From contig NZ_CP139972.1 of the NCBI RefSeq assembly GCF_034424315.1, positions 6,014,001 to 6,078,000 on the forward strand: a stretch of 64,000 nt of DNA, written 5' to 3'. The notes beneath the pieces were generated by a model. That model saw only the letters and a program-made list of their open reading frames with translations, did no database searches and was not told the DNA's origin. The first letter of the stretch is position 1, and each line of letters starts with the position of its first letter. Position numbers and translations under genes: made by a program. This document shows positions 1-64,000 of this stretch, in pieces. Source of the DNA: Chitinophaga sancti (GTDB lineage: Bacteria; Bacteroidota; Bacteroidia; Chitinophagales; Chitinophagaceae).

Positions 1-561
1 GAGTTTTATTTAGATGAAACCGCACTATACGACAAGATCTGTTTCAATTATGCAGAACTGGATGGCAAGGGTGGTTTCCCTGCGTATCGCCTGCATACCC
101 CATTAGTACCTGTGCACACACCTTTCAATCTTCGCCTGAAACCAGTAAAACCATTGCCGGCAAACCTGGCGAACAAGGTGGTGATGGTTAGGGAAGGACT
201 GGGCGAAACCATTACCGGAACCACCATCGACAATGGCTGGTATGTAGGTAAGTTCAGGGAGTTCGGCAACTTCCGCCTCGCAGTAGATACGATCGCACCT
301 AAGATCACCATTATCGGTGGATTAAAAAGTGGCGCGAACCTGTCTAAGGCAGGTAAACTGTCCTTTGCGATGAGCGATGCAAATGGCATTAAGAGCTATC
401 GGGCAGAGCTGGACGGTAAATGGCTGATGTTCTCCCGCCGTAGCAATGTGCTGACATATAACTTCGATAATCATTGTCCTGCAGGCAACCATACACTGGT
501 ATTAACTGTTACTGATTTAGCCGGTAATGCATCGGTGTATACATTTAAATTTACAAGATGA
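1..561 (+). CDS. C-terminal part of a probable M23-family peptidase (5' end outside window)
   Basis: The frame is open from the first base, so the gene starts upstream of the window. The visible 186 residues hold no catalytic motif. They look like an extracellular beta-sandwich tail: the last ~90 residues contain TIAPKITII, a stretch ending ELDGKWLMFSR, and LTVTDLAGNASVYTFKF, typical of the Ig-like end of Bacteroidota M23 (LytM) cell-wall endopeptidases. The family call rests on recognising this tail and is an inference. The stop overlaps the start of the next gene (ATGA at 558-561), so the two are probably translationally coupled. Confidence 0.55.
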   Translation, partial: EFYLDETALYDKICFNYAELDGKGGFPAYRLHTPLVPVHTPFNLRLKPVKPLPANLANKVVMVREGLGETITGTTIDNGWYVGKFREFGNFRLAVDTIAPKITIIGGLKSGANLSKAGKLSFAMSDANGIKSYRAELDGKWLMFSRRSNVLTYNFDNHCPAGNHTLVLTVTDLAGNASVYTFKFTR

Positions 562-1019
562 CACATTTGAAAGAAGGAGATAAAGCCCCGGTATTTAAAG
601 GGCTCGATCAGTCAGGGAATAAAGTATCCCTGTCTGATCTGAAAGGAAAGAAAGTGATATTGTATTTCTATCCGAAGGATATGACACCGGGATGTACAGC
701 ACAGGCATGTAATCTCCGTGACAATTACACCGCTTTACTGCAAAAAGGTTATGCAGTAGTCGGCGTAAGTACAGATGGAGAAAAAAGCCATCAGAAATTC
801 GCAGAGAAATATGACTTGCCTTTTCCATTACTGGCAGATGAGGATAGAAAGATCGTAGAACAATACGGGGTATGGGGTGAAAAGAAATTCATGGGCAAAG
901 TTTATGACGGCACTCACCGAACTACTTTCCTCATCAATGAGAATGGGGTGATAGATAAGATCATCTCAAAACCAGATACCAAAAACCACACAGAAGAGAT
1001 CCTCGAAATTTGGAAGTAG
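558..1019 (+). CDS. bcp: Thioredoxin-dependent thiol peroxidase (Bcp/PrxQ)
   Basis: A cytoplasmic peroxiredoxin that reduces H2O2 and organic peroxides using thioredoxin. The 153 residues match the usual length. The active-site segment DMTPGCTAQACNLRD gives peroxidatic Cys46 and Cys51, five residues apart as in the atypical 2-Cys PrxQ/Bcp group. The AhpC/TSA fold runs the whole length, with the conserved block TTFLINENGVI near the C-terminus. It overlaps the upstream gene by 4 bases and is followed by a strong hairpin, so it is the last gene of its transcript. Confidence 0.95.
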   Translation: MTHLKEGDKAPVFKGLDQSGNKVSLSDLKGKKVILYFYPKDMTPGCTAQACNLRDNYTALLQKGYAVVGVSTDGEKSHQKFAEKYDLPFPLLADEDRKIVEQYGVWGEKKFMGKVYDGTHRTTFLINENGVIDKIISKPDTKNHTEEILEIWK

Positions 1020-1077
1020 ATCCCGGTGTTTTTAAAGCCTCCGCAGGAGCGCTCATAAAAAACAGGAGCATCCATAA

Positions 1078-1116
1078 AATGAATAAGCCGCGGTCGTAGA
1101 CCGCGGCTTATTCATT
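1078..1116. terminator. Bidirectional terminator between bcp and gldJ
   Basis: Perfect 18-bp inverted repeat (arms 1078-1095 and 1099-1116) with a 3-base loop, GC-rich centre CCGCGGTC and AT-rich outer ends. It sits between two convergent genes and can serve both strands. Confidence 0.85.
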
Positions 1117-1136
1117 ACTATTTATTTAAGTCGAAA

Positions 1137-2696
1137 CTATCTCTTCTGACGTTGTTTCTTGAACAGGTTACCTGTCTTAAACTTATTACCCTCAGGGCTA
1201 CCTACACGGTCCATTGCACAACGGAAACCAACAGTGTTAGTCGCCATATCTTCCTGCATGTAACGACGTGTACCAGGAGACAGCCAATAAGCACGGTCAT
1301 TCCAGCTACCACCCTTCACTACGTGAGACTTATCGTTGATCAGGGAAGTTACACCATAACCATACTCAACCTGTGACAGGGTATCACCATCCAGGTAGTT
1401 GATCACATCACCTTTCTGGTAGTTCAGACGGTTAGCACTTTCCTCATCAGTTACATCACGCATTTTCAGGTGACCCAGGCTATCCTTTTCAGGCTCATTT
1501 TCGCCATTCATATAGGTAGTCTGGAACTTGTTACCACGGAAGTAGTTGAAGTCATCACCGTCGATCGGGTTCAGCGGACGATATACGTCAAGTACCCACT
1601 CGCTCACGTTACCAGACATATTATAGATACCGAAAGTGTTCGGGAAGTAAGCAGTAATCGGACCAGGGATAGACGCACGGTCATTCAGACCACCGGCCAT
1701 ACCCATGTTATCACCGGAACCACGTTTGAAGTTAGCCAGGAACTGACCTTGCCATGCACCACGGCGGATATCTCTCAAACCGCTGTTGTTGGTACCCCAG
1801 GAATACACCTGTTTGTTCATGATCAACTCCTCACCACGTTTACCTTCTTTCTTGGAAGGACCAGGGTTCTGACCAATGTAACCCAGTGCCGCATATTCCC
1901 ACTCAGCTTCTGTTGGGAGGCGGTAGTTTGGTAACATTACACCGTCTTCAAACTGTGCAGTACGTGGAGAACCATCAGAGTTTCTGAACTGTTCTTTGGT
2001 TTGTTTTGTCATCTTGCCGGGAATACCTTCATACAGACCAGCCGTGTAAGACTTAGTGTCGAAAGTATTATCATCAGCCTGATTGTTCATATCTGTTTTA
2101 GACAGCAGTCCTTTTTCGATCAACAGCTTCTCATTCACACGGTTAGAACGCCATTTACAGTAGTCAACAGCTTGTTTCCAGTTCACACCTACTACCGGAT
2201 AATCGTTATAGGCAGGGTGACGGAAATAATATTCTACCAGCGGCTCGTTGTAAGCCAGCTCGCTACGCCATACCAGAGTATCCGGTAAAGCCTGGCGATA
2301 AACATTCGGGAAAGACTCATTGTACATGCGACGTAACCAATGCAGATACTCGCGATAGTGTACATTGGCTACCTCTGATTCATCTATATAGAAAGATGAT
2401 ACAGTGATACGACGTGGAATGTTATTCCAGTCAGCCATTACGTCCTGCTCGGTTGCCCCCATGGCAAAGGTACCACCCTGTACGAATACAAGACCAGGGC
2501 CAGTTTGCTGATCTTTATTTTTTGCCACACTGAAACCACCCATCTTTGGGTCATTGTAGTTCCAGCCGGTAGCGGTGGATTTATCCTTCTTTTTACTGAA
2601 GGCCCCGCCGCCATTCTTATTACAGGCAGTCATTGACAGCATGACACTGGCGCCTAAGAGGAATGAGACAGAGGTTAATCTATGCATGCGATTCAA
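1137..2696 (-). CDS. gldJ: Gliding motility / type IX secretion lipoprotein GldJ
   Basis: A 519-residue lipoprotein with an FGE-sulfatase (SUMF1) fold. GldJ is an outer-membrane lipoprotein needed for gliding and stable type IX secretion in Bacteroidota. A lipobox (LSMTAC, Cys25) ends the signal peptide. The N-terminal TGWNYNDPKMGGF followed by GPGLVFVQGGTFAMG is characteristic of GldJ rather than GldK/PorK. The SUMF1-like core includes RLPTEAEWEYAA, MSGNVSEWVLDVY and VVKGGSWNDRAYWL. The catalytic cysteines of true formylglycine enzymes are not evident, as expected for a structural homologue. It is divergent from porU-porV; this association is conserved in the phylum and supports the call. 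Confidence 0.9.
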   Translation of the reverse strand: MNRMHRLTSVSFLLGASVMLSMTACNKNGGGAFSKKKDKSTATGWNYNDPKMGGFSVAKNKDQQTGPGLVFVQGGTFAMGATEQDVMADWNNIPRRITVSSFYIDESEVANVHYREYLHWLRRMYNESFPNVYRQALPDTLVWRSELAYNEPLVEYYFRHPAYNDYPVVGVNWKQAVDYCKWRSNRVNEKLLIEKGLLSKTDMNNQADDNTFDTKSYTAGLYEGIPGKMTKQTKEQFRNSDGSPRTAQFEDGVMLPNYRLPTEAEWEYAALGYIGQNPGPSKKEGKRGEELIMNKQVYSWGTNNSGLRDIRRGAWQGQFLANFKRGSGDNMGMAGGLNDRASIPGPITAYFPNTFGIYNMSGNVSEWVLDVYRPLNPIDGDDFNYFRGNKFQTTYMNGENEPEKDSLGHLKMRDVTDEESANRLNYQKGDVINYLDGDTLSQVEYGYGVTSLINDKSHVVKGGSWNDRAYWLSPGTRRYMQEDMATNTVGFRCAMDRVGSPEGNKFKTGNLFKKQRQKR

Positions 2697-2724
2697 CTTT
2701 ATTATTTGATATTTATGGTAAACG

Positions 2725-2732
2725 CAAATTTA
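2725..2732 (-). promoter_or_regulatory. Putative gldJ promoter -7 box
   Basis: TAAATTTG on the minus strand fits the Bacteroidota -7 consensus TAnnTTTG. TTTT lies 19 bases upstream, a 3/4 match to the -33 TTTG. It predicts a leader of about 25 nt. Confidence 0.45.
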
Positions 2733-3005
2733 GCACATTTTATTTTATAGTAAAAATAATTAATCTGTAAGGCTTTGCGTTATAATTAGCCGTATGATGT
2801 TTTAAATCAATGCTTTGTATTTTCATGGGAGGGATGGCATACGTATTATTTTAATATTATCTGCGTCCCTTTCAGTGCTTCTGTTCACCAGGTTTTTCCA
2901 TTCGGTATACTAATATACGGTTTCGAAGGATATACTGTGATATGGTAAGCAATTTTTCCTTTTCCGGTGTCTACCGGGTGGTCGATTCAGGAGATAAATA
3001 TAGAG

Positions 3006-3013
3006 TAATTTTG
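3006..3013 (+). promoter_or_regulatory. Putative porU promoter -7 box
   Basis: TAATTTTG matches TAnnTTTG. It ends 2 bases before a possible ATG at 3016 and 23 bases before the ATG at 3037. Transcription from here would start after 3016, which is why the later ATG was chosen for porU. No clear -33 TTTG is seen. Confidence 0.4.
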
Positions 3014-3036
3014 TTATGTTTGCGCAAATTCCCTGC

Positions 3037-6000
3037 ATGAAATTTTACGGACTGTGTTACATACTGTTAGGTGTGGTGACCTGGCTTTTACCAGTGCAGG
3101 CGGCAGGTCGTACAATACCAGATGCAGGTCGTACTACTCCCCATGCAGACCATTCTGTACTGGCTTCCGGTACATGGTACAAACTCGCTGTTGCCCGCGA
3201 AGGGATCTACAAGATCGATAAAACCCTGCTAAACAGTATGGGTATCAATACCTCTGCCGAAATCCGCCTCTATGGCACCGGTGGTCGCATGCTCCCGGAG
3301 GCAGTAAATGGCACCCGCTATGATGACCTTCCGGAACTTGCGTTGATGGCAGTTAATGATTACCTGCTGTTCTACGCCCCCGGCCCTCATAGCTGGGCCT
3401 ACCAGGGTAGCACCTATTTCCACACACTCAATCTTTACAGCGATACAGCTTATTACTTTCTGCAGGTAAGCAGCGGCGGTAAACGTATCTCCACTGATGC
3501 CGGCATACCTGTCGCCACTACCACAGTCCAGCGCTTTGATTACCATGACTATTATGAGAAGGATAGCCTGAACCTCTTACAAAGTGGTAAACAATGGTGG
3601 GGGCCTGCTTTCAGTACTACTCAAACTGCCAGAACAATCCCCTTTACCTTACCATTTACGCCTACCTCGCTCAGTATCAATACAAGAGTTGGCGCACGCA
3701 GTGGTGGCAACAGTAAATTTGATATCGCTATCGCTGGTATTAAAGCCGGTTCACTCACAACTGCTGCCATCACGGGAAATATTTTTGAAGCATTTGCAAC
3801 CACCACTTCAGGGACCTTCTCTGCTACGGTCACAGGTACCGCATGCCCGGTCACTTTTACCTTTACACCCGGAGCAAGTGGAGCTACCGCCTGGCTGGAC
3901 TATATAAATCTGAATGCGCGCATCCCTTTGCAGTTAACTACAAATGCACCCCTCTTTTTCAGAGATGCAGCCTCAATCGGTCAAACGCCTGAGTTCTTAT
4001 TGCAGGGTGCCGGTACACAAACTAAAATATGGGATATCACTGATCCCATTGCCCCTATACAACTTACTACCAGCCTGAATGGCAGCACCTTATCCTTCAC
4101 CCGTGAAGCCCCTTCGCTACATGAATATGTTGCTTTTGAAGACCAGGGTTTACTCAGTCCAACTTACATGGGTACTGTCGCTAACCAGGATTTACACGGC
4201 ATCAGCGGGGCGAATATGCTGATTATCACTACCAATGCTTTGACGGCTTCCGCCCAAAGGCTGGCCAGCTGGCATACATCGCACGATGGCCTGTCAGTTC
4301 AGGTGGTAGATGTAGCGCAGATCTATACAGAATTCAGTTCAGGCAATCCTGATCCTACCGCTATCCGTGACTTTATCAAAATGGTGTATGACAGGGGAGG
4401 GCTGCAATATGTATTGTTATTTGGGGATGCTTCATATGATTATAAATATCGTATTAGCGGCAATACGAACCTGGTGCCTACCTGGCAATCCACTATTTCT
4501 ATTGATCCTATTTACGCTTATCCTTCTGATGATTTCTTTGGCTTTTTGTCTGATGCCGATGATATCAATAATGCAGGTATGGCCAACCAAATGGTAGTGG
4601 GAGTGGGGCGCTTACCCGTAAAGAATACCAGTGAGGCAGATCTGGTAGTTAATAAAATCATTAATTATCACAGCGCTTCGCGTTTTGGCCGCTGGCAGCA
4701 GCACATCACTTTTGTAGCAGACGACGGGGATGATAACCTGCATTTGCAGGATGCAGAAAGTATGAGTGCCATCGCAGCACAGCAATGGCCCGCAGGCAAT
4801 ATTAATAAGATTTACCTGGATGCTTATACCAAAGTAGCTGATGCCGGCGGCAGCCGTTACCCTACGGTAAACACAGCTATTGCAGAGGATGTCTACGATG
4901 GAACCCTGATCTGGAATTACACGGGGCATGGCAACTATTCCCGCCTGGCAGAAGAAGTGATCATGGATGCCGCTTCCTTATCATCCTGGAAGAATAGTAC
5001 AAAATTACCTTTGTTTATTACGGCTACCTGCGATTTCGCACCTTTTGACAATCCGGCCTACAATTCCCTGGGAGAGCAGGTCTTACTACAGGAGAATGGT
5101 GGCGGCATCGCACTGATGACTACCACGAGAGCTGTATTTGCAGCATCGAACAAGGTATTGAATGCCAACTACCTGGCAAAACTTCTCACACCGGGTATCG
5201 ATGGCAGAATGCCTACACTTGGTACCGCAGCGATGGAAGCTAAGAACCTGACCTACAGCACTTATAGTGATATTCCTAATAACAGGAAATTCCAGTTACT
5301 GGGTGATCCTGCATTGACACTGGCATTCCCACAATACCATGTGGTAACAGATTCCCTGCTGGATGCAAATGGGCAGTTGGCCGATACGATGAAGGCTATG
5401 GGAAAATATACTTTCAAAACACACATCGAAGATGCGCAGGGCAATGTGGTGAATGATTATAATGGTAAAATGTACACGACTGTGTACGACAAGCCAGCAG
5501 CACAATATACCCTTGCTAATGATGCCGGAAGTACGAAAACCAGCTTTTATTTGCAGCAGCATGTTTTATTTAGTGGACAGCAAACAATAAAAAATGGCAG
5601 GATTTCCGGTACCTTTATTATTCCACTGGATATTGATTATACACCAGGAGCAGGAAGTATTAGCTATTTTGCCACGGATAGCGTCACCACAGCGGGAGGC
5701 TTGTACGCTGCGGCCCAGGTTACAGGCAGTGCTACGGAAACGGATACTGATACAGAAGGCCCTACAATGAGTGCTTACCTCAATGGCAGTGGATTTGTCA
5801 ACGGAGATATTACCAGTGAAAACCCGGTATTATACCTACAGCTTTACGATCTTCATGGCATAAATACCACGGGAAATGGTATTGGTCATGACATAGTAGC
5901 CACCCTTGATGAAGATAACACCCGGTATTATATACTGAACAACTTTTTTCAGGCTTCGCCAGACAGTTATCAGTCGGGTACAATTACTTACCCGTTGTAT

Positions 6001-6405
6001 GGATTGGCCGCCGGGGAGCATACACTAACAATCAAAGTATGGGATACCTACAACAATTCCAGCACTTACATGTTACGGTTTAAAGTGGTCCAGTCATCGC
6101 AGGTGCTCATTCAGAATGCCGGATGTTACCCAAACCCCTTTCACGACCAGACAAAATTTACGCTTGAGCATAATCAGCAGGGCGGAGAGCTTGATGTAAG
6201 CATCAGGATTTTCACCCCGGCAGGGCAGCAAATAAAAACTATCCGACATACAATAAATGCTGCGGGTAGCCGTTATCTAGGGGCGAATTGGAACGGCAGG
6301 AACGATGCCGGAGCCAGAATGCCGCCTGGGATCTATTTCTATAACATCGTAGTAAATGCTAATGGCAAGAGTAAGATTTTAGGTGGAAAAGTGATCTTAT
6401 ATTGA
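3037..6405 (+). CDS. porU: Type IX secretion system sortase PorU (C25 gingipain-like peptidase)
   Basis: PorU is the surface cysteine peptidase that removes C-terminal signals from type IX cargo and attaches cargo to A-LPS. From the chosen start (MKFYGLCYILLGVVTWLLPV, a clean signal peptide) the protein has 1122 residues. Catalytic candidates of the C25 fold are His631 in NYTGHGNYSRL and Cys665 in FITATCDFAPFDNP, 34 residues apart, close to the gingipain spacing. The C-terminus (CYPNPFHDQTKF ... GIYFYNIVV ... ILGGKVILY) is itself a type IX CTD fold, which PorU keeps. It sits directly upstream of porV. A longer frame from 3016 exists but is less likely given the -7 box. Confidence 0.93.
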   Translation: MKFYGLCYILLGVVTWLLPVQAAGRTIPDAGRTTPHADHSVLASGTWYKLAVAREGIYKIDKTLLNSMGINTSAEIRLYGTGGRMLPEAVNGTRYDDLPELALMAVNDYLLFYAPGPHSWAYQGSTYFHTLNLYSDTAYYFLQVSSGGKRISTDAGIPVATTTVQRFDYHDYYEKDSLNLLQSGKQWWGPAFSTTQTARTIPFTLPFTPTSLSINTRVGARSGGNSKFDIAIAGIKAGSLTTAAITGNIFEAFATTTSGTFSATVTGTACPVTFTFTPGASGATAWLDYINLNARIPLQLTTNAPLFFRDAASIGQTPEFLLQGAGTQTKIWDITDPIAPIQLTTSLNGSTLSFTREAPSLHEYVAFEDQGLLSPTYMGTVANQDLHGISGANMLIITTNALTASAQRLASWHTSHDGLSVQVVDVAQIYTEFSSGNPDPTAIRDFIKMVYDRGGLQYVLLFGDASYDYKYRISGNTNLVPTWQSTISIDPIYAYPSDDFFGFLSDADDINNAGMANQMVVGVGRLPVKNTSEADLVVNKIINYHSASRFGRWQQHITFVADDGDDNLHLQDAESMSAIAAQQWPAGNINKIYLDAYTKVADAGGSRYPTVNTAIAEDVYDGTLIWNYTGHGNYSRLAEEVIMDAASLSSWKNSTKLPLFITATCDFAPFDNPAYNSLGEQVLLQENGGGIALMTTTRAVFAASNKVLNANYLAKLLTPGIDGRMPTLGTAAMEAKNLTYSTYSDIPNNRKFQLLGDPALTLAFPQYHVVTDSLLDANGQLADTMKAMGKYTFKTHIEDAQGNVVNDYNGKMYTTVYDKPAAQYTLANDAGSTKTSFYLQQHVLFSGQQTIKNGRISGTFIIPLDIDYTPGAGSISYFATDSVTTAGGLYAAAQVTGSATETDTDTEGPTMSAYLNGSGFVNGDITSENPVLYLQLYDLHGINTTGNGIGHDIVATLDEDNTRYYILNNFFQASPDSYQSGTITYPLYGLAAGEHTLTIKVWDTYNNSSTYMLRFKVVQSSQVLIQNAGCYPNPFHDQTKFTLEHNQQGGELDVSIRIFTPAGQQIKTIRHTINAAGSRYLGANWNGRNDAGARMPPGIYFYNIVVNANGKSKILGGKVILY

Positions 6406-6471
6406 CCTATGCATCAAAAGAATAGAGTAGATTCGCAAATCCCTAGCCAGGCCCCTGTTGATGATTTATTC

Positions 6472-6479
6472 TAAATTTG
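6472..6479 (+). promoter_or_regulatory. Putative porV promoter -7 box
   Basis: TAAATTTG matches TAnnTTTG in the porU-porV gap. It lies inside a possible longer porV frame (ATG 6458), so it supports the downstream start at 6527 with a leader of about 40 nt. No -33 match was found at standard spacing. Confidence 0.4.
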
Positions 6480-6526
6480 GAATTATTTTTACATTTCGTT
6501 CTAAACACTATTGCATGTATAATTGC

Positions 6527-7702
6527 ATGAACAAGACGGCAACACTAAAAAATGTAATTTTCACCTGTTGCTTGTTTCTTAGCTTATCAACCGCAGCACA
6601 AATTACCACTGGCCAGCTGGATGGTCGTACCAACACCATCAATACAGCGGTGCCGTTCCTGCGCATCTCTCCTGATGCGAGGGCTGGTGCTATGGGTGAT
6701 GTCGGTGTTGCCACGTCTCCTGATGCTAACTCAATCTACTGGAACCAGGCTAAACTGCCTTTTGCCACAACAAGATCTGCCATCTCTGTTACCTACACTC
6801 CCTGGTTGAAAGAACTGGTGAACGATGTATTTCTTGCCAATTTAGCAGGTTATTACCAGCTGGATGAGTTCCAGACTGTTTCCGGTTCACTGCGTTACTT
6901 CTCCCTCGGTACCATCAACTTTACTGATATTAACGGTACGCCTACCTCCGATTTCCGCCCCCGTGAGTATGCCCTGGATGCAGGTTACTCCCGTAAGCTG
7001 TCAGACAACTTCTCCGTGGCAATCGCAGCCCGCTACATCTATTCGAACCTGGCCAGCGGCGACGTTAACGGTCAGGTGATCAAGCCAGGTACTGCTTTTG
7101 CTACCGACTTATCCCTGTTCTATACCAAAGACTTTGAAAAGGACGACGGGGTGAAAAATACCTGGAACCTGGGTGCGGCCTTTACCAATATCGGTACCAA
7201 GATCTCCTACACCTCTTCTGCTACCAACAAAGACTTTATCCCTACCAATATGGGCCTGGGTACTTCATATACCTTCGGCCTGGATCAGGCAAACAAGATC
7301 ATGCTGGCCCTGGATGTCAACAAACTGCTGGTGCCTACACCAGACAGCAATGGCGATTACAGGAACAAAAGTGTGATTGCCGGTATCTTCTCCTCTTTTG
7401 GCGATGCACCGGGTGGTATGTCTGAAGAACTGCAGGAATTTAGCGTGTCTGCAGGTGGTGAATACTCCTACAACGACCAGTTCTTTGTACGTACCGGTTA
7501 CTTCTACGAAAACAAAAACAAGGGTAACCGTAAGTATGTAACTGCTGGTATCGGGGTTAAGTATAATATGTTCGGCCTGAACTTCTCTTACCTGGTGCCG
7601 TCAGGAAATGGTATCCAGCGTAATCCATTGTCCAATACATTGCGCTTCTCGCTTGTGTTTGACCTCGGTTTCAAGGCTGATCACAACGAGGCTACCTGGT
7701 AA
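6527..7702 (+). CDS. porV: Type IX secretion system outer membrane shuttle protein PorV
   Basis: A 391-residue outer-membrane beta barrel of the FadL-like PorV/LptO family. PorV collects type IX cargo from the translocon and works with PorU in the attachment complex. The chosen start gives MNKTATLKNVIFTCCLFLSL...AAQ, a good signal peptide; frames from 6458 or 6515 would add 4 to 23 residues with no signal character. Family blocks: VPFLRISPDARAGAMGDVG near the mature N-terminus, SIYWNQAKLPF, YFSLGTINFTD, and a C-terminal strand SNTLRFSLVFDLGF typical of barrel proteins. It directly follows porU. Confidence 0.93.
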   Translation: MNKTATLKNVIFTCCLFLSLSTAAQITTGQLDGRTNTINTAVPFLRISPDARAGAMGDVGVATSPDANSIYWNQAKLPFATTRSAISVTYTPWLKELVNDVFLANLAGYYQLDEFQTVSGSLRYFSLGTINFTDINGTPTSDFRPREYALDAGYSRKLSDNFSVAIAARYIYSNLASGDVNGQVIKPGTAFATDLSLFYTKDFEKDDGVKNTWNLGAAFTNIGTKISYTSSATNKDFIPTNMGLGTSYTFGLDQANKIMLALDVNKLLVPTPDSNGDYRNKSVIAGIFSSFGDAPGGMSEELQEFSVSAGGEYSYNDQFFVRTGYFYENKNKGNRKYVTAGIGVKYNMFGLNFSYLVPSGNGIQRNPLSNTLRFSLVFDLGFKADHNEATW

Positions 7703-7744
7703 GTCAGCTGATATTGAAATAGTTAATATTTTTTTAAAATATAT

Positions 7745-7774
7745 AAATCCCTCGGATATTTCCGGGGGATTTTT
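7745..7774 (+). terminator. Terminator after porV
   Basis: 12-bp arms (7745-7756 and 7761-7772) around AAATCCCTCGGA with a single G.T wobble and loop TATT, continuing into T-rich sequence. Confidence 0.8.
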
Positions 7775-7900
7775 AATTTGCACCCAGAACCACTTATTTT
7801 AACGGCAGTGTAACTTTTGAATTTAATATAACGGCCACCAGCTCTCCGCAAAGAGATGACCGGAAAATGAAATTGATACACTGCTATATTAAAGACAACT

Positions 7901-8401
7901 ATGGCAAAACTGAGAATTGGATTAGGCGTTGATTTTCATCAGTTAACGGAAGGAAGAGATTTTTGGCTGGGCGGGGTTTTAGTACCTCACCACAAGGGGG
8001 CCCTGGGCCACAGCGATGCCGATGTATTGCTGCACGCCATTTGTGATGCCATGCTGGGAGCCGCCAGCCTGGGCGATATTGGTGTTCACTTTCCCGATAC
8101 TGACAATGCTTATAAAGGAATAGACAGCAAAATCCTGTTACAACGCACCCAGCAGCTCATTGCTGACAAGGGCTACCAGGTGGTAAATATCGACAGTACG
8201 CTCTGCCTGCAGGCACCTAAGATCAAACCTTATGTACCCCAGATGCAGGAAGTGATCGCTAATATCCTGAAACTCACCATCGAAGATGTTTCTATCAAGG
8301 CAACTACCACTGAAATGCTGGGTTTTGTTGGCCGCGAAGAAGGCGTAGTCGCTTATGCGAGCGTATTGTTAGAGAAGGAGGAAGTGCCTTATACTCGTTA
8401 A
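7901..8401 (+). CDS. ispF: 2-C-methyl-D-erythritol 2,4-cyclodiphosphate synthase
   Basis: Enzyme of the non-mevalonate isoprenoid pathway; converts CDP-ME 2-phosphate to MEcPP with release of CMP. The 166-residue length is standard. Metal-binding motif DFHQL (Asp11, His13), GHSDADVLLHAICDAMLGA with the third metal His, SLGDIGVHFPDTD, and the C-terminal TTTEMLGFVGREEGVVAYA block are all present. The trimer-forming fold appears complete. It is followed at 29 bases by dut, which has its own -7 box in the gap. Confidence 0.96.
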   Translation: MAKLRIGLGVDFHQLTEGRDFWLGGVLVPHHKGALGHSDADVLLHAICDAMLGAASLGDIGVHFPDTDNAYKGIDSKILLQRTQQLIADKGYQVVNIDSTLCLQAPKIKPYVPQMQEVIANILKLTIEDVSIKATTTEMLGFVGREEGVVAYASVLLEKEEVPYTR

Positions 8402-8418
8402 AACCAGATAATTAGTAA

Positions 8419-8426
8419 TATCTTTG
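8419..8426 (+). promoter_or_regulatory. Putative dut promoter -7 box, near-leaderless
   Basis: TATCTTTG matches TAnnTTTG exactly and ends only 4 bases before the dut ATG (8431). With the usual -7 geometry the transcript would begin at or next to the start codon. Confidence 0.45.
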
Positions 8427-8430
8427 TCCA

Positions 8431-8874
8431 ATGGCAGCTATTACAGTCAAAATAATTAATAAATCTGCGAATCCACTTCCTTCATATGCTACTGCCGATG
8501 CGGCGGGCATGGACCTGAGAGCAAATCTTGAAACAGCCATCACACTTCAACCCCTGGAAAGGGTACTGGTGCCTACCGGCCTGTTCATGGAGCTGCCTGC
8601 AGGTTATGAAGCACAGATCAGACCCCGCAGTGGACTGGCCTTTAAACAGGGCCTGACTATCCTGAATACACCTGGTACTATAGATGCCGATTACAGAGGG
8701 GAGATTAAGATCATCCTGATCAATCTGTCCAACGAACCACAGGTGGTAGCTCCCGCTGAAAGAATTGCCCAGATGGTCATCGCACCTTATATCCAGGCTA
8801 ATCTGGAAGCCGTAGAGCTGCTTACTGAAACTGACCGGGGTGCCGGCGGTTTTGGACATACCGGAAAATCATAA
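8431..8874 (+). CDS. dut: Deoxyuridine 5'-triphosphate nucleotidohydrolase (dUTPase)
   Basis: Hydrolyses dUTP to dUMP and PPi, supplying the dTMP precursor and keeping uracil out of DNA. In 147 residues all five motifs of trimeric dUTPase appear in order: [19 protein letters not shown]; the uracil/active-site block [26 protein letters not shown]; and the C-terminal P-loop-like [11 protein letters not shown]. Stop codon 3 bases before the TPR lipoprotein start, so the two are cotranscribed. Confidence 0.96.
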
Positions 8875-8877
8875 TAA

Positions 8878-10698
8878 ATGCACAGCGCCCTTAAAAAGAA
8901 TGAAACTGCCACACAATGTGCAAACCGCCTGCCAGACTTTAGTCATTTTGGCGGCGCGTTGTTGTTTTTGCTGATGGGGCTGGGCTTCTTAAGTGCCTGT
9001 AAAAGTAGTAAACCTGCTACGGCAAGGAATACTACTATATATATCAAAGATCCTACGATCTTACAGCAGCGTGCAGACAGCCTGTTTTTTGCTGCCGAGC
9101 GCTCCAAGATCCTGGGCGATTACCGCACCGCTATCACCCAGTTCTCCGACTACCTGCGCCTCATCAAGACCAATCCCACCGCTTATTACGAGCTGTCAAG
9201 ACTATTCATCGAGGTTCGCAATCCCGGTTATGCACTGGGGTTTGCTAAGAAAGCGGCAGGCATGGATACCTCCAATAAATGGTTCCAGATAACCCTGGCC
9301 GATGCCTTTGGTATAGCAGGGCAGTTCGACAGCGCATCTGCCGTATACGGTAGGCTGGCTACCCGCTATCCTGACAATGATGAATATCTCTATAATAAAG
9401 GGATGTTCCTTACCAAAGCAGAGCAACCTGAAGCTGCCCTGGCAGTCTTCAATCAACTGGAAAAGAAAGTAGGCCTTGTCGAAGAACTGGTTATCCAGAA
9501 AGAAAGGTTGCTGCTCAAACTGGATAGGGTAGACGATGCGGCAGAAGAAATTCACAAACTGGTTAACCAATACCCCGGCGAAGTAAGATATTACCTGCTG
9601 CTGGCGGATATTTATAACGCCAATGACCGGAAAGATGAGGCCATTGCACTGTACAAAAGCAGCCTTAAACTGGACTCCGCAAACCCCAGAGCACTGATCG
9701 CCCTGGCTAATTACGCAAAGAAGAACGGGGATCACGTCCAATACTGGAATTACCTCACCCGTGCTTTTGCCAACCCGGACTACAGCATTGACGAGAAAGT
9801 TTCATACGTATACCCATACTTGCAAATGCAGGGTTCAGATACCACCAAACTACGTGAAGGACTACAACTTGCCCAGCTGGTAATAGAAGCACACCCCGAA
9901 GAGGCCAAAGCTTATGCACTGCAGGCAGATATGTACTCCCAGGCAAATTTGCTGGATAGTGCACTGTATGATTACAAAAGAGCTGTGGCACTCGATTCCA
10001 CACGCTACAGTGTATGGTACCAGCTGATGTGGATCTATAGCCGCAAGGAAGATCCGGCTAACTTATTGAAAGTGAGTAATCTGGTCGCCCAGCGCTTCCC
10101 GAAGGAATTTATGGGGCACTATTTTCAGGGGGTGGCTAACTTTTTGCTACAAAATTATCCGGCATCCATTGAAGCACTCAATGAGGCACTGGTAAATGGT
10201 AATGTAGACAAGAGTATGAGGGCTGATGTATATTCCCTGCTGGGAGATGCATATCACGCCACAGGGCAGCACGAAGATTCAGACAGTAGTTATGACCGCT
10301 CGCTGGTGCTGAAACCGAATGATGCCACCGTATTGAACAACTATAGCTATTACCTGTCACTGAGAGGTGAGCAACTGAACAAGGCAGAATCAATGTCCCG
10401 CCATTCGCTGGAACTGGAGCCGGGAAGTGTCAACTACATGGATACATATGCCTGGGTAATGTTCAGAATGGGCAGGTACGAACTGGCAAAACAATGGATG
10501 GAGAAAGCACTGCAAACAGCACAGGGGAAAGAAAATCCAGGTATGCTGGAGCACTATGGCGATATACTTTTTAACCTCCACGATGTGGACAAAGCCCTGG
10601 AATACTGGCGCCTGGCAAAGGAAAAAGGCGCAAACTCTGTAGGCCTTGCCCGTAAAATAGCAGAGAAGCGGTACATACTGGCAACAGAACGTGAATAA
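8878..10698 (+). CDS. TPR-repeat outer-envelope lipoprotein
   Basis: A 606-residue protein made almost entirely of tetratricopeptide repeats (for example YRTAITQFSDYLRL, GYALGFAKKAAGMD, DEAIALYKSSLKL, LNKAESMSRHSLEL, DKALEYWRLAKEKG). The N-terminus carries a lipobox LSAC with Cys41, preceded by a hydrophobic stretch (residues 27-38) after an unusually long ~24-residue polar leader. The true start might therefore be further in, but no better ATG exists before the hydrophobic part. Position between dut and the DUF4292 lipoprotein is a conserved Bacteroidota arrangement as I recall it. Likely a periplasmic scaffold; partner unknown. Confidence 0.85.
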   Translation: MHSALKKNETATQCANRLPDFSHFGGALLFLLMGLGFLSACKSSKPATARNTTIYIKDPTILQQRADSLFFAAERSKILGDYRTAITQFSDYLRLIKTNPTAYYELSRLFIEVRNPGYALGFAKKAAGMDTSNKWFQITLADAFGIAGQFDSASAVYGRLATRYPDNDEYLYNKGMFLTKAEQPEAALAVFNQLEKKVGLVEELVIQKERLLLKLDRVDDAAEEIHKLVNQYPGEVRYYLLLADIYNANDRKDEAIALYKSSLKLDSANPRALIALANYAKKNGDHVQYWNYLTRAFANPDYSIDEKVSYVYPYLQMQGSDTTKLREGLQLAQLVIEAHPEEAKAYALQADMYSQANLLDSALYDYKRAVALDSTRYSVWYQLMWIYSRKEDPANLLKVSNLVAQRFPKEFMGHYFQGVANFLLQNYPASIEALNEALVNGNVDKSMRADVYSLLGDAYHATGQHEDSDSSYDRSLVLKPNDATVLNNYSYYLSLRGEQLNKAESMSRHSLELEPGSVNYMDTYAWVMFRMGRYELAKQWMEKALQTAQGKENPGMLEHYGDILFNLHDVDKALEYWRLAKEKGANSVGLARKIAEKRYILATERE

Positions 10699-10714
10699 GG
10701 GATAACAAAAGATC

Positions 10715-11545
10715 ATGATGAAGCAAACATTAGCACTTTTAGCATTAGGTATTGTAAGCACGGGATTGTTTTCATGCAGGCATACCCGGACAATAGCCGG
10801 TACCTCTTTTCCTGTCACAGATACTTCAAAACATACAACACTAACAGATAGCACGGGCAACGCTGAAGCAAATGCTTTCAATAAAGAGCTGCTTAATAAA
10901 CTCCAAAGCAATGTCATTGCCTACAAAACATTCTCAGCAAAACTGAAAGTAGATTACGAATCAGATACCAAATCGCCTCCTGAAGTGACTGCCAATATCC
11001 GCATGACGAAAGATAGCGTGATCTGGATCTCTGTATCCGCTCCTATCATCGGTGAAGTAGCGCGCGCTATCATCACACCGGATAGTCTCAGGGCAGTGAA
11101 TAAAATGGATAAAAAAGTATACCTGCGCGATATGAAAAATGCACAGGATCTCCTCAATATTCCATTCGATTTTAAAACATTGCAAGACATGATCGTAGGC
11201 AACCCGATCTTCCTGACAGATTCTATCTTCCAGGTAGTAAAGACGCCTGCTGTGATCTCGTTCAGTTGTGAAAGTGAAGTGTTCACAAGCCTGTTCAACG
11301 TATTTGCAGATGACTATGTATTGCAGCAAAGCAAGGTAATGGACAAGGATAAAGAGAAAGGACGCTCGTGTGAGTTGACCTACGGAGAATATAAAACCAT
11401 GGGTGGACATAAGTTTGCAACCCGTCGCCGCGTTTTCGTAGAAGCAAAAGGTGTAACAAAGATCAACATGGAATTCAACAAAGTTGACTTTGACCAGCCT
11501 GTTAGCTATCCGTTCTCCGTTCCTGCAACTTATACAAAGGAATAG
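10715..11545 (+). CDS. DUF4292 family lipoprotein
   Basis: 276 residues. A short signal peptide ends in the lipobox GLFSC (Cys21), so this is a lipoprotein. The body matches what I recognise as DUF4292, a Bacteroidota envelope family with a LolB/LppX-like beta fold: TFSAKLKVDYES, VTANIRMTKDSVIWISVSAPI, IGEVARAIITPDSLRAVNKM, then FDFKTLQDMIVGNPIF. Related folds bind lipids or lipoproteins, but no activity is shown here. It starts 16 bases after the TPR lipoprotein and precedes the EnvC-type protein, suggesting an envelope-maintenance cluster. Confidence 0.85.
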   Translation: MMKQTLALLALGIVSTGLFSCRHTRTIAGTSFPVTDTSKHTTLTDSTGNAEANAFNKELLNKLQSNVIAYKTFSAKLKVDYESDTKSPPEVTANIRMTKDSVIWISVSAPIIGEVARAIITPDSLRAVNKMDKKVYLRDMKNAQDLLNIPFDFKTLQDMIVGNPIFLTDSIFQVVKTPAVISFSCESEVFTSLFNVFADDYVLQQSKVMDKDKEKGRSCELTYGEYKTMGGHKFATRRRVFVEAKGVTKINMEFNKVDFDQPVSYPFSVPATYTKE

Positions 11546-11695
11546 TTAAACGTGTTGGTGTTTTAAATTCCTAAAAAAAGAAATTCCTTAATTGTAGGTT
11601 CCTTAAGCAAAGCACATTGGGCATACAATTCCAAAATAGGAATCAAAACTACAACATAATCGAACAGTTTGTAATGTGCTGTATTGAACATGAAA

Positions 11696-11726
11696 TTTGT
11701 AAATTGCTATTTTGCAGTTATCTTTA
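11696..11726 (+). promoter_or_regulatory. Putative promoter for the EnvC-type gene
   Basis: TTTG (11696-11699), 19-base spacer, then TATCTTTA (11719-11726), one base off the TAnnTTTG consensus and at the expected spacing. It ends 8 bases before the ATG at 11735 and lies inside the longer possible frame from 11684, so it argues for the 11735 start. Confidence 0.5.
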
Positions 11727-11734
11727 AAACCATC

Positions 11735-13183
11735 ATGCTGAATCTGAAGAAGTTTCTCCCATTAGTATTGGCAATAGGATTACTACCGGCCTTGCTCCAC
11801 GCACAGGCTCCCACTCAATCGCGGGAAGAACTTGAGCATAGAAAAAAAGAGCTGCAGAGAGAAATCGACGAAGCCAATCAGGCCCTGAAGGAGACCAAGA
11901 AATCTACCAGGGAGAGCCTCAGCCAGCTGAGAGCCCTGAAAGAAAAGATCACCCTGCGGTCTCGCCTCATCAATAGTATCAACGAAGAGATCAACTTCAT
12001 CAACGGAGATATCAATACTGCTTATCGTGACATCAAAACCCTGGAGAAAGACCTGGATACCCTGAAGTCGCAATATTCAAAGCTGGTCGTATACGCCTAC
12101 AAGAACCGTAGCACTTACGACATGCTGAACTTTATCTTTTCTGCACAGACATTCAACGACGCGATCAAGCGTTATCAATACCTGAAACAATACCGTGATT
12201 ATCGTCGCCGCCAGGCAGACAATATCCTGTCTACACAGGTATTACTGAACAAGAAGATTGAAAGCCTGCGGCAGCAGAAAGAAAAACGCTCGGGTACCCT
12301 GAAAACGGAGCAGGAACAACGCACCATTCTCGAAGCCGATAAGAAGGAAAAAGATGATGTGCTGACGGGACTGAAGGGAAGAGAGAAAGAGCTGGTAGCG
12401 GACATCAATAAGAATAAGAAAGATGCATCGAGAGTACAGGCTGCTATCCAGGCGGTAATCCGTCGTGAAATAGAACTGGAACGTAGAAAAGCGGAAGAGG
12501 AAGCACTGGCAAGACGTAAAGCAGCAGAAGAGAAGAAACGCAGGGAAGAAGCTGCCCGTAAAGCCGCCGCTGCAGCCGCAGCAGCAGCTGCCGCCAACAA
12601 GGCAGCAGAAAATAATACTGCAAAGACCACTACGCCTGAACCAAAACCTGCAGCACCGGAACCTAAACCGGAAGTGGTGAAAACACCGCCGCCGGCACCG
12701 GTAGCAGACGATAAACCAGTACGTACAGAGAACGTCCTTGAAGCAACACCAGAAGCACTGGCATTGTCAGAAAGCTTTGAAAATAACAGGGGTAAATTAC
12801 CATGGCCGGTAGCATCCGGTAATATTATCGGTCACTTCGGTAAACAACAACATGCGGTGATGGAAAGGATCACGGTAGAGAATGATGGGGTGATCATCGG
12901 TTGTAGTAAAGGTGCACCAGTCAAAGCGATCTTTACCGGTGAGGTGAGAAAGGTGGCGGTGATACCCGGTGGCGGATCCCTCATCATCGTCAGACATGGT
13001 CAGTACTTTACCAACTACGTACGCCTGCAGTCAGTGAATGTGAAGTCAGGTGACAGGGTGACAACAGGGCAGGTGATAGGTACCGCCGGTACAAACGAAC
13101 TTGAAAACTTAGGAGAAGTCGAATTGCAGATCTATAAAGGGGTATTAAGACAAAACCCCGAATCCTGGATTCGCAGAAAATAA
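11735..13183 (+). CDS. Murein hydrolase activator EnvC-type protein (degenerate LytM)
   Basis: 482 residues from the chosen start (MLNLKKFLPLVLAIGLLPAL, signal peptide ending AHA/Q). Order: signal peptide; long coiled coil (~residues 25-250, EELEHRKKELQREIDEANQ onward); low-complexity Ala/Lys/Glu then Pro-rich linker (~260-340) with a run of eleven Ala; C-terminal LytM/M23 domain (~360-480). The metal ligands of active M23 enzymes are absent: GIDI is replaced by GVII, YAHL by YVRL and the HLHFE site by VELQIY. This is the EnvC pattern, in which the domain activates amidases at the septum instead of cutting murein. It is the last gene of its cluster. Confidence 0.88.
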   Translation: MLNLKKFLPLVLAIGLLPALLHAQAPTQSREELEHRKKELQREIDEANQALKETKKSTRESLSQLRALKEKITLRSRLINSINEEINFINGDINTAYRDIKTLEKDLDTLKSQYSKLVVYAYKNRSTYDMLNFIFSAQTFNDAIKRYQYLKQYRDYRRRQADNILSTQVLLNKKIESLRQQKEKRSGTLKTEQEQRTILEADKKEKDDVLTGLKGREKELVADINKNKKDASRVQAAIQAVIRREIELERRKAEEEALARRKAAEEKKRREEAARKAAAAAAAAAAANKAAENNTAKTTTPEPKPAAPEPKPEVVKTPPPAPVADDKPVRTENVLEATPEALALSESFENNRGKLPWPVASGNIIGHFGKQQHAVMERITVENDGVIIGCSKGAPVKAIFTGEVRKVAVIPGGGSLIIVRHGQYFTNYVRLQSVNVKSGDRVTTGQVIGTAGTNELENLGEVELQIYKGVLRQNPESWIRRK

Positions 13184-13216
13184 ATCGAAGTAAACAAGAA
13201 CGAAATTTAAAAGATA

Positions 13217-13259
13217 AAAATTAATGAGGCGGGCTGTTTAAGCCCGCCTCATTAATTTT
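13217..13259 (+). terminator. Terminator for the EnvC-type gene
   Basis: Perfect 19-bp arms (13217-13235 and 13241-13259), GC-rich centre GAGGCGGGCT and loop GTTTA, A-rich on one side and T-rich on the other. Confidence 0.88.
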
Positions 13260-13265
13260 GACCCC

Positions 13266-13306
13266 AAAAAAATGGATGACGCACTTTGGACGTCATCCAT
13301 TTTTTT
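13266..13306 (-). terminator. Terminator for bshA
   Basis: Perfect 16-bp arms (13266-13281 and 13291-13306) with a 9-base loop and seven-base A and T runs on the two sides. It lies 7 bases past the bshA stop and just beside the EnvC terminator, so each convergent gene has its own hairpin. Confidence 0.88.
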
Positions 13307-13313
13307 GATTGAT

Positions 13314-14462
13314 TTATTTAGCTAAAACTAAAGTCCTGTTAATCACCTCCTCATACAGCGCCTCATACTGTGGTATCACATTATTGATATGAAAACGTTG
13401 CGCCTGTTCCAACGCGCCCTTCCTCACTTTCGCCAGCTTCTTCTCATCCTTCAGCAACTCAATCGCATGCTTCGCCATACTATCCACATCTCCCACAGGG
13501 CTTAAAAATCCCGTTTCCCCATGTATATTCACCTCCGGCAATCCGCCCGCATTAGACGAAATCACCGGCACCTCTGCCGCCATCGCCTCCAGCGCCGCGA
13601 GGCCAAAACTCTCATAATCAGAAGGTAACAGGAAAAGATCCGAAATAGACATGACGTCTTCCAGCTGCTCCTGCTTGCCCACAAACCTCACATCCCCGCA
13701 TAATCCCATTTCCCTGCACATACACTCAATCGCAGGTCTGTCAGGACCATCCCCCACCAGCAAAAGCTTCGCCGGCACCTGTTCCCTCACCTGGGCAAAC
13801 ACCTTGATCACATCCGGCACTCTCTTTACCTTCCTGAAGTTGGACACATGCAGCAGTACCTTTTCACCATTCGGGGCAATAGCATCCCTGAAATGCTTCA
13901 GTTCCGCCTCTCTGCGCTTAAACCGTTCAGTATCAACAAAGTTGTAAATCACTTCAATATCTTTCTCAATCTGGAAAGACTTATAAGTTTCCTCTCTCAG
14001 GTTATTAGACACCGCTGTGATAGCATCAGACTCATTAATAGAGAAAGTCACCACCGGTGCATAGGTTTTATCCTTGCCTACCAGGGTAATATCCGTACCA
14101 TGCAGGGTCGTGATAAACGGCACAACGCGGCCTGTTTTACTCACAATCTGCTTGGCAAGATAGGCTGTAGAGGCATGTGGAATAGCGTAATGCACATGCA
14201 GCAGATCCAGCTGCTGATTGAGAATTACATCCACCATGGTACTGCTCAGAGCCGATTCATAAGGAGGAAAGTCAAAAAGAGGGTAGGTAGGTACCTGCAC
14301 CTCATGATAATATATATTGGCATGGAAGGCATTCAGCCTTACAGGTTGCTGATACGTGATAAAATGGACCATATGCCCTTTATCTGCCAGGGCCTTTCCA
14401 AGCTCCGTTGCCAGTACGCCACTACCCCCATAAGTAGGGTAACATACTATTCCTATACGCAT
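13314..14462 (-). CDS. bshA: N-acetyl-alpha-D-glucosaminyl L-malate synthase BshA
   Basis: First enzyme of bacillithiol synthesis, joining UDP-GlcNAc and L-malate. 382 residues, GT-B fold of family GT4. Recognition blocks: [20 protein letters not shown], the malate-site region [54 protein letters not shown], and the C-terminal nucleotide-sugar motif [18 protein letters not shown] with the EX7E pair. The start at 14462 gives the family N-terminus; a longer frame to 14516 adds 18 unrelated residues. BshB and BshC genes are not in the window. Confidence 0.95.
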
Positions 14463-14538
14463 GTTTGTTTTTTTAGAATGGATAACACCGAATGAAGAGC
14501 GCATCTTGCAGAACACGGCTTACATTATTACAGGTCCA

Positions 14539-14546
14539 CAAAATTA
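14539..14546 (-). promoter_or_regulatory. Putative bshA promoter -7 box
   Basis: TAATTTTG on the minus strand, matching TAnnTTTG; about 77 bases before the bshA ATG. No -33 match at standard spacing. Confidence 0.4.
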
Positions 14547-14678
14547 TAACATTTTAAGATGACATATCGGGAATTTGGGATTAACGGTGTCTGCCGTAAG
14601 TCAAATTGAAGGATTCCTCCCATGGGATCAGCCACCTGTCTACGGGGGCGGATCCATTGTATTTCAATCCAAAAATAC

Positions 14679-14705
14679 CCGCAGTGCCCTGTAGGGGCTC
14701 TGCGG
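14679..14705 (-). terminator. Hairpin with minus-strand terminator shape, no gene assigned
   Basis: CCGCAG (14679-14684) pairs with CTGCGG (14700-14705), with an inner GCCC/GGGC stem after a single T-T mismatch. Read on the minus strand it is followed by GTATTTTTGG, like a terminator, but no minus-strand gene ends here. Confidence 0.4.
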
Positions 14706-14747
14706 CCAGCCAGGCCAAATAAAAAAGGGAACCCCATCCATCTATGT

Positions 14748-14755
14748 TAATTTTG
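14748..14755 (+). promoter_or_regulatory. Putative M28 peptidase promoter -7 box
   Basis: TAATTTTG matches TAnnTTTG, about 50 bases before the start codon. No -33 match at standard spacing. Confidence 0.4.
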
Positions 14756-14806
14756 AATTAACAGGTACTAATGATTAGATTTAGCCCTTAAATTGACAGT
14801 GTTTAT

Positions 14807-16189
14807 ATGTTTATGAGAAGATACATCCTACCGGTATTATTGACCTGCAGCTTGCCGGCATTAGCCCAACAAAAAGAAGACGATTCCCTGGCATTTCGCC
14901 GTATAGCCAACGAAATCCTTACCAACAGTATGGCATATGCCAACCTGAAAGTATTGACGACTGAAATAGGAGGCCGCCTGGCTGGTTCTCCAGGTATGGT
15001 GAAAGCTGAAAAGTGGGGGGAAAAAGCCCTGCAGGAAGCCGGTGCTGATACCGTGTACTTACAGGAGTGTATGGTACCCCACTGGGTAAGAGGTGCGAAG
15101 GAAGAAGCCCGCATTATCAGCCGCCGCCGTGACTTCATTCCACCACTGGCAGTACTGGCCCTTGGCAACTCAGTAGGTAGTGGTCCTGCCGGCATTACTG
15201 CTCCTGTAATAGAAATTGCATCTTTCGATGACCTGGAAGCAAAGAAAGACCAGGTAAAAGGAAAGATCGTGTTTTATAACTATCATTTCAAACCCACCTT
15301 TATCCACACCTTCGAATCTTATGGTGATGCAGTGAAATACAGGGGGCGTGGTGCCAGTGCAGCCGCTAAATACGGTGCCACGGCAGTGATCGTACGCTCT
15401 ATGTCTCACGGTGCAAACAATTTCCCGCACACCGGTGCCATGAGCTATGACGAAGCATATCCAAAGATCCCCGCAATAGCGATTGGCCTGGAAGATGCTG
15501 ACCTGTTGAGCAGGCGCCTGCAAGATGAAAAGGACCTGAAAGTATACCTCCGTACCAATGCGAAGATGCTGCCTGACACGATTGGTCACAACGTGATCGC
15601 TGAGCTGAAAGGTAGTGAACATCCTGAACAGATCATCACCGTAGGTGGTCACCTGGATTCATGGGATGTAAATGAAGGTGCGCATGATGATGGTACCGGT
15701 TGTGTGCAGGCAATTGAAATACTGAGAACCTTCAAGGCACTGGGTATTCGTCCTAAACACACACTCAGGATCGTGTTGTTTGCAAATGAAGAAAATGGTA
15801 CCCGCGGTGGTAAAAAATATGCAGAGGTAGCTAAAGCAAAAAATGAACAGCATATCTTCGTTTTAGAGAGTGATGCAGGTGGATTTACACCCCGTGGTTT
15901 TGCATTTACCATGCCGGTGGAAAAGAGAGCGAAGATCCAGTCATGGGCACCTTTATTCCGCCCCTACGACGTGACTGATTTCACAGGAGAAGGTGGTGGT
16001 GTGGATGTAGGCCAGATTGCAGAAGCAATGGGTATTCCAATGGGTGAATTGCTGCCCGATTCACAGCGTTATTTCGATCTGCATCATGCAGCAAACGACG
16101 TATTTTCTGCTGTAAACAAGCGTGAGCTGGAACTGGGTGCATTCAGCATGGCGGGTTTACTGTACCTCGTAGATCAATACGGACTATAA
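14807..16189 (+). CDS. Secreted M28-family zinc aminopeptidase
   Basis: 460 residues. The signal peptide MFMRRYILPVLLTCSLPALAQ points to export. A PA (protease-associated) insert occupies roughly residues 130-250, and the M28 di-zinc core follows: GGHLDSWD (His282), AHDDGTG (Asp294), ANEENGTRGG (general base and ligand Glu), ESDAGGF (Asp) and HHAANDVF (His). All five ligand positions look intact, so the enzyme is probably active. Likely role is trimming N-terminal residues from peptides outside the cytoplasm. The start may be the second ATG at 14813. A fold-back repeat begins 8 bases after its stop. Confidence 0.9.
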   Translation: MFMRRYILPVLLTCSLPALAQQKEDDSLAFRRIANEILTNSMAYANLKVLTTEIGGRLAGSPGMVKAEKWGEKALQEAGADTVYLQECMVPHWVRGAKEEARIISRRRDFIPPLAVLALGNSVGSGPAGITAPVIEIASFDDLEAKKDQVKGKIVFYNYHFKPTFIHTFESYGDAVKYRGRGASAAAKYGATAVIVRSMSHGANNFPHTGAMSYDEAYPKIPAIAIGLEDADLLSRRLQDEKDLKVYLRTNAKMLPDTIGHNVIAELKGSEHPEQIITVGGHLDSWDVNEGAHDDGTGCVQAIEILRTFKALGIRPKHTLRIVLFANEENGTRGGKKYAEVAKAKNEQHIFVLESDAGGFTPRGFAFTMPVEKRAKIQSWAPLFRPYDVTDFTGEGGGVDVGQIAEAMGIPMGELLPDSQRYFDLHHAANDVFSAVNKRELELGAFSMAGLLYLVDQYGL

Positions 16190-16196
16190 GCTAACC

Positions 16197-16286
16197 AGGG
16201 GCCGACTAATAGTAAAATGAAGGCACTGAGAATTGCGTAAAAGCCATTTCGTCTCCATCACGGGGGGTACCCTTTTTTAAGCCCCT
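16197..16286 (+). repeat. Fold-back element FB95, copy 1
   Basis: An intergenic element of ~90 bases. Its 49-base core (16211-16259) differs at only 3 positions from the reverse complement of 37916-37964, and the flank GGGGGTACCC plus T-run is also shared. The ends form AGGGGC (16197-16202) against GCCCCT (16281-16286). No reading frame is shared between copies. It could be a mobile palindromic repeat or a structured RNA. Confidence 0.75.
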
Positions 16287-16328
16287 ACAGCAGTTTATCC
16301 GAAGCATATAATTCATAAAACATATACC

Positions 16329-16706
16329 ATGGGCAAGTTCCTTTTTACTGTAATAGCAGTGGTGGTGTTGCTGATAGCAGGAGTGGTAGGTTACAGGTAT
16401 TATTTCGTGTTTGGCAGGGGCGTAAAAGCCGGGGAGCTGAACTACTTTGTAGAGAAAGGTTATGTCTTCAAAACTTTTGAAGGCAGACTGATACAGAGCG
16501 GCTACCGCTCCAGGCAGCCAGGTGCCTTGCAGTCAAACGAGTTCCGCTTTTCTGTAACGAACGATAGGGTGGCAGATCAGTTAATGCGTGCCAGCGGAAA
16601 ATTTGTGGAATTGCATTACAAAGAATACCTCGGGGCATTGCCCTGGAGAGGGTTTAGCAATTTTGTAGTTGATAGTGTGCTGTCAATAAAGGAACCTGTT
16701 TATTAA
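16329..16706 (+). CDS. Conserved small membrane-anchored protein of unknown function
   Basis: 125 residues: one N-terminal membrane helix (residues 4-24, FLFTVIAVVVLLIAGVVGYRY), then an extracytoplasmic domain with VKAGELNYFVEKGYVFKTFE, RLIQSG, ELHYKEYLGALPWRG and VVDSVLSI. I recognise it as a Bacteroidota-conserved family sometimes mislabelled 6-phosphogluconate dehydrogenase; nothing in the sequence supports a dehydrogenase (no nucleotide-binding Gly motif). It is flanked by two fold-back elements. Confidence 0.8.
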   Translation: MGKFLFTVIAVVVLLIAGVVGYRYYFVFGRGVKAGELNYFVEKGYVFKTFEGRLIQSGYRSRQPGALQSNEFRFSVTNDRVADQLMRASGKFVELHYKEYLGALPWRGFSNFVVDSVLSIKEPVY

Positions 16707-16733
16707 CGGATGCTGACCGCAGGCCACACGTAT

Positions 16734-16856
16734 AAGAAAAGAGACAGTATCAAAAGTAACGATACCCGGATTTAATACGGGTACATGATGGAGAGAATTT
16801 TTGTTGATGAAATTCTCAATACCTTCAAATTACTTTTGACACTGCCTCTTTTTCTT
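16734..16856. repeat. 123-bp MITE-like foldback with two internal hairpins
   Basis: Outer arms 16734-16759 and 16830-16856 pair over ~26 bp with two transition differences and one single-base length difference (AGAGACAGTATCAAAAGTAA against AGAGGCAGTGTCAAAAGTAA). Inside lie TACCCG/CGGGTA (16763-16768, 16778-16783) and GAGAATTT/AAATTCTC (16793-16800, 16810-16817), each with a 9-base loop. It may act as a terminator for the upstream gene, but it is far larger than needed. The outer arms resemble insertion-sequence terminal repeats; there is no transposase. Confidence 0.65.
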
Positions 16857-16909
16857 TGAAAATGGTTTTCATGCCCCTTGGTGAATTCCCGCTTTCATGA
16901 ATGTTTTTA
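16857..16909 (-). repeat. Micro-ORF repeat, copy A
   Basis: Minus-strand copy of a ~54-bp dispersed repeat directly behind the rsmI stop (TAA 16909-16907). Eight bases after the stop, ATG 16898 opens a 9-codon frame MKAGIHQGA ending TGA at 16869. That TGA overlaps ATG 16872, which opens MKTIFKEKEAVSKVI (stop at 16825) running into the neighbouring foldback. Confidence 0.8.
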
Positions 16910-17626
16910 TTGTGCTAATAGCAGGAATATCGCGGGCCGCTTATGTAGTTCCGGCAGCTCCTGCTTTTTCCATTCTTTTACTGTCTTTGTTTTAATATAC
17001 TCTTCCGGCGCAGTAATATCTGCGGCCACACACACCAGCGTAGTGTCCTTACAGCTAGCCAGCAAATCTCTCAATAAGTGGTTATTGCGGTAAGGAGTCT
17101 CTATAAACATCTCCGTCTGGTGTTTCTTTATCGATTCCAGTTCCAGCTCCTTAATCGCTTTGATACGTTCTCCCGGTTTCACCGGCAGATAGCCTACAAA
17201 CTGGAAGTTCTGTCCGTTCATCCCTGATGCGATCAATGCCATCAGCATTGAATTGGGGCCTACCATCGGAATGATGGGCGCATCTACGCTATGTGCCGCC
17301 AGTACAATCCGGTGTCCGGGATCTGCAATAGCAGGACAGCCCGCCTCGCTCATAACACCTATGTCCTTTCCTTCCAGCAAGAATTTCTTTGCCAGTTCTG
17401 TATCAGATACTCCGGTAGCCCCACCTCCCTGCATAAGCAGGATTTGCAGACTATCGATATTAATACTTCTGTCCAGTGCCTTCAGGTACCTTCTGGCGGT
17501 ACGTTCATTTTCCACAAAGAATACGCTGATCTTTTGTGCAGCCGCCGTCACGTAAGGCGGAATCGTGTGCAGCCCTTCAGGACTCAGCACAGTGGGAATC
17601 AGGTATACTTTACCAACTTGCTCCAT
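16907..17626 (-). CDS. RsmI-like SAM-dependent methyltransferase (tetrapyrrole methylase fold)
   Basis: 239 residues from the chosen start MEQVGKVYLIPTVLSP. The family of RsmI methylates the 2'-O of C1402 in 16S rRNA. Visible blocks: GVSDTELAKKFLLEGKDIGVMSEAGCPAIADPG (substrate loop), VPMVGP-like PIIPMVGPNSMLMALIASG, and the C-terminal ETPYRNNHLLRDLL. It is a shorter Bacteroidota variant whose N-terminal SAM loop (LYLVATPIGN in E. coli) is replaced by KVYLIPTVLSP, so rRNA specificity is inferred. The start overlaps the stop of the upstream EI24 gene by 17 bases. Micro-ORF repeat copy A begins at its stop. Confidence 0.8.
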   Translation of the reverse strand: MEQVGKVYLIPTVLSPEGLHTIPPYVTAAAQKISVFFVENERTARRYLKALDRSINIDSLQILLMQGGGATGVSDTELAKKFLLEGKDIGVMSEAGCPAIADPGHRIVLAAHSVDAPIIPMVGPNSMLMALIASGMNGQNFQFVGYLPVKPGERIKAIKELELESIKKHQTEMFIETPYRNNHLLRDLLASCKDTTLVCVAADITAPEEYIKTKTVKEWKKQELPELHKRPAIFLLLAQ

Positions 17627-18389
17627 GTAACAGGCGTTTATCAGATAAATGAATAGTAGCAGCAATCACTGCGTAAGAAGGAGCCATGATCCAGCCTAAC
17701 ACAGGAATAAACATCAATATATAAAACACCATACCATTGCCCAGGGCAATACCTCTGTGTGCGCGTATAAATTGAATACTTTGTTTTGTATTGAGTCTGT
17801 ACCTTTCACAACTATAGTCTACCATAGAGAAACCGTAAAAATAGGCTTCAATAAAGAAGGCAAACAGGGGAGTGATCCATCCTACAATGGGGATAAAAGA
17901 AAGTATGATCAGGACAATCACACACAATGTCTGGTTCAGACTATTGCGAATCGACATCACAATGCCTCTTCCCATATCCTTCATAAACTGTTGCCAGCTG
18001 AAAGGATAATCCTTTCTCTCCATAATCGCTTCCGTCTTTTCCGAGAGATACGAAAACAGGGGGGAGCCCAACACCAGGAAGAGGTATTTGTAGTAAGAAA
18101 AACAGAGTAGTAAGATCATGAAACGGATGGAGAGCCCCAACAGGATAAAGAAGAAACTGATCCAGCTACTTTCGAGATCCTGTATCCAGACTTTCACCGG
18201 AAGCAGGTTAAAAAGATATTCAACAAAATCCCCCGAATATCCCCAAACAAAATAAATCCCCGTCATGAAGAGTATGCAGTACATGATACCTGGTATCAGG
18301 ATCCATTTCCATAACTTGTGCTGCATTATAAACTGATGTGCTTTCCCATAAGCCTGTACGGCCGCCAGTACTTCTCTGAATGAAAACAA
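17610..18389 (-). CDS. EI24/CysZ-type membrane protein
   Basis: 259 residues with about five hydrophobic membrane segments (for example WILIPGIMYCILFMTGIYFV, SFFFILLGLSIRFMILLLCF, LCVIVLIILSFIPIVGWI, GMVFYILMFIPVLGWIMAP). The motif GSPLFSYLSEKTEAIM followed by the paired FIPxxGW helices is typical of the EI24 domain family, which includes the sulfate permease CysZ. Sulfate transport is not established for this branch. It overlaps rsmI by 17 bases, forming a two-gene operon. Confidence 0.85.
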   Translation of the reverse strand: MFSFREVLAAVQAYGKAHQFIMQHKLWKWILIPGIMYCILFMTGIYFVWGYSGDFVEYLFNLLPVKVWIQDLESSWISFFFILLGLSIRFMILLLCFSYYKYLFLVLGSPLFSYLSEKTEAIMERKDYPFSWQQFMKDMGRGIVMSIRNSLNQTLCVIVLIILSFIPIVGWITPLFAFFIEAYFYGFSMVDYSCERYRLNTKQSIQFIRAHRGIALGNGMVFYILMFIPVLGWIMAPSYAVIAATIHLSDKRLLHGASW

Positions 18390-18556
18390 ATTCTACTGTT
18401 TTTGAATTAGTTATAGCATTATTCGCATTGATCGGATTGTAAATAACTAAAAATCACGGTAAAATCCCGAAAAAATTAAGCTGAGCGGGAAATCTCTTTA
18501 AAAAAAATACACCCCTCCGTTAAGCTACCAAACCCCGCCCTGCATTAAAATAAAAA

Positions 18557-18581
18557 ACCTGCCCGTTTTTACCAGGCAGGT
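18557..18581 (-). terminator. Terminator for the PorP/SprF gene
   Basis: ACCTGCC (18557-18563) pairs with GGCAGGT (18575-18581) around an 11-base loop. On the minus strand it is followed by TTTTTTATTTTA. Confidence 0.8.
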
Positions 18582-18607
18582 CTCTTTTATTTTGATTTAT
18601 GTCAGAC

Positions 18608-19627
18608 TTAGAATCTTGGACACATGGTCTTATACTTGTTACCATCATTCCTTCTGTGAATATAGATCACAGACAGCTCCATACCACCACGGTAGTTAGA
18701 AGCCGGTTTCAGAGAAGATACGTTCATATCGTAAGTCAGCCCTACGGTGAAACCACCTATTTCCAGGCCTACATAAGGATTGATCGCATCTTTCAGGCGG
18801 TACCAGCTACCCAGGTAGAATACGGTTGGATTGTCGTCCATACCACCGCTCAGGTCAAAGCCATAAGCGCCACCAAAAGTAAACTCGCTGGCAGTGCTCT
18901 GTTTCATATACAGGGCAGATACGTGAATGCGGTTTGTACCATTTACCGGGAAGGAACCACCTCCATGTGCAGTTACGCGTGCTGTCAGCCTGTTGTTGTT
19001 CTGTTGCATGAACGTTTCAGTTGGCTGTGTGATATGGTATAAGGAGACACCTGCGTAAATGTTGGAAGATTCACCGACCAGACCGTTATACAGGATCCCA
19101 ATGTTAGGATCCAGATAAGAAACGTTCGGATTTGAAATGGTTTCACCGCTGGGGATAGCCGGGTTATAACCATTGTTGTCTATCTGATTTTCGAACACCA
19201 GTTTACTTTGATCCAGGCGTTTCGATACATATGTAGCCTGTACACCTACAGCAAGGGTATGGTTTCCTTCCGGATCCAAACCTTTGTGGTAAGCCGTACT
19301 AAAGCTCAGATAGGTAGAGGTAAGTGCACCACCACCAGTCCTGTCATACATAGCCATCAGACCTACGCCCCAGATATCAGTATAGGAAATGACATTTTTG
19401 AGAATGCCAAAGTCGATTGCCGCAGTTCCTGTAGTGAAAGGGGTAGATATGCTTCGCCATTGTTCACGGTAGTTACCGGATATTCTGTAGTCGCCGGAGA
19501 ACAGACCAGTCATAGCAGGGTTCAGCGTCATTGGAGAAGCGAAAAACTGCGAAAAATGGGGATCCTGCGCCCTGGCGGGGTTCATCAGATAAAGGGTGAT
19601 CGTTAAAAACAGCAACACTTTTTTCAT
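18608..19627 (-). CDS. PorP/SprF family type IX secretion membrane protein
   Basis: 339 residues. The start at 19627 gives the signal peptide MKKVLLFLTITLYLMNPARAQ; a longer frame to 19720 adds 31 residues with no signal character. Family hallmarks: QDPHFSQFFASPMTLNPAMTGLFSGDYRISGNYREQWRSI at the mature N-terminus, then outer-membrane barrel strands and the C-terminal GGMELSVIYIHRR. PorP/SprF proteins anchor the type IX machinery or specific cargo (SprB-like adhesins) at the outer membrane. It stands alone here, away from gldJ-porU-porV. Confidence 0.92.
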   Translation of the reverse strand: MKKVLLFLTITLYLMNPARAQDPHFSQFFASPMTLNPAMTGLFSGDYRISGNYREQWRSISTPFTTGTAAIDFGILKNVISYTDIWGVGLMAMYDRTGGGALTSTYLSFSTAYHKGLDPEGNHTLAVGVQATYVSKRLDQSKLVFENQIDNNGYNPAIPSGETISNPNVSYLDPNIGILYNGLVGESSNIYAGVSLYHITQPTETFMQQNNNRLTARVTAHGGGSFPVNGTNRIHVSALYMKQSTASEFTFGGAYGFDLSGGMDDNPTVFYLGSWYRLKDAINPYVGLEIGGFTVGLTYDMNVSSLKPASNYRGGMELSVIYIHRRNDGNKYKTMCPRF

Positions 19628-19937
19628 AGAGCAATACTTATGTATAGGGTTTCTCGTGCCTACGTGTGAAGGTACACAAAGCTCGTCATATCTCAAATTA
19701 AAATTATATAATCTTAACACTGAGAAACCTCTAAGTCGTTCAGAATTATTGGTTTAGTCACTTTATTTTTCCCTTACAAAAACTAGCGGTCAACTGGGTT
19801 TTACTTATTTTGGCTGTATTGCTGCACGCCCGGTATAAATTGTCCGGAATCCTTTCCTGGAGCCGTTTGAATCAATGCTTACCGGACCTGTTTGAGGCAG
19901 ATCCGGTCACTCTTCTGCTACTATTTTTAGTAAGATC
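19628..19937. other. Intergenic region upp to PorP/SprF
   Basis: 310 bases. Near the upp end there is a hairpin ACCGGA/TCCGGT (about 19879-19905) without a clear T-run. The rest is AT-rich and presumably holds the PorP/SprF promoter; no clean -7 box was seen. Confidence 0.4.
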
Positions 19938-20591
19938 TTAATTTTGTAGTTTATTTCCAAAGGCAAGGTCACCCGCATCACCCAAACCAGGTACAATGTA
20001 TCCCTTTGCGGTAAGCTCGTCATCAATGTCTCCGGCCCAGATGGTCAGGTTATTATCAGCATATCGTTGTACATATTCGATCCCTACTGTGCAGGCGATA
20101 GCTACTACCAGGTGAATATGTTTGGGCTTGCCAATGCTTTGCAGGTGTTCAATGGTCTTTACCAGCGATGCACCTGTAGCCAGCATAGGATCTGATATGA
20201 TCACTACCTGGTCTTCGATTACCGGACTGGATACATACTCCAGGTTGATATCGAACGAACCATCATGATTATGCTTACGGTAAGCAGATATAAAAGCATG
20301 ATCTGCCTTGTCAAAATAATGAACCAAACCCTGGTGCATAGCCAAACCTGCTCTCAGGATGGTCGCCAGTACAGGTTGTTGTTTCAGTACCCGGCAATTG
20401 GCAATCCCCAAAGGAGTCTGCACTTCCTTCTCCTCGTATTCCAATGTTTTGCTGATCTCGAAGGCAGCAACTTCACCCACCCGTTCCAGGTTCCTTCTGA
20501 AACGCATTCTGTCGGTTTGAATTTCCATGCTCCTGATCTCACTCAGCCATTCTCCTACTAGTGAATTGGTACTACTCAGATTTACTATCAT
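19938..20591 (-). CDS. upp: Uracil phosphoribosyltransferase
   Basis: Pyrimidine salvage: uracil + PRPP to UMP + PPi. 217 residues, the normal length. The PRPP loop VVIISDPMLATGASLV and the C-terminal uracil-binding block AKGYIVPGLGDAGDLAFG are intact, as is ATILRAGLAMHQGLV. N-terminal SSTNSLVGEWLSEIRS is typical of the Bacteroidota enzyme. A single-gene unit with hairpins on both sides. Confidence 0.96.
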   Translation of the reverse strand: MIVNLSSTNSLVGEWLSEIRSMEIQTDRMRFRRNLERVGEVAAFEISKTLEYEEKEVQTPLGIANCRVLKQQPVLATILRAGLAMHQGLVHYFDKADHAFISAYRKHNHDGSFDINLEYVSSPVIEDQVVIISDPMLATGASLVKTIEHLQSIGKPKHIHLVVAIACTVGIEYVQRYADNNLTIWAGDIDDELTAKGYIVPGLGDAGDLAFGNKLQN

Positions 20592-20623
20592 GGCTGCAAA
20601 TTACCACTTTTTTTAATCCAAAA

Positions 20624-20700
20624 AAGTGGGGGCCGATGGAAAAACACCGGCCCCGGTAAGTATAGGCGCACTTTCGGGCTTAAAAAAAAGTCCCCCACTT
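20624..20700 (-). terminator. Nested hairpins ending the vWA gene transcript
   Basis: GGGGCCG (20629-20635) pairs with CGGCCCC (20648-20654); on the minus strand it is followed by CACTTTTTT, a standard terminator. A larger arm pair AAGTGGGGG (20624-20632) and CCCCCACTT (20692-20700) overlaps it, giving an alternative fold. Confidence 0.7.
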
Positions 20701-20736
20701 AGCAATACTTTGGTTAACAATGGGATGAAAGGCCGG

Positions 20737-22596
20737 CTAATTATCGTCAGTATCCGCCATGACGTTGGAATAGGCAGGTGTACCACTGTTCAGTAACTTC
20801 GCTTTTTTGACCAGTTGAATGAATTCTGCCCGGTAGCCTTCTTTATCTATTCCTTTGGCACTTTCTGCAAGAGATAAAACCTGCTCGTAGCTGGCTTTCC
20901 CCTTAAATGCCGAGTTCCTCAGCAACATCCCGAAGGCTGCGACTGCAGTAGCCATTTTAAAGTCGTCCGGCACCCTGTTCATGTGCAATACATTCCAGCG
21001 CATTCTTTGTGAAAATACCCTGCTGCTGTTGGATTTCGGCTTCTTGTACCGTAGGTCCACCGTCAGCGCATCTTCATTCCAGTAAGTCATCATCCTGTCT
21101 GACTGGTCCATTTTCAGGGAATAAGGCAGGTGCTCATCTTCCGGAGGAGCGATCTCGTACAAGGCAGTCACAGTATGACCTGCACCGATTTCGCCACCAT
21201 CTTTTTTATCATCGTTAAAGTCCTCTGTTTGCAGCAACCTGTCTTCGTAGCCGATCAGGCGGTAAGCGCCTACAAAATGAGGGTTAAACGCTACCTGTAG
21301 TTTCACATCTTTGGCTACGGTAAAAAGAGTACCGCCAAACGTTGTTACCAACGTACGGAGGGCTTCTTCGTAGGTATCGATATAAGCATAGTTCCCATTT
21401 CCCTTATCCGCCAGCGTTTCCAGTTTATTGTCTTTCAGGTTGCCCATGCCAAAGCCCAGTACAGAGAGGAAAATGCCTTTTTCTTTCTTTTCTGAAATAA
21501 GTTTTTCAAGCTCGCTCTGGCTGGAAATGCCTACATTAAAATCCCCGTCTGTAGCGAGAATAACGCGGTTATTACCATCTTCGATGAAGTTGGCAGCCGC
21601 CGTGTTATAGGCCAGTTGTATGCCTGCACCACCTGCCGTAGATCCACCCGCTTCCAGTTTGTCCAGGGCATCCATGATAGCGATCTTTTCACTACCAGGG
21701 GTAGAAGGCAAAACGATACCGGCAGCACCCGCATATACGGCAATGGCTACATGGTCAATAGGGCGGAGTTGCTGTGTCAGCGCTTTCAGTGACCGGATCA
21801 CCAATGGCAGCTTGTTGTCATCACTCATCGAACCGGATACATCGATGAGAAATACCAGGTTGGCAGGAGGTAGTTTCTCATTAGAAATTTCCATGGCTTT
21901 TACACCAATCCTTACCAGCTGATGATCCGGTTCCCAGGGGCATTTGATCATGTCTGTATAGATGGCTACCGGATCATTGCCGGTAGGAGGCTTGTATTGA
22001 TAGTCGAAGTAATTGATCAATTCTTCCAGTCTTACAGCATCGGCAGGAGGAAGGGAGCCGCTATTGAGAAAACGGCGTACGTTGGAGTAGGAAGCCCTGT
22101 CTACGTCTGCAGCAAACGTGCTGAGGGGCTGAGATTCCGTATTTATGAAACGATTACCGGCAATAGGGTCATATTCCTCCTCTATGTTCTTCCCGCTGAC
22201 AGTTGTTAGGCAGCTGCTGGTATAACATCTTTGGACCCTGGTACCATAACCACTGACCACTACCTCCTCCAGGTTGTGCTGACTAATCAGCAACTCCACA
22301 TTCAGTGGTGCCAACCTGTTAAGTGCGGCTATTTTCTTAGAATAGGGGATCTCTTTTGCTGTATAACCTATGCTGCTGAATACCAGTGTCACATTTTCCA
22401 GTGGTATCTTAATCTCATATTTACCTGAAGTATCAGTGATGGTTCCTATGGAAGTACCTTTTACCTGGACAGTCACCCCGGTAATAGCCTTGTGTGAACC
22501 GGTGTCGGTTACAATTCCGGTCAGTATATGCTGGGCCTGCGTATGGATGGTAAAAAGCCCTGCCAGTAACAGGAATAGGTACTTTAGCATAGTCAA
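20737..22596 (-). CDS. vWA-domain protein with N-terminal carboxypeptidase-like domain (YfbK type)
   Basis: 619 residues. Signal peptide MTMLKYLFLLLAGLFTIHTQAQ; residues 25-103 are a CarboxypepD_reg-like beta sandwich (ILTGIVTDTGSHKAITGVTV ... VTLVFSSIGYTAKEI), as seen at the N-terminus of TonB receptors; then a YfbK/DUF3520 module with a von Willebrand A domain (~245-420). The MIDAS metal site is complete: DVSGS (Asp252, Ser254, Ser256), GGSTAGG and ATDGDFN. Probably a periplasmic or surface protein binding partners through a metal site. Single gene, divergent from anmK. The SGYGTRVQRCYTSSCLTTVSG segment resembles a TonB-receptor plug start. Confidence 0.88.
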   Translation of the reverse strand: MTMLKYLFLLLAGLFTIHTQAQHILTGIVTDTGSHKAITGVTVQVKGTSIGTITDTSGKYEIKIPLENVTLVFSSIGYTAKEIPYSKKIAALNRLAPLNVELLISQHNLEEVVVSGYGTRVQRCYTSSCLTTVSGKNIEEEYDPIAGNRFINTESQPLSTFAADVDRASYSNVRRFLNSGSLPPADAVRLEELINYFDYQYKPPTGNDPVAIYTDMIKCPWEPDHQLVRIGVKAMEISNEKLPPANLVFLIDVSGSMSDDNKLPLVIRSLKALTQQLRPIDHVAIAVYAGAAGIVLPSTPGSEKIAIMDALDKLEAGGSTAGGAGIQLAYNTAAANFIEDGNNRVILATDGDFNVGISSQSELEKLISEKKEKGIFLSVLGFGMGNLKDNKLETLADKGNGNYAYIDTYEEALRTLVTTFGGTLFTVAKDVKLQVAFNPHFVGAYRLIGYEDRLLQTEDFNDDKKDGGEIGAGHTVTALYEIAPPEDEHLPYSLKMDQSDRMMTYWNEDALTVDLRYKKPKSNSSRVFSQRMRWNVLHMNRVPDDFKMATAVAAFGMLLRNSAFKGKASYEQVLSLAESAKGIDKEGYRAEFIQLVKKAKLLNSGTPAYSNVMADTDDN

Positions 22597-22666
22597 AAAG
22601 TTTAATCTGCTACATGATGCTGGTCATTGTAATGATTCCATAATCCCCCGGGAAAAAAATATCGTA

Positions 22667-22674
22667 TAGATTTG
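22667..22674 (+). promoter_or_regulatory. Putative anmK promoter -7 box
   Basis: TAGATTTG matches TAnnTTTG; ends 15 bases before the anmK ATG. Confidence 0.45.
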
Positions 22675-22689
22675 CACAAATTTTAGGGC

Positions 22690-23754
22690 ATGGTATACAA
22701 TGTAATAGGAGTCACTTCAGGTAGCTCACTGGATGGGCTGGACCTGGTGTTTGTAGCTTTGACGGAGGTAAGAGGCAAGTGGACGTACGAGATCAAAGCC
22801 GCTGAGCGTAAAGCATATACAGAAGACTGGAAAGAGAAACTGTCAAATGCAGCGAACCTGCCAGCCAGAGATTATTTTCTGCTACATAGTGAATATGGAC
22901 ATTATATAGGGAATGCAGTAAAGGATTTTATTGCGACCCATGGTTTTGATCACCTGGTACATTTTATCACCACGCATGGTCATACGGTATTCCATATGCC
23001 TTCCCAGAAGATGACGGCACAGCTGGGCGATGGTGCAGCTATCACCGCAGTAACAGGTCTTTCCGTGATCAGTGATCTGCGTGCAATGGATGTTGCCCTG
23101 GGTGGTAAAGGAGCTCCTTTGTTCCCGGTAGCAGAGCAACTCCTGTTCCCAAATGCAGCTTACAGGGTGAACCTGGGTGAAAATGCAACGATCTCTGCCC
23201 GGAAAGATGAGGAGCTGGTAGCTTTTGATGTATGTCCCTGCAATTATGTGCTGGATGCCCTGGCGGAGACCCTGGGCCGTGCATATGATGAAAATGGAAG
23301 CCTGGCTGCTGGTGGGGTAACTGACCCGCAACTGCTGGATGCGCTGAATGGATTAGCGTATTATGCGCAGCCTTATCCAAAAACACTGGCGAATAAATTT
23401 GGTACGACCGCTGTATTGCCAATGATGCAGGGGCATCACCTGTCTACACAGAGCAAGCTGAATACTTATACAAAACATATTGCTGCGCAGATAGCTAATG
23501 CGGTGAACCTGATCGGAGGAGAAGGAGGAGAGGTGCTGCTGACTGGTGGCGGTGCACATAACAGCTTCCTGGTGGAAACCATCAAAGAAGCCGGGCTGAA
23601 AGTAACACAGCCGGACGAACAAACGCTCACTTTCCGCACAGCGTTGATGATTGCATTACTAGGCGCTTTGCGCTGGAGACAGGAAACAAACGCATTTGCT
23701 TCCGTAACCGGTGCTGATCGTGATAGTGTAGGTGGTGCACTCTGGTGTAACTAG
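22690..23754 (+). CDS. anmK: Anhydro-N-acetylmuramic acid kinase
   Basis: Murein recycling: converts anhydroMurNAc and ATP to MurNAc-6-phosphate. 354 residues. Phosphate-binding GVTSGSSLDGLDLVF at 7-21, THGHTVFHMP, catalytic-region QLGDGAAITAVTGLSVISDLRAMDVALGGKGAPLFP, and VLLTGGGAHNSFLV near the C-terminus. The Gly-rich N-terminus GVTSGSS differs slightly from the common GTSSGTS but keeps the Asp of SLDGLD. Monocistronic, ends at a strong hairpin shared with ade. Confidence 0.94.
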   Translation: MVYNVIGVTSGSSLDGLDLVFVALTEVRGKWTYEIKAAERKAYTEDWKEKLSNAANLPARDYFLLHSEYGHYIGNAVKDFIATHGFDHLVHFITTHGHTVFHMPSQKMTAQLGDGAAITAVTGLSVISDLRAMDVALGGKGAPLFPVAEQLLFPNAAYRVNLGENATISARKDEELVAFDVCPCNYVLDALAETLGRAYDENGSLAAGGVTDPQLLDALNGLAYYAQPYPKTLANKFGTTAVLPMMQGHHLSTQSKLNTYTKHIAAQIANAVNLIGGEGGEVLLTGGGAHNSFLVETIKEAGLKVTQPDEQTLTFRTALMIALLGALRWRQETNAFASVTGADRDSVGGALWCN

Positions 23755-23761
23755 AAAAATA

Positions 23762-23802
23762 CATTTACGGATGTTATCACTTAGTGATAACATCCGTAAA
23801 TG
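23762..23802. terminator. Bidirectional terminator whose right arm is ade coding sequence
   Basis: Perfect 19-bp arms (23762-23780 and 23784-23802), loop TTA. The right arm is the last codons of ade, and its stop lies in the loop/left-arm region. On the minus strand it runs into TATTTTTC; on the plus strand it serves anmK. Confidence 0.85.
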
Positions 23803-25417
23803 CAAATCCATCTCCATCAAACAAGCCCTTATCACTCAATTTCAAATGCGGTATCACCAGCAAAGCCATAAATGACAGGGTCATAAACGGCGCGCCTAAC
23901 TCACTCCCCAATGCCTTCGCCGCCTTATCCAACCGGCTATACTGCTCCGCTACCGCATACCCATCCAGGTTACTCATCAGCCCAGCCACCGGCAATGGCA
24001 ACACGTTCACAGTATCATTATCCACCACACTCACTCCACCCTGCGAAGCAATTACCGCATTAATCGCCTTTACAATACTCTCATCATCCACACCCACCGC
24101 AATGATATTATGACTATCATGCGCCACAGAAGACGCAATGGCCCCACGTTTAAAACCAAACCGCTTAATAAACGCCAACGCTACCGGTGCAGGATGATAC
24201 CTGTTCACTACTACCAGCTTCAACACATCTTTCTCCACGTTACTATACAATGCACCATCTACTACCGGCAACTCTTCCAGCAAAGTATTTGTGATCAGCT
24301 GACCATCCAATGCTTCAATTACTTTTACTGTAGCGGCGCTACCCTTGGCCACGATACGTAAATCATCGGCTGATACCGGCTTACAATCAAAATTGTTGAT
24401 CACCGGCGCCACCGGCGCTGTTATCAGCGTCTTCCCATTTGCTGCTACCAGTTCTCCATTCACATAAGTCGCCTGGATATTGAATTGCTGGATATCATTC
24501 GTAACAATAAAATCTGCTGCATCACCCACTCTTAATAATCCCGCCGGGATCTTGTAATGTTCTACCGGGTTAATACATGCCGCACGCAGTACTTTGAACA
24601 GCGCCACACCATGCGCCAGTGCTCTCCGCACCAGCACATTGATATGCCCTTCCACGAGATTGTCCGGATGCTTATCATCACTACAAAACATCATGTTATC
24701 TGAATGCTCATGCAGCAGGCCGACCAGTGCTTCAAAATTCCTCGCAGCACTCCCTTCCCTGATCAGGATCTTCATACCATATCGCAGTTTATCCAGGGCT
24801 TCTTCCGCAGTAAAACATTCATGATCGGTACTAATACCCGCATCGATATATTGTTTTGCTGCATCGCCTCTCAGCCCCGGTGCATGGCCATCTACAGGCT
24901 TATTCAATTTTTGGGCAGCAGCGATCTTTGCCATCACATCCGGATCATTATGCAGCACCCCCGGGAAGTTCATCATCTCAGTGAGATATAATACTTCAGG
25001 CAATGCGAGCAATGCTTCCACATCGTTCACGGTGACTGTTGCTCCCGCTGTTTCAAAAATGGTAGCAGGCACGCAGGAGGGTGCGCCAAAACAGAATTTG
25101 AAAGGCACTGTCTTTCCATTATCCAGCATGTATTTCACACCTGCCACACCACATACATTCGCAATTTCATGCGGATCAGATACTGTCGCTATTGTGCCAT
25201 GCACTACTGCCAGTCTTGCGAATTCCGAAGGCGTGAGCATCGCGCTTTCCACATGCACGTGTGCATCTACAAAGCCCGGTAAAATATACTGCTGATACGT
25301 ACCCTGGTCTTCACTGATATGGCTGATCTTTCCATCAGTCACCTGTATCGTACCAGGATAAATGCGTTGTGCAGGAATGTCTATGATATTGCCAGATATC
25401 TGGAAATGCTGTGCCAT
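23777..25417 (-). CDS. ade: Adenine deaminase
   Basis: Deaminates adenine to hypoxanthine with release of ammonia (purine salvage). 546 residues of the amidohydrolase superfamily. Metal-site motifs: VDAHVHVESAMLTPSEFA, the typical ade block GTIATVSDPHEIANVCG, VDGHAPGLRG, DHECFTAEEALDKLRYG, and FCSDDKHPDNLVEGHIN. The C-terminal domain has AHDSHNIIAVGVDD. It starts 9 bases after the WYL regulator and is transcribed with it. Its 3' end forms one arm of the terminator. Confidence 0.95.
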   Translation of the reverse strand: MAQHFQISGNIIDIPAQRIYPGTIQVTDGKISHISEDQGTYQQYILPGFVDAHVHVESAMLTPSEFARLAVVHGTIATVSDPHEIANVCGVAGVKYMLDNGKTVPFKFCFGAPSCVPATIFETAGATVTVNDVEALLALPEVLYLTEMMNFPGVLHNDPDVMAKIAAAQKLNKPVDGHAPGLRGDAAKQYIDAGISTDHECFTAEEALDKLRYGMKILIREGSAARNFEALVGLLHEHSDNMMFCSDDKHPDNLVEGHINVLVRRALAHGVALFKVLRAACINPVEHYKIPAGLLRVGDAADFIVTNDIQQFNIQATYVNGELVAANGKTLITAPVAPVINNFDCKPVSADDLRIVAKGSAATVKVIEALDGQLITNTLLEELPVVDGALYSNVEKDVLKLVVVNRYHPAPVALAFIKRFGFKRGAIASSVAHDSHNIIAVGVDDESIVKAINAVIASQGGVSVVDNDTVNVLPLPVAGLMSNLDGYAVAEQYSRLDKAAKALGSELGAPFMTLSFMALLVIPHLKLSDKGLFDGDGFAFTDVITK

Positions 25418-25426
25418 GTTTTTAAT

Positions 25427-26428
25427 TTAATAACGTTCTAACATTGCCTTTGCTCCTGCTGCTATTTTCTCCGCCAGTGGTGCAGGCTGTATCACCTTTA
25501 CATTTGCGCCATAGCTCAGCAGTAGCATGGTCAGTTCATGATTGATCACTACATTGATAGAGATACGACATTCTTCTGCCGTATCTGATTCTACCTGTTG
25601 TGAAGGATGGATGGCCTGTGTCTTGATATACTTGCCCTGGTGAGGGGTGAAAGAAAGGACTACTTTCTCAGGTTCTCCCTGTGGTACGGTTACCCCGATG
25701 GCATGCTGGAAATAACTGGCATCATCAAAATTCTTCGCATCAAATTTCTTGTCAGTCGGCCACAGATCCAGTATACGATCCAGCGCAAATGTCAGCAGTG
25801 TACCACCTTTTGCCTTCTGGCTTTTACCTACCAGGTAAAAACGGGATTGATATTCTCTTACATGATAAGGCTCTACCCAGTGCTCTTTCGGCTCATTGCG
25901 GTCAAAGCTCTGGTACGAGATCCTGATCACATCCAGGTTCTTGATCGCATCTACAATCGACGGAATATGCGATGCTCCTTTATATTGTGTGGCACGCGAA
26001 AAGCGGATCAGGCCTTTGTGCTCCAGCACTTCACGGTTTTGTTTCAGACTGGCAGCTATTTTTAAGATCGCATCTTCAAACTGCTCAATCACAGGCAGGC
26101 TGCGAAACTGCTCCAATATACCAATGGCGATCTCCAGGCCTTCCAGGTCTGCTTCCTCGATGGGAATGTTGTTGATAGAGTAGGTCTCATCTTCATATGA
26201 ATATGTACCACTTGCCCTGTCGTATACAATAGGGGCATTGTAGTTCAGTTCAGGGTCATGGCGCATATCCTGTATATCCTTTTGAATGGTACGTACGGAA
26301 ATACTTTTGTCCATTTTTCGGGAGACAAACTCTATAAGGTCATCGAGAGTGGGTTTTTTCAGACGTTTATTTCGCAACCGCTCATCAATCCAGCGATAAC
26401 GAGAAACAGCATCCTTATTCTTCGGCAT
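25427..26428 (-). CDS. WYL-domain transcriptional regulator (YafY type)
   Basis: 333 residues. N-terminal winged helix-turn-helix (~1-75; RTIQKDIQDMRHDPEL is the recognition-helix region), then a WYL domain (~150-235) with VIRISYQSFDRNEPKEHWVEPYHVREYQSRFYLVG and a WCX C-terminal extension ending LLSYGANVKVIQP. WYL domains sense nucleotides or nucleic acid. Being first in an operon with adenine deaminase makes purine-responsive control of ade an attractive inference, but no operator could be identified. Divergent from the 26528 gene. Confidence 0.88.
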   Translation of the reverse strand: MPKNKDAVSRYRWIDERLRNKRLKKPTLDDLIEFVSRKMDKSISVRTIQKDIQDMRHDPELNYNAPIVYDRASGTYSYEDETYSINNIPIEEADLEGLEIAIGILEQFRSLPVIEQFEDAILKIAASLKQNREVLEHKGLIRFSRATQYKGASHIPSIVDAIKNLDVIRISYQSFDRNEPKEHWVEPYHVREYQSRFYLVGKSQKAKGGTLLTFALDRILDLWPTDKKFDAKNFDDASYFQHAIGVTVPQGEPEKVVLSFTPHQGKYIKTQAIHPSQQVESDTAEECRISINVVINHELTMLLLSYGANVKVIQPAPLAEKIAAGAKAMLERY

Positions 26429-26501
26429 GCAAAATTATTTAGGTGCTAAAATTAATGAAATTGATTTTATCGGTACGCAAATCCTCTGCGCGTAGTGACA
26501 C

Positions 26502-26509
26502 TACTTTTG
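26502..26509 (+). promoter_or_regulatory. Putative -7 box for the 26528 gene
   Basis: TACTTTTG matches TAnnTTTG; 18 bases before the ATG. Confidence 0.42.
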
Positions 26510-26527
26510 TATTGTCAATAACACAAG

Positions 26528-27121
26528 ATGTATATGAAACAGTTAAAAACAACGTCTTCATTCAATACATACTCCGCAATATCAGTAGGACAAATCGTCC
26601 TGGATGACTCCAACTATATCACTTTATGGGGTAGTCTGCAGCAGGATGATAACTGGACCCGTTGCGACTTTGTGACCACTTACGAGGTGCTGAATACAAT
26701 GCTGCGCTATGTGCAGGACAGGAATGATGCCGTACAGATGACGATCGTGAAGAAGCTGGAAGATATGCAGCAGATACCGGAAATCATCGATCTGGAGGCA
26801 GAACTGGGCAGTGCCGTACTGTTTGACAATATGAACTTTCTCTTAAGCCATCCCGGCTTTGGTAAGCAGGGATCGTGGATAGAATATACTGACGGCGAAT
26901 GCTTCTATATTGAGCAGGTGACCCCGGCCATCCCCGTTAAGAATACCCGGTATGAAAAGAAGATAGGACAGTGCATGGACATGCTCTATATGAACTATGA
27001 ACTGTATCTGGGCTATCTGGAACTGGATTTCGACGAGGATGGCGCCCGTCAGAAAGCTGACCTGGTGGATGACCTGAAATTTACCCTTGCCTATTATGCA
27101 TGGAAAGAAAGAACGATGTAA
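26528..27121 (+). CDS. Conserved protein of unknown function
   Basis: 197 residues, soluble, acidic, no signal peptide or membrane segment. I do not recognise the family. Features: MKQLKTTSSFNTYSAISVGQ at the start (the true start may be the third codon, Met3), Trp/Tyr-rich segments such as ITLWGSLQQDDNWTRCDF and QGSWIEYTDGECFYIEQV, and a C-terminal helical part (YMNYELYLGYLELDFDEDGA). Coding is supported by its own -7 box and by no competing frame. Head-to-head with the WYL regulator. Confidence 0.7.
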   Translation: MYMKQLKTTSSFNTYSAISVGQIVLDDSNYITLWGSLQQDDNWTRCDFVTTYEVLNTMLRYVQDRNDAVQMTIVKKLEDMQQIPEIIDLEAELGSAVLFDNMNFLLSHPGFGKQGSWIEYTDGECFYIEQVTPAIPVKNTRYEKKIGQCMDMLYMNYELYLGYLELDFDEDGARQKADLVDDLKFTLAYYAWKERTM

Positions 27122-27274
27122 GCCTATGTAAAGAGTGATATAAAAACTGAAAAAAACCATTTAACCTATTCCCTTAAGCGTGATGATGTAAACATATTCT
27201 TGTACTACCCTTGAAAAACCCGCATCCCGACCCCTATGATTTTTGTTGCAAACGTTCAAGTGTGTTATCCCTAA

Positions 27275-27337
27275 TACCTTTGTTCTCAGTTGTTTGTTAT
27301 GACCTCAGCCCTGCCTGTTTCTCAGGCAGGGATTTTT
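27275..27337 (+). ncRNA. Candidate ~50-nt small RNA or attenuator (promoter plus terminator)
   Basis: A -7 box TACCTTTG (27275-27282) is followed after only 26 bases by a perfect 9-bp hairpin CCCTGCCTG-tttct-CAGGCAGGG (27309-27331) and a T5 run. A transcript would be about 50 nt. No -33 match at standard spacing. The peroxiredoxin gene has a separate -7 box downstream, so this may be an independent RNA. Confidence 0.4.
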
Positions 27338-27433
27338 GTATGTTACAACCTGCAGAAAATCCCCTAAAAAGTACCGCATCTCTTTATTTTCAAAAATTTA
27401 ACAGCAAAGTCTATAATAATTGTAGGAAATAAC

Positions 27434-27441
27434 TATTTTTG
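27434..27441 (+). promoter_or_regulatory. Putative peroxiredoxin promoter -7 box
   Basis: TATTTTTG matches TAnnTTTG, 28 bases before the ATG at 27470. Confidence 0.42.
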
Positions 27442-27469
27442 GTAACGTAACCAGTAAAAAGAAAATAAT

Positions 27470-28105
27470 ATGAGCTTAAGACTCGGAGATATCGCACCAA
27501 ACTTCCAGGCAAAAACGTCGATCGGAGATATAGATTTTTATGAGTTCCTGGGTGATAGCTGGGGAGTATTATTCTCTCACCCTGCTGATTATACCCCGGT
27601 ATGTACTACCGAATTAGGTAGAACTGCAGCATTGAAAGATGAATTCGCCAAGCGTAATGTAAAAGTGCTTGCACTCAGCGTTGACCCGGTAGATAAACAC
27701 CTCGGCTGGATCAATGATATTAACGAAACACAGAACACCAAAGTGGAATTCCCTATCATCGCAGATGAAGACAGAAAAGTGTCCGACCTGTACGATATGA
27801 TCCACCCAAATGCATCTGAAACTTTCACTGTCAGGTCTCTGTTCATCATCGGCCCGGACAAGAAAGTAAAACTCATCATCACTTACCCTGCTTCTACAGG
27901 AAGAAACTTCCATGAAGTACTGCGTGTAATTGACTCCCTGCAGCTGACGGCTAACTACCAGGTAGCGACCCCGGCAAACTGGCAGGATGGTGAAGATGTA
28001 ATCATAACGCCTGCTGTGAAAACGGAGGATATTCCTGCACGTTTCCCTAAAGGCCACAAAATTATCAAGCCTTATCTGAGAACAACACCTCAACCAAATA
28101 AATAA
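27470..28105 (+). CDS. 1-Cys peroxiredoxin (Prx6 type)
   Basis: Peroxide-detoxifying enzyme. 211 residues with AhpC/TSA domain (to ~150) and the 1-Cys Prx C-terminal dimer domain. Active-site SHPADYTPVCTTELGR gives peroxidatic Cys45; I find no other cysteine, which defines the 1-Cys mechanism. Other blocks: VLALSVDPVDKHLGWIND, FPIIADEDRKVSDLYDMIHP, TVRSLFIIGPDKK, RNFHEVLRVIDSLQLT. Single gene followed by two tandem terminators. Confidence 0.95.
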   Translation: MSLRLGDIAPNFQAKTSIGDIDFYEFLGDSWGVLFSHPADYTPVCTTELGRTAALKDEFAKRNVKVLALSVDPVDKHLGWINDINETQNTKVEFPIIADEDRKVSDLYDMIHPNASETFTVRSLFIIGPDKKVKLIITYPASTGRNFHEVLRVIDSLQLTANYQVATPANWQDGEDVIITPAVKTEDIPARFPKGHKIIKPYLRTTPQPNK

Positions 28106-28130
28106 GGCGATATTTGCATAAGAAACTTTT

Positions 28131-28162
28131 AAAACCTGCCCACTTTGTGGGTCAGGTTTTTA
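28131..28162 (+). terminator. First terminator after the peroxiredoxin
   Basis: AAAACCTG-CCCAC against GTGGG-T-CAGGTTTT with a one-base bulge, then T-run. Confidence 0.75.
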
Positions 28163-28201
28163 TTGATAAGAATTTTTAATGGTTGGTTTTTGATTTTTAC
28201 G

Positions 28202-28228
28202 AAACGGGGATTTCTCCCCGTTTTTTTT
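28202..28228 (+). terminator. Second terminator after the peroxiredoxin
   Basis: Perfect AAACGGGGA (28202-28210) and TCCCCGTTT (28215-28223), loop TTTC, followed by more T. Confidence 0.85.
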
Positions 28229-28302
28229 ATGCCTTCAACCCAATAAGATATTCATGCAAGGCGGTATTACCAACAGGAATGACAAGCTGTTTTCAAAGAA
28301 AA

Positions 28303-28327
28303 AGGCTGCCCTTGTACAGAGCAGCCT
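28303..28327 (-). terminator. Terminator of the rlmN-rluB-rluA operon
   Basis: AGGCTGC (28303-28309) pairs with GCAGCCT (28321-28327); minus-strand reading continues into TTTTTCTTTG. Confidence 0.75.
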
Positions 28328-28356
28328 CATTATTTAAGAGTCAGAATATTTACAAC

Positions 28357-29103
28357 TTATAATACCAACTTCGGTATATATCCACTGCTGTTTTTACGCA
28401 GCTGTGTTACCACCGCCTGGATATCCTTAGCCAGCGGTGCTTCGGCTACCTGTGCTTCTCCCTGCTGATCAGTAAAATGCAGCTGGAAAGAATGCAATGC
28501 GAGGCGGCTCAGCAAGGGGCGTTCTTCTACATCGTGCTTACCCAGTTTATAACCTTTCTTGATAGCAGACAGCAGAACCGGGGTCGCGGTGCCATACATC
28601 TCATCCACTGCAATCGGGTGGCCCACATGCTTCATGTGTACCCTGATCTGGTGAGTGCGACCGGTATGAATCTGGAATTTTACCAGGCTGTAGAGGCCAA
28701 ATGCATCCAGTACTTCATAATCGGTGTGTGAAGCTTTCCCTTTTTTTGCAGTTACCATCTTGCCTTTTGTAATCGGGTGCTCTGCAATAGCTTCCTGGAT
28801 GGTGCCGGTAGCAGGTACCAGCTGACCGTTTACCAGGCCCAGGTAGAACTTCTGTACGTTTCTGCCTTCAAATGCCTGGGAGTAATACTTGTGGGCCACT
28901 TCGTTTTTAGCAAAGAGGATCACGCCACTGGTATCCTTATCCAGTCTGTGTACAGTAAAGATGTTGCCAAAGTGTTTCTTCAGCAGGCCCTGTACAGAGG
29001 AAAGCTGGTTGTCGTGCCTGTCCGGAATGGTGAGCACGCCTGCCGGTTTGTTCACGATCACATAGTCCGGCGTTTCTTTTATAATCAGGTCGTTAATGCG
29101 CAT
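28357..29103 (-). CDS. RluA-family pseudouridine synthase
   Basis: Converts specific uridines in rRNA or tRNA to pseudouridine; exact target unknown. 248 residues, catalytic domain only, no S4 domain. Catalytic motif TVHRLDKDTSGVILFAKN with the Asp of HRLDKDTSG; N-terminal VIVNKPAGVLTIPD; FQIHTGRTHQIRVHMKHVGHPIAVDEMYG near the C-terminus. Starts 3 bases after the end of the RluB-type gene; last in the operon. Confidence 0.93.
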   Translation of the reverse strand: MRINDLIIKETPDYVIVNKPAGVLTIPDRHDNQLSSVQGLLKKHFGNIFTVHRLDKDTSGVILFAKNEVAHKYYSQAFEGRNVQKFYLGLVNGQLVPATGTIQEAIAEHPITKGKMVTAKKGKASHTDYEVLDAFGLYSLVKFQIHTGRTHQIRVHMKHVGHPIAVDEMYGTATPVLLSAIKKGYKLGKHDVEERPLLSRLALHSFQLHFTDQQGEAQVAEAPLAKDIQAVVTQLRKNSSGYIPKLVL

Positions 29104-29106
29104 AGT

Positions 29107-30876
29107 TTATTTGAAATGCTTAAGCAGGATGATTTCTTTCTCTGTCAGGTAGCGCCAGCTGCCCCTGTTGATATTCTTCTTGGTCAGTCCTGCATAGGTT
29201 ACGCGATCGAGTTTCTCCACCTCATACTCCAGGTGTTCGAAAATACGGCGAACGATACGGTTCTTACCGCTATGGATCTCAATACCAATCTGTGTTTTAT
29301 CTGCATTATCCACATAACCCAGCACATCCACATTGGCAATACCGTCTTCCAGTTCCACACCAGCGAGGATCGCTTCAAAATGTGCTTTGGTCAGAGGTTT
29401 GTTCAGACCTACGTGATAGATCTTGCGGATGCTGTGCTTAGGGTGGGAGAGTTTCTGTGCCAGTTCACCATCATTGGTCAGCAGCAGCAGGCCGGATGTA
29501 TTGCGGTCCAGGCGCCCTACAGGATATACTCTTTCTTCTTCGGTCGCATCCTGGATCAGTTCCATCACGGTCTTACGGCCCTCAGGGTCGTCAGTGGTAG
29601 TAATGTAACCTTTTGGTTTGTTCAGGAGGATGTATACCAGGTTTTTCTGGATATGCATCTTTTTACCAAGGATGCTGACTTCGTCTCTCTTGGTTACTTT
29701 GAAAGCAGGTTCGGTGATCACTTCTCCATTTACAGTGATCTTACCTTCTTTTACATAGTCTACCGCTTTACGACGGGAGCACAGGCCACAATGGGCGATG
29801 TACTTATTCAGTGGCATTTCGCCTTCGATAGCAACCCCATTGTCATTTCTGTCGCTGTCGTTTCTTCTGCTGAATGAACCGCCTGCGTCGCTATTGCGTG
29901 CTTTTCTGGCAGCAGTTTTACGATCCTGTTTAGCAGCAAAGCGATCGTTGGTGTTGTCGAAATATTTCTTGCGGTTAAAGCCACTTGGAGTATCACGGTC
30001 ATCATTGCCTCTTTTGCCACCACGCTCAGTACCATGGAAGGCGCTGTCTTCGCGGTCAGAACCTGGCTTTGGACGGCTGGAACCTGGCTTAGGTTTGAAT
30101 GGCGTTCTGCCATTTGCAGTCTTCAGCTTTGGTTTTATCCTGGAACGGCGGTGTTCATCCTCGCCATCTGTATGTTCTTTCTTTTTGAATGCTGGCAGTG
30201 GATCACCATTATCGTCTTTGCCGGTAAGGCGACGTAATGTTTTGCGTGGGCGTGGGCCTTCGCTGTCATCGCTTTTACGAGGACGGAAACCTTCTCCATC
30301 ATCACTCTTACGACCACGGAATCCTTCACCATCATCTTTACGGGGGCGGAAACCTTCTCCATCACTCTTACGACCACGGAATCCTTCACCATCATCTTTA
30401 CGGGGGCGGAAACCTTCTCCGTCACTCTTACGACCACGGAATCCTTCACCATCCGTTTTACGGGGGCGGAAACCTTCTCCATCACTCTTGCGACCACGGA
30501 ATCCTTCACCATCCGTTTTACGGGGGCGGAAACCTTCTCCATCGCTCTTGCGACCACGGAATCCTTCACCATCCGTTTTACGGGGGCGGAAACCTTCTCC
30601 ATCGCTCTTGCGACCACGGAATCCTTCACCATCCGTTTTACGGGGGCGGAAACCCTCTCCATCACTCTTACGACCACCTTCACCATCCGTTTTACGAGGG
30701 CGGAAACCTTCCCCATCACTCTTACGGCCACGGAATCCTTCACCATCATTATCCTTGCGCGGTGGACGTCCACCAGCTGCACTACGTTTCGCCGGGCGGG
30801 AATCATCACTCTTTGCCCTTGATTTATTTTCCTTAAAAGGAGCGAATCCTTTTTTAGCAGGTTTATTTTTCTTCAT
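29107..30876 (-). CDS. RluB/RsuA-family pseudouridine synthase with repetitive N-terminal extension
   Basis: 589 residues. The C-terminal ~240 residues are a complete S4 plus RsuA/RluB enzyme: PLNKYIAHCGLCSRRKAVDYV (S4), LNKPKGYITTTDDPEGRKTV, VYPVGRLDRNTSGLLLLTND (catalytic Asp of GRLDRNTSG), GKNRIVRRIFEHL. The first ~340 residues are a highly basic, disordered extension: residues ~44-205 are eight near-identical 20-residue units (DGEGFRGRKS plus DGEGFRPRKT or variants), then a Lys/Arg/Asp-rich tract. Such RGG/basic tails can bind RNA or ribosomes in this group, which is an inference. Middle gene of the rlmN operon. Confidence 0.9.
   Translation of the reverse strand: MKKNKPAKKGFAPFKENKSRAKSDDSRPAKRSAAGGRPPRKDNDGEGFRGRKSDGEGFRPRKTDGEGGRKSDGEGFRPRKTDGEGFRGRKSDGEGFRPRKTDGEGFRGRKSDGEGFRPRKTDGEGFRGRKSDGEGFRPRKTDGEGFRGRKSDGEGFRPRKDDGEGFRGRKSDGEGFRPRKDDGEGFRGRKSDDGEGFRPRKSDDSEGPRPRKTLRRLTGKDDNGDPLPAFKKKEHTDGEDEHRRSRIKPKLKTANGRTPFKPKPGSSRPKPGSDREDSAFHGTERGGKRGNDDRDTPSGFNRKKYFDNTNDRFAAKQDRKTAARKARNSDAGGSFSRRNDSDRNDNGVAIEGEMPLNKYIAHCGLCSRRKAVDYVKEGKITVNGEVITEPAFKVTKRDEVSILGKKMHIQKNLVYILLNKPKGYITTTDDPEGRKTVMELIQDATEEERVYPVGRLDRNTSGLLLLTNDGELAQKLSHPKHSIRKIYHVGLNKPLTKAHFEAILAGVELEDGIANVDVLGYVDNADKTQIGIEIHSGKNRIVRRIFEHLEYEVEKLDRVTYAGLTKKNINRGSWRYLTEKEIILLKHFK
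30268..30748 (-). repeat. 60-bp tandem repeat coding the pseudouridine synthase N-terminus
   Basis: About eight in-frame units of 60 bp, each two related 30-bp halves. One unit (near 30661-30720) is 6 bp shorter (GEGGRKS in place of GEGFRGRKS). DNA identity between neighbouring units is near complete, indicating recent slippage or unequal exchange. The frame is preserved throughout. Confidence 0.9.
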
Positions 30877-30906
30877 CTGTTAGTATTAAAATTTGAAAAG
30901 AGGAGA

Positions 30907-31950
30907 TCAGCCTTTATTTGCCAGCTGACCACAAGCCGCATCTATATCTTTACCACGGCTGCGGCGGAGACGGGCGTTGACCCGGTGTTTACCCAGGTAT
31001 TCCATAAAAGCATCTGCCACTTCTTCTTCCGGTTTCTGGAAGCGGGCATTGGAGATAGGATTGTATTCAATAATGTTGACCAGATCGGCTGGCACCTGTC
31101 TGTAGACGCGGATCAGCTCATCGGCATCCTTTAAGGAGTCGTTGAAGTCTTTGAACAGTATATATTCAAATGAGATCTGGTTCTGTGTTTGTTTGTAGAA
31201 ATAATTAAGTGCCTCTATCAATACTTTGAGGTTATTGGTCTCATTGATAGGCATGATCTGGCTGCGTTTTTCATCGTTCGCAGCATGCAAAGACAGGGCG
31301 AGGTTGAATTTCACCTTGTCGTCACCCAGCTGGCGGATCATTTTGGCTACACCCGCGGTTGATACGGTAATTCTCTTTGGAGACATACCCAAACCATCGG
31401 GGCTGGTAATGCGCTCAATACTGGCCAATACGTTTTTATAGTTCAGCAGGGGTTCACCCATACCCATAAATACGATATTGCTCAGTTTCTTGCCATATGC
31501 CCCCATTGCCTGCTCGTTCAACAGGGCTACCTCATCGAAGATCTCATCGAACTCGAGGTTACGTTTACGATCCATGTACCCGGTAGCACAAAATTTACAG
31601 CTCAGGCTGCAGCCTACCTGGGAAGATACGCAGGCAGTTTGCCTGGTATCAGTAGGTATTAGTACTCCTTCTACGAGGTGACCGTCATGTAATTTGAAGC
31701 GATTTTTGATGGTGCCGTCATTGCTATGTTGGGTGGTGTCCACCTGTACGGCCGGTAAAGTGAAGTGTTCTTCCAGTTTGGCGCGCAGCTCCCTGGAGAG
31801 GTTGGTCATTCCGTCAAAACTGGTTGCATGCCTGAGCCACAGCCATTCATACACCTGCTTGGCCCGGAAGGGCTTTTCCCCTATAGACCCGAAGTATTCC
31901 TGTAACTCCGACAAGCTCAGCTGCCGGATATTCGTTTTACCCAATTTCAT
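30907..31950 (-). CDS. rlmN: Dual-specificity 23S rRNA (A2503-C2) / tRNA (A37-C2) methyltransferase
   Basis: Radical-SAM enzyme adding a C2 methyl to A2503 of 23S rRNA and A37 of certain tRNAs. 347 residues. The 4Fe-4S motif CSLSCKFC gives Cys114, Cys118 and Cys121; the SAM region includes VFMGMGEPLLNYKNVLASI; resolving Cys is in the C-terminal DIDAACGQL. N-terminal accessory block SLSELQEYFGSIGEKPFRAKQVYEWLW is typical. First gene of the operon with the two pseudouridine synthases, so the unit is an rRNA-modification operon. Confidence 0.96.
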   Translation of the reverse strand: MKLGKTNIRQLSLSELQEYFGSIGEKPFRAKQVYEWLWLRHATSFDGMTNLSRELRAKLEEHFTLPAVQVDTTQHSNDGTIKNRFKLHDGHLVEGVLIPTDTRQTACVSSQVGCSLSCKFCATGYMDRKRNLEFDEIFDEVALLNEQAMGAYGKKLSNIVFMGMGEPLLNYKNVLASIERITSPDGLGMSPKRITVSTAGVAKMIRQLGDDKVKFNLALSLHAANDEKRSQIMPINETNNLKVLIEALNYFYKQTQNQISFEYILFKDFNDSLKDADELIRVYRQVPADLVNIIEYNPISNARFQKPEEEVADAFMEYLGKHRVNARLRRSRGKDIDAACGQLANKG

Positions 31951-32003
31951 TCCTGACCCTTTATTTGAATAATGTCTGCCTTACGGCAGTCGGTATTAAT
32001 CTA

Positions 32004-32032
32004 CAAAGGTACGTAAATTTTTATCCTGCAAA
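32004..32032 (-). promoter_or_regulatory. Putative rlmN operon promoter
   Basis: Minus-strand TTTG (32032-32029), 17-base spacer, TACCTTTG (32011-32004), matching the Bacteroidota consensus with slightly short spacing. A small leader hairpin CTGCC-gtaa-GGCAG follows near 31977-31990. Confidence 0.5.
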
Positions 32033-32040
32033 AATCCCCC

Positions 32041-32048
32041 TACATTTA
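32041..32048 (+). promoter_or_regulatory. Possible thiolase promoter -7 box
   Basis: TACATTTA is one base from TAnnTTTG, with TTTT at 19-base spacing, 34 bases before the thiolase ATG. It is back to back with the rlmN promoter. Confidence 0.35.
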
Positions 32049-32082
32049 CAACCTTTTATTAACCAAAGCAATCCTCCAAGCA

Positions 32083-33282
32083 ATGCAAGCTGCTTATATA
32101 GTAGACGCAGTGCGTACCCCAATTGGCCGCTACGGCGGGGTGCTAAGCACTATCAGGCCTGACGATATGCTGGCCATCCTTATCCGATCAATGATGGAAA
32201 GAAATCCCACCCTGGACCCCGCCAGCATTGAAGATGTGATAGCCGGGGCTACCAACCAGGCGGGTGAAGATAACAGGGATGTGGCCAGGATGGCGGCTTT
32301 ACTGGCAGGACTGCCGGTATCTGTATCCGGGAATACCGTAAACAGGCTCTGTGCCTCCGGTATGCAGGCCGTAATGGACGCTGCCAGGGCAATTATGTGT
32401 GGGGAAGGAGATGTGTACCTGGCCGGCGGGGTAGAAAGCATGACCCGTGCTCCCCTCATTATGCCCAAACCCGATGCTGCTTACAGCCGTAAAGCCGAAA
32501 TAGTAGACTCCACCATAGGCTGGCGCTTTACCAACAGGAAGTTGGCAGACATGTATTACCCCTATTCCATGGGCGAAACAGCAGAAAATATCGCTACCCG
32601 CTGGCAGATCTCCCGCGAAGCCCAGGATGAATTTGCCCTTGCCAGCCAGTTAAAATATAAAGCGGCCCTTGATGCCGGCATCTGGCCCAGGGAAATTATT
32701 CCAATACCTATTACCCCTAATAAACAGGAACAGGTAGTGATTAGTAATGACGAACATCCCCGGGAGACTTCGCTGGAAAAACTGGCGGGTCTGCGTCCTG
32801 CCTTTGCAAAAGAGGGAAGTGTAACGGCGGGTAACAGTGCCGGTATCAACGATGGTGCCGCCCTGGTATTGGTCGTATCCGAAAAGGCATTGAAACAATA
32901 TAACCTGACACCGCTGATGCAGGTGAAATCTATGGCTGTAGCGGGTGTAGACCCGGCCATCATGGGCATAGGCCCGGTGCCGGCTACCCAAAAAGCACTG
33001 AAGAGAGCCGGAATCAGTGTAGATCAGCTGGACCTGGTAGAATTGAATGAAGCCTTTGCTGTACAGGCACTGGCTTGTATCCGGGACTTAGGCCTGGATC
33101 CGGCTAAGATCAATGTAAATGGCGGATCCATTGCCATGGGTCATCCATTGGGATGTACCGGGGCACGGATCGTAGGCACCCTGGGGCATGAAATGAAACG
33201 CCTGGGAGGTGTAAAGTATGGCCTCACCACCATGTGTGTGGGAGTAGGGCAGGGTGCAGCGATGATCTTTGAAAATATATAG
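32083..33282 (+). CDS. Thiolase, PcaF/PaaJ-like (3-oxoadipyl-CoA or acetyl-CoA C-acyltransferase)
   Basis: 399 residues, complete thiolase fold. Nucleophile Cys in NRLCASGMQAV (about residue 89), NEAFAVQAL, GHPLGCTGARI (His), and second active Cys in TMCVGVGQGAA. The blocks GATNQAGEDNRDVARMAALLAGLP and ISNDEHPRETSLEKLAGLRP are typical of 3-oxoadipyl-CoA thiolases of aromatic degradation (PcaF, PaaJ). No paa or pca genes are nearby, so the physiological substrate is uncertain. Monocistronic, divergent from rlmN. Confidence 0.88.
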   Translation: MQAAYIVDAVRTPIGRYGGVLSTIRPDDMLAILIRSMMERNPTLDPASIEDVIAGATNQAGEDNRDVARMAALLAGLPVSVSGNTVNRLCASGMQAVMDAARAIMCGEGDVYLAGGVESMTRAPLIMPKPDAAYSRKAEIVDSTIGWRFTNRKLADMYYPYSMGETAENIATRWQISREAQDEFALASQLKYKAALDAGIWPREIIPIPITPNKQEQVVISNDEHPRETSLEKLAGLRPAFAKEGSVTAGNSAGINDGAALVLVVSEKALKQYNLTPLMQVKSMAVAGVDPAIMGIGPVPATQKALKRAGISVDQLDLVELNEAFAVQALACIRDLGLDPAKINVNGGSIAMGHPLGCTGARIVGTLGHEMKRLGGVKYGLTTMCVGVGQGAAMIFENI

Positions 33283-33382
33283 CATCTCCCGCAGTCAATT
33301 GAACTGCGATAGCTCCTTAGGTTTTCACAGGGTTTTATTTTACCCTAAAAGTTTGCTTTATACGCCGCCACCATTGTAAAAT

Positions 33383-33417
33383 AACGGGCGATCGATCATA
33401 AAAACCGGTCGCCCGTT
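33383..33417. terminator. Hairpin between convergent thiolase and sigma factor genes
   Basis: AACGGGCGA (33383-33391) pairs with TCGCCCGTT (33409-33417), 17-base loop. T-tracts on either side are weak. Confidence 0.6.
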
Positions 33418-33437
33418 GTATGGCAAGCAAGAAAGGA

Positions 33438-34010
33438 TTACAAACAAATTTGCTTCTCCGTCATCATCTTCCGGAGATTGATCAGGCCATAACGCATACG
33501 ACCCAATGCTGTATTGATACTCACCTGGGTGAGATCAGCAATCTCTTTAAAGCTAAGATCCGCGTAATGGCGCAGAATGATTACCTCCCGCTGCTCTTCC
33601 GGCAACATGTCAAGCATACGACGTACACGGTCATGGCTCTGACGCGTGATCAGCTTCTCCTCCGCACTGCTTTCACTAAAGCTCAGCACATTGAAAATGT
33701 CCTTGTCATCGCTGGTTTTGATGATCGGCGTACGCTTGATCTTACGGAAATAATCGACACACAGGTTATGTGCGATACGCATTGCCCAGGGAAGGAATTT
33801 ACCCTTCTCTGTATAGCGTTCTGCCCGGATAGTATCGATGATCTTAATAAAGGTGTCTTGAAAAATGTCTTCAGCCAGGAATGAATCCTTGACTAATAAT
33901 ACGATAGAGGTATAGAGCTTATCTTTATGTCTTTGCACCAGTTCTTCCAATGCAGAGGCATGCCCCTTTTTGAAAAGGGTAATCAATTGCTCGTCGCTGA
34001 GTTTGTACAT
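33438..34010 (-). CDS. ECF-type RNA polymerase sigma factor
   Basis: 190 residues from MYKLSDEQLITLF. Sigma region 2: EELVQRHKDKLYTSIVLLVKDSFLAEDIFQDTFIKI with the -10 recognition segment GKFLPWAMRIAHNLCVDYFRK; region 4: LDMLPEEQREVIILRHYADLSFKEIADLTQVSINTALGRMRYGLINLRK with the helix-turn-helix. No linked anti-sigma gene is present. Its promoter looks like a vegetative one (TATATTTG). Position upstream of uvrA, divergently transcribed, recurs in this phylum as I recall. A longer frame adds three residues (34019). Confidence 0.92.
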   Translation of the reverse strand: MYKLSDEQLITLFKKGHASALEELVQRHKDKLYTSIVLLVKDSFLAEDIFQDTFIKIIDTIRAERYTEKGKFLPWAMRIAHNLCVDYFRKIKRTPIIKTSDDKDIFNVLSFSESSAEEKLITRQSHDRVRRMLDMLPEEQREVIILRHYADLSFKEIADLTQVSINTALGRMRYGLINLRKMMTEKQICL

Positions 34011-34396
34011 TATTTGCATAAACGTCTACAATAGCGGGTTTATAATAAAGAAACCGACTTAATTCAAGTCTGTTGTAGGTAAAATAGTGTAGAGTTTATG
34101 CTATAATAGGAAGTTTTAAGTGTGATGAAGAATCTGTTCGATGTCCACGATTCTGGTTCTATGCAAATATAATGTTAAAGTTGAATAAAACAACCCCCTG
34201 AGTTCAGTGATTTCTCATGTTCTCCAAATTTAATATTGACAATCAATGATGAAAAAAAAGTATTTAGTCAACCCTGCCATTTGAGAGAAATAAAATGCAA
34301 TTGATACATGCCATAACAAGCTGGAGATTATCATTTGTTCCAAATCCCTTACCTTCGTAATGCTAAAATTTTTGGCAAAATAACAAACGCTGGAAT
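34011..34396. other. AT-rich divergent region sigma factor / uvrA
   Basis: 386 bases, no gene. It contains the sigma-factor promoter candidate at 34164-34194. No SOS box or clean -7 box for uvrA was recognised. Confidence 0.45.
34164..34194 (-). promoter_or_regulatory. Putative promoter of the ECF sigma gene
   Basis: Minus-strand GTTG (34194-34191), 19-base spacer, TATATTTG (34171-34164): a full -7 match and 3/4 of the -33 TTTG at exact spacing. Leader would be about 150 nt. Confidence 0.5.
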
Positions 34397-37213
34397 ATGG
34401 CTACAAAATCAAAGAAACCGGAAATTATCGCTGACGATGCACCTATTAACACGCAGGATCAGATATATATAAAAGGAGCCAGGGTTCACAACCTTAAGAA
34501 CGTTAGTGTAGGCATTCCCCGCAACAAACTAGTAGTCGTTACCGGTGTATCCGGCTCAGGCAAATCCTCCCTGACCATGGACACACTCTATGCCGAAGGT
34601 CAGCGTCGCTACGCAGAAAGCCTCTCTGCATACGCCCGCCAGTTCCTCATGCGTATGAACAAACCGGACGTTGACTATATAAAAGGTATCTGCCCTGCCA
34701 TCGCCATAGAACAAAAGGTCATCACCCGTACCCCACGCTCTACCGTTGGCTCCATGACAGAACTCTATGATTATCTCCGTTTGCTCTTCGCCCGCATCGG
34801 CAAAACTTATTCACCTATTTCGGGTGAATTGGTAAAGAAGCACGAAGTAAGTGATGTCACTGATTATATTAAAAACCTTCCTGCCGGTACCAAGATCCAG
34901 ATCCTGGTTACCTTTCGCCGCCATGCTAAAAGAGAGGTGAAAGAAGAATTGCAGATCCTGATGCAGAAAGGCTTTTCACGCCTCTATAGTAAGGATAAGG
35001 ACGGTGGCAAACTGCTCCGTATCGAAGAACTGCTGGAAGAAAAGAAGCCCAACCTGCCCAAAGAAACCTACCTGCTCATAGACCGCCTGGTGGCTAAAGA
35101 CTTTGAAGAAGACGACCTGCACCGCATTGCAGACTCTGTGCAAACCGCCTTTTATGAAAGCGAAGGCGACTGTCTCGTAGAAACCGATGGAAAGGATATC
35201 CAACACTTCTCCAACCGTTTTGAACTGGATGGACTGCAATTCGAAGAGCCGGTTCCCAATCTCTTCTCCTTCAATAATCCATATGGTGCCTGCCCTGTCT
35301 GCGAAGGCTTTGGTCAGACATTAGGCATCGATGCAGACCTGGTGATTCCCGACAAGCGCCTGAGTGTATACGAAGGGGCCATCGCTCCCTGGAGAGGTGA
35401 AAAGATGGGTGAATATAAAGAAGCCCTGATCAAAGCTTCCCGCAAGTTCAACTTCCCCATTCATAAGCCTGTCACAGACCTGACTGAAGATCAATACAAC
35501 CTGCTCTGGACAGGCAATGAGCATTTCTATGGGCTCAATGAGTTCTTCAAAATGGTAGAGCAGAATCTCTATAAAGTACAATACCGTGTATTGCAATCCC
35601 GCTACCGTGGCCGTACTACCTGCCCTGAATGTGGCGGTGGCCGGCTCCGTAAGGAAGCGCTGTACATCAAAATAAATGGTTTCAATATCGCCCAACTGGT
35701 AGAAATGCCGGTTGAGAACCTGTACGGCTGGTTCGAACAGTTACAACTCAATGAATACGACCAACAGGTGGGTAAACGGATCCTGCTGGAAATTCATCAC
35801 CGTGTTAAAACCCTGCTGGACGTAGGGCTTGGTTATCTCACCCTGAACCGCGTGGCCAATACCCTCAGTGGTGGCGAAAGCCAGCGTATACAGCTGACCC
35901 GCTCCCTGGGTAGTAACCTCACGAACTCTATGTACATCCTGGATGAACCCAGCATCGGTCTGCATGCCCGTGATACCCATCGCCTGATCGGTGTACTCAA
36001 GGAACTGCGCGACCTGGGTAATACCGTAGTCGTGGTAGAACACGATGAACAGATGATGGAAGAGGCTGACTATATCATCGATATGGGGCCGCTGGCCAGT
36101 CACCTGGGTGGAGAAGTGATCTTTGCCGGTGACTATCCAAGCATCCTGAAAGATTCCAAAAGCCTGACCGGGAAATACCTGAGCGGCCAGTTTACAATAG
36201 ATCCCCCTGCCCGGATCCGCAAATGGAAGAAGTCCATCACGCTGGAAGGGTGTAAGCAAAATAACCTGAAGAACATCGATGTCGATTTCCCGCTGGAAGT
36301 ACTGTGTGTGGTAAGTGGTGTAAGTGGGTCCGGTAAAACGACCCTGGTAAAGCAGATCCTGTACCCGGCCCTCATGAAACTGAAAGGTGAATTTGCAGAA
36401 AAAGTAGGACAACACCGTGCACTGAAAGGCGCGCTGGACGACATTACCCAGATAGAAATGGTTGACCAGAACCCGATTGGTAAGTCATCCCGTTCCAACC
36501 CCGTTACTTATATCAAAGCATACGATGAGATCCGTGATCTTTTCAGCCGTCAGCCACTGAGCAAGATGCGCGGTTTCCAGCCAAAGCACTTCTCTTTCAA
36601 CGTGGATGGGGGCCGTTGTGATGCCTGTAAAGGCGAAGGTGAAGTAGTGGTGGAAATGCAGTTCCTGGCGGATGTGCACCTGCAATGCGAAAGCTGCGGT
36701 GGCCGTAAGTTTAAGGAAGAAGTACTGGAAGTAAACTACAAGGGTAAAAACATTTACGATGTACTGGAAATGGGGGTAGATGAGGCGCTGGAATTCTTCA
36801 AAGATGAGAAGGATGTAGTGAATAAAATCCGCCCGCTCAGCGATGTAGGTTTAGGTTATGTAAAACTGGGGCAGAGCAGCGATACCCTGAGTGGTGGCGA
36901 GGCACAGCGTGTAAAGCTGGCTTCCTTCCTGGGTAAGGGCAAGGCACAGGGCCACATCCTCTTTATCTTCGATGAGCCAACCACAGGTTTGCACTTCCAT
37001 GATATTAAAAAGCTGTTGGGCTCCTTCAATGCACTGATCGATCAGGGGCATTCCGTACTCGTAATAGAACACAATACAGACGTGATCAAAAGTGCTGACT
37101 GGGTAATAGACCTGGGGCCTGAAGGGGGGGCCGGTGGCGGACAATTGCTGTATGCAGGGCTGCCCGATGGGCTCAAAAAAGTGAAGGAAAGTTACACAGG
37201 GCAATACCTGTAA
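34397..37213 (+). CDS. uvrA: Excinuclease ABC subunit A
   Basis: Damage-recognition ATPase of nucleotide excision repair; acts as dimer with UvrB. 938 residues, normal length. Two ABC ATPase halves: Walker A GVSGSGKSSL (50-59) and GVSGSGKTTLVKQ in the second half; signature LSGGESQRIQL and LSGGEAQRVKLA; Walker B YILDEPSIGLHARD and FIFDEPTTGLHFHD. Zinc modules: CPVCEGFGQ, CPECGGGRLR and CDACKGEGE ... CESCGGRKF. All look intact. Followed by a strong terminator, after which the micro-ORF repeats begin. Confidence 0.98.
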   Translation: MATKSKKPEIIADDAPINTQDQIYIKGARVHNLKNVSVGIPRNKLVVVTGVSGSGKSSLTMDTLYAEGQRRYAESLSAYARQFLMRMNKPDVDYIKGICPAIAIEQKVITRTPRSTVGSMTELYDYLRLLFARIGKTYSPISGELVKKHEVSDVTDYIKNLPAGTKIQILVTFRRHAKREVKEELQILMQKGFSRLYSKDKDGGKLLRIEELLEEKKPNLPKETYLLIDRLVAKDFEEDDLHRIADSVQTAFYESEGDCLVETDGKDIQHFSNRFELDGLQFEEPVPNLFSFNNPYGACPVCEGFGQTLGIDADLVIPDKRLSVYEGAIAPWRGEKMGEYKEALIKASRKFNFPIHKPVTDLTEDQYNLLWTGNEHFYGLNEFFKMVEQNLYKVQYRVLQSRYRGRTTCPECGGGRLRKEALYIKINGFNIAQLVEMPVENLYGWFEQLQLNEYDQQVGKRILLEIHHRVKTLLDVGLGYLTLNRVANTLSGGESQRIQLTRSLGSNLTNSMYILDEPSIGLHARDTHRLIGVLKELRDLGNTVVVVEHDEQMMEEADYIIDMGPLASHLGGEVIFAGDYPSILKDSKSLTGKYLSGQFTIDPPARIRKWKKSITLEGCKQNNLKNIDVDFPLEVLCVVSGVSGSGKTTLVKQILYPALMKLKGEFAEKVGQHRALKGALDDITQIEMVDQNPIGKSSRSNPVTYIKAYDEIRDLFSRQPLSKMRGFQPKHFSFNVDGGRCDACKGEGEVVVEMQFLADVHLQCESCGGRKFKEEVLEVNYKGKNIYDVLEMGVDEALEFFKDEKDVVNKIRPLSDVGLGYVKLGQSSDTLSGGEAQRVKLASFLGKGKAQGHILFIFDEPTTGLHFHDIKKLLGSFNALIDQGHSVLVIEHNTDVIKSADWVIDLGPEGGAGGGQLLYAGLPDGLKKVKESYTGQYL

Positions 37214-37233
37214 GTAATCAATCATACGCATTG

Positions 37234-37263
37234 AAAAAGGCGGTCCATCCGGACCGCCTTTTT
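37234..37263 (+). terminator. Terminator after uvrA
   Basis: Perfect 13-bp arms (37234-37246 and 37251-37263), loop ATCC, A-run and T-run on opposite sides; it may also stop minus-strand transcription coming from the DUF4293 gene. Confidence 0.9.
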
Positions 37264-37316
37264 TATCTGAAGATAGTTTTCATACCCCTTGGTGAATTCC
37301 CGCTTTCATAAATGTC
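37263..37316 (-). repeat. Micro-ORF repeat, copy B
   Basis: Minus strand. ATG 37309 opens MKAGIHQGV, stop TGA 37282-37280, overlapping ATG 37283 that opens MKTIFR, stop TAA 37265-37263. It directly follows copy C in tandem with a 54-bp period. Against copy C, the second frame differs only at two silent third positions (ACT/ACC, ATC/ATT). Confidence 0.85.
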
Positions 37317-37374
37317 TTATCTGAAAATGGTTTTCATACCTCCCGGCGAATTCCCTCTTTCATAAATGTCTTTA
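37317..37374 (-). repeat. Micro-ORF repeat, copy C
   Basis: Minus strand, starting at the DUF4293 stop (TAA 37374-37372). Eight bases later ATG 37363 opens MKEGIRREV, stop TGA 37336-37334, overlapping ATG 37337 that opens MKTIFR, stop TAA 37319-37317. The host gene's final AGA TAA matches the AGA TAA ending the MKTIFR frames. Confidence 0.85.
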
Positions 37375-37815
37375 TCTCAATCTATCGAGAGACTTAATCA
37401 GTTTTTCATCCTTATACACCCCTCTTGCCGCCATGATCAAAAAGATCAGGATAAGCACGGGCAGGAATGCACCCGGCAGGTAAGTAGAAGCGGCAATCGT
37501 CTTGCCTGTACTTTCAAATGCATTCGCAAAATCCTGCACTTTTAAATACTGCAAAGCGATCGCAGCTATTGCCAGAAAAATATCCAACACCGTCAGCCTG
37601 AATTGGAGTTTCCGGTTTTTGAACAGGAAAATACAGAACAGGGAAAGCGCTACAATCAGCATGTAGACTACAAAGACCATAAAATTAGACTGGGCATTGA
37701 AATACTTAGGTACCTGATCATTACTCAGGGTCACTTTAAAAATATCCAGAAACCAGGTTCCTACAGCAGCTCCGGCAGCTAACAGAAGGTAAAGACTTTG
37801 AATGCGTTGTATCAT
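37372..37815 (-). CDS. DUF4293 family membrane protein
   Basis: 147 residues with four membrane helices (MIQRIQSLYLLLAAGAAVGT, FMVFVVYMLIVALSLFCIFL, TVLDIFLAIAAIALQYL, FLPVLILIFLIMAARGVYKD). The N-terminal MIQRIQSLYLLLA and C-terminal AARGVYKDEKLIKSLDRLR are hallmarks of DUF4293, a Bacteroidota family of unknown function. The stop codon is the left edge of the tandem micro-ORF repeats. Next to it upstream lie fold-back copy 2 and the iteron array. Confidence 0.88.
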   Translation of the reverse strand: MIQRIQSLYLLLAAGAAVGTWFLDIFKVTLSNDQVPKYFNAQSNFMVFVVYMLIVALSLFCIFLFKNRKLQFRLTVLDIFLAIAAIALQYLKVQDFANAFESTGKTIAASTYLPGAFLPVLILIFLIMAARGVYKDEKLIKSLDRLR

Positions 37816-37878
37816 GTTATTCAGGCAAATTAATACACGGTAAAAATAAGTAAATATTTCATTTGTGCCTTTTGAATC

Positions 37879-37979
37879 CCGGGCGGACTAAAAAGGGTAC
37901 CCCCTTCCCGGGGGAGATGGAGACGAATTGGCTTTTACGCAATCCTCAGCGCCTTCATTTTACTTTTTAGTCCGCCCGG
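37879..37979 (-). repeat. Fold-back element FB95, copy 2
   Basis: 101 bases with perfect 17-bp terminal arms (37879-37895 and 37963-37979, CCGGGCGGACTAAAAAG). The core 37916-37964 on the minus strand matches copy 1 at 46 of 49 positions. Compared with copy 1 it carries an extra small CCCCC/GGGGG hairpin. The arms differ from copy 1 in sequence yet remain complementary. Confidence 0.8.
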
Positions 37980-38031
37980 AGCTTTATACGAAGCAGCTTA
38001 AAAATACCTCAATTATACAGCTGAGCCGATT

Positions 38032-38129
38032 ATAACCCGTCAATAACCCGTAGATATCCCGCCTCTTTAAAGATGCGGTTTATAGGCGGCTTATAGGCGG
38101 GTTATTGGCGGGATATCTGCGGGATATCT
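38032..38129. repeat. Array of 11-bp iterons in inverted orientation
   Basis: Left half: three units ATAACCCGTCA, ATAACCCGTAG, ATATCCCGCCT (38032-38064). Right half: TTATAGGCGGC, TTATAGGCGGG, TTATTGGCGGG, ATATCTGCGGG and a partial ATATCT (38080-38129). The right units are related to the reverse complement of the left ones (GCGGGATAT / GCGGGTTAT theme). The 11-bp period is about one DNA turn. Confidence 0.75.
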
Positions 38130-38348
38130 CTGAAGATGACCTATGGATAAGCGATAGCTGAGATTGCCCGCTGAAAGCTAATCCGGGTAAGGGTTTGCAG
38201 AGAGGGGTATTTTCAAGGTGATAATATACCGCCTGGTATAATAGGTGTGTTAAAAGTGTCTCCCGTACATATAATACTGGCACCTTACAGCATCCTTTCC
38301 TGCAATACTTTGTATATTGCATGCCCAAGAACAATCTCTTATTGAATT

Positions 38349-40625
38349 ATGGCAAGAAAACAGAACAAGCAGGATGCTTTAGACTATCATGCTTTAGGCC
38401 GGCCTGGAAAAATCGAAGTAATACCTACTAAAAACACCAAAACACAATGGGATCTTTCACTTGCTTACTCTCCCGGAGTAGCGGAGCCTTGTAAAGAAAT
38501 TCACAAAGACGTAGAAAATGTTTATAAATACACTGCCAAAGGCAACCTGGTAGCGGTGATCAGTAATGGTACTGCCGTACTTGGTCTGGGCGATATTGGT
38601 CCTGAAGCGGGTAAACCGGTGATGGAAGGAAAGGCGGTATTGTTCAAGATCTTTGCAGATATTGATGTGTTTGATATTGAACTGAATACTAAGAATGTAG
38701 ATGAGTTCGTGAATGTGGTGAAGGCAATGGAACCTACTTTTGGTGGTATCAACCTGGAGGACATTAAAAGCCCGGAGTGTTTTGAAATTGAAGATCGCCT
38801 GAAAAAGGAACTGAAAATCCCTATCATGCACGATGACCAGCATGGTACAGCGATCATTTCCAGTGCTGCCCTGCTGAATGCAATAGACCTGGTGAAGAAG
38901 GATATCACGAAAGTGAGGATCGTATTCAATGGTGCCGGTGCAGCGGCAATGGCCTGCGTAAAATTGTACGTAGCGCTGGGCGCAAAGAAAGAGAATATCG
39001 TAATGTTCGATAAAGATGGTGTGATCAATACCACCCGTGCAGGTCTGTCAGAACTGCATAGCCAGTTTGCCACCAGTACCAAAGTAAGCACACTTGCAGA
39101 AGCCCTGGTTGGTGCCGATGTATTTGTGGGTTTATCTGTAGGCAATGTGGTAACACCGGCTATGATCCAGTCTATGGCTGCCAACCCGGTCGTATTTGCG
39201 ATGGCGAATCCTGATCCGGAAATCGCTTACGATGTGGCAATTGCTTCACGGCCTGATGTGATCATGGCTACAGGTCGTTCCGATCATCCTAACCAGGTGA
39301 ACAATGTACTGGGTTTTCCATACATATTCCGTGGTGCGCTGGATGTACGTGCTACACAGATCAATGAAGAGATGAAACTCGCTGCGGTGAAAGCATTGGC
39401 AGAACTGGCCAAAGAACCGGTACCAGATATTGTGAACCTGGCGTACAACGAAAAGAATATTTATTTCGGCCCCCGCTATATTATTCCAAAACCACTGGAT
39501 CCACGCCTGCTCAGTCATGTAGCACCGGCAGTGGCAAAAGCGGCCATAGAAAGTGGCGTTGCACAGCAACCGGTTACTAACTGGGAAGAGTATACGAATG
39601 TACTGAACAAACGCCTTGGACTGGACAACCAGCTCTTCCGCGTGATTGGTACCAAAGCCCGCCAGGATCCGCGTAAGGTGGTATTTGCGGAAGCAGATAA
39701 CCTGAAGGTACTGAAGGCATCCCAGGTAGTAAGAGACGAAGGTATTGCTTATCCGATCCTGCTGGGTAATGAACAAAGAATCAGGAACCTTGCTGCAGAA
39801 AATGGCATTGAACTGGAAGATACAGTGATCATCGATCCGAAGAGCGATGAGATGACTGAAAAACGTCACCAGTTTGGAGAGTTGTTCTTCAAAAAGCGCC
39901 AGCGCAAAGGGTTTAACCTGTACGAAGCGAAGAAGGTAATGCGTGAGCGTAACTACTTTGGTTGTATGCTGGTTGAAACCGGAGAAGCAGATGCTTTGAT
40001 TTCTGGCCTGACACGTAATTATCCTGACACGATCCGCCCGGCATTGCATGTAATCGGTACCGCACCCAATGCAAAGCGTGTGGCAGGTATGTACATCATC
40101 AACACCAAACGTGGTCCGCTGTTCCTGGCAGATACTACGGTGAACTTTAACCCGACTGCCGAAGAACTGGCCGAAATTACGCTGCTGGTAGCTGAAGAAG
40201 TGAAACAATTCAACATCACGCCGCGCATTGCCATGGTATCTTATTCCAATTTTGGTTCCAGTCCGACCCCTGAGGCGCAGCTGGTAGCCAGGGCAAGGGA
40301 GATCGTGAAAATGAGAGAACCATCACTGATCGTAGATGGGGAAATTCAGGCGGCGATGGCATTTAATAAAGAGATCCTGAAGGATAATTATCCTTTCAGT
40401 GAGCTGATAGACCAGGAGGTAAATACCCTGATCTTCCCGAACCTCACTGCGGGCAACGTAGCGTACAACCTGTTGCAGGAAGTAGCTGGCTTTGATGCAA
40501 TCGGGCCTATCCTGCTGGGGATCAAGAAACCGGTACACATTCTGCAACTGGGTAGTACCGTAAGGCAGATAGTGAACATGGTAAATATCGCTGTAGTAGA
40601 AGCACAGCACAAATGCTGCAAATAA
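38349..40625 (+). CDS. maeB: NADP-dependent malic enzyme (MaeB type, with phosphotransacetylase-like domain)
   Basis: Oxidative decarboxylation of malate to pyruvate with NADP. 758 residues: malic domain (~1-430) with YSPGVAEPCKEI, IGPEAGKPVMEGKAVLFK, HDDQHGTAIISSAALLNA and VFNGAGAAAMACVKLYV, then a phosphate acetyltransferase-like domain (~430-758; VVFAEADNLKVLKAS, TRNYPDTIRPALHVIG, FPNLTAGNVAYNLLQEVAG). The second domain in this family is regulatory (acetyl-CoA sensing) and not active as Pta. It is preceded by a 533-bp repeat-rich region and followed by a hairpin. Confidence 0.96.
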   Translation: MARKQNKQDALDYHALGRPGKIEVIPTKNTKTQWDLSLAYSPGVAEPCKEIHKDVENVYKYTAKGNLVAVISNGTAVLGLGDIGPEAGKPVMEGKAVLFKIFADIDVFDIELNTKNVDEFVNVVKAMEPTFGGINLEDIKSPECFEIEDRLKKELKIPIMHDDQHGTAIISSAALLNAIDLVKKDITKVRIVFNGAGAAAMACVKLYVALGAKKENIVMFDKDGVINTTRAGLSELHSQFATSTKVSTLAEALVGADVFVGLSVGNVVTPAMIQSMAANPVVFAMANPDPEIAYDVAIASRPDVIMATGRSDHPNQVNNVLGFPYIFRGALDVRATQINEEMKLAAVKALAELAKEPVPDIVNLAYNEKNIYFGPRYIIPKPLDPRLLSHVAPAVAKAAIESGVAQQPVTNWEEYTNVLNKRLGLDNQLFRVIGTKARQDPRKVVFAEADNLKVLKASQVVRDEGIAYPILLGNEQRIRNLAAENGIELEDTVIIDPKSDEMTEKRHQFGELFFKKRQRKGFNLYEAKKVMRERNYFGCMLVETGEADALISGLTRNYPDTIRPALHVIGTAPNAKRVAGMYIINTKRGPLFLADTTVNFNPTAEELAEITLLVAEEVKQFNITPRIAMVSYSNFGSSPTPEAQLVARAREIVKMREPSLIVDGEIQAAMAFNKEILKDNYPFSELIDQEVNTLIFPNLTAGNVAYNLLQEVAGFDAIGPILLGIKKPVHILQLGSTVRQIVNMVNIAVVEAQHKCCK

Positions 40626-40634
40626 TATGATTTA

Positions 40635-40662
40635 CTGGTCTCTGTCCACGGGCAGAGATCAG
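40635..40662 (+). terminator. Hairpin after maeB
   Basis: CTGGTCTCTG (40635-40644) pairs with CAGAGATCAG (40653-40662) with one wobble, 8-base loop. T-tract weak. Confidence 0.5.
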
Positions 40663-40682
40663 TATCTTTATAGAAAAAAAGC

Positions 40683-41714
40683 ATGCAGCACATCTCCCGG
40701 AAAAAGACCTTCTTTCCACTGAACCCTGCATTTCGCAGGTACCTCAAACTGTATGAGCGGGAGATCCGGTTGCCGATAGCTTACGAGGAGCTCCGCTATT
40801 ACGATTCCACCATTCCTGTGTACGATAAGGACGGGAATGACACCCTCTGGGAATCTGTATTTTACCCTGATAGTATGTATGGCCCGCTGAAGGCGGGATT
40901 AAAAAGGATCTATTCTATTCTCAAAGCGGGTGGCGACCAGGCTGCCGAAGAGCATTTGCAGGTAGAGCGGATTGACTATTGCACATTTGGGAACTCACAT
41001 CCTTTCCGGATCAGGATTGTCAATACTTACAACGAAGTTTACGATTATTTTTATATCAAAACGGCCGATGCTTCCCGCATTTATGGCCTGGAGCTGGAAC
41101 ACATTTTGTCTCCTTACTGGATGAGTTACATCATCGATGGGAATACGCTGGTGGAGGAGCATATTGCGGGTGTGCCGGGTGATCAGTTTATAGCTCAGTA
41201 TTTGCAACGGCCGGAGTTTAACCCAAAACGTATAGCCAAGGAGTTTGTGAAATTCAATGAGCGGTGTTTTGTGCGATTGCTGGGTGATATGCGATCGTAC
41301 AATTTTGTCTTTGATATTACACCTGATTTTGATGATGTACAGTTCAGGATCAGGGCGATTGATTTTGACCAGCAGTTTTATGAGGGGAAGCGGACATTGT
41401 ACATGCCGCAGTTTTTTAAGGAGAACAAAATATTTGTAGACCTGGCTATAAAGCATTTGAATGCAGAAGTGGTGAAGCAATATCAGCAGGAGGAGCGATC
41501 GCTGATAGCAAGGCGCATCAAGGCGCACAGGCACAGGATCAAGGATCTGCGGGATGTGATCATGACGGACAAGGTGTCGTTTCCGGAGAAGATCACGCAG
41601 TTGGGAGTGGAGCTGGCGCAGTATTATGATGACCCGGTGTTTGCAAGGTGCAAGACGATGGGGGAGATTATTGAAAGGAGCTTAAAGAGATTGTTGGTAA
41701 AAAGTCTGAAATAA
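40683..41714 (+). CDS. Conserved protein of unknown function, possibly kinase-like
   Basis: 343 residues, soluble, rich in Tyr/Phe/Arg. I do not recognise a named family. A central pair LLGDMRSYNFVFDI (about 200-213) and FRIRAIDFDQQFYEG (about 222-236) resembles the catalytic and metal-binding loops of APH/HipA-like kinases (GDxxxxNF then IDFD), with an upstream SPYWMSYIIDGNTLVEEHIAGVPGDQFI that could be a hinge. No Gly-rich ATP loop is evident, so this is tentative. A basic C-terminal helical part (RRIKAHRHRIKDLRDVIM) follows. Monocistronic. Confidence 0.7.
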   Translation: MQHISRKKTFFPLNPAFRRYLKLYEREIRLPIAYEELRYYDSTIPVYDKDGNDTLWESVFYPDSMYGPLKAGLKRIYSILKAGGDQAAEEHLQVERIDYCTFGNSHPFRIRIVNTYNEVYDYFYIKTADASRIYGLELEHILSPYWMSYIIDGNTLVEEHIAGVPGDQFIAQYLQRPEFNPKRIAKEFVKFNERCFVRLLGDMRSYNFVFDITPDFDDVQFRIRAIDFDQQFYEGKRTLYMPQFFKENKIFVDLAIKHLNAEVVKQYQQEERSLIARRIKAHRHRIKDLRDVIMTDKVSFPEKITQLGVELAQYYDDPVFARCKTMGEIIERSLKRLLVKSLK

Positions 41715-41718
41715 TAGA

Positions 41719-41792
41719 ACGGCATTTCTAGCCGGCTGTAGGTAAAAGTTCGTTGAACGAAACGGTTTTCTTAGCCGGCCGCAGGCCATAAG
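41719..41792. repeat. Two degenerate direct repeats flanking a short palindrome
   Basis: Two ~30-bp stretches, from 41719 (ACGGCATTTCTAGCCGGCTG) and from 41762 (ACGGTTTTCTTAGCCGGCCG), with the palindrome TTCGTT-g-AACGAA between them. Both contain AGCCGGC. They lie in the 177-bp gap before mlaE. Confidence 0.4.
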
Positions 41793-41876
41793 ATCCCCTG
41801 ACAAAAGGGCTTCTGCCAAAGGGGGAAACACATTATGAATGGTTTAATGATTTAATTTTTATTTAAATGGATACAT

Positions 41877-41884
41877 TATCTTTG
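41877..41884 (+). promoter_or_regulatory. Putative mlaE-mlaF promoter -7 box
   Basis: TATCTTTG matches TAnnTTTG and ends 7 bases before the ATG at 41892, predicting a leader of only a few bases. Confidence 0.45.
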
Positions 41885-41891
41885 GCCCGTT

Positions 41892-42641
41892 ATGGAATTT
41901 AGATTCTTTCATCATTTCGGAAGCTACCTGCTTATGCTAAAAGGAATGTTTTCCCGCCCGGAAAACATGAAGATGTATTGGAAAGAGTTCATGCGGCAGT
42001 GTGTGGATATTGGTATCGGTTCACTCGGTATTGTATTCATCATCTCCCTGTTCATGGGAGCTGTAACCACCGTACAGATTGCTTATCAGCTGGTAAGCCC
42101 TATCATCCCCAAAGCAACAATTGCCCAGGTAGTACGTGATACTATCATCCTTGAATTTGCCCCTACACTGACCTGTATCGTACTGGCAGGTGTAGTTGGT
42201 TCCAAGATCGCATCTGAGCTGGGTAACATGCGTGTATCCGAACAGATTGATGCTCAGGAGATCATGGGGATCAATACCCGTGGTTACCTGATTGCACCAA
42301 AAATCATGGCTTCATTGATCATGATCCCATGCCTGATTTGTATCGCAGGTTTCCTCGGTATCTGGGGTGGTCTCAAAGCCGGTGAAATGGGTGGTATTCT
42401 TTCTGCTGACGAGTATTGGCAGGGTTTAAGACAGGAGTGGAAATCCTATAACATCTTCTTCTCACTGTTCAAATCATTCGTATTCGCGTTCATAATATCC
42501 AGTGTACCTTCCTATTATGGTTACTATGTACAGGGGGGCGCGCTCGAAATTGGTAAGGCAAGTACCCGTGCCGTGGTGGTGACCTGTGTATTGATATTAT
42601 TCATGGACTACATTCTGGCAGCATTACTGTTGCAAAAATAA
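41892..42641 (+). CDS. MlaE-family ABC transporter permease (lipid transport)
   Basis: Inner-membrane permease of the Mla system that moves phospholipids between membranes. 249 residues with about five hydrophobic segments. Family motifs: GSLGIVFIISLFMGAVTTVQIAYQL, TCIVLAGVVGSKIASELGNMRVSEQIDAQEIMGI (the characteristic EQIDAxExMG block), PKIMASLIMIPCLICIAGFLG, and VSYYGYYVQGGALEIGKAST-like end. Followed 10 bases later by the ATPase; no MlaD or MlaC gene is in the window. Confidence 0.93.
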   Translation: MEFRFFHHFGSYLLMLKGMFSRPENMKMYWKEFMRQCVDIGIGSLGIVFIISLFMGAVTTVQIAYQLVSPIIPKATIAQVVRDTIILEFAPTLTCIVLAGVVGSKIASELGNMRVSEQIDAQEIMGINTRGYLIAPKIMASLIMIPCLICIAGFLGIWGGLKAGEMGGILSADEYWQGLRQEWKSYNIFFSLFKSFVFAFIISSVPSYYGYYVQGGALEIGKASTRAVVVTCVLILFMDYILAALLLQK

Positions 42642-42651
42642 TACTGACTAC

Positions 42652-43455
42652 ATGATCGAATTAGTTAATATAAAGAAAGGCTTCGGGGAAAAGATCATCC
42701 TGCCAGACGTGTCGGCTGTAATGGAAACGGGCAAGGTGAACCTGATCATCGGCTCCAGTGGTAGTGGTAAGACGGTGATGATGAAGTGCATGGTAGGCCT
42801 CATGGAAATAGACGGTGGCAAGGTTCTGTACGATGGACAGGATTTCACTAGTATGCCGGAGCTGGAGCGTAAGCATATCCGCCGCCAGATCGGGATGCTT
42901 TTCCAGGGATCTGCACTATTCGATAGTATGACGGTAGAGCAGAACGTAATGTTCCCGCTCGATATGTTTTCTAAAGGCTCTTTAAAAGAAAAGAAAACCC
43001 GTGTAATGGAATGCCTGGAAAGGGTACAGCTAAAAGATGCTGCTAAGAAGTTTCCGGCAGAGATCAGTGGAGGTATGAAGAAGCGGGTAGGTATTGCCCG
43101 TGCTATCGTTTTGAATCCCAGGTACTTATTCTGTGATGAGCCAAACTCTGGCCTGGATCCGCAAACTTCTTTGCTGATCGATAAGCTGATTAAGGAAATC
43201 ACGCATGAGTTCAATATGACCACGGTCATCAATACACACGATATGAATACGGTGATGGAGAGTGGGGATCATATTGTGTACATGTACCAGGGTAAAAAGC
43301 AGTGGGAAGGAAGCAATGAGGATATCATTTTCAGTAAGGATGAGAAGTTGAATGACTTCATTTTTGCGTCAGACTTTTTGCGTGATGCAAAGGAAATGAG
43401 GCAGATGGAGATCTTCCGGGAGAAGGATTGGCGGAACAAGCTGAAGAAAAATTAG
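42652..43455 (+). CDS. MlaF-family ABC transporter ATP-binding protein
   Basis: Cytoplasmic ATPase partner of the MlaE permease. 267 residues. Walker A GSSGSGKT (34-41), Q-loop IGMLFQGSALFDSMTVEQNV (the Mla-type LFQ..ALFDS), signature ISGGMKKRVGIARAIV, Walker B YLFCDEPNSGLDPQT, switch His in INTHDMNTV. The SGGM signature is typical of MlaF. The last ~40 residues (KDEKLNDFIFASDFLRDAKE onward) extend beyond the core. Confidence 0.94.
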   Translation: MIELVNIKKGFGEKIILPDVSAVMETGKVNLIIGSSGSGKTVMMKCMVGLMEIDGGKVLYDGQDFTSMPELERKHIRRQIGMLFQGSALFDSMTVEQNVMFPLDMFSKGSLKEKKTRVMECLERVQLKDAAKKFPAEISGGMKKRVGIARAIVLNPRYLFCDEPNSGLDPQTSLLIDKLIKEITHEFNMTTVINTHDMNTVMESGDHIVYMYQGKKQWEGSNEDIIFSKDEKLNDFIFASDFLRDAKEMRQMEIFREKDWRNKLKKN

Positions 43456-43476
43456 GGGCTGGAAGTAACCCCTGTC

Positions 43477-43507
43477 TTGTGCTAAAACCAGGAAAGGATT
43501 AGCACAA
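43477..43507. other. Inverted repeat after mlaF
   Basis: Perfect TTGTGCTAA (43477-43485) and TTAGCACAA (43499-43507), 13-base loop, no T-run. Could be a weak terminator or a protein site. Confidence 0.35.
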
Positions 43508-43673
43508 AGAAAGGATCCGGGTAGTGGCCGCTGGCACAAAATGCTCCCTGCCAGGCCTGCCTTTTTGGGCGTTCCTGAGAAAAAACCACTCAAAACCTGA
43601 CGACGGACATTAAAAAAACGTGAACAGGACCACAATCAGTAAATTATTGATTGGGAATCTGGGATTAGGGGGT

Positions 43674-43681
43674 TATTTTTG
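43674..43681 (+). promoter_or_regulatory. Putative sucD promoter -7 box
   Basis: TATTTTTG matches TAnnTTTG, with TTGG 19 bases upstream. It overlaps a possible TTG start at 43679, so sucD is taken to start at 43715. Confidence 0.45.
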
Positions 43682-43714
43682 CGAATAACATTACAAACAC
43701 ATAAACCAAGCGCG

Positions 43715-44596
43715 ATGAGTGTTTTAGTTAATAAGAACAGCAAAGTGATTGTACAGGGTTTCACCGGTACAGAAGGCACATTCCATGCCACACAGATGAT
43801 AGAGTATGGCACGCAGGTAGTAGGCGGCGTTACGCCGGGTAAAGGCGGCACCAAGCACCTGGATCGTCCGGTTTTCAATACGGTAGAAGCTGCCGTAAAA
43901 GCAACCGGCGCTAATGTATCCATCATTTTTGTACCACCAGGCTTCGCTGCAGATGCCATCATGGAAGCTGCTGAAGCAGGTATAGAACTGATAGTTTGTA
44001 TTACCGAAGGTATTCCTGTTCAGGATATGATCCGTGCGAAAAACTTCCTGGCAGGTCGTTCTTCCCGCCTGGTTGGTCCTAACTGCCCTGGTGTAATCAC
44101 TGCTGAGGAAGCTAAAGTAGGCATCATGCCAGGTTTTATCTTCAAGAAAGGTAACATCGGTATCGTATCCAAATCCGGTACCCTGACATATGAAGCTGCT
44201 GACCAGGTAGTTAAAGCTGGTCTGGGCGTATCTACAGCTATCGGTATCGGTGGCGACCCAATCATTGGTACTCCAACCAAAGAAGCGGTTGAACTGCTGA
44301 TGAACGATCCTGAAACTGTTGGTATCATCATGATTGGTGAAATCGGTGGTAGCATGGAAGCTGAAGCTGCAAAATGGATCAAAGAAAACGGTACTAAACC
44401 AGTAGTTGGTTTCATCGCTGGCCAGACAGCGCCTCCGGGCCGTCGTATGGGTCACGCTGGTGCTATCATCGGTGGTGCTGACGATACTGCTGCTGCTAAG
44501 ATGAAGATCATGGCAGAATGTGGTATCCACGTTGTTGCTAGCCCTGCTGACATTGGTAAAACAATGGCAGCTGTACTGAAAGGTGCAAAAGCTTAA
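43715..44596 (+). CDS. sucD: Succinate--CoA ligase, alpha subunit
   Basis: TCA-cycle enzyme making succinate and ATP/GTP from succinyl-CoA. 293 residues from [21 protein letters not shown]. CoA-binding Rossmann block [65 protein letters not shown] and the phosphohistidine motif [10 protein letters not shown] with His247. The beta subunit gene (sucC) is not adjacent, which is usual for some Bacteroidota. Ends at a terminator with a long T-run. Confidence 0.96.
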
Positions 44597-44620
44597 TAAT
44601 AAACTAACTGTATAATAATT

Positions 44621-44660
44621 ATCCTCCTGTCGGGCTTATGCCAGCGGGAGGATTTTTTTT
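44621..44660 (+). terminator. Terminator after sucD
   Basis: ATCCTCC (44621-44627) pairs with GGAGGAT (44647-44653), extended inside by GGC/GCC pairing, followed by an eight-base T-run. Confidence 0.88.
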
Positions 44661-44702
44661 GCGCTAACCTATATTCTTTACCTTCACTTATGGAATCGGA
44701 AA

Positions 44703-44818
44703 CCCCAATTGCATCCTATTTTGGGGAGTGTTGTAGTTTGATCGCTATCCTGAATAATCCTACGGCCAATGAGCTGCACTCAAAGTGCCTATAGTGATGG
44801 AACTTCTTTTGTAGGATT
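44703..44818 (+). other. Structured leader candidate before the alpha-2-macroglobulin gene
   Basis: CCCCAA/TTGGGG (44703-44708, 44721-44726), then AATCCTAC/GTAGGATT (44756-44763, 44811-44818) enclosing GCACT-caa-AGTGC (44776-44788). The stems are exact. It resembles a folded leader or small RNA, not any riboswitch I can name. Confidence 0.4.
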
Positions 44819-44913
44819 GAATACCTCAAACTGTAATACGACCTGTTTGTGACGGAAACCTGGTCCTAACTCATATTACATTTTCTTTCAACAGGAGTAA
44901 CATATCTACCAGC

Positions 44914-44920
44914 AAAGGAG
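44914..44920 (+). promoter_or_regulatory. Strong Shine-Dalgarno site choosing a GTG start
   Basis: AAAGGAG seven bases before GTG 44928. Strong sites are uncommon in this window and this one favours GTG over the later ATG at 44979. Confidence 0.5.
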
Positions 44921-44927
44921 TTTAATA

Positions 44928-47900
44928 GTGAGTAAAAACCAGCAATACACCAGTTTTTCATATAAATGCTATCCAAATATGCGCTTGATCGTAGCTTTTT
45001 TTATTCTATTTTTTATTAGTACAACAAGTACCATGGCTCAGTTTAACTATGACAATCACTGGAAGAAAGTCCAGGACTTAGATAACAAAGGCCTCCCCAA
45101 ATCAGCCCTGGAAGAAGTCAATGTAATCTACAGGAATGCACTGCAACAGAAAAATGAAGGCCAGCTCCTGAAAACGCTGATCTTCCGCATTAAGTACGTA
45201 AACTCAAAAAACGAGAATCCAGCTACCGACGATAACCTCAAGGTGGTCGATGAACAAAATGTTGTGTTTACCCCGGCAGTCCGCGCCATCCTGCAAAGCA
45301 TGCGGGCGGAATTGCTCTATCATTACCTGGAAAATAACAGGAGCCAGCTCTATAGCCGTACTGCTATTGAAGGAGATACTTCTGCAGATGTCAGCACCTG
45401 GACCTCAGACCGGCTCAATAAAGAAATTGCTGCCGCCTATGTCTCTTCCCTGGCAGATGCTGAACTGCTCAAAAAAGTGAATGTCAAAGATTATGAGGTG
45501 ATCATCACTAAAGGCGAGCATACCGAAAATCTGCGCCCTACCTTGTACGACCTGCTGGCACACCGGGCATTAGACTATTTCAAATCAGGTGAGTACAATT
45601 ACAGGCAGGCAGCCAAACAATTCGAACTGCTGGACCCTGCTGCTTTTGCACCTGCTGCTACTTTTGCAGCACACAAATTTGCAACAGCCGATACCAGTTC
45701 TTATCAGTACAGGGCACTGCTGCTGATCCAGGACCTGCTCCGCTTCCATGCACAGGATAGCAGGGCAGCCCTGCTGGATGTAGACCTGGACCGTATTCAG
45801 TACATGAACAATGTAGCTGTTATGCCTGACAAACAGGTGCTGTACATCAAACAGCTGGAACAGATGCAGCAAACTTATGCCGGCGAAAAAGATGCCACTC
45901 AGCTGATGTACCTGCTGGCCATACATTATAAACAAATAGGAGACGGTAAGGAAAACAATGGAGACCTGACACCCGCTGCCGCTATGAAAAAAGCGGTAGC
46001 CCTCTGTGAGCAGGCTATCAAACAAGCGCCTGCTTCAGGTGGTGCTAACTCCTGCAAGGCCCTGTTACAGTCTATAAAGACTAAATCTATGCAGGTAACC
46101 ACTGAACAGGTGAACCTGCCCGATGAACCTTTCCGTGCACTGATCAACTATAAAAATGTAAATAAACTCTATTTCCGCGTCGCTAAAATTGATGAAGCCT
46201 TCCGCACCAGGTTGAAGGCGCAGCTGGCATCAAATGAGGGCTACGAAGAGCGGAATAAGAAATACTGGAACATGATCCTGGGTAAGAAAGCCGACCGTAC
46301 CTGGGAACTGGCTTTACCGGGTACAGACGACTACCGTGAGCACGCTGCAGAAGCGAAAGTAGATGCCCTGCCTACCGGCTTGTATATGTTAGTCGCCAGC
46401 ACCAACAGCACTTTTACAAAAGAAGAAAATATCATTGCACTACAGTTCATGCATGTATCTGATTTAAGTTACATTGCCCGTACTGCTGCTACCAGGGGAG
46501 TTGGAAAGGAACTGTATGTATTGCACAGGAAAACAGGTAGCCCACTGCAGGGTGTGAAATTCAACGTGTATACCATGCAGAGCAATGGTAAGTATAAAAT
46601 AACCCAGACTACGCTCTCTCAAAAGGATGGCAGTGTTGAGCTGAAGAGCGAACCCCAGTATAATACAACCAGGTATGAACTGATATTGAATGCTGATACC
46701 CTGGCACCAGATGATGAAAATTACCTGTACAGTTACGATTATTACCATAACACTTCAGCTACACCTGATCATCAATCCTTCCTCTTTACGGACAGGGGCA
46801 TTTACCGCCCCGGTCAGCTTGTATACTTCAAAGGTATTGTAGTAGGCCTCGGCAAGGTTGAGTCAGACAAAAATGTATTGGCTAACTATAAGGTAAACGT
46901 AAGCCTGATAGATCATAACGGTCAGAAAGTGGATTCAATGGAAATGACCACCAATGAATATGGTTCTTATTCAGGTAAATTCAGACTGCCGGAAAACCAG
47001 TTGAATGGCGTATTCCGGATTGATGAAAGTAATAATGGAGGCAGTGTGTCCTTCAGTGTGGAAGAATACAAACGGCCTAAATTCTATGTTGATTTCGATA
47101 CGCTGAAAGGTAGTTATCGGTTGAATGATACCATTACTGTTCGCGGTAAAGCACTCGCTTATGCCGGTAGCAATATCGATGGTGCAAAGGTAACTTACCG
47201 TGTCATGAGACAGGCCCGTTTCCCTTACTGGTGGTGGTCCAGGAAAGTTCCTTCCTATAGCCCTCCACGTCAGATCGCCACAGGTACTACTGAAACTGCG
47301 GCTGATGGCAGTTTCACCGTAAACTTCCCGGCATTGCCTGATCTGGGTATTGCTGCTTCACAAAAGCCAGTCTTTACCTATTCTATCGAGGCGGACATTA
47401 CTGACGTGAATGGTGAAACCCGTTCAGGTAATCAAAGTGTAAGTGTCGGTTACCAGGCCATGGAAATTACGATTGGATTGAATGATCGTGTATTGATTGA
47501 TGACCTGAAAAAAGTAGAGATTACTACAGAGAATCTGAATGGTGTATTTGAACCAGCAGACGTAACTGTGGTCCTGAAACCATTGCAACACCCGGGTCGC
47601 TTACTGCGTGAACGCTTCTGGGATGCACCAGACCAGTTTATCCTTTCTCGTGAGGAATATGAAAAATCATTCCCGCATGATATTTATAGTGATGAAGATG
47701 ATGAGAATACATGGAAAAGAGGAAATGCAATTGTCAATAAACAAGTCAAAACAACGGTATCCACACAAGTAGCTTTAGATGCTAAATCCCTTGCTGCCGG
47801 ATGGTATGAACTGGAGGTAAGTACGACAGATAAATTCGGTGAGAAGGTAGTACAGAAGAAGATTGTTGAGCTGGTGGATGCGAATGCGAAGAATGTGTCT

Positions 47901-50900
47901 TATCCTGTTTACAGCTGGTCTTATTCTAATTCAAAAACACTGAAACCCGGTGAGACGGCTCATTTCCTGCTGGGATCTTCTGCCGCTGATCTGAATGTGA
48001 TTGAAACGACTGGATCAAACCAGCATCCTGCATCAAATAGTGTATTTGCATTCGGTAATGGTGTGACTGACAGGAAATATGATGTGCAGGAAAGCGACAG
48101 GGGAAATGTAATTGTACAATACGCTTTTGTAAAAGAGAACCGTGTTTATACAGAAGAGAGAACGATCACTGTTCCATGGAGTAATAAGGAGCTGGAAGTA
48201 AGCATCCAGTCACATCGCGACAAGATCCTGCCTGGTGCTAAAGAAGAATGGCGTGTACAGATCAAGGGTGAGAAACGCGATAAGGTGGGAGCGGAACTAC
48301 TGGCTGCTATGTACGATGCATCGCTGGATGCATTCAAGGCAAATCAGTGGACGGTGCCTGATCTCTATCCGAATTATTCAAGGCGGGAAAGCTGGGAAGG
48401 ACAGGGGAATTTCAAGCAGGTAGCGGCGGAAGTGTACACCTTTATTTTAGACAAATCATCTTATGAGGAGAATACAGTTTCTTATGATGCATTGAACTGG
48501 TTTAATGCACTTGATTATGGTGTAACAGTCATCAACTTTGGAGAAGGTAATGGCGTGCAACCAGTGAAGTTGACTGGTTTTGGAATGGGGCGTTTTGCAC
48601 GTGTTTTATATGAAAGAGCACCGGGAGTAAGAATGTCGATGGCAAAACCTGTTAAAGGTGGTATGCCTGCGCCGGCGCCAGTTGCTGCAATGGCCATGGC
48701 GGATGGGGCTGTACCCCAGTTAGAAATGAGAGCGAAGAAGGAGGACATGAAATTAGAAAAAGCTTCTGGTTTGCTGGCCCCTGCTGAACCGGCTGGTGGT
48801 TCCGGAGCTGAAAAGCCCCAGGAAAAAGTAGCGCCACGTACCAACTTCAACGAAACTGCTTTCTTCTTCCCTGATCTGCATACAGATGATAAGGGAAACA
48901 TCACCTTTAGCTTCACCGTTCCTGAAGCACTTACCCGCTGGCGCTTTATGAGCCTTGCGCATACAAAAGATGCTGCATTTGGTTATGGCGAAAGCAGTGT
49001 AATGACACAGAAACCACTGATGGTGCAACCCAATGCGCCCCGCTTTATGAGAGAAGGCGATAAGATCATCTTCTCTGCAAAAATCAGTAACCTTTCTGAC
49101 AGCGCATTGACAGGCAGCGCTCATCTTGAACTCCTGGATGCGGCGACTATGAAACCTGTAGATGGCTGGTTCCAGAATGTATACCCTGCGCAGCACTTCA
49201 CAGTAGCGAAAGGACAAAGCACCGCAGTGAGCTTCCCCCTGGAGATCCCATATAAATACGGTAGCAGCCTGCTGTACCGTGTTATTGCTACCGCAGGTCA
49301 GTTCAGCGATGGTGAAGAAAATGCCGTACCGGTATTGACCAATTCTATGCTGGTGACAGAAACACTGCCACTCACCATGCGTGGTGATGGTAAGAAAGCA
49401 TTCACTTTCGAAAAATTAGTGAAAAGCGGTGCTTCCGAAACCTTACAGCAACATGCGCTGACTGTTGAATACACAGGTAATCCTACCTGGTATGCAGTAC
49501 AGGCATTGCCTTACCTCATGGAGTTCCCATATGAGTGTTCCGAACAGTTATTCAACCGTTATTATGCCAATACACTTGCTACGCACATCGTAGATAAGTT
49601 ACCGGGTGTAAAGGCGATGTTTGAAAAATGGAAGACAGCGGATACTGCTGCCTTGCTGAGCAACCTGCAGAAGAATGAAGAACTGAAAACGGTATTACTG
49701 GAAGAAACACCATGGGTATTAGCTGCTAAAAATGAAGAAGAACAGAAACGCAATATTGCCCTGCTTTTCGATCTGAACAAGATGAGTGCGGAACAGCAGA
49801 AAGCAATAGAAAAACTGCGTCAGCAACAATTACCGAATGGTGCTTTCCCATGGTTCCGCAGTATGTGGGAAGATCAGTTCATCACCCAGTATATCCTGGC
49901 TGGTGTAGGTCGTTTACAACAAGTAGGTGCTGCAAACAATGCAACTGCTGATGAGATTGTGAATAAAGGCCTGGCATACGTAGATAAGAAAATGGACACC
50001 TGGTACCATGAGCTGAAACGTAATAAAGCTGATATGAATGCACAGCATATCGGTTACATTGAATCTCACTACCTGTACATGCGTACGCTGCTGAAGAAAC
50101 CGCTGGACGATAAGTACAAAGAGTCTTATCAGTTCTATCTGGCGCAGGCTAAAAAGTACTGGTTGAAACAAAACACCTATACACAGGCCATGCTGGCGAT
50201 CGTATTAAATGACCAGGAGATCATCCGTTCATTGAAAGAAAACGCCACTAACAACCAGGAAATGGGGATGTACTGGAAGAGTGTAACAGCCGGCTACTGG
50301 TGGTACCAGGCGCCGATTGAAACACAGGCCATGCTCATCGAAGCATTTGAAAAAGTAGCGCATGATTCAGTAGCGGTAGCCGATATGAAAACATGGTTGC
50401 TGAAGAATAAACAAACCAATAACTGGCATACGACAAAAGCCACTGCCGATGCTTGTTATGCAATGCTCTTGGGAGGTAGCAACTGGCTGTCTGCAAATCC
50501 TGATATTACCATACAGTTAGGTAAAGCCACTGTGAAGGAAGAGAAGAAAGAGGCAGGTACCGGTTATTTCAAGAAGCAGTTCAACAAGGAGGAAGTACAA
50601 CCTGCAATGGGTAAAATAGAGGTGAAAGTAGATGGCAGTAATGGTCAGCCTTCATGGGGAGCTGTATACTGGCAGTACTTTGAGCAGCTGGATAAAATTA
50701 CTTCAGCAGCTACACCAATGACCCTGCAGAAAGAGCTCTTCATTGAAAAGACAAATGACAAGGGCCCTGTACTGACAGCGATCCAGGATGGTAATCAACT
50801 GAAAGTAGGTGATAAGGTAAAAGCCCGTATCGTGATGAAGGTAGACCGTGATATGGAATACGTACACCTGAAAGATATGCGTGCAGCCTGCTTTGAGCCT

Positions 50901-51137
50901 ACTGATGTTATTAGCCAGAGTGGCTGGCAGAATGGCGTAAGTTATTACCAGAGCACGAAAGATGCATCTACTAATTTCTTCTTCAGCCGTTTACCGAAAG
51001 GTACCTATGTGTTTGAATACAGTATGTTCGTAACACACAATGGTAACTTCAGTAATGGTATCAGCACTGCCCAGTGTATGTATGCACCGGAGTTCAGCGC
51101 GCATAGTGAAGGGATAAGAGTAAAAGTAACAGAGTAG
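44928..51137 (+). CDS. Alpha-2-macroglobulin family protein with thioester motif
   Basis: 2069 residues, the largest gene here. Secreted protease-trap family. Start GTG chosen for its ribosome site; ATG 44979 (Met18) begins the signal peptide proper (MRLIVAFFILFFISTTSTMA). After a ~600-residue N-terminal helical/MG region comes MG2 (FLFTDRGIYRPGQLVYFKGI), a low-complexity Met/Ala/Pro/Lys segment at ~1240-1300 in bait position, the A2M block NFNETAFFFPDLHTD ... TRWRFMSLAHTKDAAF, and the thioester motif CSEQ at 1537-1540 (FPYECSEQLFNRYYAN) within the alpha/alpha thioester domain. No lipobox, unlike E. coli YfaS. No pbpC neighbour. Confidence 0.9.
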   Translation: MSKNQQYTSFSYKCYPNMRLIVAFFILFFISTTSTMAQFNYDNHWKKVQDLDNKGLPKSALEEVNVIYRNALQQKNEGQLLKTLIFRIKYVNSKNENPATDDNLKVVDEQNVVFTPAVRAILQSMRAELLYHYLENNRSQLYSRTAIEGDTSADVSTWTSDRLNKEIAAAYVSSLADAELLKKVNVKDYEVIITKGEHTENLRPTLYDLLAHRALDYFKSGEYNYRQAAKQFELLDPAAFAPAATFAAHKFATADTSSYQYRALLLIQDLLRFHAQDSRAALLDVDLDRIQYMNNVAVMPDKQVLYIKQLEQMQQTYAGEKDATQLMYLLAIHYKQIGDGKENNGDLTPAAAMKKAVALCEQAIKQAPASGGANSCKALLQSIKTKSMQVTTEQVNLPDEPFRALINYKNVNKLYFRVAKIDEAFRTRLKAQLASNEGYEERNKKYWNMILGKKADRTWELALPGTDDYREHAAEAKVDALPTGLYMLVASTNSTFTKEENIIALQFMHVSDLSYIARTAATRGVGKELYVLHRKTGSPLQGVKFNVYTMQSNGKYKITQTTLSQKDGSVELKSEPQYNTTRYELILNADTLAPDDENYLYSYDYYHNTSATPDHQSFLFTDRGIYRPGQLVYFKGIVVGLGKVESDKNVLANYKVNVSLIDHNGQKVDSMEMTTNEYGSYSGKFRLPENQLNGVFRIDESNNGGSVSFSVEEYKRPKFYVDFDTLKGSYRLNDTITVRGKALAYAGSNIDGAKVTYRVMRQARFPYWWWSRKVPSYSPPRQIATGTTETAADGSFTVNFPALPDLGIAASQKPVFTYSIEADITDVNGETRSGNQSVSVGYQAMEITIGLNDRVLIDDLKKVEITTENLNGVFEPADVTVVLKPLQHPGRLLRERFWDAPDQFILSREEYEKSFPHDIYSDEDDENTWKRGNAIVNKQVKTTVSTQVALDAKSLAAGWYELEVSTTDKFGEKVVQKKIVELVDANAKNVSYPVYSWSYSNSKTLKPGETAHFLLGSSAADLNVIETTGSNQHPASNSVFAFGNGVTDRKYDVQESDRGNVIVQYAFVKENRVYTEERTITVPWSNKELEVSIQSHRDKILPGAKEEWRVQIKGEKRDKVGAELLAAMYDASLDAFKANQWTVPDLYPNYSRRESWEGQGNFKQVAAEVYTFILDKSSYEENTVSYDALNWFNALDYGVTVINFGEGNGVQPVKLTGFGMGRFARVLYERAPGVRMSMAKPVKGGMPAPAPVAAMAMADGAVPQLEMRAKKEDMKLEKASGLLAPAEPAGGSGAEKPQEKVAPRTNFNETAFFFPDLHTDDKGNITFSFTVPEALTRWRFMSLAHTKDAAFGYGESSVMTQKPLMVQPNAPRFMREGDKIIFSAKISNLSDSALTGSAHLELLDAATMKPVDGWFQNVYPAQHFTVAKGQSTAVSFPLEIPYKYGSSLLYRVIATAGQFSDGEENAVPVLTNSMLVTETLPLTMRGDGKKAFTFEKLVKSGASETLQQHALTVEYTGNPTWYAVQALPYLMEFPYECSEQLFNRYYANTLATHIVDKLPGVKAMFEKWKTADTAALLSNLQKNEELKTVLLEETPWVLAAKNEEEQKRNIALLFDLNKMSAEQQKAIEKLRQQQLPNGAFPWFRSMWEDQFITQYILAGVGRLQQVGAANNATADEIVNKGLAYVDKKMDTWYHELKRNKADMNAQHIGYIESHYLYMRTLLKKPLDDKYKESYQFYLAQAKKYWLKQNTYTQAMLAIVLNDQEIIRSLKENATNNQEMGMYWKSVTAGYWWYQAPIETQAMLIEAFEKVAHDSVAVADMKTWLLKNKQTNNWHTTKATADACYAMLLGGSNWLSANPDITIQLGKATVKEEKKEAGTGYFKKQFNKEEVQPAMGKIEVKVDGSNGQPSWGAVYWQYFEQLDKITSAATPMTLQKELFIEKTNDKGPVLTAIQDGNQLKVGDKVKARIVMKVDRDMEYVHLKDMRAACFEPTDVISQSGWQNGVSYYQSTKDASTNFFFSRLPKGTYVFEYSMFVTHNGNFSNGISTAQCMYAPEFSAHSEGIRVKVTE

Positions 51138-51476
51138 AAAACATAAATTTTTTCCGGGCGGCTGTCTTTACGCAAGTAAAGACAGCCGTTTTTCGTTAGT
51201 GAACATCACATGTATCAAAACCGGACAATTTTGAAATAGCCGGCTTGTTTAAACTATTGAAAATCAATTTTGTCACAAAGTGGCACTTTTTTAGTCCACA
51301 CCAGTTATTTCCGGTTCATGAAACAAACAATTTGTATTATCCTGGTCCTGTTTCTGGCGGACATCCATTGAAAATTTATTACAAAGGTACAGCTCCCGGT
51401 ATAGCGTGGATTGCACCTGCAGGCCCTGGTTCAGGTCCTGTACCGGTTACAGCATTGTACCACCATTCAAAAGGTT
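51138..51476. other. Gap between A2M and the FtsX-type permease
   Basis: 339 bases: the A2M terminator, then AT-rich sequence and a GC-richer stretch (51400-51470) without a believable gene. The short frame across it (51245-51496) has no family features. Confidence 0.45.
51159..51193 (+). terminator. Terminator after the alpha-2-macroglobulin gene
   Basis: Perfect 13-bp arms (51159-51171 and 51176-51188) CGGCTGTCTTTAC with a GCAA (GNRA) tetraloop, followed by a T-run. Confidence 0.92.
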
Positions 51477-53813
51477 ATGATCAAGCGTTTTCTTAAAAAG
51501 TACAGCATTCTCAACATCTTCGGATTAGCGATCGGTATCATCTGTGCCGGCGTGATCTTTTTGTGGGTAGAAGATGAAGTTCAGTTTGATAGTGTGAACC
51601 AGAAGAAAGACAGGCTGTATGCGGTGTTAGGCAAGTGGGATTATGATAAGTATATACAAACGTTCTGGTCGTCATCCGGCGCACTGGCACCTGCTATGAA
51701 AGCGGATATCCCGGGCGTGGCCAATACATTCCGTATGACGGAAGGATGGGCACCTCCATTGATCTCTTATGGGGATAAGTCAGTGTATGTTGCCGGCAGG
51801 TATGCAGATCCTTCGGTCTTTAACATGCTCACTATTCCCTTCGTAGCCGGTGGTACTTTTAATGAATTGCATTCTATTGTGATCACGGAGAAGTTGGCGA
51901 AGAAGGTGTTTGGTGAGGAAAAGAACGTTGTCGGGAAGTCACTGAAAATGGATAATAAGGATGCGTATGTAGTGAGTGGTGTGATCAAAGACTGGCCATC
52001 GAATGTAACCATCAGACCTGAGTGGATCGCACCATTCGAAGTGGTCGAAAAATCAAATGCTTTCTATAGCAACTGGGGTTCCAATTCCCTGACCACGGTA
52101 GTGGAGCTGGCACCCAATGCAAACCTGGATGCCGTCAATAAGCAGCTTTATAACTTTGTGCAGCAGCATTTACCAACAGCGGTGAATCATGCGTTTCTGC
52201 ATCCTATGACTAAGTGGCGTTTGTATAGTGATTTTGATAATGGTAAACCATCAGGCGGTAGAATTCAGTATGTAAGAATGTTCACCCTGATTGCCTGGAT
52301 CATACTCTTTATTGCCTGTATCAATTTCATGAACCTGGCTACTGCTGCCAGTGAAAAACGTGCGAGAGAAGTGGGGGTACGCAAAGTAATGGGCGCTTCC
52401 AAACGCGGACTGATACTACGATTCATGGGCGAGGCGATTATTACAACTGCTATAGCATGCGTGCTGGCTCTGGTGATGATCTGGACATTATTGCCCTATT
52501 GTAACCTGATCTTAGAAAAAGAATTATCGATCAATATACTGGCCCCTGCGCATGTAGCGGCCTTGTTGGGCATCGTCCTGATCTGTGGCCTGGTGGCGGG
52601 TAGTTATCCTGCATTATACCTGTCTTCATTCAATCCTGTATCAGTATTAAAAGGGAATAAACGTGCTACAGGCAGTGCGGCATGGATCCGGAAAGGCCTG
52701 GTAATATTGCAATTCACCGTATCTATTGTGTTGATCATTTCAACTATTATCATTTATCAGCAGGTCAGTCATGTGAAAGGACGTGATATGGGTTTTGATA
52801 AAAGAAATGTCGTGGGTATGAATATCACGAAAGAGGTCGTACAAAGTTTCCCGGTGATCAAACAGGATCTGTTGAATACGGGTGTGGTAGAGGCTGTGGC
52901 GATGGCAGATCATGCTACCATTTATGGGGGTAACAATACAGACGATATAGGCTGGGAAGGAAAATCCCCGACGCAGAAGGTGTTGATCTCTGTACGTTCG
53001 GTGAGTGCGGAGTACCTGTCTACGATGAAGATGCAGTTTAAGGAAGGGCGGGATTTCCGGGCGGGTGATAGTGTGAATGTGATCATCACAGAATCAACTG
53101 CAAAACTGTTAGGGCAGGGGAGTGTAATTGGTAAGAGCATGATCGTGCCCTGGGAGGTGAATGGTAAAGCAGTGGAACGTCCGTTTCCGATAGTAGGGGT
53201 GGTGAAAGATTACCTGTATGGTGATATGTATGGTTCTCCTGACCCGGTTGTATTCTTCTGTATACCTACTGCTGCCAATATCCTGTATATGCGTTTGAAG
53301 GTAGATGTAGCGCCGGAAAAGGCATTGGCAAAGGTGGGTGCAGTGATGGAAAAAGATAACCCTGCTTATCCATTTGATTATATCGTGATGGAAAATCAGT
53401 TCAACGAGCTCTTTACGAGTGAGACACTGATCAACCGCTTAGCGACTGTATTTGCTGTGATTGCAATATTGATTTCCTGCCTGGGACTATTTGGCCTGGC
53501 TACTTATATGGCGGAGCGTCGTACCCGCGAAGTGGGCATCCGCAAGGTATTGGGGGCGAGTACAGCAGGCATCACCACATTATTATCCAAAGACTTTTTG
53601 AAACTGGTGGGAATAGCGGTAGTGCTGGCATTTCCGCTGGCATGGTATGCAATGTCTACATGGTTGCAGCAGTATACTTACAGGGTGGATATACACTGGT
53701 GGGTCTTTGTGCTGGCAGGTGGCATGGCTATGATTATCTCTTTATTTACGATTAGTTTTCAATCAATCAGAGCTGCGCTAATGGACCCTGTAAAGAGTTT
53801 AAGAGCAGAATAG
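51477..53813 (+). CDS. FtsX/MacB-family ABC transporter permease
   Basis: 778 residues from MIKRFLKKYSILNIFGLAIG. Topology: TM1 (~13-33), large extracytoplasmic MacB-like domain (~40-280), FtsX helix block starting LIAWIILFIACINFMNLATAA, second extracytoplasmic domain (~440-670), final FtsX block (AVIAILISCLGLFGLATYMA onward). Both halves carry the coupling signature: KRAREVGVRKVMGAS and RRTREVGIRKVLGAS. No ATPase is adjacent; in Bacteroidota it is often encoded elsewhere. The N-terminus lacks the usual ~15-20 residues before the first helix, so the 5' end may be shortened. Substrate unknown. Confidence 0.88.
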   Translation: MIKRFLKKYSILNIFGLAIGIICAGVIFLWVEDEVQFDSVNQKKDRLYAVLGKWDYDKYIQTFWSSSGALAPAMKADIPGVANTFRMTEGWAPPLISYGDKSVYVAGRYADPSVFNMLTIPFVAGGTFNELHSIVITEKLAKKVFGEEKNVVGKSLKMDNKDAYVVSGVIKDWPSNVTIRPEWIAPFEVVEKSNAFYSNWGSNSLTTVVELAPNANLDAVNKQLYNFVQQHLPTAVNHAFLHPMTKWRLYSDFDNGKPSGGRIQYVRMFTLIAWIILFIACINFMNLATAASEKRAREVGVRKVMGASKRGLILRFMGEAIITTAIACVLALVMIWTLLPYCNLILEKELSINILAPAHVAALLGIVLICGLVAGSYPALYLSSFNPVSVLKGNKRATGSAAWIRKGLVILQFTVSIVLIISTIIIYQQVSHVKGRDMGFDKRNVVGMNITKEVVQSFPVIKQDLLNTGVVEAVAMADHATIYGGNNTDDIGWEGKSPTQKVLISVRSVSAEYLSTMKMQFKEGRDFRAGDSVNVIITESTAKLLGQGSVIGKSMIVPWEVNGKAVERPFPIVGVVKDYLYGDMYGSPDPVVFFCIPTAANILYMRLKVDVAPEKALAKVGAVMEKDNPAYPFDYIVMENQFNELFTSETLINRLATVFAVIAILISCLGLFGLATYMAERRTREVGIRKVLGASTAGITTLLSKDFLKLVGIAVVLAFPLAWYAMSTWLQQYTYRVDIHWWVFVLAGGMAMIISLFTISFQSIRAALMDPVKSLRAE

Positions 53814-53876
53814 TCATTTATTCCATTGACCATTATCATCCATGGCTAGCGATTTTCGCATTATTTTGCATATCAA

Positions 53877-54938
53877 ATGAATGTAGATTATCTGGTAGTC
53901 GGTCAGGGCATCGCTGGTACGATGCTTAGTTACAGCCTGATGCAGGCTGGAGCTTCTGTACTCGTTATAGACGAATACAAGGAAAACAGTTCTTCCCGCG
54001 TGGCAGCAGGTGTGGTGAACCCGGTATCGGGCAGACGTTTTACGGTGGCATGGTTGTATGATGAGATCTATCCGGTAGCCTTGCGTACCTATCGTGAAAT
54101 GGAAGGTTTGCTGGGTTTACCTGTATATAAAGAGCGGGATCTGTGGACGGTATTGCCGTCAGAGCAGTTGAGAGCGGCATTCTTTGACAGAACGACAGGG
54201 CTGGATTATATGCGCCTTCCATCAAGCGCTGATGTGGCCCGTTATGATAAATGGCTGGATCAACCTTTTGGTGCTGCCATTATAAAGGGGGGAACCGTAT
54301 TGCTGCAGCAATTGCTGCCAATCTGGAGAGAATACCTGAAAAAACATAATTCTTTGCTGGAAGAGCGTTACCAGCCTTCTCAGCTCCAGGCCAAAGCGAA
54401 TGGTGTCACTTATGGAGACATCCAGGCAAAGGCCATGATTTTCTGTGATGGTGCCCAGACACCGCTGAACCCCTGGTTCAATGCAATCCCCTTCCTCCTG
54501 AACAAGGGTGAGGTGCTGACAGTGCGGGTACCGGGTTTTGAGACAGAGGATATTGTAAAGAGAAGTATATCAATGGTACCAGTACCGGGTCAAAACGACA
54601 TCTACTGGGTAGGTGCTACTTTTGCCTGGGATTACCCGAATGAAAACCCAACTGCTGAAAAGCGGATTTTCCTGGAGAGTGGGCTCCGGCAGTTATTAAA
54701 GGTACCTTACGAGGTGCTGGATCACCAGGCGGCAATACGGCCAAGTGGCACAGATCGTCGTCCTATGCTGGGTATGCATCCTGAAATGCCCTCTCTTGGC
54801 TTATTTAACGGACTGGGAACCAAAGGTTCCAGCCTGGCACCTGCCATGGCGGCTCAAATGACAGCTCATTTGCTGCGGAATGCACCACTGGCGGCGGATA
54901 CCGATATAAAACGGTTTTTTAACAGGTACAAAGATTAA
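53877..54938 (+). CDS. FAD-dependent oxidoreductase (DAO family)
   Basis: 353 residues. N-terminal FAD motif YLVVGQGIAGTMLSYSLMQAGASVLVIDE (GxGxxG and the Glu/Asp for ribose), then VAAGVVNPVSGRRFTVAW, and the C-terminal FAD block HQAAIRPSGTDRRPMLGMHP with FNGLGTKGSSLAPAMA. This is the D-amino-acid oxidase/glycine oxidase fold; the substrate cannot be read from sequence. The overall shape resembles small Bacteroidota amine oxidases. Located just before aspS, which has its own promoter. Confidence 0.85.
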   Translation: MNVDYLVVGQGIAGTMLSYSLMQAGASVLVIDEYKENSSSRVAAGVVNPVSGRRFTVAWLYDEIYPVALRTYREMEGLLGLPVYKERDLWTVLPSEQLRAAFFDRTTGLDYMRLPSSADVARYDKWLDQPFGAAIIKGGTVLLQQLLPIWREYLKKHNSLLEERYQPSQLQAKANGVTYGDIQAKAMIFCDGAQTPLNPWFNAIPFLLNKGEVLTVRVPGFETEDIVKRSISMVPVPGQNDIYWVGATFAWDYPNENPTAEKRIFLESGLRQLLKVPYEVLDHQAAIRPSGTDRRPMLGMHPEMPSLGLFNGLGTKGSSLAPAMAAQMTAHLLRNAPLAADTDIKRFFNRYKD

Positions 54939-54957
54939 AAATGCTGGCGGCAAACGT

Positions 54958-54965
54958 TATCTTTG
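54958..54965 (+). promoter_or_regulatory. Putative aspS promoter -7 box
   Basis: TATCTTTG matches TAnnTTTG, 68 bases before aspS. The leader contains a hairpin ACCCGG/CCGGGT. Confidence 0.5.
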
Positions 54966-55033
54966 CCGACCTACCCGGGAAACAGCCGGGTGGGCTGAAA
55001 AGATATTTAAGAGCAACACATAAGGCATAGTAT

Positions 55034-56779
55034 ATGTACAGAACGCACACCTGTGGAGAGTTACGACTGGAGAACATAGGCACACCCGTAACCCTGGCCG
55101 GTTGGGTACAGACAGTCCGGAAATTCGGAAGCATTACTTTCGTGGATCTGCGTGACCGTTATGGTATCACGCAATTGTTGTTTGGGGAAGCCCTCAATCC
55201 AATACTGGACGCACAACCCCTGGGCCGTGAGTTCGTCATCCAGGTAGAAGGTACTGTCACTGAGCGTTCTAATAAGAATAAAAACATTCCTACCGGTGAT
55301 GTTGAAATCACTGTAGATAAATTTACCATACTCAACAAGGCGCAAACTCCTCCTTTCACCATCCAGGATGATACCGATGGTGGTGATGAGCTGCGTATGA
55401 AATATCGCTACCTCGATCTGCGCAGAAATATCGTTCGTCAGAACCTTGAACTGCGTTACCGGGTTAATAGGGTTGTACGTAACTTCCTGGACAGCAAGGG
55501 TTTCATGGATATTGAAACGCCTTTCCTGATCAAGTCTACGCCAGAAGGCGCCCGCGACTTCGTGGTACCAAGCCGTATGAACCCTAATGAGTTCTATGCT
55601 TTGCCACAGTCTCCGCAAACCTTCAAGCAATTGCTGATGGTGAGTGGCTATGACAAGTATTACCAGATCGTAAAGTGCTTCAGGGATGAGGATCTTCGTG
55701 CTGACCGTCAGCCGGAATTCACCCAGATCGACTGCGAAATGAGCTTCGTAGACCAGGAGGATATCCTGAACAATTTTGAGGAGATGCTGAAATACATCTT
55801 CAAAGAGATCAAGGGTATTGAAATTAAAGAGGCATTCCCGCGTATGACCTACGATTATGCGATGGAATTCTATGGTAATGATAAGCCGGACATCCGTTTC
55901 GACATGAAACTGGTGAACATGAACGATACTGTAAAGGGTAATGGCTTCAAGGTATTTGATGAAGCTGAACTGGCAGTAGCGATCTGTGCAAAGGGCTGTG
56001 CTGAATATACCCGTAAGCAGCTGGATGAGCTGACAGAGTGGGTGAAACGTCCACAAATCGGAATGACCGGGTTGATCTATGCCCGTTATGGTGCAGATGG
56101 TTCTATCAAGAGTTCCGTGGATAAGTTCTTCGATGAAAGCAAGCTGAAAGGCTGGGCAGAGAAAACCGGTGCACAACCGGGCGACCTGATTCTGGTGCTG
56201 GCTGGCAAAGAAGAGCGTACCCGCAAGGCAATGAGCGAACTCCGCCTGGAAATGGGTGAGCGCCTGGGCCTGCGTAATAAAGATGTATATGCGCCGCTGT
56301 GGGTAGTAGACTTCCCACTGTTTGAATACGACGAGGAAGATAAGCGCTGGGTAGCCAAACACCATCCGTTTACCTCTCCAAAACCAGAACAGATCAGCTG
56401 GATGAACGATTTATCCAAATATGCTGATATCAAAGCCAATGCTTACGACATCGTACTGAACGGTACAGAAGTAGGTGGTGGTTCCATCCGTATCTTCCAG
56501 CGGGACCTGCAGGAAAAGATGTTTGCTGCGCTGGGTATGGACGAAGAAGAATATAATCACAAGTTTGGCTTCCTGCTGGGAGCCTTCGAATATGGCGCGC
56601 CTCCACACGGTGGTATGGCATGGGGCTTTGACAGGCTTTGTGCGTTACTGGGTGGTAGTGAGAGCATTCGCGACTTTATCGCCTTCCCGAAAAACAACTC
56701 CGGACGCGATGTTATGCTGGATGCCCCGGCTGCAATCGACCAGAAACAACTGGACGAGCTGCAGATAGCCTTAAAGTAA
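55034..56779 (+). CDS. aspS: Aspartyl-tRNA synthetase
   Basis: Charges tRNA-Asp. 581 residues: N-terminal OB anticodon-binding domain ([27 protein letters not shown]), class II catalytic core with motif 2 [21 protein letters not shown], the bacterial GAD insertion (~300-400), and motif 3 [15 protein letters not shown]. The presence of the GAD insert marks the bacterial type. Whether it also charges tRNA-Asn (non-discriminating) cannot be told here. Monocistronic with its own -7 box and terminator. Confidence 0.98.
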
Positions 56780-56819
56780 TGGCATGGTATTTGCCAATGG
56801 CAGCATGCATTAAGACACT

Positions 56820-56866
56820 GAAATCCCCCTTGATACTGTGAGAAATGCGGTTTCAAGGGGGATTTC
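56820..56866 (+). terminator. Terminator after aspS
   Basis: Perfect 14-bp arms GAAATCCCCCTTGA (56820-56833) and TCAAGGGGGATTTC (56853-56866), 19-base loop. Confidence 0.75.
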
Positions 56867-57070
56867 GGCAAATTAAACGGCGGCACAATATTTACTGAAT
56901 CCCAAAGACTTATGTGAATATAGCCCCTCATTCCTGCAAGATTTTAATATATAAGTATCACATTGTAAAAACTTTTAAACTATATTGCCGGTAAGAAGGA
57001 ATGTTTCTGGCGCCTGATAAGGATGAGATTGATAAAACATACATTATTCAGTACAAGAAAAATTACTGCC

Positions 57071-57598
57071 ATGACATTGAACAAGATGTTCAGCAGCCGT
57101 TGGTTTTGTGCGGTGCTATGCACGATCTTACTGTTTGGCAACAGTGCGTATTCCCAAAGCAAGGTCCGTTATGTAACAAAATACAAGGAAACGGCGATTG
57201 CAATTATGAACGAGACCGGTATCCCTGCGAGTATTATTTTAGGGATTGCAATGCTGGAATCAGGTATGGGAACCAGCAAGAATGCCCGCTTGCTTCACAA
57301 CCATTTTGGTATTGTGGGTAAGAATAAGCTTCATAAGAAGAAAGGGGGAACCTATCGGTCGCGGTACCGGGAGTTTGAATCAGATGATGCATCTTTCAGG
57401 TATTTCGCAAAGATGGTACAGAAGAAGAAGTATTATCCTTTAATGAAGGGTGATCCGAAATACAAAGACTGGTTAAAGCACATGAACGACAGCGGGTATT
57501 CTGCTGCCGGGCAGGTTTGGGAGAAAAGGGTAGCGGGCATGATCAGTCGGTATAAGTTGTATAAACTGGATGAGCAAATGGCTTATTCAAAGAAATAA
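57071..57598 (+). CDS. Exported glucosaminidase-domain protein (GH73-like murein hydrolase)
   Basis: 175 residues from MTLNKMFSSRWFCAVLCTIL (signal peptide ending AYSQ); a start at 57023 adds 16 residues. Residues ~35-165 are a glucosaminidase (PF01832-like, FlgJ/LytG) domain: YVTKYKETAIAIMNETGIPASIILGIAMLESGMGTS, where the Glu of AMLESG is the likely catalytic acid, then HNHFGIVG, and the conserved WEKRVAGMISRYKLYKLDE end. Predicted to cut MurNAc-GlcNAc in murein. No LysM repeats, so it is a minimal enzyme. Own terminator downstream. Confidence 0.88.
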   Translation: MTLNKMFSSRWFCAVLCTILLFGNSAYSQSKVRYVTKYKETAIAIMNETGIPASIILGIAMLESGMGTSKNARLLHNHFGIVGKNKLHKKKGGTYRSRYREFESDDASFRYFAKMVQKKKYYPLMKGDPKYKDWLKHMNDSGYSAAGQVWEKRVAGMISRYKLYKLDEQMAYSKK

Positions 57599-57616
57599 AT
57601 TTTTTAAAAAAAGACG

Positions 57617-57655
57617 TAACTAAACGCATCTGTCTCTGGCAGATGCGTTTAGTTA
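57617..57655. terminator. Terminator after the glucosaminidase gene
   Basis: Perfect 16-bp arms (57617-57632 and 57640-57655), loop TCTCTGG, core AAACGCATCTG. Confidence 0.85.
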
Positions 57656-57657
57656 TG

Positions 57658-57688
57658 TTTAGGAATAGCGCTAACTTTATTAGCTTTA
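57658..57688 (+). promoter_or_regulatory. Possible promoter of the SGNH-MBOAT operon
   Basis: TTTA (57658-57661), 19-base spacer, TAGCTTTA (57681-57688): each box one base from consensus, correct spacing, 29 bases before the first gene. Confidence 0.4.
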
Positions 57689-57717
57689 GTAGACCAATCC
57701 AATAATCAGAGTAATTC

Positions 57718-59169
57718 ATGTCTGGCAATAACAAATCTGCCTATCCTTTTTATATCATTACGGGGGCTTTAGTGTGTCTGGTGGCTTTATCCCAGTTCGA
57801 TAACATTGTATCTTACGCAGGATTCAAAACCCGCTCGCTGGATATGCTGGCGGATCTGCGACCTGATTCTTTGCGCAAACAGCAGCAGGAGGACGATACC
57901 CCGGTAGACAGTTCCATGATTCCCCAGGTGCCGGCAGAAGATTCTTCGGAAACTGCCGCAGACGTAGCTGCCGATTCTACACTGGCTACAGCACTGGCAG
58001 ATGTGCCGGACCCTGACAAACATCTCGATTTTACTGGTTATAAAGGCATTATCAGTTACAACCTGCCCCAAACTGCCGATACGGCAGCTGCCGGGCTCCA
58101 GCATTTCCTGGATGCACTGGCACAGTTGAAGCAGGGTAAGCGCAAGAAAGTACGTATCGCCTATTTTGGTGACTCTATGATTGAGGGTGACCTGCTGACT
58201 GAAGACCTGCGCGACAGCCTGCAAAGGAGATTCGGGGGCAGTGGTGTAGGTTTTGTACCTATCACTTCGGTAGTAGCAGGGTTCAGAACTACGATCACGC
58301 ATACTTTTTCCAAAGACTGGAAAGATTACAGTTATAAGCAACAACCACCTTCCAATATCAGGCTGGGTATTTCCGGGCACACATTTGTACCCAGTGGAGG
58401 TAGTTATGTGCGGTATACCCCGGTACATAAGAAGCGCCTGGACAAATTTGAGCATGTTACCCTCTTCTATGGTCCTGCAGGCAATGCAAATATCACGATC
58501 AACGATAAGGCATATACCCTGAAGGAGCAGAATACGGTGAACCGTTTCGTATGGTCACAGGATCCTGCACAGAATAATGTAACGATCAAGTGGGCAGGTG
58601 GCGGTACGACGCCTTTTTATGGCGTGTCTTTTGAGGGCGATAGTGGTGTGTATGTGGACAACTTCTCATTCCGTGGTATCAGTGGTATTGAGTTAGGGAA
58701 GTTATCAAAGACACTGGTACAGGAGATGCAGAATGAACATCCTTATGACCTTGTGATTCTCCAGTACGGTGCTAATATATTGTTCAAACCAAAATTGACT
58801 GACTACAGCTGGTATGCGAGACCAATGAAGAAGGTGATCGATTCTTTGAGAAGAGATATGCCTGGTACTTCATTTTTGGTGATCAGCACGGCTGATAAAT
58901 CATATAAAAATGGTGGTGACTGGGTGACAGCGCCGGGTGTAATGGCCTTACTCAAAGATCAGCATGAGCTGGCTAAGCAGCATGGTACTGCTTACTGGAA
59001 CTTGTATGCTGCGATGGGGGGCGAAGGTACCATGGCAAAGTGGGTAGAGGGTGATCCGGTGTTAGCCCAGAAAGACCATACGCATTTTAACAGACAGGGA
59101 GCAGCCAAAGTAGCGGCGCTGCTGTATAAAGCTATGATGGATGAATTTAAGCAGTTGGAAATTCAATAA
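57718..59169 (+). CDS. SGNH/GDSL-type acyl hydrolase-like protein, membrane anchored (first of two)
   Basis: 483 residues. One N-terminal membrane helix (~10-30, FYIITGALVCLVALSQF), a ~100-residue acidic linker, then an SGNH domain. Catalytic candidates: block I IAYFGDSMIEGDLL (Ser), block III VILQYGANILF (Asn), block V KDHTHFNRQG (Asp and His). In MBOAT-linked systems (AlgX/AlgJ, PatB) such proteins accept the acyl group and transfer it to a glycan outside the inner membrane. Overlaps the next SGNH gene by 29 bases. Confidence 0.88.
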   Translation: MSGNNKSAYPFYIITGALVCLVALSQFDNIVSYAGFKTRSLDMLADLRPDSLRKQQQEDDTPVDSSMIPQVPAEDSSETAADVAADSTLATALADVPDPDKHLDFTGYKGIISYNLPQTADTAAAGLQHFLDALAQLKQGKRKKVRIAYFGDSMIEGDLLTEDLRDSLQRRFGGSGVGFVPITSVVAGFRTTITHTFSKDWKDYSYKQQPPSNIRLGISGHTFVPSGGSYVRYTPVHKKRLDKFEHVTLFYGPAGNANITINDKAYTLKEQNTVNRFVWSQDPAQNNVTIKWAGGGTTPFYGVSFEGDSGVYVDNFSFRGISGIELGKLSKTLVQEMQNEHPYDLVILQYGANILFKPKLTDYSWYARPMKKVIDSLRRDMPGTSFLVISTADKSYKNGGDWVTAPGVMALLKDQHELAKQHGTAYWNLYAAMGGEGTMAKWVEGDPVLAQKDHTHFNRQGAAKVAALLYKAMMDEFKQLEIQ

Positions 59170-60415
59170 AACAACTCTCTTTACAGGAATACTTACATTA
59201 ACTGTCAGCCTGGCTTCTGGTCAGGCGAATCGTATTGCACAGGATTCCGCACTCTTTAAGTTCTTTGCTTCTCTGGACAGGTCAGATAGTATGGTCGTAT
59301 CTATACTTCACCTGGGTGATTCTCATGTTCAGGCTGGTTTTTTCCCTGGGGCAACTGCCTCCCTGTTACAACGGGATTTCGGAGATGCCGGCAGGGGATG
59401 GGTATTTCCCTGGAACCTGGCCAATACCAACGGCCCTGGCGATTATCGCTGGAATAGTACCGCCAGGTGGAATGCTGATCGAATCATTGACAAGTACAAA
59501 CCTTCTGTATTAGGCCCCGGTGCAATCATGATCAGCTCTACGCAGTCATCGCCGGCACTGGCGTACAACAGGAGAGAGGATAGCCCCGAAAATGGTATCA
59601 GCCAGGCAGAACTGTTTTATGATGCAGGTCCTGAGGAGGCTACAGTAGTAGCGCCGGGCGCAGATATCAATATCTTCGGTCCTCCTTTCAGAAATGCAGG
59701 TTCTACGGTGAAGGTGGCAACATTGAATTTTGAGGCACCGGTGCAAAACTTCCAGGTCCGCTGGGATGATAAGGGCAGTCAGCCGTTTCATTTTTACGGC
59801 GCGCTGCTCTTCAATGGCAAGCCAGGGGTGCAATACAATGCAGTGGGTATCAATGGTGCCATGTACAGCCAGTACAATGATGCGAGCAATACCCTGGTAG
59901 CGGAGATGGATGTGATGAAGCCACAGCTGGTGATCATATCACTGGGTACGAATGAAGCGTATAGTTCGCTGAATACTGCCAACTTCAGGGATCAGATAGA
60001 TAGTACGGTGACGGTAATACGCCGGTATCAGCCGGGAGCAAGCATCCTGCTAACTACCCCACCAGAGTGTAAGAGAGTGAGCAAGCATGCCTTCAGGAAG
60101 AAAGTTGGAAAGAGATATAAAACCTTTTATAAGATCTCCTATTACCCGAATCCTTATATCGCTGTTGTGACCCAACAGATCATGAGCTATTGTAAAGAAA
60201 AAGGGATTGCGTGCTGGAACTTTAATGCGGAGAACAGGTTCAGGGAATCTGAATTCGCAGGCGGTTGGTCACCGGATCATATTCACTTCAATGTACGTGG
60301 ATACCAGTTGCAGGGGAAATTATTGTACGACGCATTGCATCAGAGTTATATAAAGTTTAAAAAGTACGCTACCGCACATTACAACGTGAAAGAAGATGAC
60401 GATAGAGCTGAATAA
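59141..60415 (+). CDS. SGNH/GDSL-type protein, exported (second of two)
   Basis: 424 residues with a signal peptide (MNLSSWKFNKTTLFTGILTL ... ASGQ) and full SGNH blocks: SILHLGDSHVQAGFF (Ser), VIISLGTNEAYSSL (Gly/Asn), WSPDHIHFNVRGYQ (Asp and His). A beta-sandwich insert sits between blocks I and III (~110-220). Starts 29 bases inside the first SGNH gene and overlaps the MBOAT gene by 20 bases, so synthesis of all three is coupled. Confidence 0.88.
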   Translation: MNLSSWKFNKTTLFTGILTLTVSLASGQANRIAQDSALFKFFASLDRSDSMVVSILHLGDSHVQAGFFPGATASLLQRDFGDAGRGWVFPWNLANTNGPGDYRWNSTARWNADRIIDKYKPSVLGPGAIMISSTQSSPALAYNRREDSPENGISQAELFYDAGPEEATVVAPGADINIFGPPFRNAGSTVKVATLNFEAPVQNFQVRWDDKGSQPFHFYGALLFNGKPGVQYNAVGINGAMYSQYNDASNTLVAEMDVMKPQLVIISLGTNEAYSSLNTANFRDQIDSTVTVIRRYQPGASILLTTPPECKRVSKHAFRKKVGKRYKTFYKISYYPNPYIAVVTQQIMSYCKEKGIACWNFNAENRFRESEFAGGWSPDHIHFNVRGYQLQGKLLYDALHQSYIKFKKYATAHYNVKEDDDRAE

Positions 60416-61883
60416 AATCATAAGTCTACTGACGTATAATCCGAAGAATCCTATCCTGTTTAATAGTGCATTCTTCATGTACTATTTTGCAGTGTTCCTG
60501 CTGTTTTACCTGGCGGCGAGTAGTAATAAACGAGCCCGGGTAGCGGTATTCACTGTTTTCTCTTTGTACTTCTTTTATATGGCCTGCGGCATGTATGTGG
60601 GGCTGGTGCTGTTATCGGCAGTGGTGGATTTCAACTTGTCCAGGTGGATTTACAGATCGGAGAAGGCGGGGTTCAGGAAGCGATTGCTCATATTAAGTAT
60701 CGTGTTGAACCTGGGGCTGTTGTTTTATTTTAAGTATACCAATTTCTTTATTGACCTGATGAATGAGATGGCGCATGGAAACATCCAGCCATTGAAGCTG
60801 ATATTGCCGATTGGTATATCCTTTTACACATTTGAGAACCTGAGTTATACGGTGGATGTATACAAGCGGGAGTTCAAGCCTGTGGATGATTTTATGGATT
60901 ACCTGTTCTTCCTGTCATTCTTCCCTAAGCTGATGATGGGGCCGATTGTGCGGGCTGCTGATTTCATTCCGCAAATTTACAAGCCTTATGTACTGGATAG
61001 AGAGGACATTGGAAAGGGCATGTACCTGATAATAGCGGGTTTGTTTAAGAAGGTGGTGATCTCGGATTTTATTAATCAGAATTTCGTTCAGTATATTTTT
61101 GATGATCCGGCTAAGCATACGGGCTTAGAGTGTTTGCTTGGGGTGTATGGGTATGCGCTGATCATTTATTGTGACTTTTCCGGGTATTCTGATATGGCGT
61201 TGGGTATTGCCCGCTGGACCGGGTTTAAGATCCCGGCGAACTTCGATTCTCCGTATCAGAGTAGCAGTATTACAGAGTTCTGGCGCAGGTGGCATATTTC
61301 CCTGTCTTCCTGGCTGAGGGATTACCTGTATATTCCTTTGGGGGGTAATCGTAAGGGAAAGGTAAGACAGTTTGTGAACCTGTTCCTGACCATGTTGATT
61401 GGAGGTTTCTGGCATGGTGCGAGCTGGAATTTTATCTTCTGGGGTGGTTTGCATGGAACGGCGCTGGCGGTAGACAAGGTGAGGATTGATTACCTGAAGC
61501 AAAAAGGAGGAGGACCTTCCGGTTTCTGGGGTGGTGTGCTGAAGGTGATTGGGGTATTGATCACGTTCAATTTTGTGTGTTTCTGCTGGATATTCTTTAA
61601 GGCTTCGACCTTTTCAGATGCATGGTCATTGATTCACCAGGTAGTGTACGATTTCCAGCCGGAAGTATGGTTGGAATTGTATAATGGATATACGGCGGTG
61701 TTCTGGGTGATGCTGCTGGCGTTTGTATTGCATTTCCTGCCGAAGAAGATGGAGCTGGGCACGGAGAATCTTTTGGGGAAAGTGCCGGTTGTTGGGAATG
61801 TGGTGATTATGGTGGTATTCATCTGGTTAATGGCACAGGTGAAAAGTTCACAGACGATGTTACCGATATATTTGCAATTCTAA
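60396..61883 (+). CDS. MBOAT-family O-acyltransferase (AlgI/PatA type)
   Basis: Polytopic membrane enzyme moving acyl (usually acetyl) groups across the inner membrane. 495 residues with ~10-11 hydrophobic segments. MBOAT hallmarks: LPIGISFYTFENLSYTVDVYKRE, PKLMMGPIVRAADFIPQI, YCDFSGYSDMALGIARWTGFKIPANFDSPY, EFWRRWHISLSSWLRDYLYIPLGGN and the invariant His in GGFWHGASWNFIFWGGLHG. Together with the two SGNH proteins this is a self-contained O-acylation module. The acceptor glycan (exopolysaccharide or murein) is not indicated by neighbours. Confidence 0.94.
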   Translation: MTIELNKIISLLTYNPKNPILFNSAFFMYYFAVFLLFYLAASSNKRARVAVFTVFSLYFFYMACGMYVGLVLLSAVVDFNLSRWIYRSEKAGFRKRLLILSIVLNLGLLFYFKYTNFFIDLMNEMAHGNIQPLKLILPIGISFYTFENLSYTVDVYKREFKPVDDFMDYLFFLSFFPKLMMGPIVRAADFIPQIYKPYVLDREDIGKGMYLIIAGLFKKVVISDFINQNFVQYIFDDPAKHTGLECLLGVYGYALIIYCDFSGYSDMALGIARWTGFKIPANFDSPYQSSSITEFWRRWHISLSSWLRDYLYIPLGGNRKGKVRQFVNLFLTMLIGGFWHGASWNFIFWGGLHGTALAVDKVRIDYLKQKGGGPSGFWGGVLKVIGVLITFNFVCFCWIFFKASTFSDAWSLIHQVVYDFQPEVWLELYNGYTAVFWVMLLAFVLHFLPKKMELGTENLLGKVPVVGNVVIMVVFIWLMAQVKSSQTMLPIYLQF

Positions 61884-61904
61884 ATATTTGAAAAATATTA
61901 TTTG

Positions 61905-61936
61905 AAAAGGCTGCCGGATGGTGGCCTTTTTGTTTT
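61905..61936 (+). terminator. Terminator after the MBOAT gene
   Basis: AAAAGGC (61905-61911) and GCCTTTT (61924-61930), then TGTTTTTT. Confidence 0.75.
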
Positions 61937-61986
61937 TTAAATTATTGTTAAATTTTTTGCTTTCTTTGCCGCAAATTTCGTTTTGA

Positions 61987-63300
61987 ATGCGGCTTAAGCT
62001 TCTGCCGATTGTCGGTGTGTTCGTTCTCCTTTCCTCTGTGGCAAAGGCGCAGTTCCTTATGGATATGATTGATACCACCACTGAACTTGGGAAAGGTATG
62101 ATCTCCTTATACCATAAATACGATGCTGTAAGGTTTAGCGGTTATATCCAGCCTCAATTTCAATACGCCCAGGCCAAAGGGATCGAGTCCTATGCCGGTG
62201 GCAACTTTGTTGAACATGTGAACAACCGTTTCATGCTTCGCCGTGGCCGTTTCCGCCTCGACTACCAACATTACAACAAGGATAACATGCCGGTCGTTCA
62301 GTTTGCTTTCCAGTTTGACGGAACTGAAAAAGGCGTATTTATCCGTGACTTCTTTGGGCGTTTGTTTGAAAACCGCTGGGATGTATTTTCTGTTACCACA
62401 GGTATGTTTGCCCGGCCTTTTGGGTTTGAGATCAACTTATCTTCCAGTGACAGGGAAACACCTGAACGTGGGCGAATGACACAGATCCTGATGAAAACGG
62501 AAAGGGATTTAGGGGCGATGGTCACTTTCGAACCCCGCCGGGCGAATCATCCGCTTCGTTTTTTGCGCCTGGATGCGGGCTTGTTTAATGGCCAGGGCTT
62601 ATCTGCCACTGCTGATTTTGATAGTCACAAAGACCTGATTGCCCGTTTATCTTTTAAGCCACTGCGCTTAAATGCGGCCAACTGGCGTTTGTCAGGCAGT
62701 ATTTCCTGTTTGTACGGAGGCATGGAGCAGTTTACCAACAACATTTACAGGATTAATAGTGCGGGTAGTTTCAAGGTAGACTCATCTACTGCCAATATCG
62801 GTAAGATCGCACCCCGTCATTATTATGGCGCTGACCTGCAGCTGAAAATTCCGAATGGCAGTAAGCGGGGGTATACTGAGCTGAGAGGGGAATACATTCG
62901 TGGCGTACAAACTGCTACTGCAGGTACGACTGAAACCCCGGCGGCTATTCCGATGAACGGTGCGCTGAATGCGCCATTGTATATCCGTAATTTTGATGGG
63001 GCCTACTTTTATTTCCTGCAAAACCTGGGAAATCCGCAGGATCTGCTGGTGCTGAAATATGACTGGTATGATCCAAACCGGGATGTAAAGGGAAAGGAAA
63101 TTGGTAGTGCTGGTGCGGGTCTTTCAAAAGCAGATATTCGTTATGATACATTTGGTGCCGGGTATGTGCATTATTTTAATGCCAACACAAAACTGATGTT
63201 GTTTTATGATTGGGTAAGGAATGAGACTACCGCATTGGATGGGTTTACGGAGGATGTGAAGGATAATGTGTTTACTTGTAGAATTCAATATCGTTTCTAA
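61987..63300 (+). CDS. Outer membrane porin, OprO/OprP (phosphate-selective) family
   Basis: 437 residues; signal peptide MRLKLLPIVGVFVLLSSVAK. A 16-strand-type barrel with YIQPQFQYAQ, RFMLRRGRFRLDYQHYNKDNMPVVQFAFQFDG, IRDFFGRLFENRWDVFSVTTGMFARPFGFE, TERDLGAMVTFEP and a C-terminal NVFTCRIQYRF strand ending in Phe. The family is named for phosphate or polyphosphate channels; selectivity is not proven here. Convergent with a histidine kinase that could be PhoR-like. Micro-ORF repeat copy D begins at its stop. Confidence 0.88.
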   Translation: MRLKLLPIVGVFVLLSSVAKAQFLMDMIDTTTELGKGMISLYHKYDAVRFSGYIQPQFQYAQAKGIESYAGGNFVEHVNNRFMLRRGRFRLDYQHYNKDNMPVVQFAFQFDGTEKGVFIRDFFGRLFENRWDVFSVTTGMFARPFGFEINLSSSDRETPERGRMTQILMKTERDLGAMVTFEPRRANHPLRFLRLDAGLFNGQGLSATADFDSHKDLIARLSFKPLRLNAANWRLSGSISCLYGGMEQFTNNIYRINSAGSFKVDSSTANIGKIAPRHYYGADLQLKIPNGSKRGYTELRGEYIRGVQTATAGTTETPAAIPMNGALNAPLYIRNFDGAYFYFLQNLGNPQDLLVLKYDWYDPNRDVKGKEIGSAGAGLSKADIRYDTFGAGYVHYFNANTKLMLFYDWVRNETTALDGFTEDVKDNVFTCRIQYRF

Positions 63301-63353
63301 ATAAAACATTCATGAAAGATGGAATTCACCAATGGGGATGAAAACCATTTTAA
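63298..63353 (+). repeat. Micro-ORF repeat, copy D
   Basis: Plus strand, directly behind the porin stop. ATG 63312 opens MKDGIHQWG, stop TGA 63339-63341, overlapping ATG 63338 that starts MKTILRKRV and runs on through the terminator. The second frame thus lacks the early stop of copies B and C. Confidence 0.8.
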
Positions 63354-63358
63354 GAAAA

Positions 63359-63384
63359 AGGGTTTTGCCAGCTGGCAAAACCCT
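63359..63384. terminator. Bidirectional terminator, 26-bp perfect palindrome
   Basis: AGGGTTTTGCCAG (63359-63371) and its exact complement CTGGCAAAACCCT (63372-63384), between the convergent porin and kinase genes. Confidence 0.85.
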
Positions 63385-63405
63385 AATTGTATGTTTAGTT
63401 GTGTG

Positions 63406-64000
63406 TTACTCTCCTTTCTCTAGTGTAAACCCAAAAGTACTACCGATCTCCGGCTTGCTTCTGATATTAATCGTCTGGCCATGTGCTTCTACGATGTGCT
63501 TTACGATGGCGAGTCCCAGGCCTGTGCCACCAATATCCCGGGAGCGTGCCCTGTCGGTACGATAGAAACGTTCGAATACACGTGGCAGGTGTTCTTCCGC
63601 AATACCGATGCCATCGTCAGAGATCTCTACCAGTACGCGTTTGTCATCCATGATATAGATGCTTGCTACGGTATGCCCGTCTGTACGGCCATATTTGATA
63701 GAGTTATCGATCAGGTTGATGAGCACCTGTCTCACCTTTTCTTTATCAGCCAGTACATGTATGGGGGCTTCGCAGCCTTTCTTTACATTGAATTTGATCC
63801 CCTTGGTATTTGCTTTCAGCGACAGGGTATCAAATACATCCCTGATCAGGTCCTGGATCACAAAGTTCTCCGCATTGATCGTCATCTCACCGCTTTCCAG
63901 TTTGGAGATCTCATCGAGGTCGTCGATCAGGCGGCAAAGGCGCTCAATGTTCTTGGTAGAATTTTTAAGGAACAGCCTATTCACTTTCGGGTCATCCATG
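63406..64000 (-). CDS. Sensor histidine kinase, C-terminal part (PhoR-like; N-terminus outside window)
   Basis: The visible ~197 residues are the second half of the DHp helix pair (NIERLCRLIDDLDEISKLESGEM) and a complete HATPase_c domain: N-box VRQVLINLIDNSIKYG, G1 ISDDGIGIAEEHL, F-box VFERFYRTDRARSRD, G2 GGTGLGLAIVKHIVEAHGQ. The phospho-accepting His lies beyond the right edge. The LPRVFERFYRTDRARSR wording is common in PhoR-type kinases, and the neighbouring phosphate-type porin fits, but this remains an inference. The Met at 63999 is an internal codon, not the start. Confidence 0.9.
   Translation of the reverse strand, partial: MDDPKVNRLFLKNSTKNIERLCRLIDDLDEISKLESGEMTINAENFVIQDLIRDVFDTLSLKANTKGIKFNVKKGCEAPIHVLADKEKVRQVLINLIDNSIKYGRTDGHTVASIYIMDDKRVLVEISDDGIGIAEEHLPRVFERFYRTDRARSRDIGGTGLGLAIVKHIVEAHGQTINIRSKPEIGSTFGFTLEKGE

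Follow-up and report, generated by a model that had tools for sequence, protein, structure and literature searches.

A ~53-nt repeat before transcription terminators in Chitinophaga sancti is probably a miniature element derived from the IS110 family

Introduction

Why should one short sequence, carrying what look like two tiny overlapping reading frames, recur directly behind stop codons? The question is raised by a 64-kb stretch of the Chitinophaga sancti genome (64,000 nucleotides; hereafter ‘the window’), in which an earlier note picked out four copies of a repeat that we call M. The note read the frames as suited to translational reinitiation, and named a mobile minimal cassette, an mRNA 3′-end element or a DNA site of accidental coding appearance as possible roles. 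Our analysis makes it highly probable that M descends from an IS110-family (DEDD transposase) element as a non-autonomous miniature of ~53 nt, presumably moved in trans, with micro-ORFs that are accidental. Recombinases of this family act under RNA guidance and, as two reports show (PMC11208160, PMC11187229), can be reprogrammed.

Results

The repeat has a 51-nt core, with ~53 nt inserted. A consensus scan of the window finds exactly four copies where 0.00 are expected (100 shuffles); these are real, and far above chance expectation. Copy A (16857..16907, minus strand) has a long near-palindrome on one side and, on the other, the stop codon of an ORF for a 252-aa TP_methylase (PF00590), which we take to be rsmI. 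Copies C (37322..37372) and B (37268..37318), both on the minus strand, form a tandem pair with a 54-nt period: C, the first, adjoins the stop codon of a 147-aa DUF4293 ORF (37372-37815), and B, the second, is followed directly on its 3′ side by a terminator-like hairpin of the rho-independent type (37236..37261, minus strand; GGCGGTCC..GGACCGCC, AAAGGCGGTCCGGATGGACCGCCTTT). Copy D (63303..63353, plus strand) lies 3′ of a stop codon that ends at 63300, with a further terminator-like hairpin (63359..63384, plus strand; AGGGTTTTGCCAGCTGGCAAAACCCT) directly behind it. Across the 8.42-Mb genome we count 65 copies at up to three mismatches, 33 on the plus and 32 on the minus strand, with none for a reversed-pattern control. 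Within the genus, M is found in six of the 79 genomes searched, and arrays of 9 and 11 copies occur.

Comparison with relatives reveals both empty and filled sites. The site orthologous to that of copy A is empty in the sister genome G014 and in G031; the copy B/C locus holds one M in G014 and none in G031; and the locus of copy D is occupied in G014. Of nine loci compared between G014 and the C. sancti genome, five lack M in the former and four are occupied in both, the latter needing either old insertion or strong hot spots. Among 30 U repeats read, 20 have no M at the site where the other 10 carry it. M is thus an insertion, as seen from its filled and empty sites.

Two kinds of longer element, IS-A and IS-B, match both PF01548 and PF02371 over cut-off (the DEDD RuvC-like and Transposase_20 domains), and IS-B, found in G014 (locus L242), is an intact IS110-family element. 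When the left 40 nt of M are set against the left end of IS-B in a single register, the mixed consensus agrees at 38 positions, the 65 genomic copies at a mean of 34.8 (range 28-38), and window copies A, B, C and D at 36, 34, 31 and 37 respectively. The likeness at the right end is short: the last 11 nt of M share at least nine positions with the right end of the related IS-A (AACTATTTTCA) in 46 of the 65 copies, and eight or fewer in the other 19. Each of the 31 IS-A loci examined carries an M-like left segment, whatever stands to its left. At eight distant IS110 loci (L187-L194), no M-like ends were seen at 23/37 matches. With an M-like left end in the IS elements and a right end of M that resembles theirs, M shares the ends of the IS in addition to serving as its target; the M-like left end is part of the IS.

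We consider it unlikely that M is instead an independent repeat, solely a landing site into or beside which IS110 elements insert. There are precedents for such an arrangement, namely IS1111 in QMITE2 of Coxiella and insertion sequences in REPs, and M is indeed a frequent landing site, with 24 of the 31 IS-A loci directly following a copy. Four of the others follow another IS-A and three follow neither, yet the M-like left segment is there in these three as well. It likewise accompanies IS-B or its relics where free M was not detected: in G183, which has no free M at three mismatches, and in two further sources where an exact-pattern scan gave a single stretch apiece, a Cytophagaceae MAG and Chitinophaga sp. 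YR627. The resemblance of the right end of M to IS right ends also argues against a mere landing site.

In the C. sancti genome itself there is no match to PF01548 or PF02371, nor to the IS-B protein at E 1e-60, and relic-like IS110 sequence is seen only beside one M (L042/L126). With no detectable IS110 transposase, the copies there look orphaned.

Where does M insert? A terminator-like hairpin lies within 25 nt 3′ of 41 of the 65 copies, against a mean of 3.65 and a maximum of 7 in 20 shuffle runs, and against six in the upstream 85 nt and eight on the other strand of that segment; the remaining 24 copies have no hairpin that passes the rule used, and 13 of the 65 lie more than 350 nt from any called ORF end in the sense direction. 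Between positions -16 and -4 relative to M, 34 of 65 copies have the motif AATAAA (mean 2.0, maximum 7, in 500 shuffle runs). For IS-A, a terminator-like hairpin stands 3′ of 20 of 30 right junctions, these being counted as distinct sequences with identical ones collapsed, whilst left junctions were counted by locus (31). M and the full-length elements have their target in common, the A-tract that precedes a rho-independent terminator on its 5′ side.

This placing before terminators, in the sense orientation, is also what one would expect of a structured RNA or REP-like mRNA 3′-end element that has spread or been retained because it acts in termination or on the stability of mRNA, as are the four loci of nine in common with G014. 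We nevertheless regard that reading as very improbable: orthologous loci in relatives lack M, the four window copies folded as single-stranded DNA show no advantage over shuffled sequences (z -0.46 to 0.54), the window has no Rfam match at gathering score, and the genome has no match to the Y1 transposase family (PF01797). A known RNA family and a RAYT/REP identity were both set aside on these grounds.

A guide-like segment is seen in the non-coding regions of the full-length elements, where the 9-mer before TGAT is identical to the element's own left junction at 26 of 31 loci (14/16 in G014, 1/1 in G201 and 11/14 in G196), as against 0/31 for the 9-mer of the other lineage. The match is compatible with RNA-guided targeting, with the proviso that it was found post hoc, is A-rich, comes mainly from two lineages and includes at least one base of the element itself; and since 24 of the 31 loci share an M on their left, they are not independent. 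Of the 65 left junctions of M, only 28 differ from the IS-B 9-mer at no more than one position, and longest-match shuffle tests between flanks and non-coding regions gave P values of 0.0475 to 0.61, seven of the eight not significant.

This leaves the micro-ORFs. Reading the four window copies bears out the description in the earlier note: all have the layout given there, with the TGA/ATG overlap and adjacency to a stop codon, and copies B and C differ in the second frame only at silent positions. The constant 30-nt ATG-to-TGA distance holds for these four copies, but the absence of indels stated with it fails outside the C. sancti genome: in relatives a 1-nt insertion between the two ATGs is common. 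The two ATGs lie 26 nt apart in 63 of 66 own-genome copies; for [Flexibacter] sp. ATCC 35208, 31 of the 48 copies retrieved have them 27 nt apart, and for G014, 25 of 50 (in both cases a subset of that genome's copies). Among the own-genome copies, frame-1 lengths of 8 and 9 codons coexist, the first ATG is lost in 8 of 65, and neither frame shows an excess of variation at codon position 3 (mean entropy at positions 1/2/3 of 0.43/0.68/0.49 in frame 1 and 0.57/0.46/0.55 in frame 2; 65 copies). That the two frames are a selected feature, translated by reinitiation behind the host stop codon, is a proposal to which we give hardly any credence: it can draw on the layout in the window and on the second ATG, retained in 64 of 65 copies (though the search pattern itself selects for it), but it is contradicted by the frame-changing indel in relatives, by the two lengths, lost start codons and missing third-position signal, and by the IS ends, which account for the sequence of M. 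The micro-ORFs are accidental, and the copies of M most likely not genes; on this reading the resemblance of the first peptide to bL31 is coincidental, and both the adjacency to stop codons and the sense orientation arise because M inserts in the A-tract before terminators. Two of the roles floated at the outset, a mobile element and a DNA site with an accidental coding look, are those that gain support.

Discussion

Homology to IS elements at both left and right ends makes M best read as an IS110-derived miniature from which the interior has been deleted. Of an IS110-type parent it would have kept ~40 nt at the left end and, at the right, the final ~10 nt, and lost the transposase gene together with the guide-RNA region. 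We infer that M is mobile in trans: the transposase of a relative, with an RNA from its non-coding region (bridge RNA or seekRNA), may have recognised the ends of M and joined M to A-tracts (AATAAAA, for example) that precede terminator hairpins. Every insertion would remake TTTTCA plus an A-tract, so that new copies of M, or full elements, could stack on the right side. Tandem stacking is observed, both of M in arrays and of IS-A directly behind M or another IS-A.

M and the intact elements with PF01548 and PF02371 have their ends and target class in common, which relates M to IS110/IS1111 as described in PMC11208160 and PMC11187229; M differs from such elements in having neither transposase nor guide-RNA region. 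In IS1111 the longer non-coding region usually lies downstream of the gene, as it does in IS-B (163 nt downstream and 69 nt upstream of tnp, measured for IS-B only), and the subterminal inverted repeats known from that group are statistically clear only in IS-A (P 0.017, as against 0.22 and 0.83 for IS-B).

Like bacterial MITEs, M is short, non-coding and present in many copies, with the ends of an autonomous element where that is known; examples are MITEPsy1 (100 nt, with ISPsy2 as its probable source), MITECca01 (~240 bp, IS982), MITEPye1 (IS1182) and QMITE1/2 (origin open), the parents named for these belonging to IS families other than IS110. M has ends common to an autonomous element, and many copies with insertion polymorphism and empty sites. 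It differs in its size (~53 nt), its DEDD (IS110) parent and its flanks: on reading the copies we saw neither terminal inverted repeats nor a target duplication, the latter being undefinable because the junctions lie in the A-tract. We therefore call M MITE-like, rather than a MITE in the strict sense. REP/BIME sequences resemble M in being repeats scattered between genes, to which IS elements are drawn; of the two features expected of a REP/RAYT system, a Y1 transposase and a conserved hairpin, the first has no match in the C. sancti genome and the second no counterpart in the folding of the four window copies.

A further parallel is an engineered one. In PMC11187229 and PMC11208160, mini-IS and 22-bp donors, IS110/IS1111-type DNA reduced to minimal ends, are moved by transposase and guide RNA supplied in trans; M, in contrast, is natural, present in tens of copies per genome and holds both ends within 53 nt. 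A literature search outside subscription papers and preprints found nothing on this repeat in Chitinophaga, nothing linking IS110 to rho-independent terminators in those words and, among the matches listed, no miniature element derived from IS110 or IS1111.

We incline slightly towards the further view that M serves in nature purely as a donor for RNA-guided recombination: its ~53 nt would hold both ends, an IS110 recombinase would move it in trans under a guide that specifies the generic A-tract ahead of terminators, and M itself would act as a landing pad for full-length elements. If this is true, the A-tract before terminators would be a harmless and abundant class of site, and minis and full elements would pile up on landing-pad copies as arrays at gene ends. 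M also illustrates how a short repeat can look like translated micro-ORFs when it recurs at one position behind stop codons. A natural family shrunk to ~53 nt would reveal what evolution keeps of both ends; and since sister genomes offer both a transposase gene that looks intact and segments resembling guides, the end requirements and the targeting of terminators become directly testable.

A dispersed insertion at gene ends

The four copies of the repeat, hereafter ‘M’, that the earlier note laid out in the window are all present (A, 16857–16907, minus strand; B, 37268–37318, minus; C, 37322–37372, minus, forming a tandem pair with B; D, 63303–63353, plus), with none expected in shuffles. Across the single 8,421,768-base contig of the Chitinophaga sancti genome (G000), a pattern scan allowing up to 3 mismatches returns 65 copies, 33 forward and 32 reverse; the reversed-pattern control gives 0. 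In a column profile of 94 retrieved copies, three genomes mixed, the conserved stretch runs from −9 to +41 relative to ATG1 (the start of the first of two overlapping micro-ORF frames) and is flanked by A-rich sequence. Six of 79 genomes in the genus carry M: G000 (67 copies, by a 3-mismatch pattern slightly unlike the one giving 65), G201 (45), the sister genome G014 (44), G196 (24), G031 (13) and G211 (5). An exact-pattern scan of genome contigs, from which entries for the window's own genome may be missing, finds 25 stretches, of which [Flexibacter] sp. ATCC 35208 contributes 23 and Chitinophaga sp. YR627 and a Cytophagaceae MAG one each, the latter two both IS110-associated.

M is an insertion. 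The B/C locus holds two copies in G000, one in G014 and none in G031; the copy A locus is M-free in both relatives. In an 800-kb part of G014 that shares synteny with the window region, four of nine G000 loci have M and five lack it, one of these (L061) being aligned on one side only. A second repeat of G000, ‘U’ (40 matches to its pattern, of which 30 were read), contains M at 10 sites, between a GAATAAAA-like sequence and a hairpin; nearly all of the 20 sites without M continue directly into a hairpin, with L363 as an exception. Comparison of filled with M-free sites gives an inserted length of 53–54 nt. U (L335–L364) ends in CTCCATCAGG..CGAATAAAA, immediately 5' of a terminator hairpin whose sequence is often related (GAGGCTGTATC..GATACAGCCTC or variants of it). 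U, too, may be a miniature element.

In 41/65 G000 copies, the end of M is followed within 25 nt by the start of a terminator-like hairpin (controls: shuffled flanks, 20 runs, mean 3.65, maximum 7; the 85 nt upstream, 6; its other strand, 8). Upstream, 52/65 copies have the end of a sense ORF (at least 90 codons) no more than 350 nt away; downstream, 55/65 have that of a converging ORF within the same limit; two copies have neither. AATAAA is found between −16 and −4 in 34/65, as against a mean of 2.0 in 500 shuffle runs (maximum 7). Copy A is followed by a 108-nt near-palindrome (16741–16848; GAGGCAGTGTCAAAAGTAA..TTACTTTTGATACTGTCTC), read by eye, with partly similar sequence 3' of M at L003 and L050; G014 and G031 have a short, different terminator in its place.

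The micro-ORF frames

The micro-ORF frames in M are very probably accidental. The earlier note described their spacing in the four window copies as free of indels; the distance from ATG1 to ATG2 (the start of frame 2) is 26 nt in 63/66 G000 copies, but 27 nt in 31/48 ATCC 35208 and 25/50 G014 retrieved copies, which joins the two frames. In G000, ATG1 is absent from 8/65 copies and frame 1 stops at two alternative positions (8 or 9 codons). Mean column entropies at codon positions 1/2/3 of the G000 copies are 0.43/0.68/0.49 for frame 1 and 0.57/0.46/0.55 for frame 2, the third position being the most variable in neither.

Relationship to IS110-family elements

Copies matching PF01548 (IS110-family) occur in four of the six M-bearing genomes (G014, 22; G196, 18; G201, 1; G211, 1), only some belonging to the two intact-looking types discussed here, IS-A and IS-B; the same search of G000 and G031 found none. 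Both types exceed the cut-off for PF01548 and PF02371. IS-B (L242 in G014; 385 aa) starts with M-like sequence, its left end matching a mixed M consensus at 38/40 nt, each of the 65 G000 copies at between 28 and 38 positions (mean 34.8; A 36, B 34, C 31, D 37) and a form of M with GGGG at 39. In IS-A, of which G014 and G196 contain numerous copies, the left end is M-like but diverged, and the right end (AACTATTTTCA) shares at least 9 matches with the last 11 nt of M in 46/65 copies. M looks like an IS left end fused to a right end, the gene and guide region removed. At L126 (2354–2460; 2.824 Mb in G000), M and an inverted partial M surround an IS110-like N-terminal scrap, the sole hint seen of a former IS110 in this genome.

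Two results indicate that the M-like left segment is part of the IS itself: its presence in 31/31 IS-A loci examined, with scores alike within each genome and independent of the left neighbour, and its association with IS-B or its relics in G183, YR627 and the MAG. In G183 the 3-mismatch search finds no free M; the exact scan, a weaker test, gives one stretch each for YR627 and the MAG. M in addition serves IS-A as a landing site, the left neighbour of the 31 loci being M directly in 24, another IS-A in 4 and neither in 3; the 30 distinct IS-A right-junction sequences meet a terminator-like hairpin (20), another IS-A (3) or neither (7). In G196 (C1, 2.111–2.117 Mb), four IS-A stand head-to-tail (L234, L236, L238, L304; spacing about 1,462–1,464 bp), paralleling M units spaced 53–56 nt. 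In YR627, a relic resembling IS-B, its left end M-like, adjoins the tmRNA gene 3' end (L106, 4318–4500).

Guide-like segments

Downstream of the transposase gene, IS-A and IS-B share a common layout. Directly before TGAT stands a 9-mer that is identical to the 9 nt spanning the left junction in 26/31 IS-A loci; this alignment is post hoc, includes one or more element bases and, given adjacent M copies, concerns junctions that are less independent. The match is AGAAAAAAC in 14/16 G014 and 1/1 G201 loci and AAAGAAAAC in 11/14 G196 loci; the other lineage's 9-mer matches 0/31 exactly. For IS-B, the 9-mer matches its own left junction in G183 (AAATAAAAC) and nearly so in G014. Left junctions of G000 M copies read AATAAAAAC in 21/65 and AAATAAAAC in 8/65; at up to 1 mismatch, the G014 IS-B 9-mer accounts for 28/65, that of G183 for 18/65 and the two IS-A 9-mers for 9/65 and 0/65. 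A second segment, after GCACG, holds AAAGAAAA in G014 IS-A and AATGAAAA in G196 IS-A, a difference that recurs in 17/17 and 12/13 distinct IS-A right junctions. Counting against a guide role, unrestricted longest-match tests of the non-coding regions against the flanks were not significant in 7/8 cases.

Proposed movement

ISEc11 cargo between IS ends of 84 bp and 71 bp has been shown to move when transposase and seekRNA are supplied in trans (PMC11187229), and 22 bp of donor are enough for recombination if bridge RNA acts in trans (PMC11208160). In view of these results, M, which has both ends in 53 nt, is plausible as a donor. Every M insertion leaves TTTTCA and an A-tract to its right, from which tandem arrays would follow; arrays reach 9 copies in G014 and 11 in ATCC 35208. 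An array with both flanks alike (L093/L114) has 9 copies in G014 versus 3 in ATCC 35208, and one alike in its right flank only (L094/L109) has 4 versus 11.

Miniature elements of other IS families have been described (MITEPsy1, MITECca01, MITEPye1, QMITE); none derived from IS110 or IS1111 was found in the literature searched, a set with preprints and most subscription papers outside its scope.
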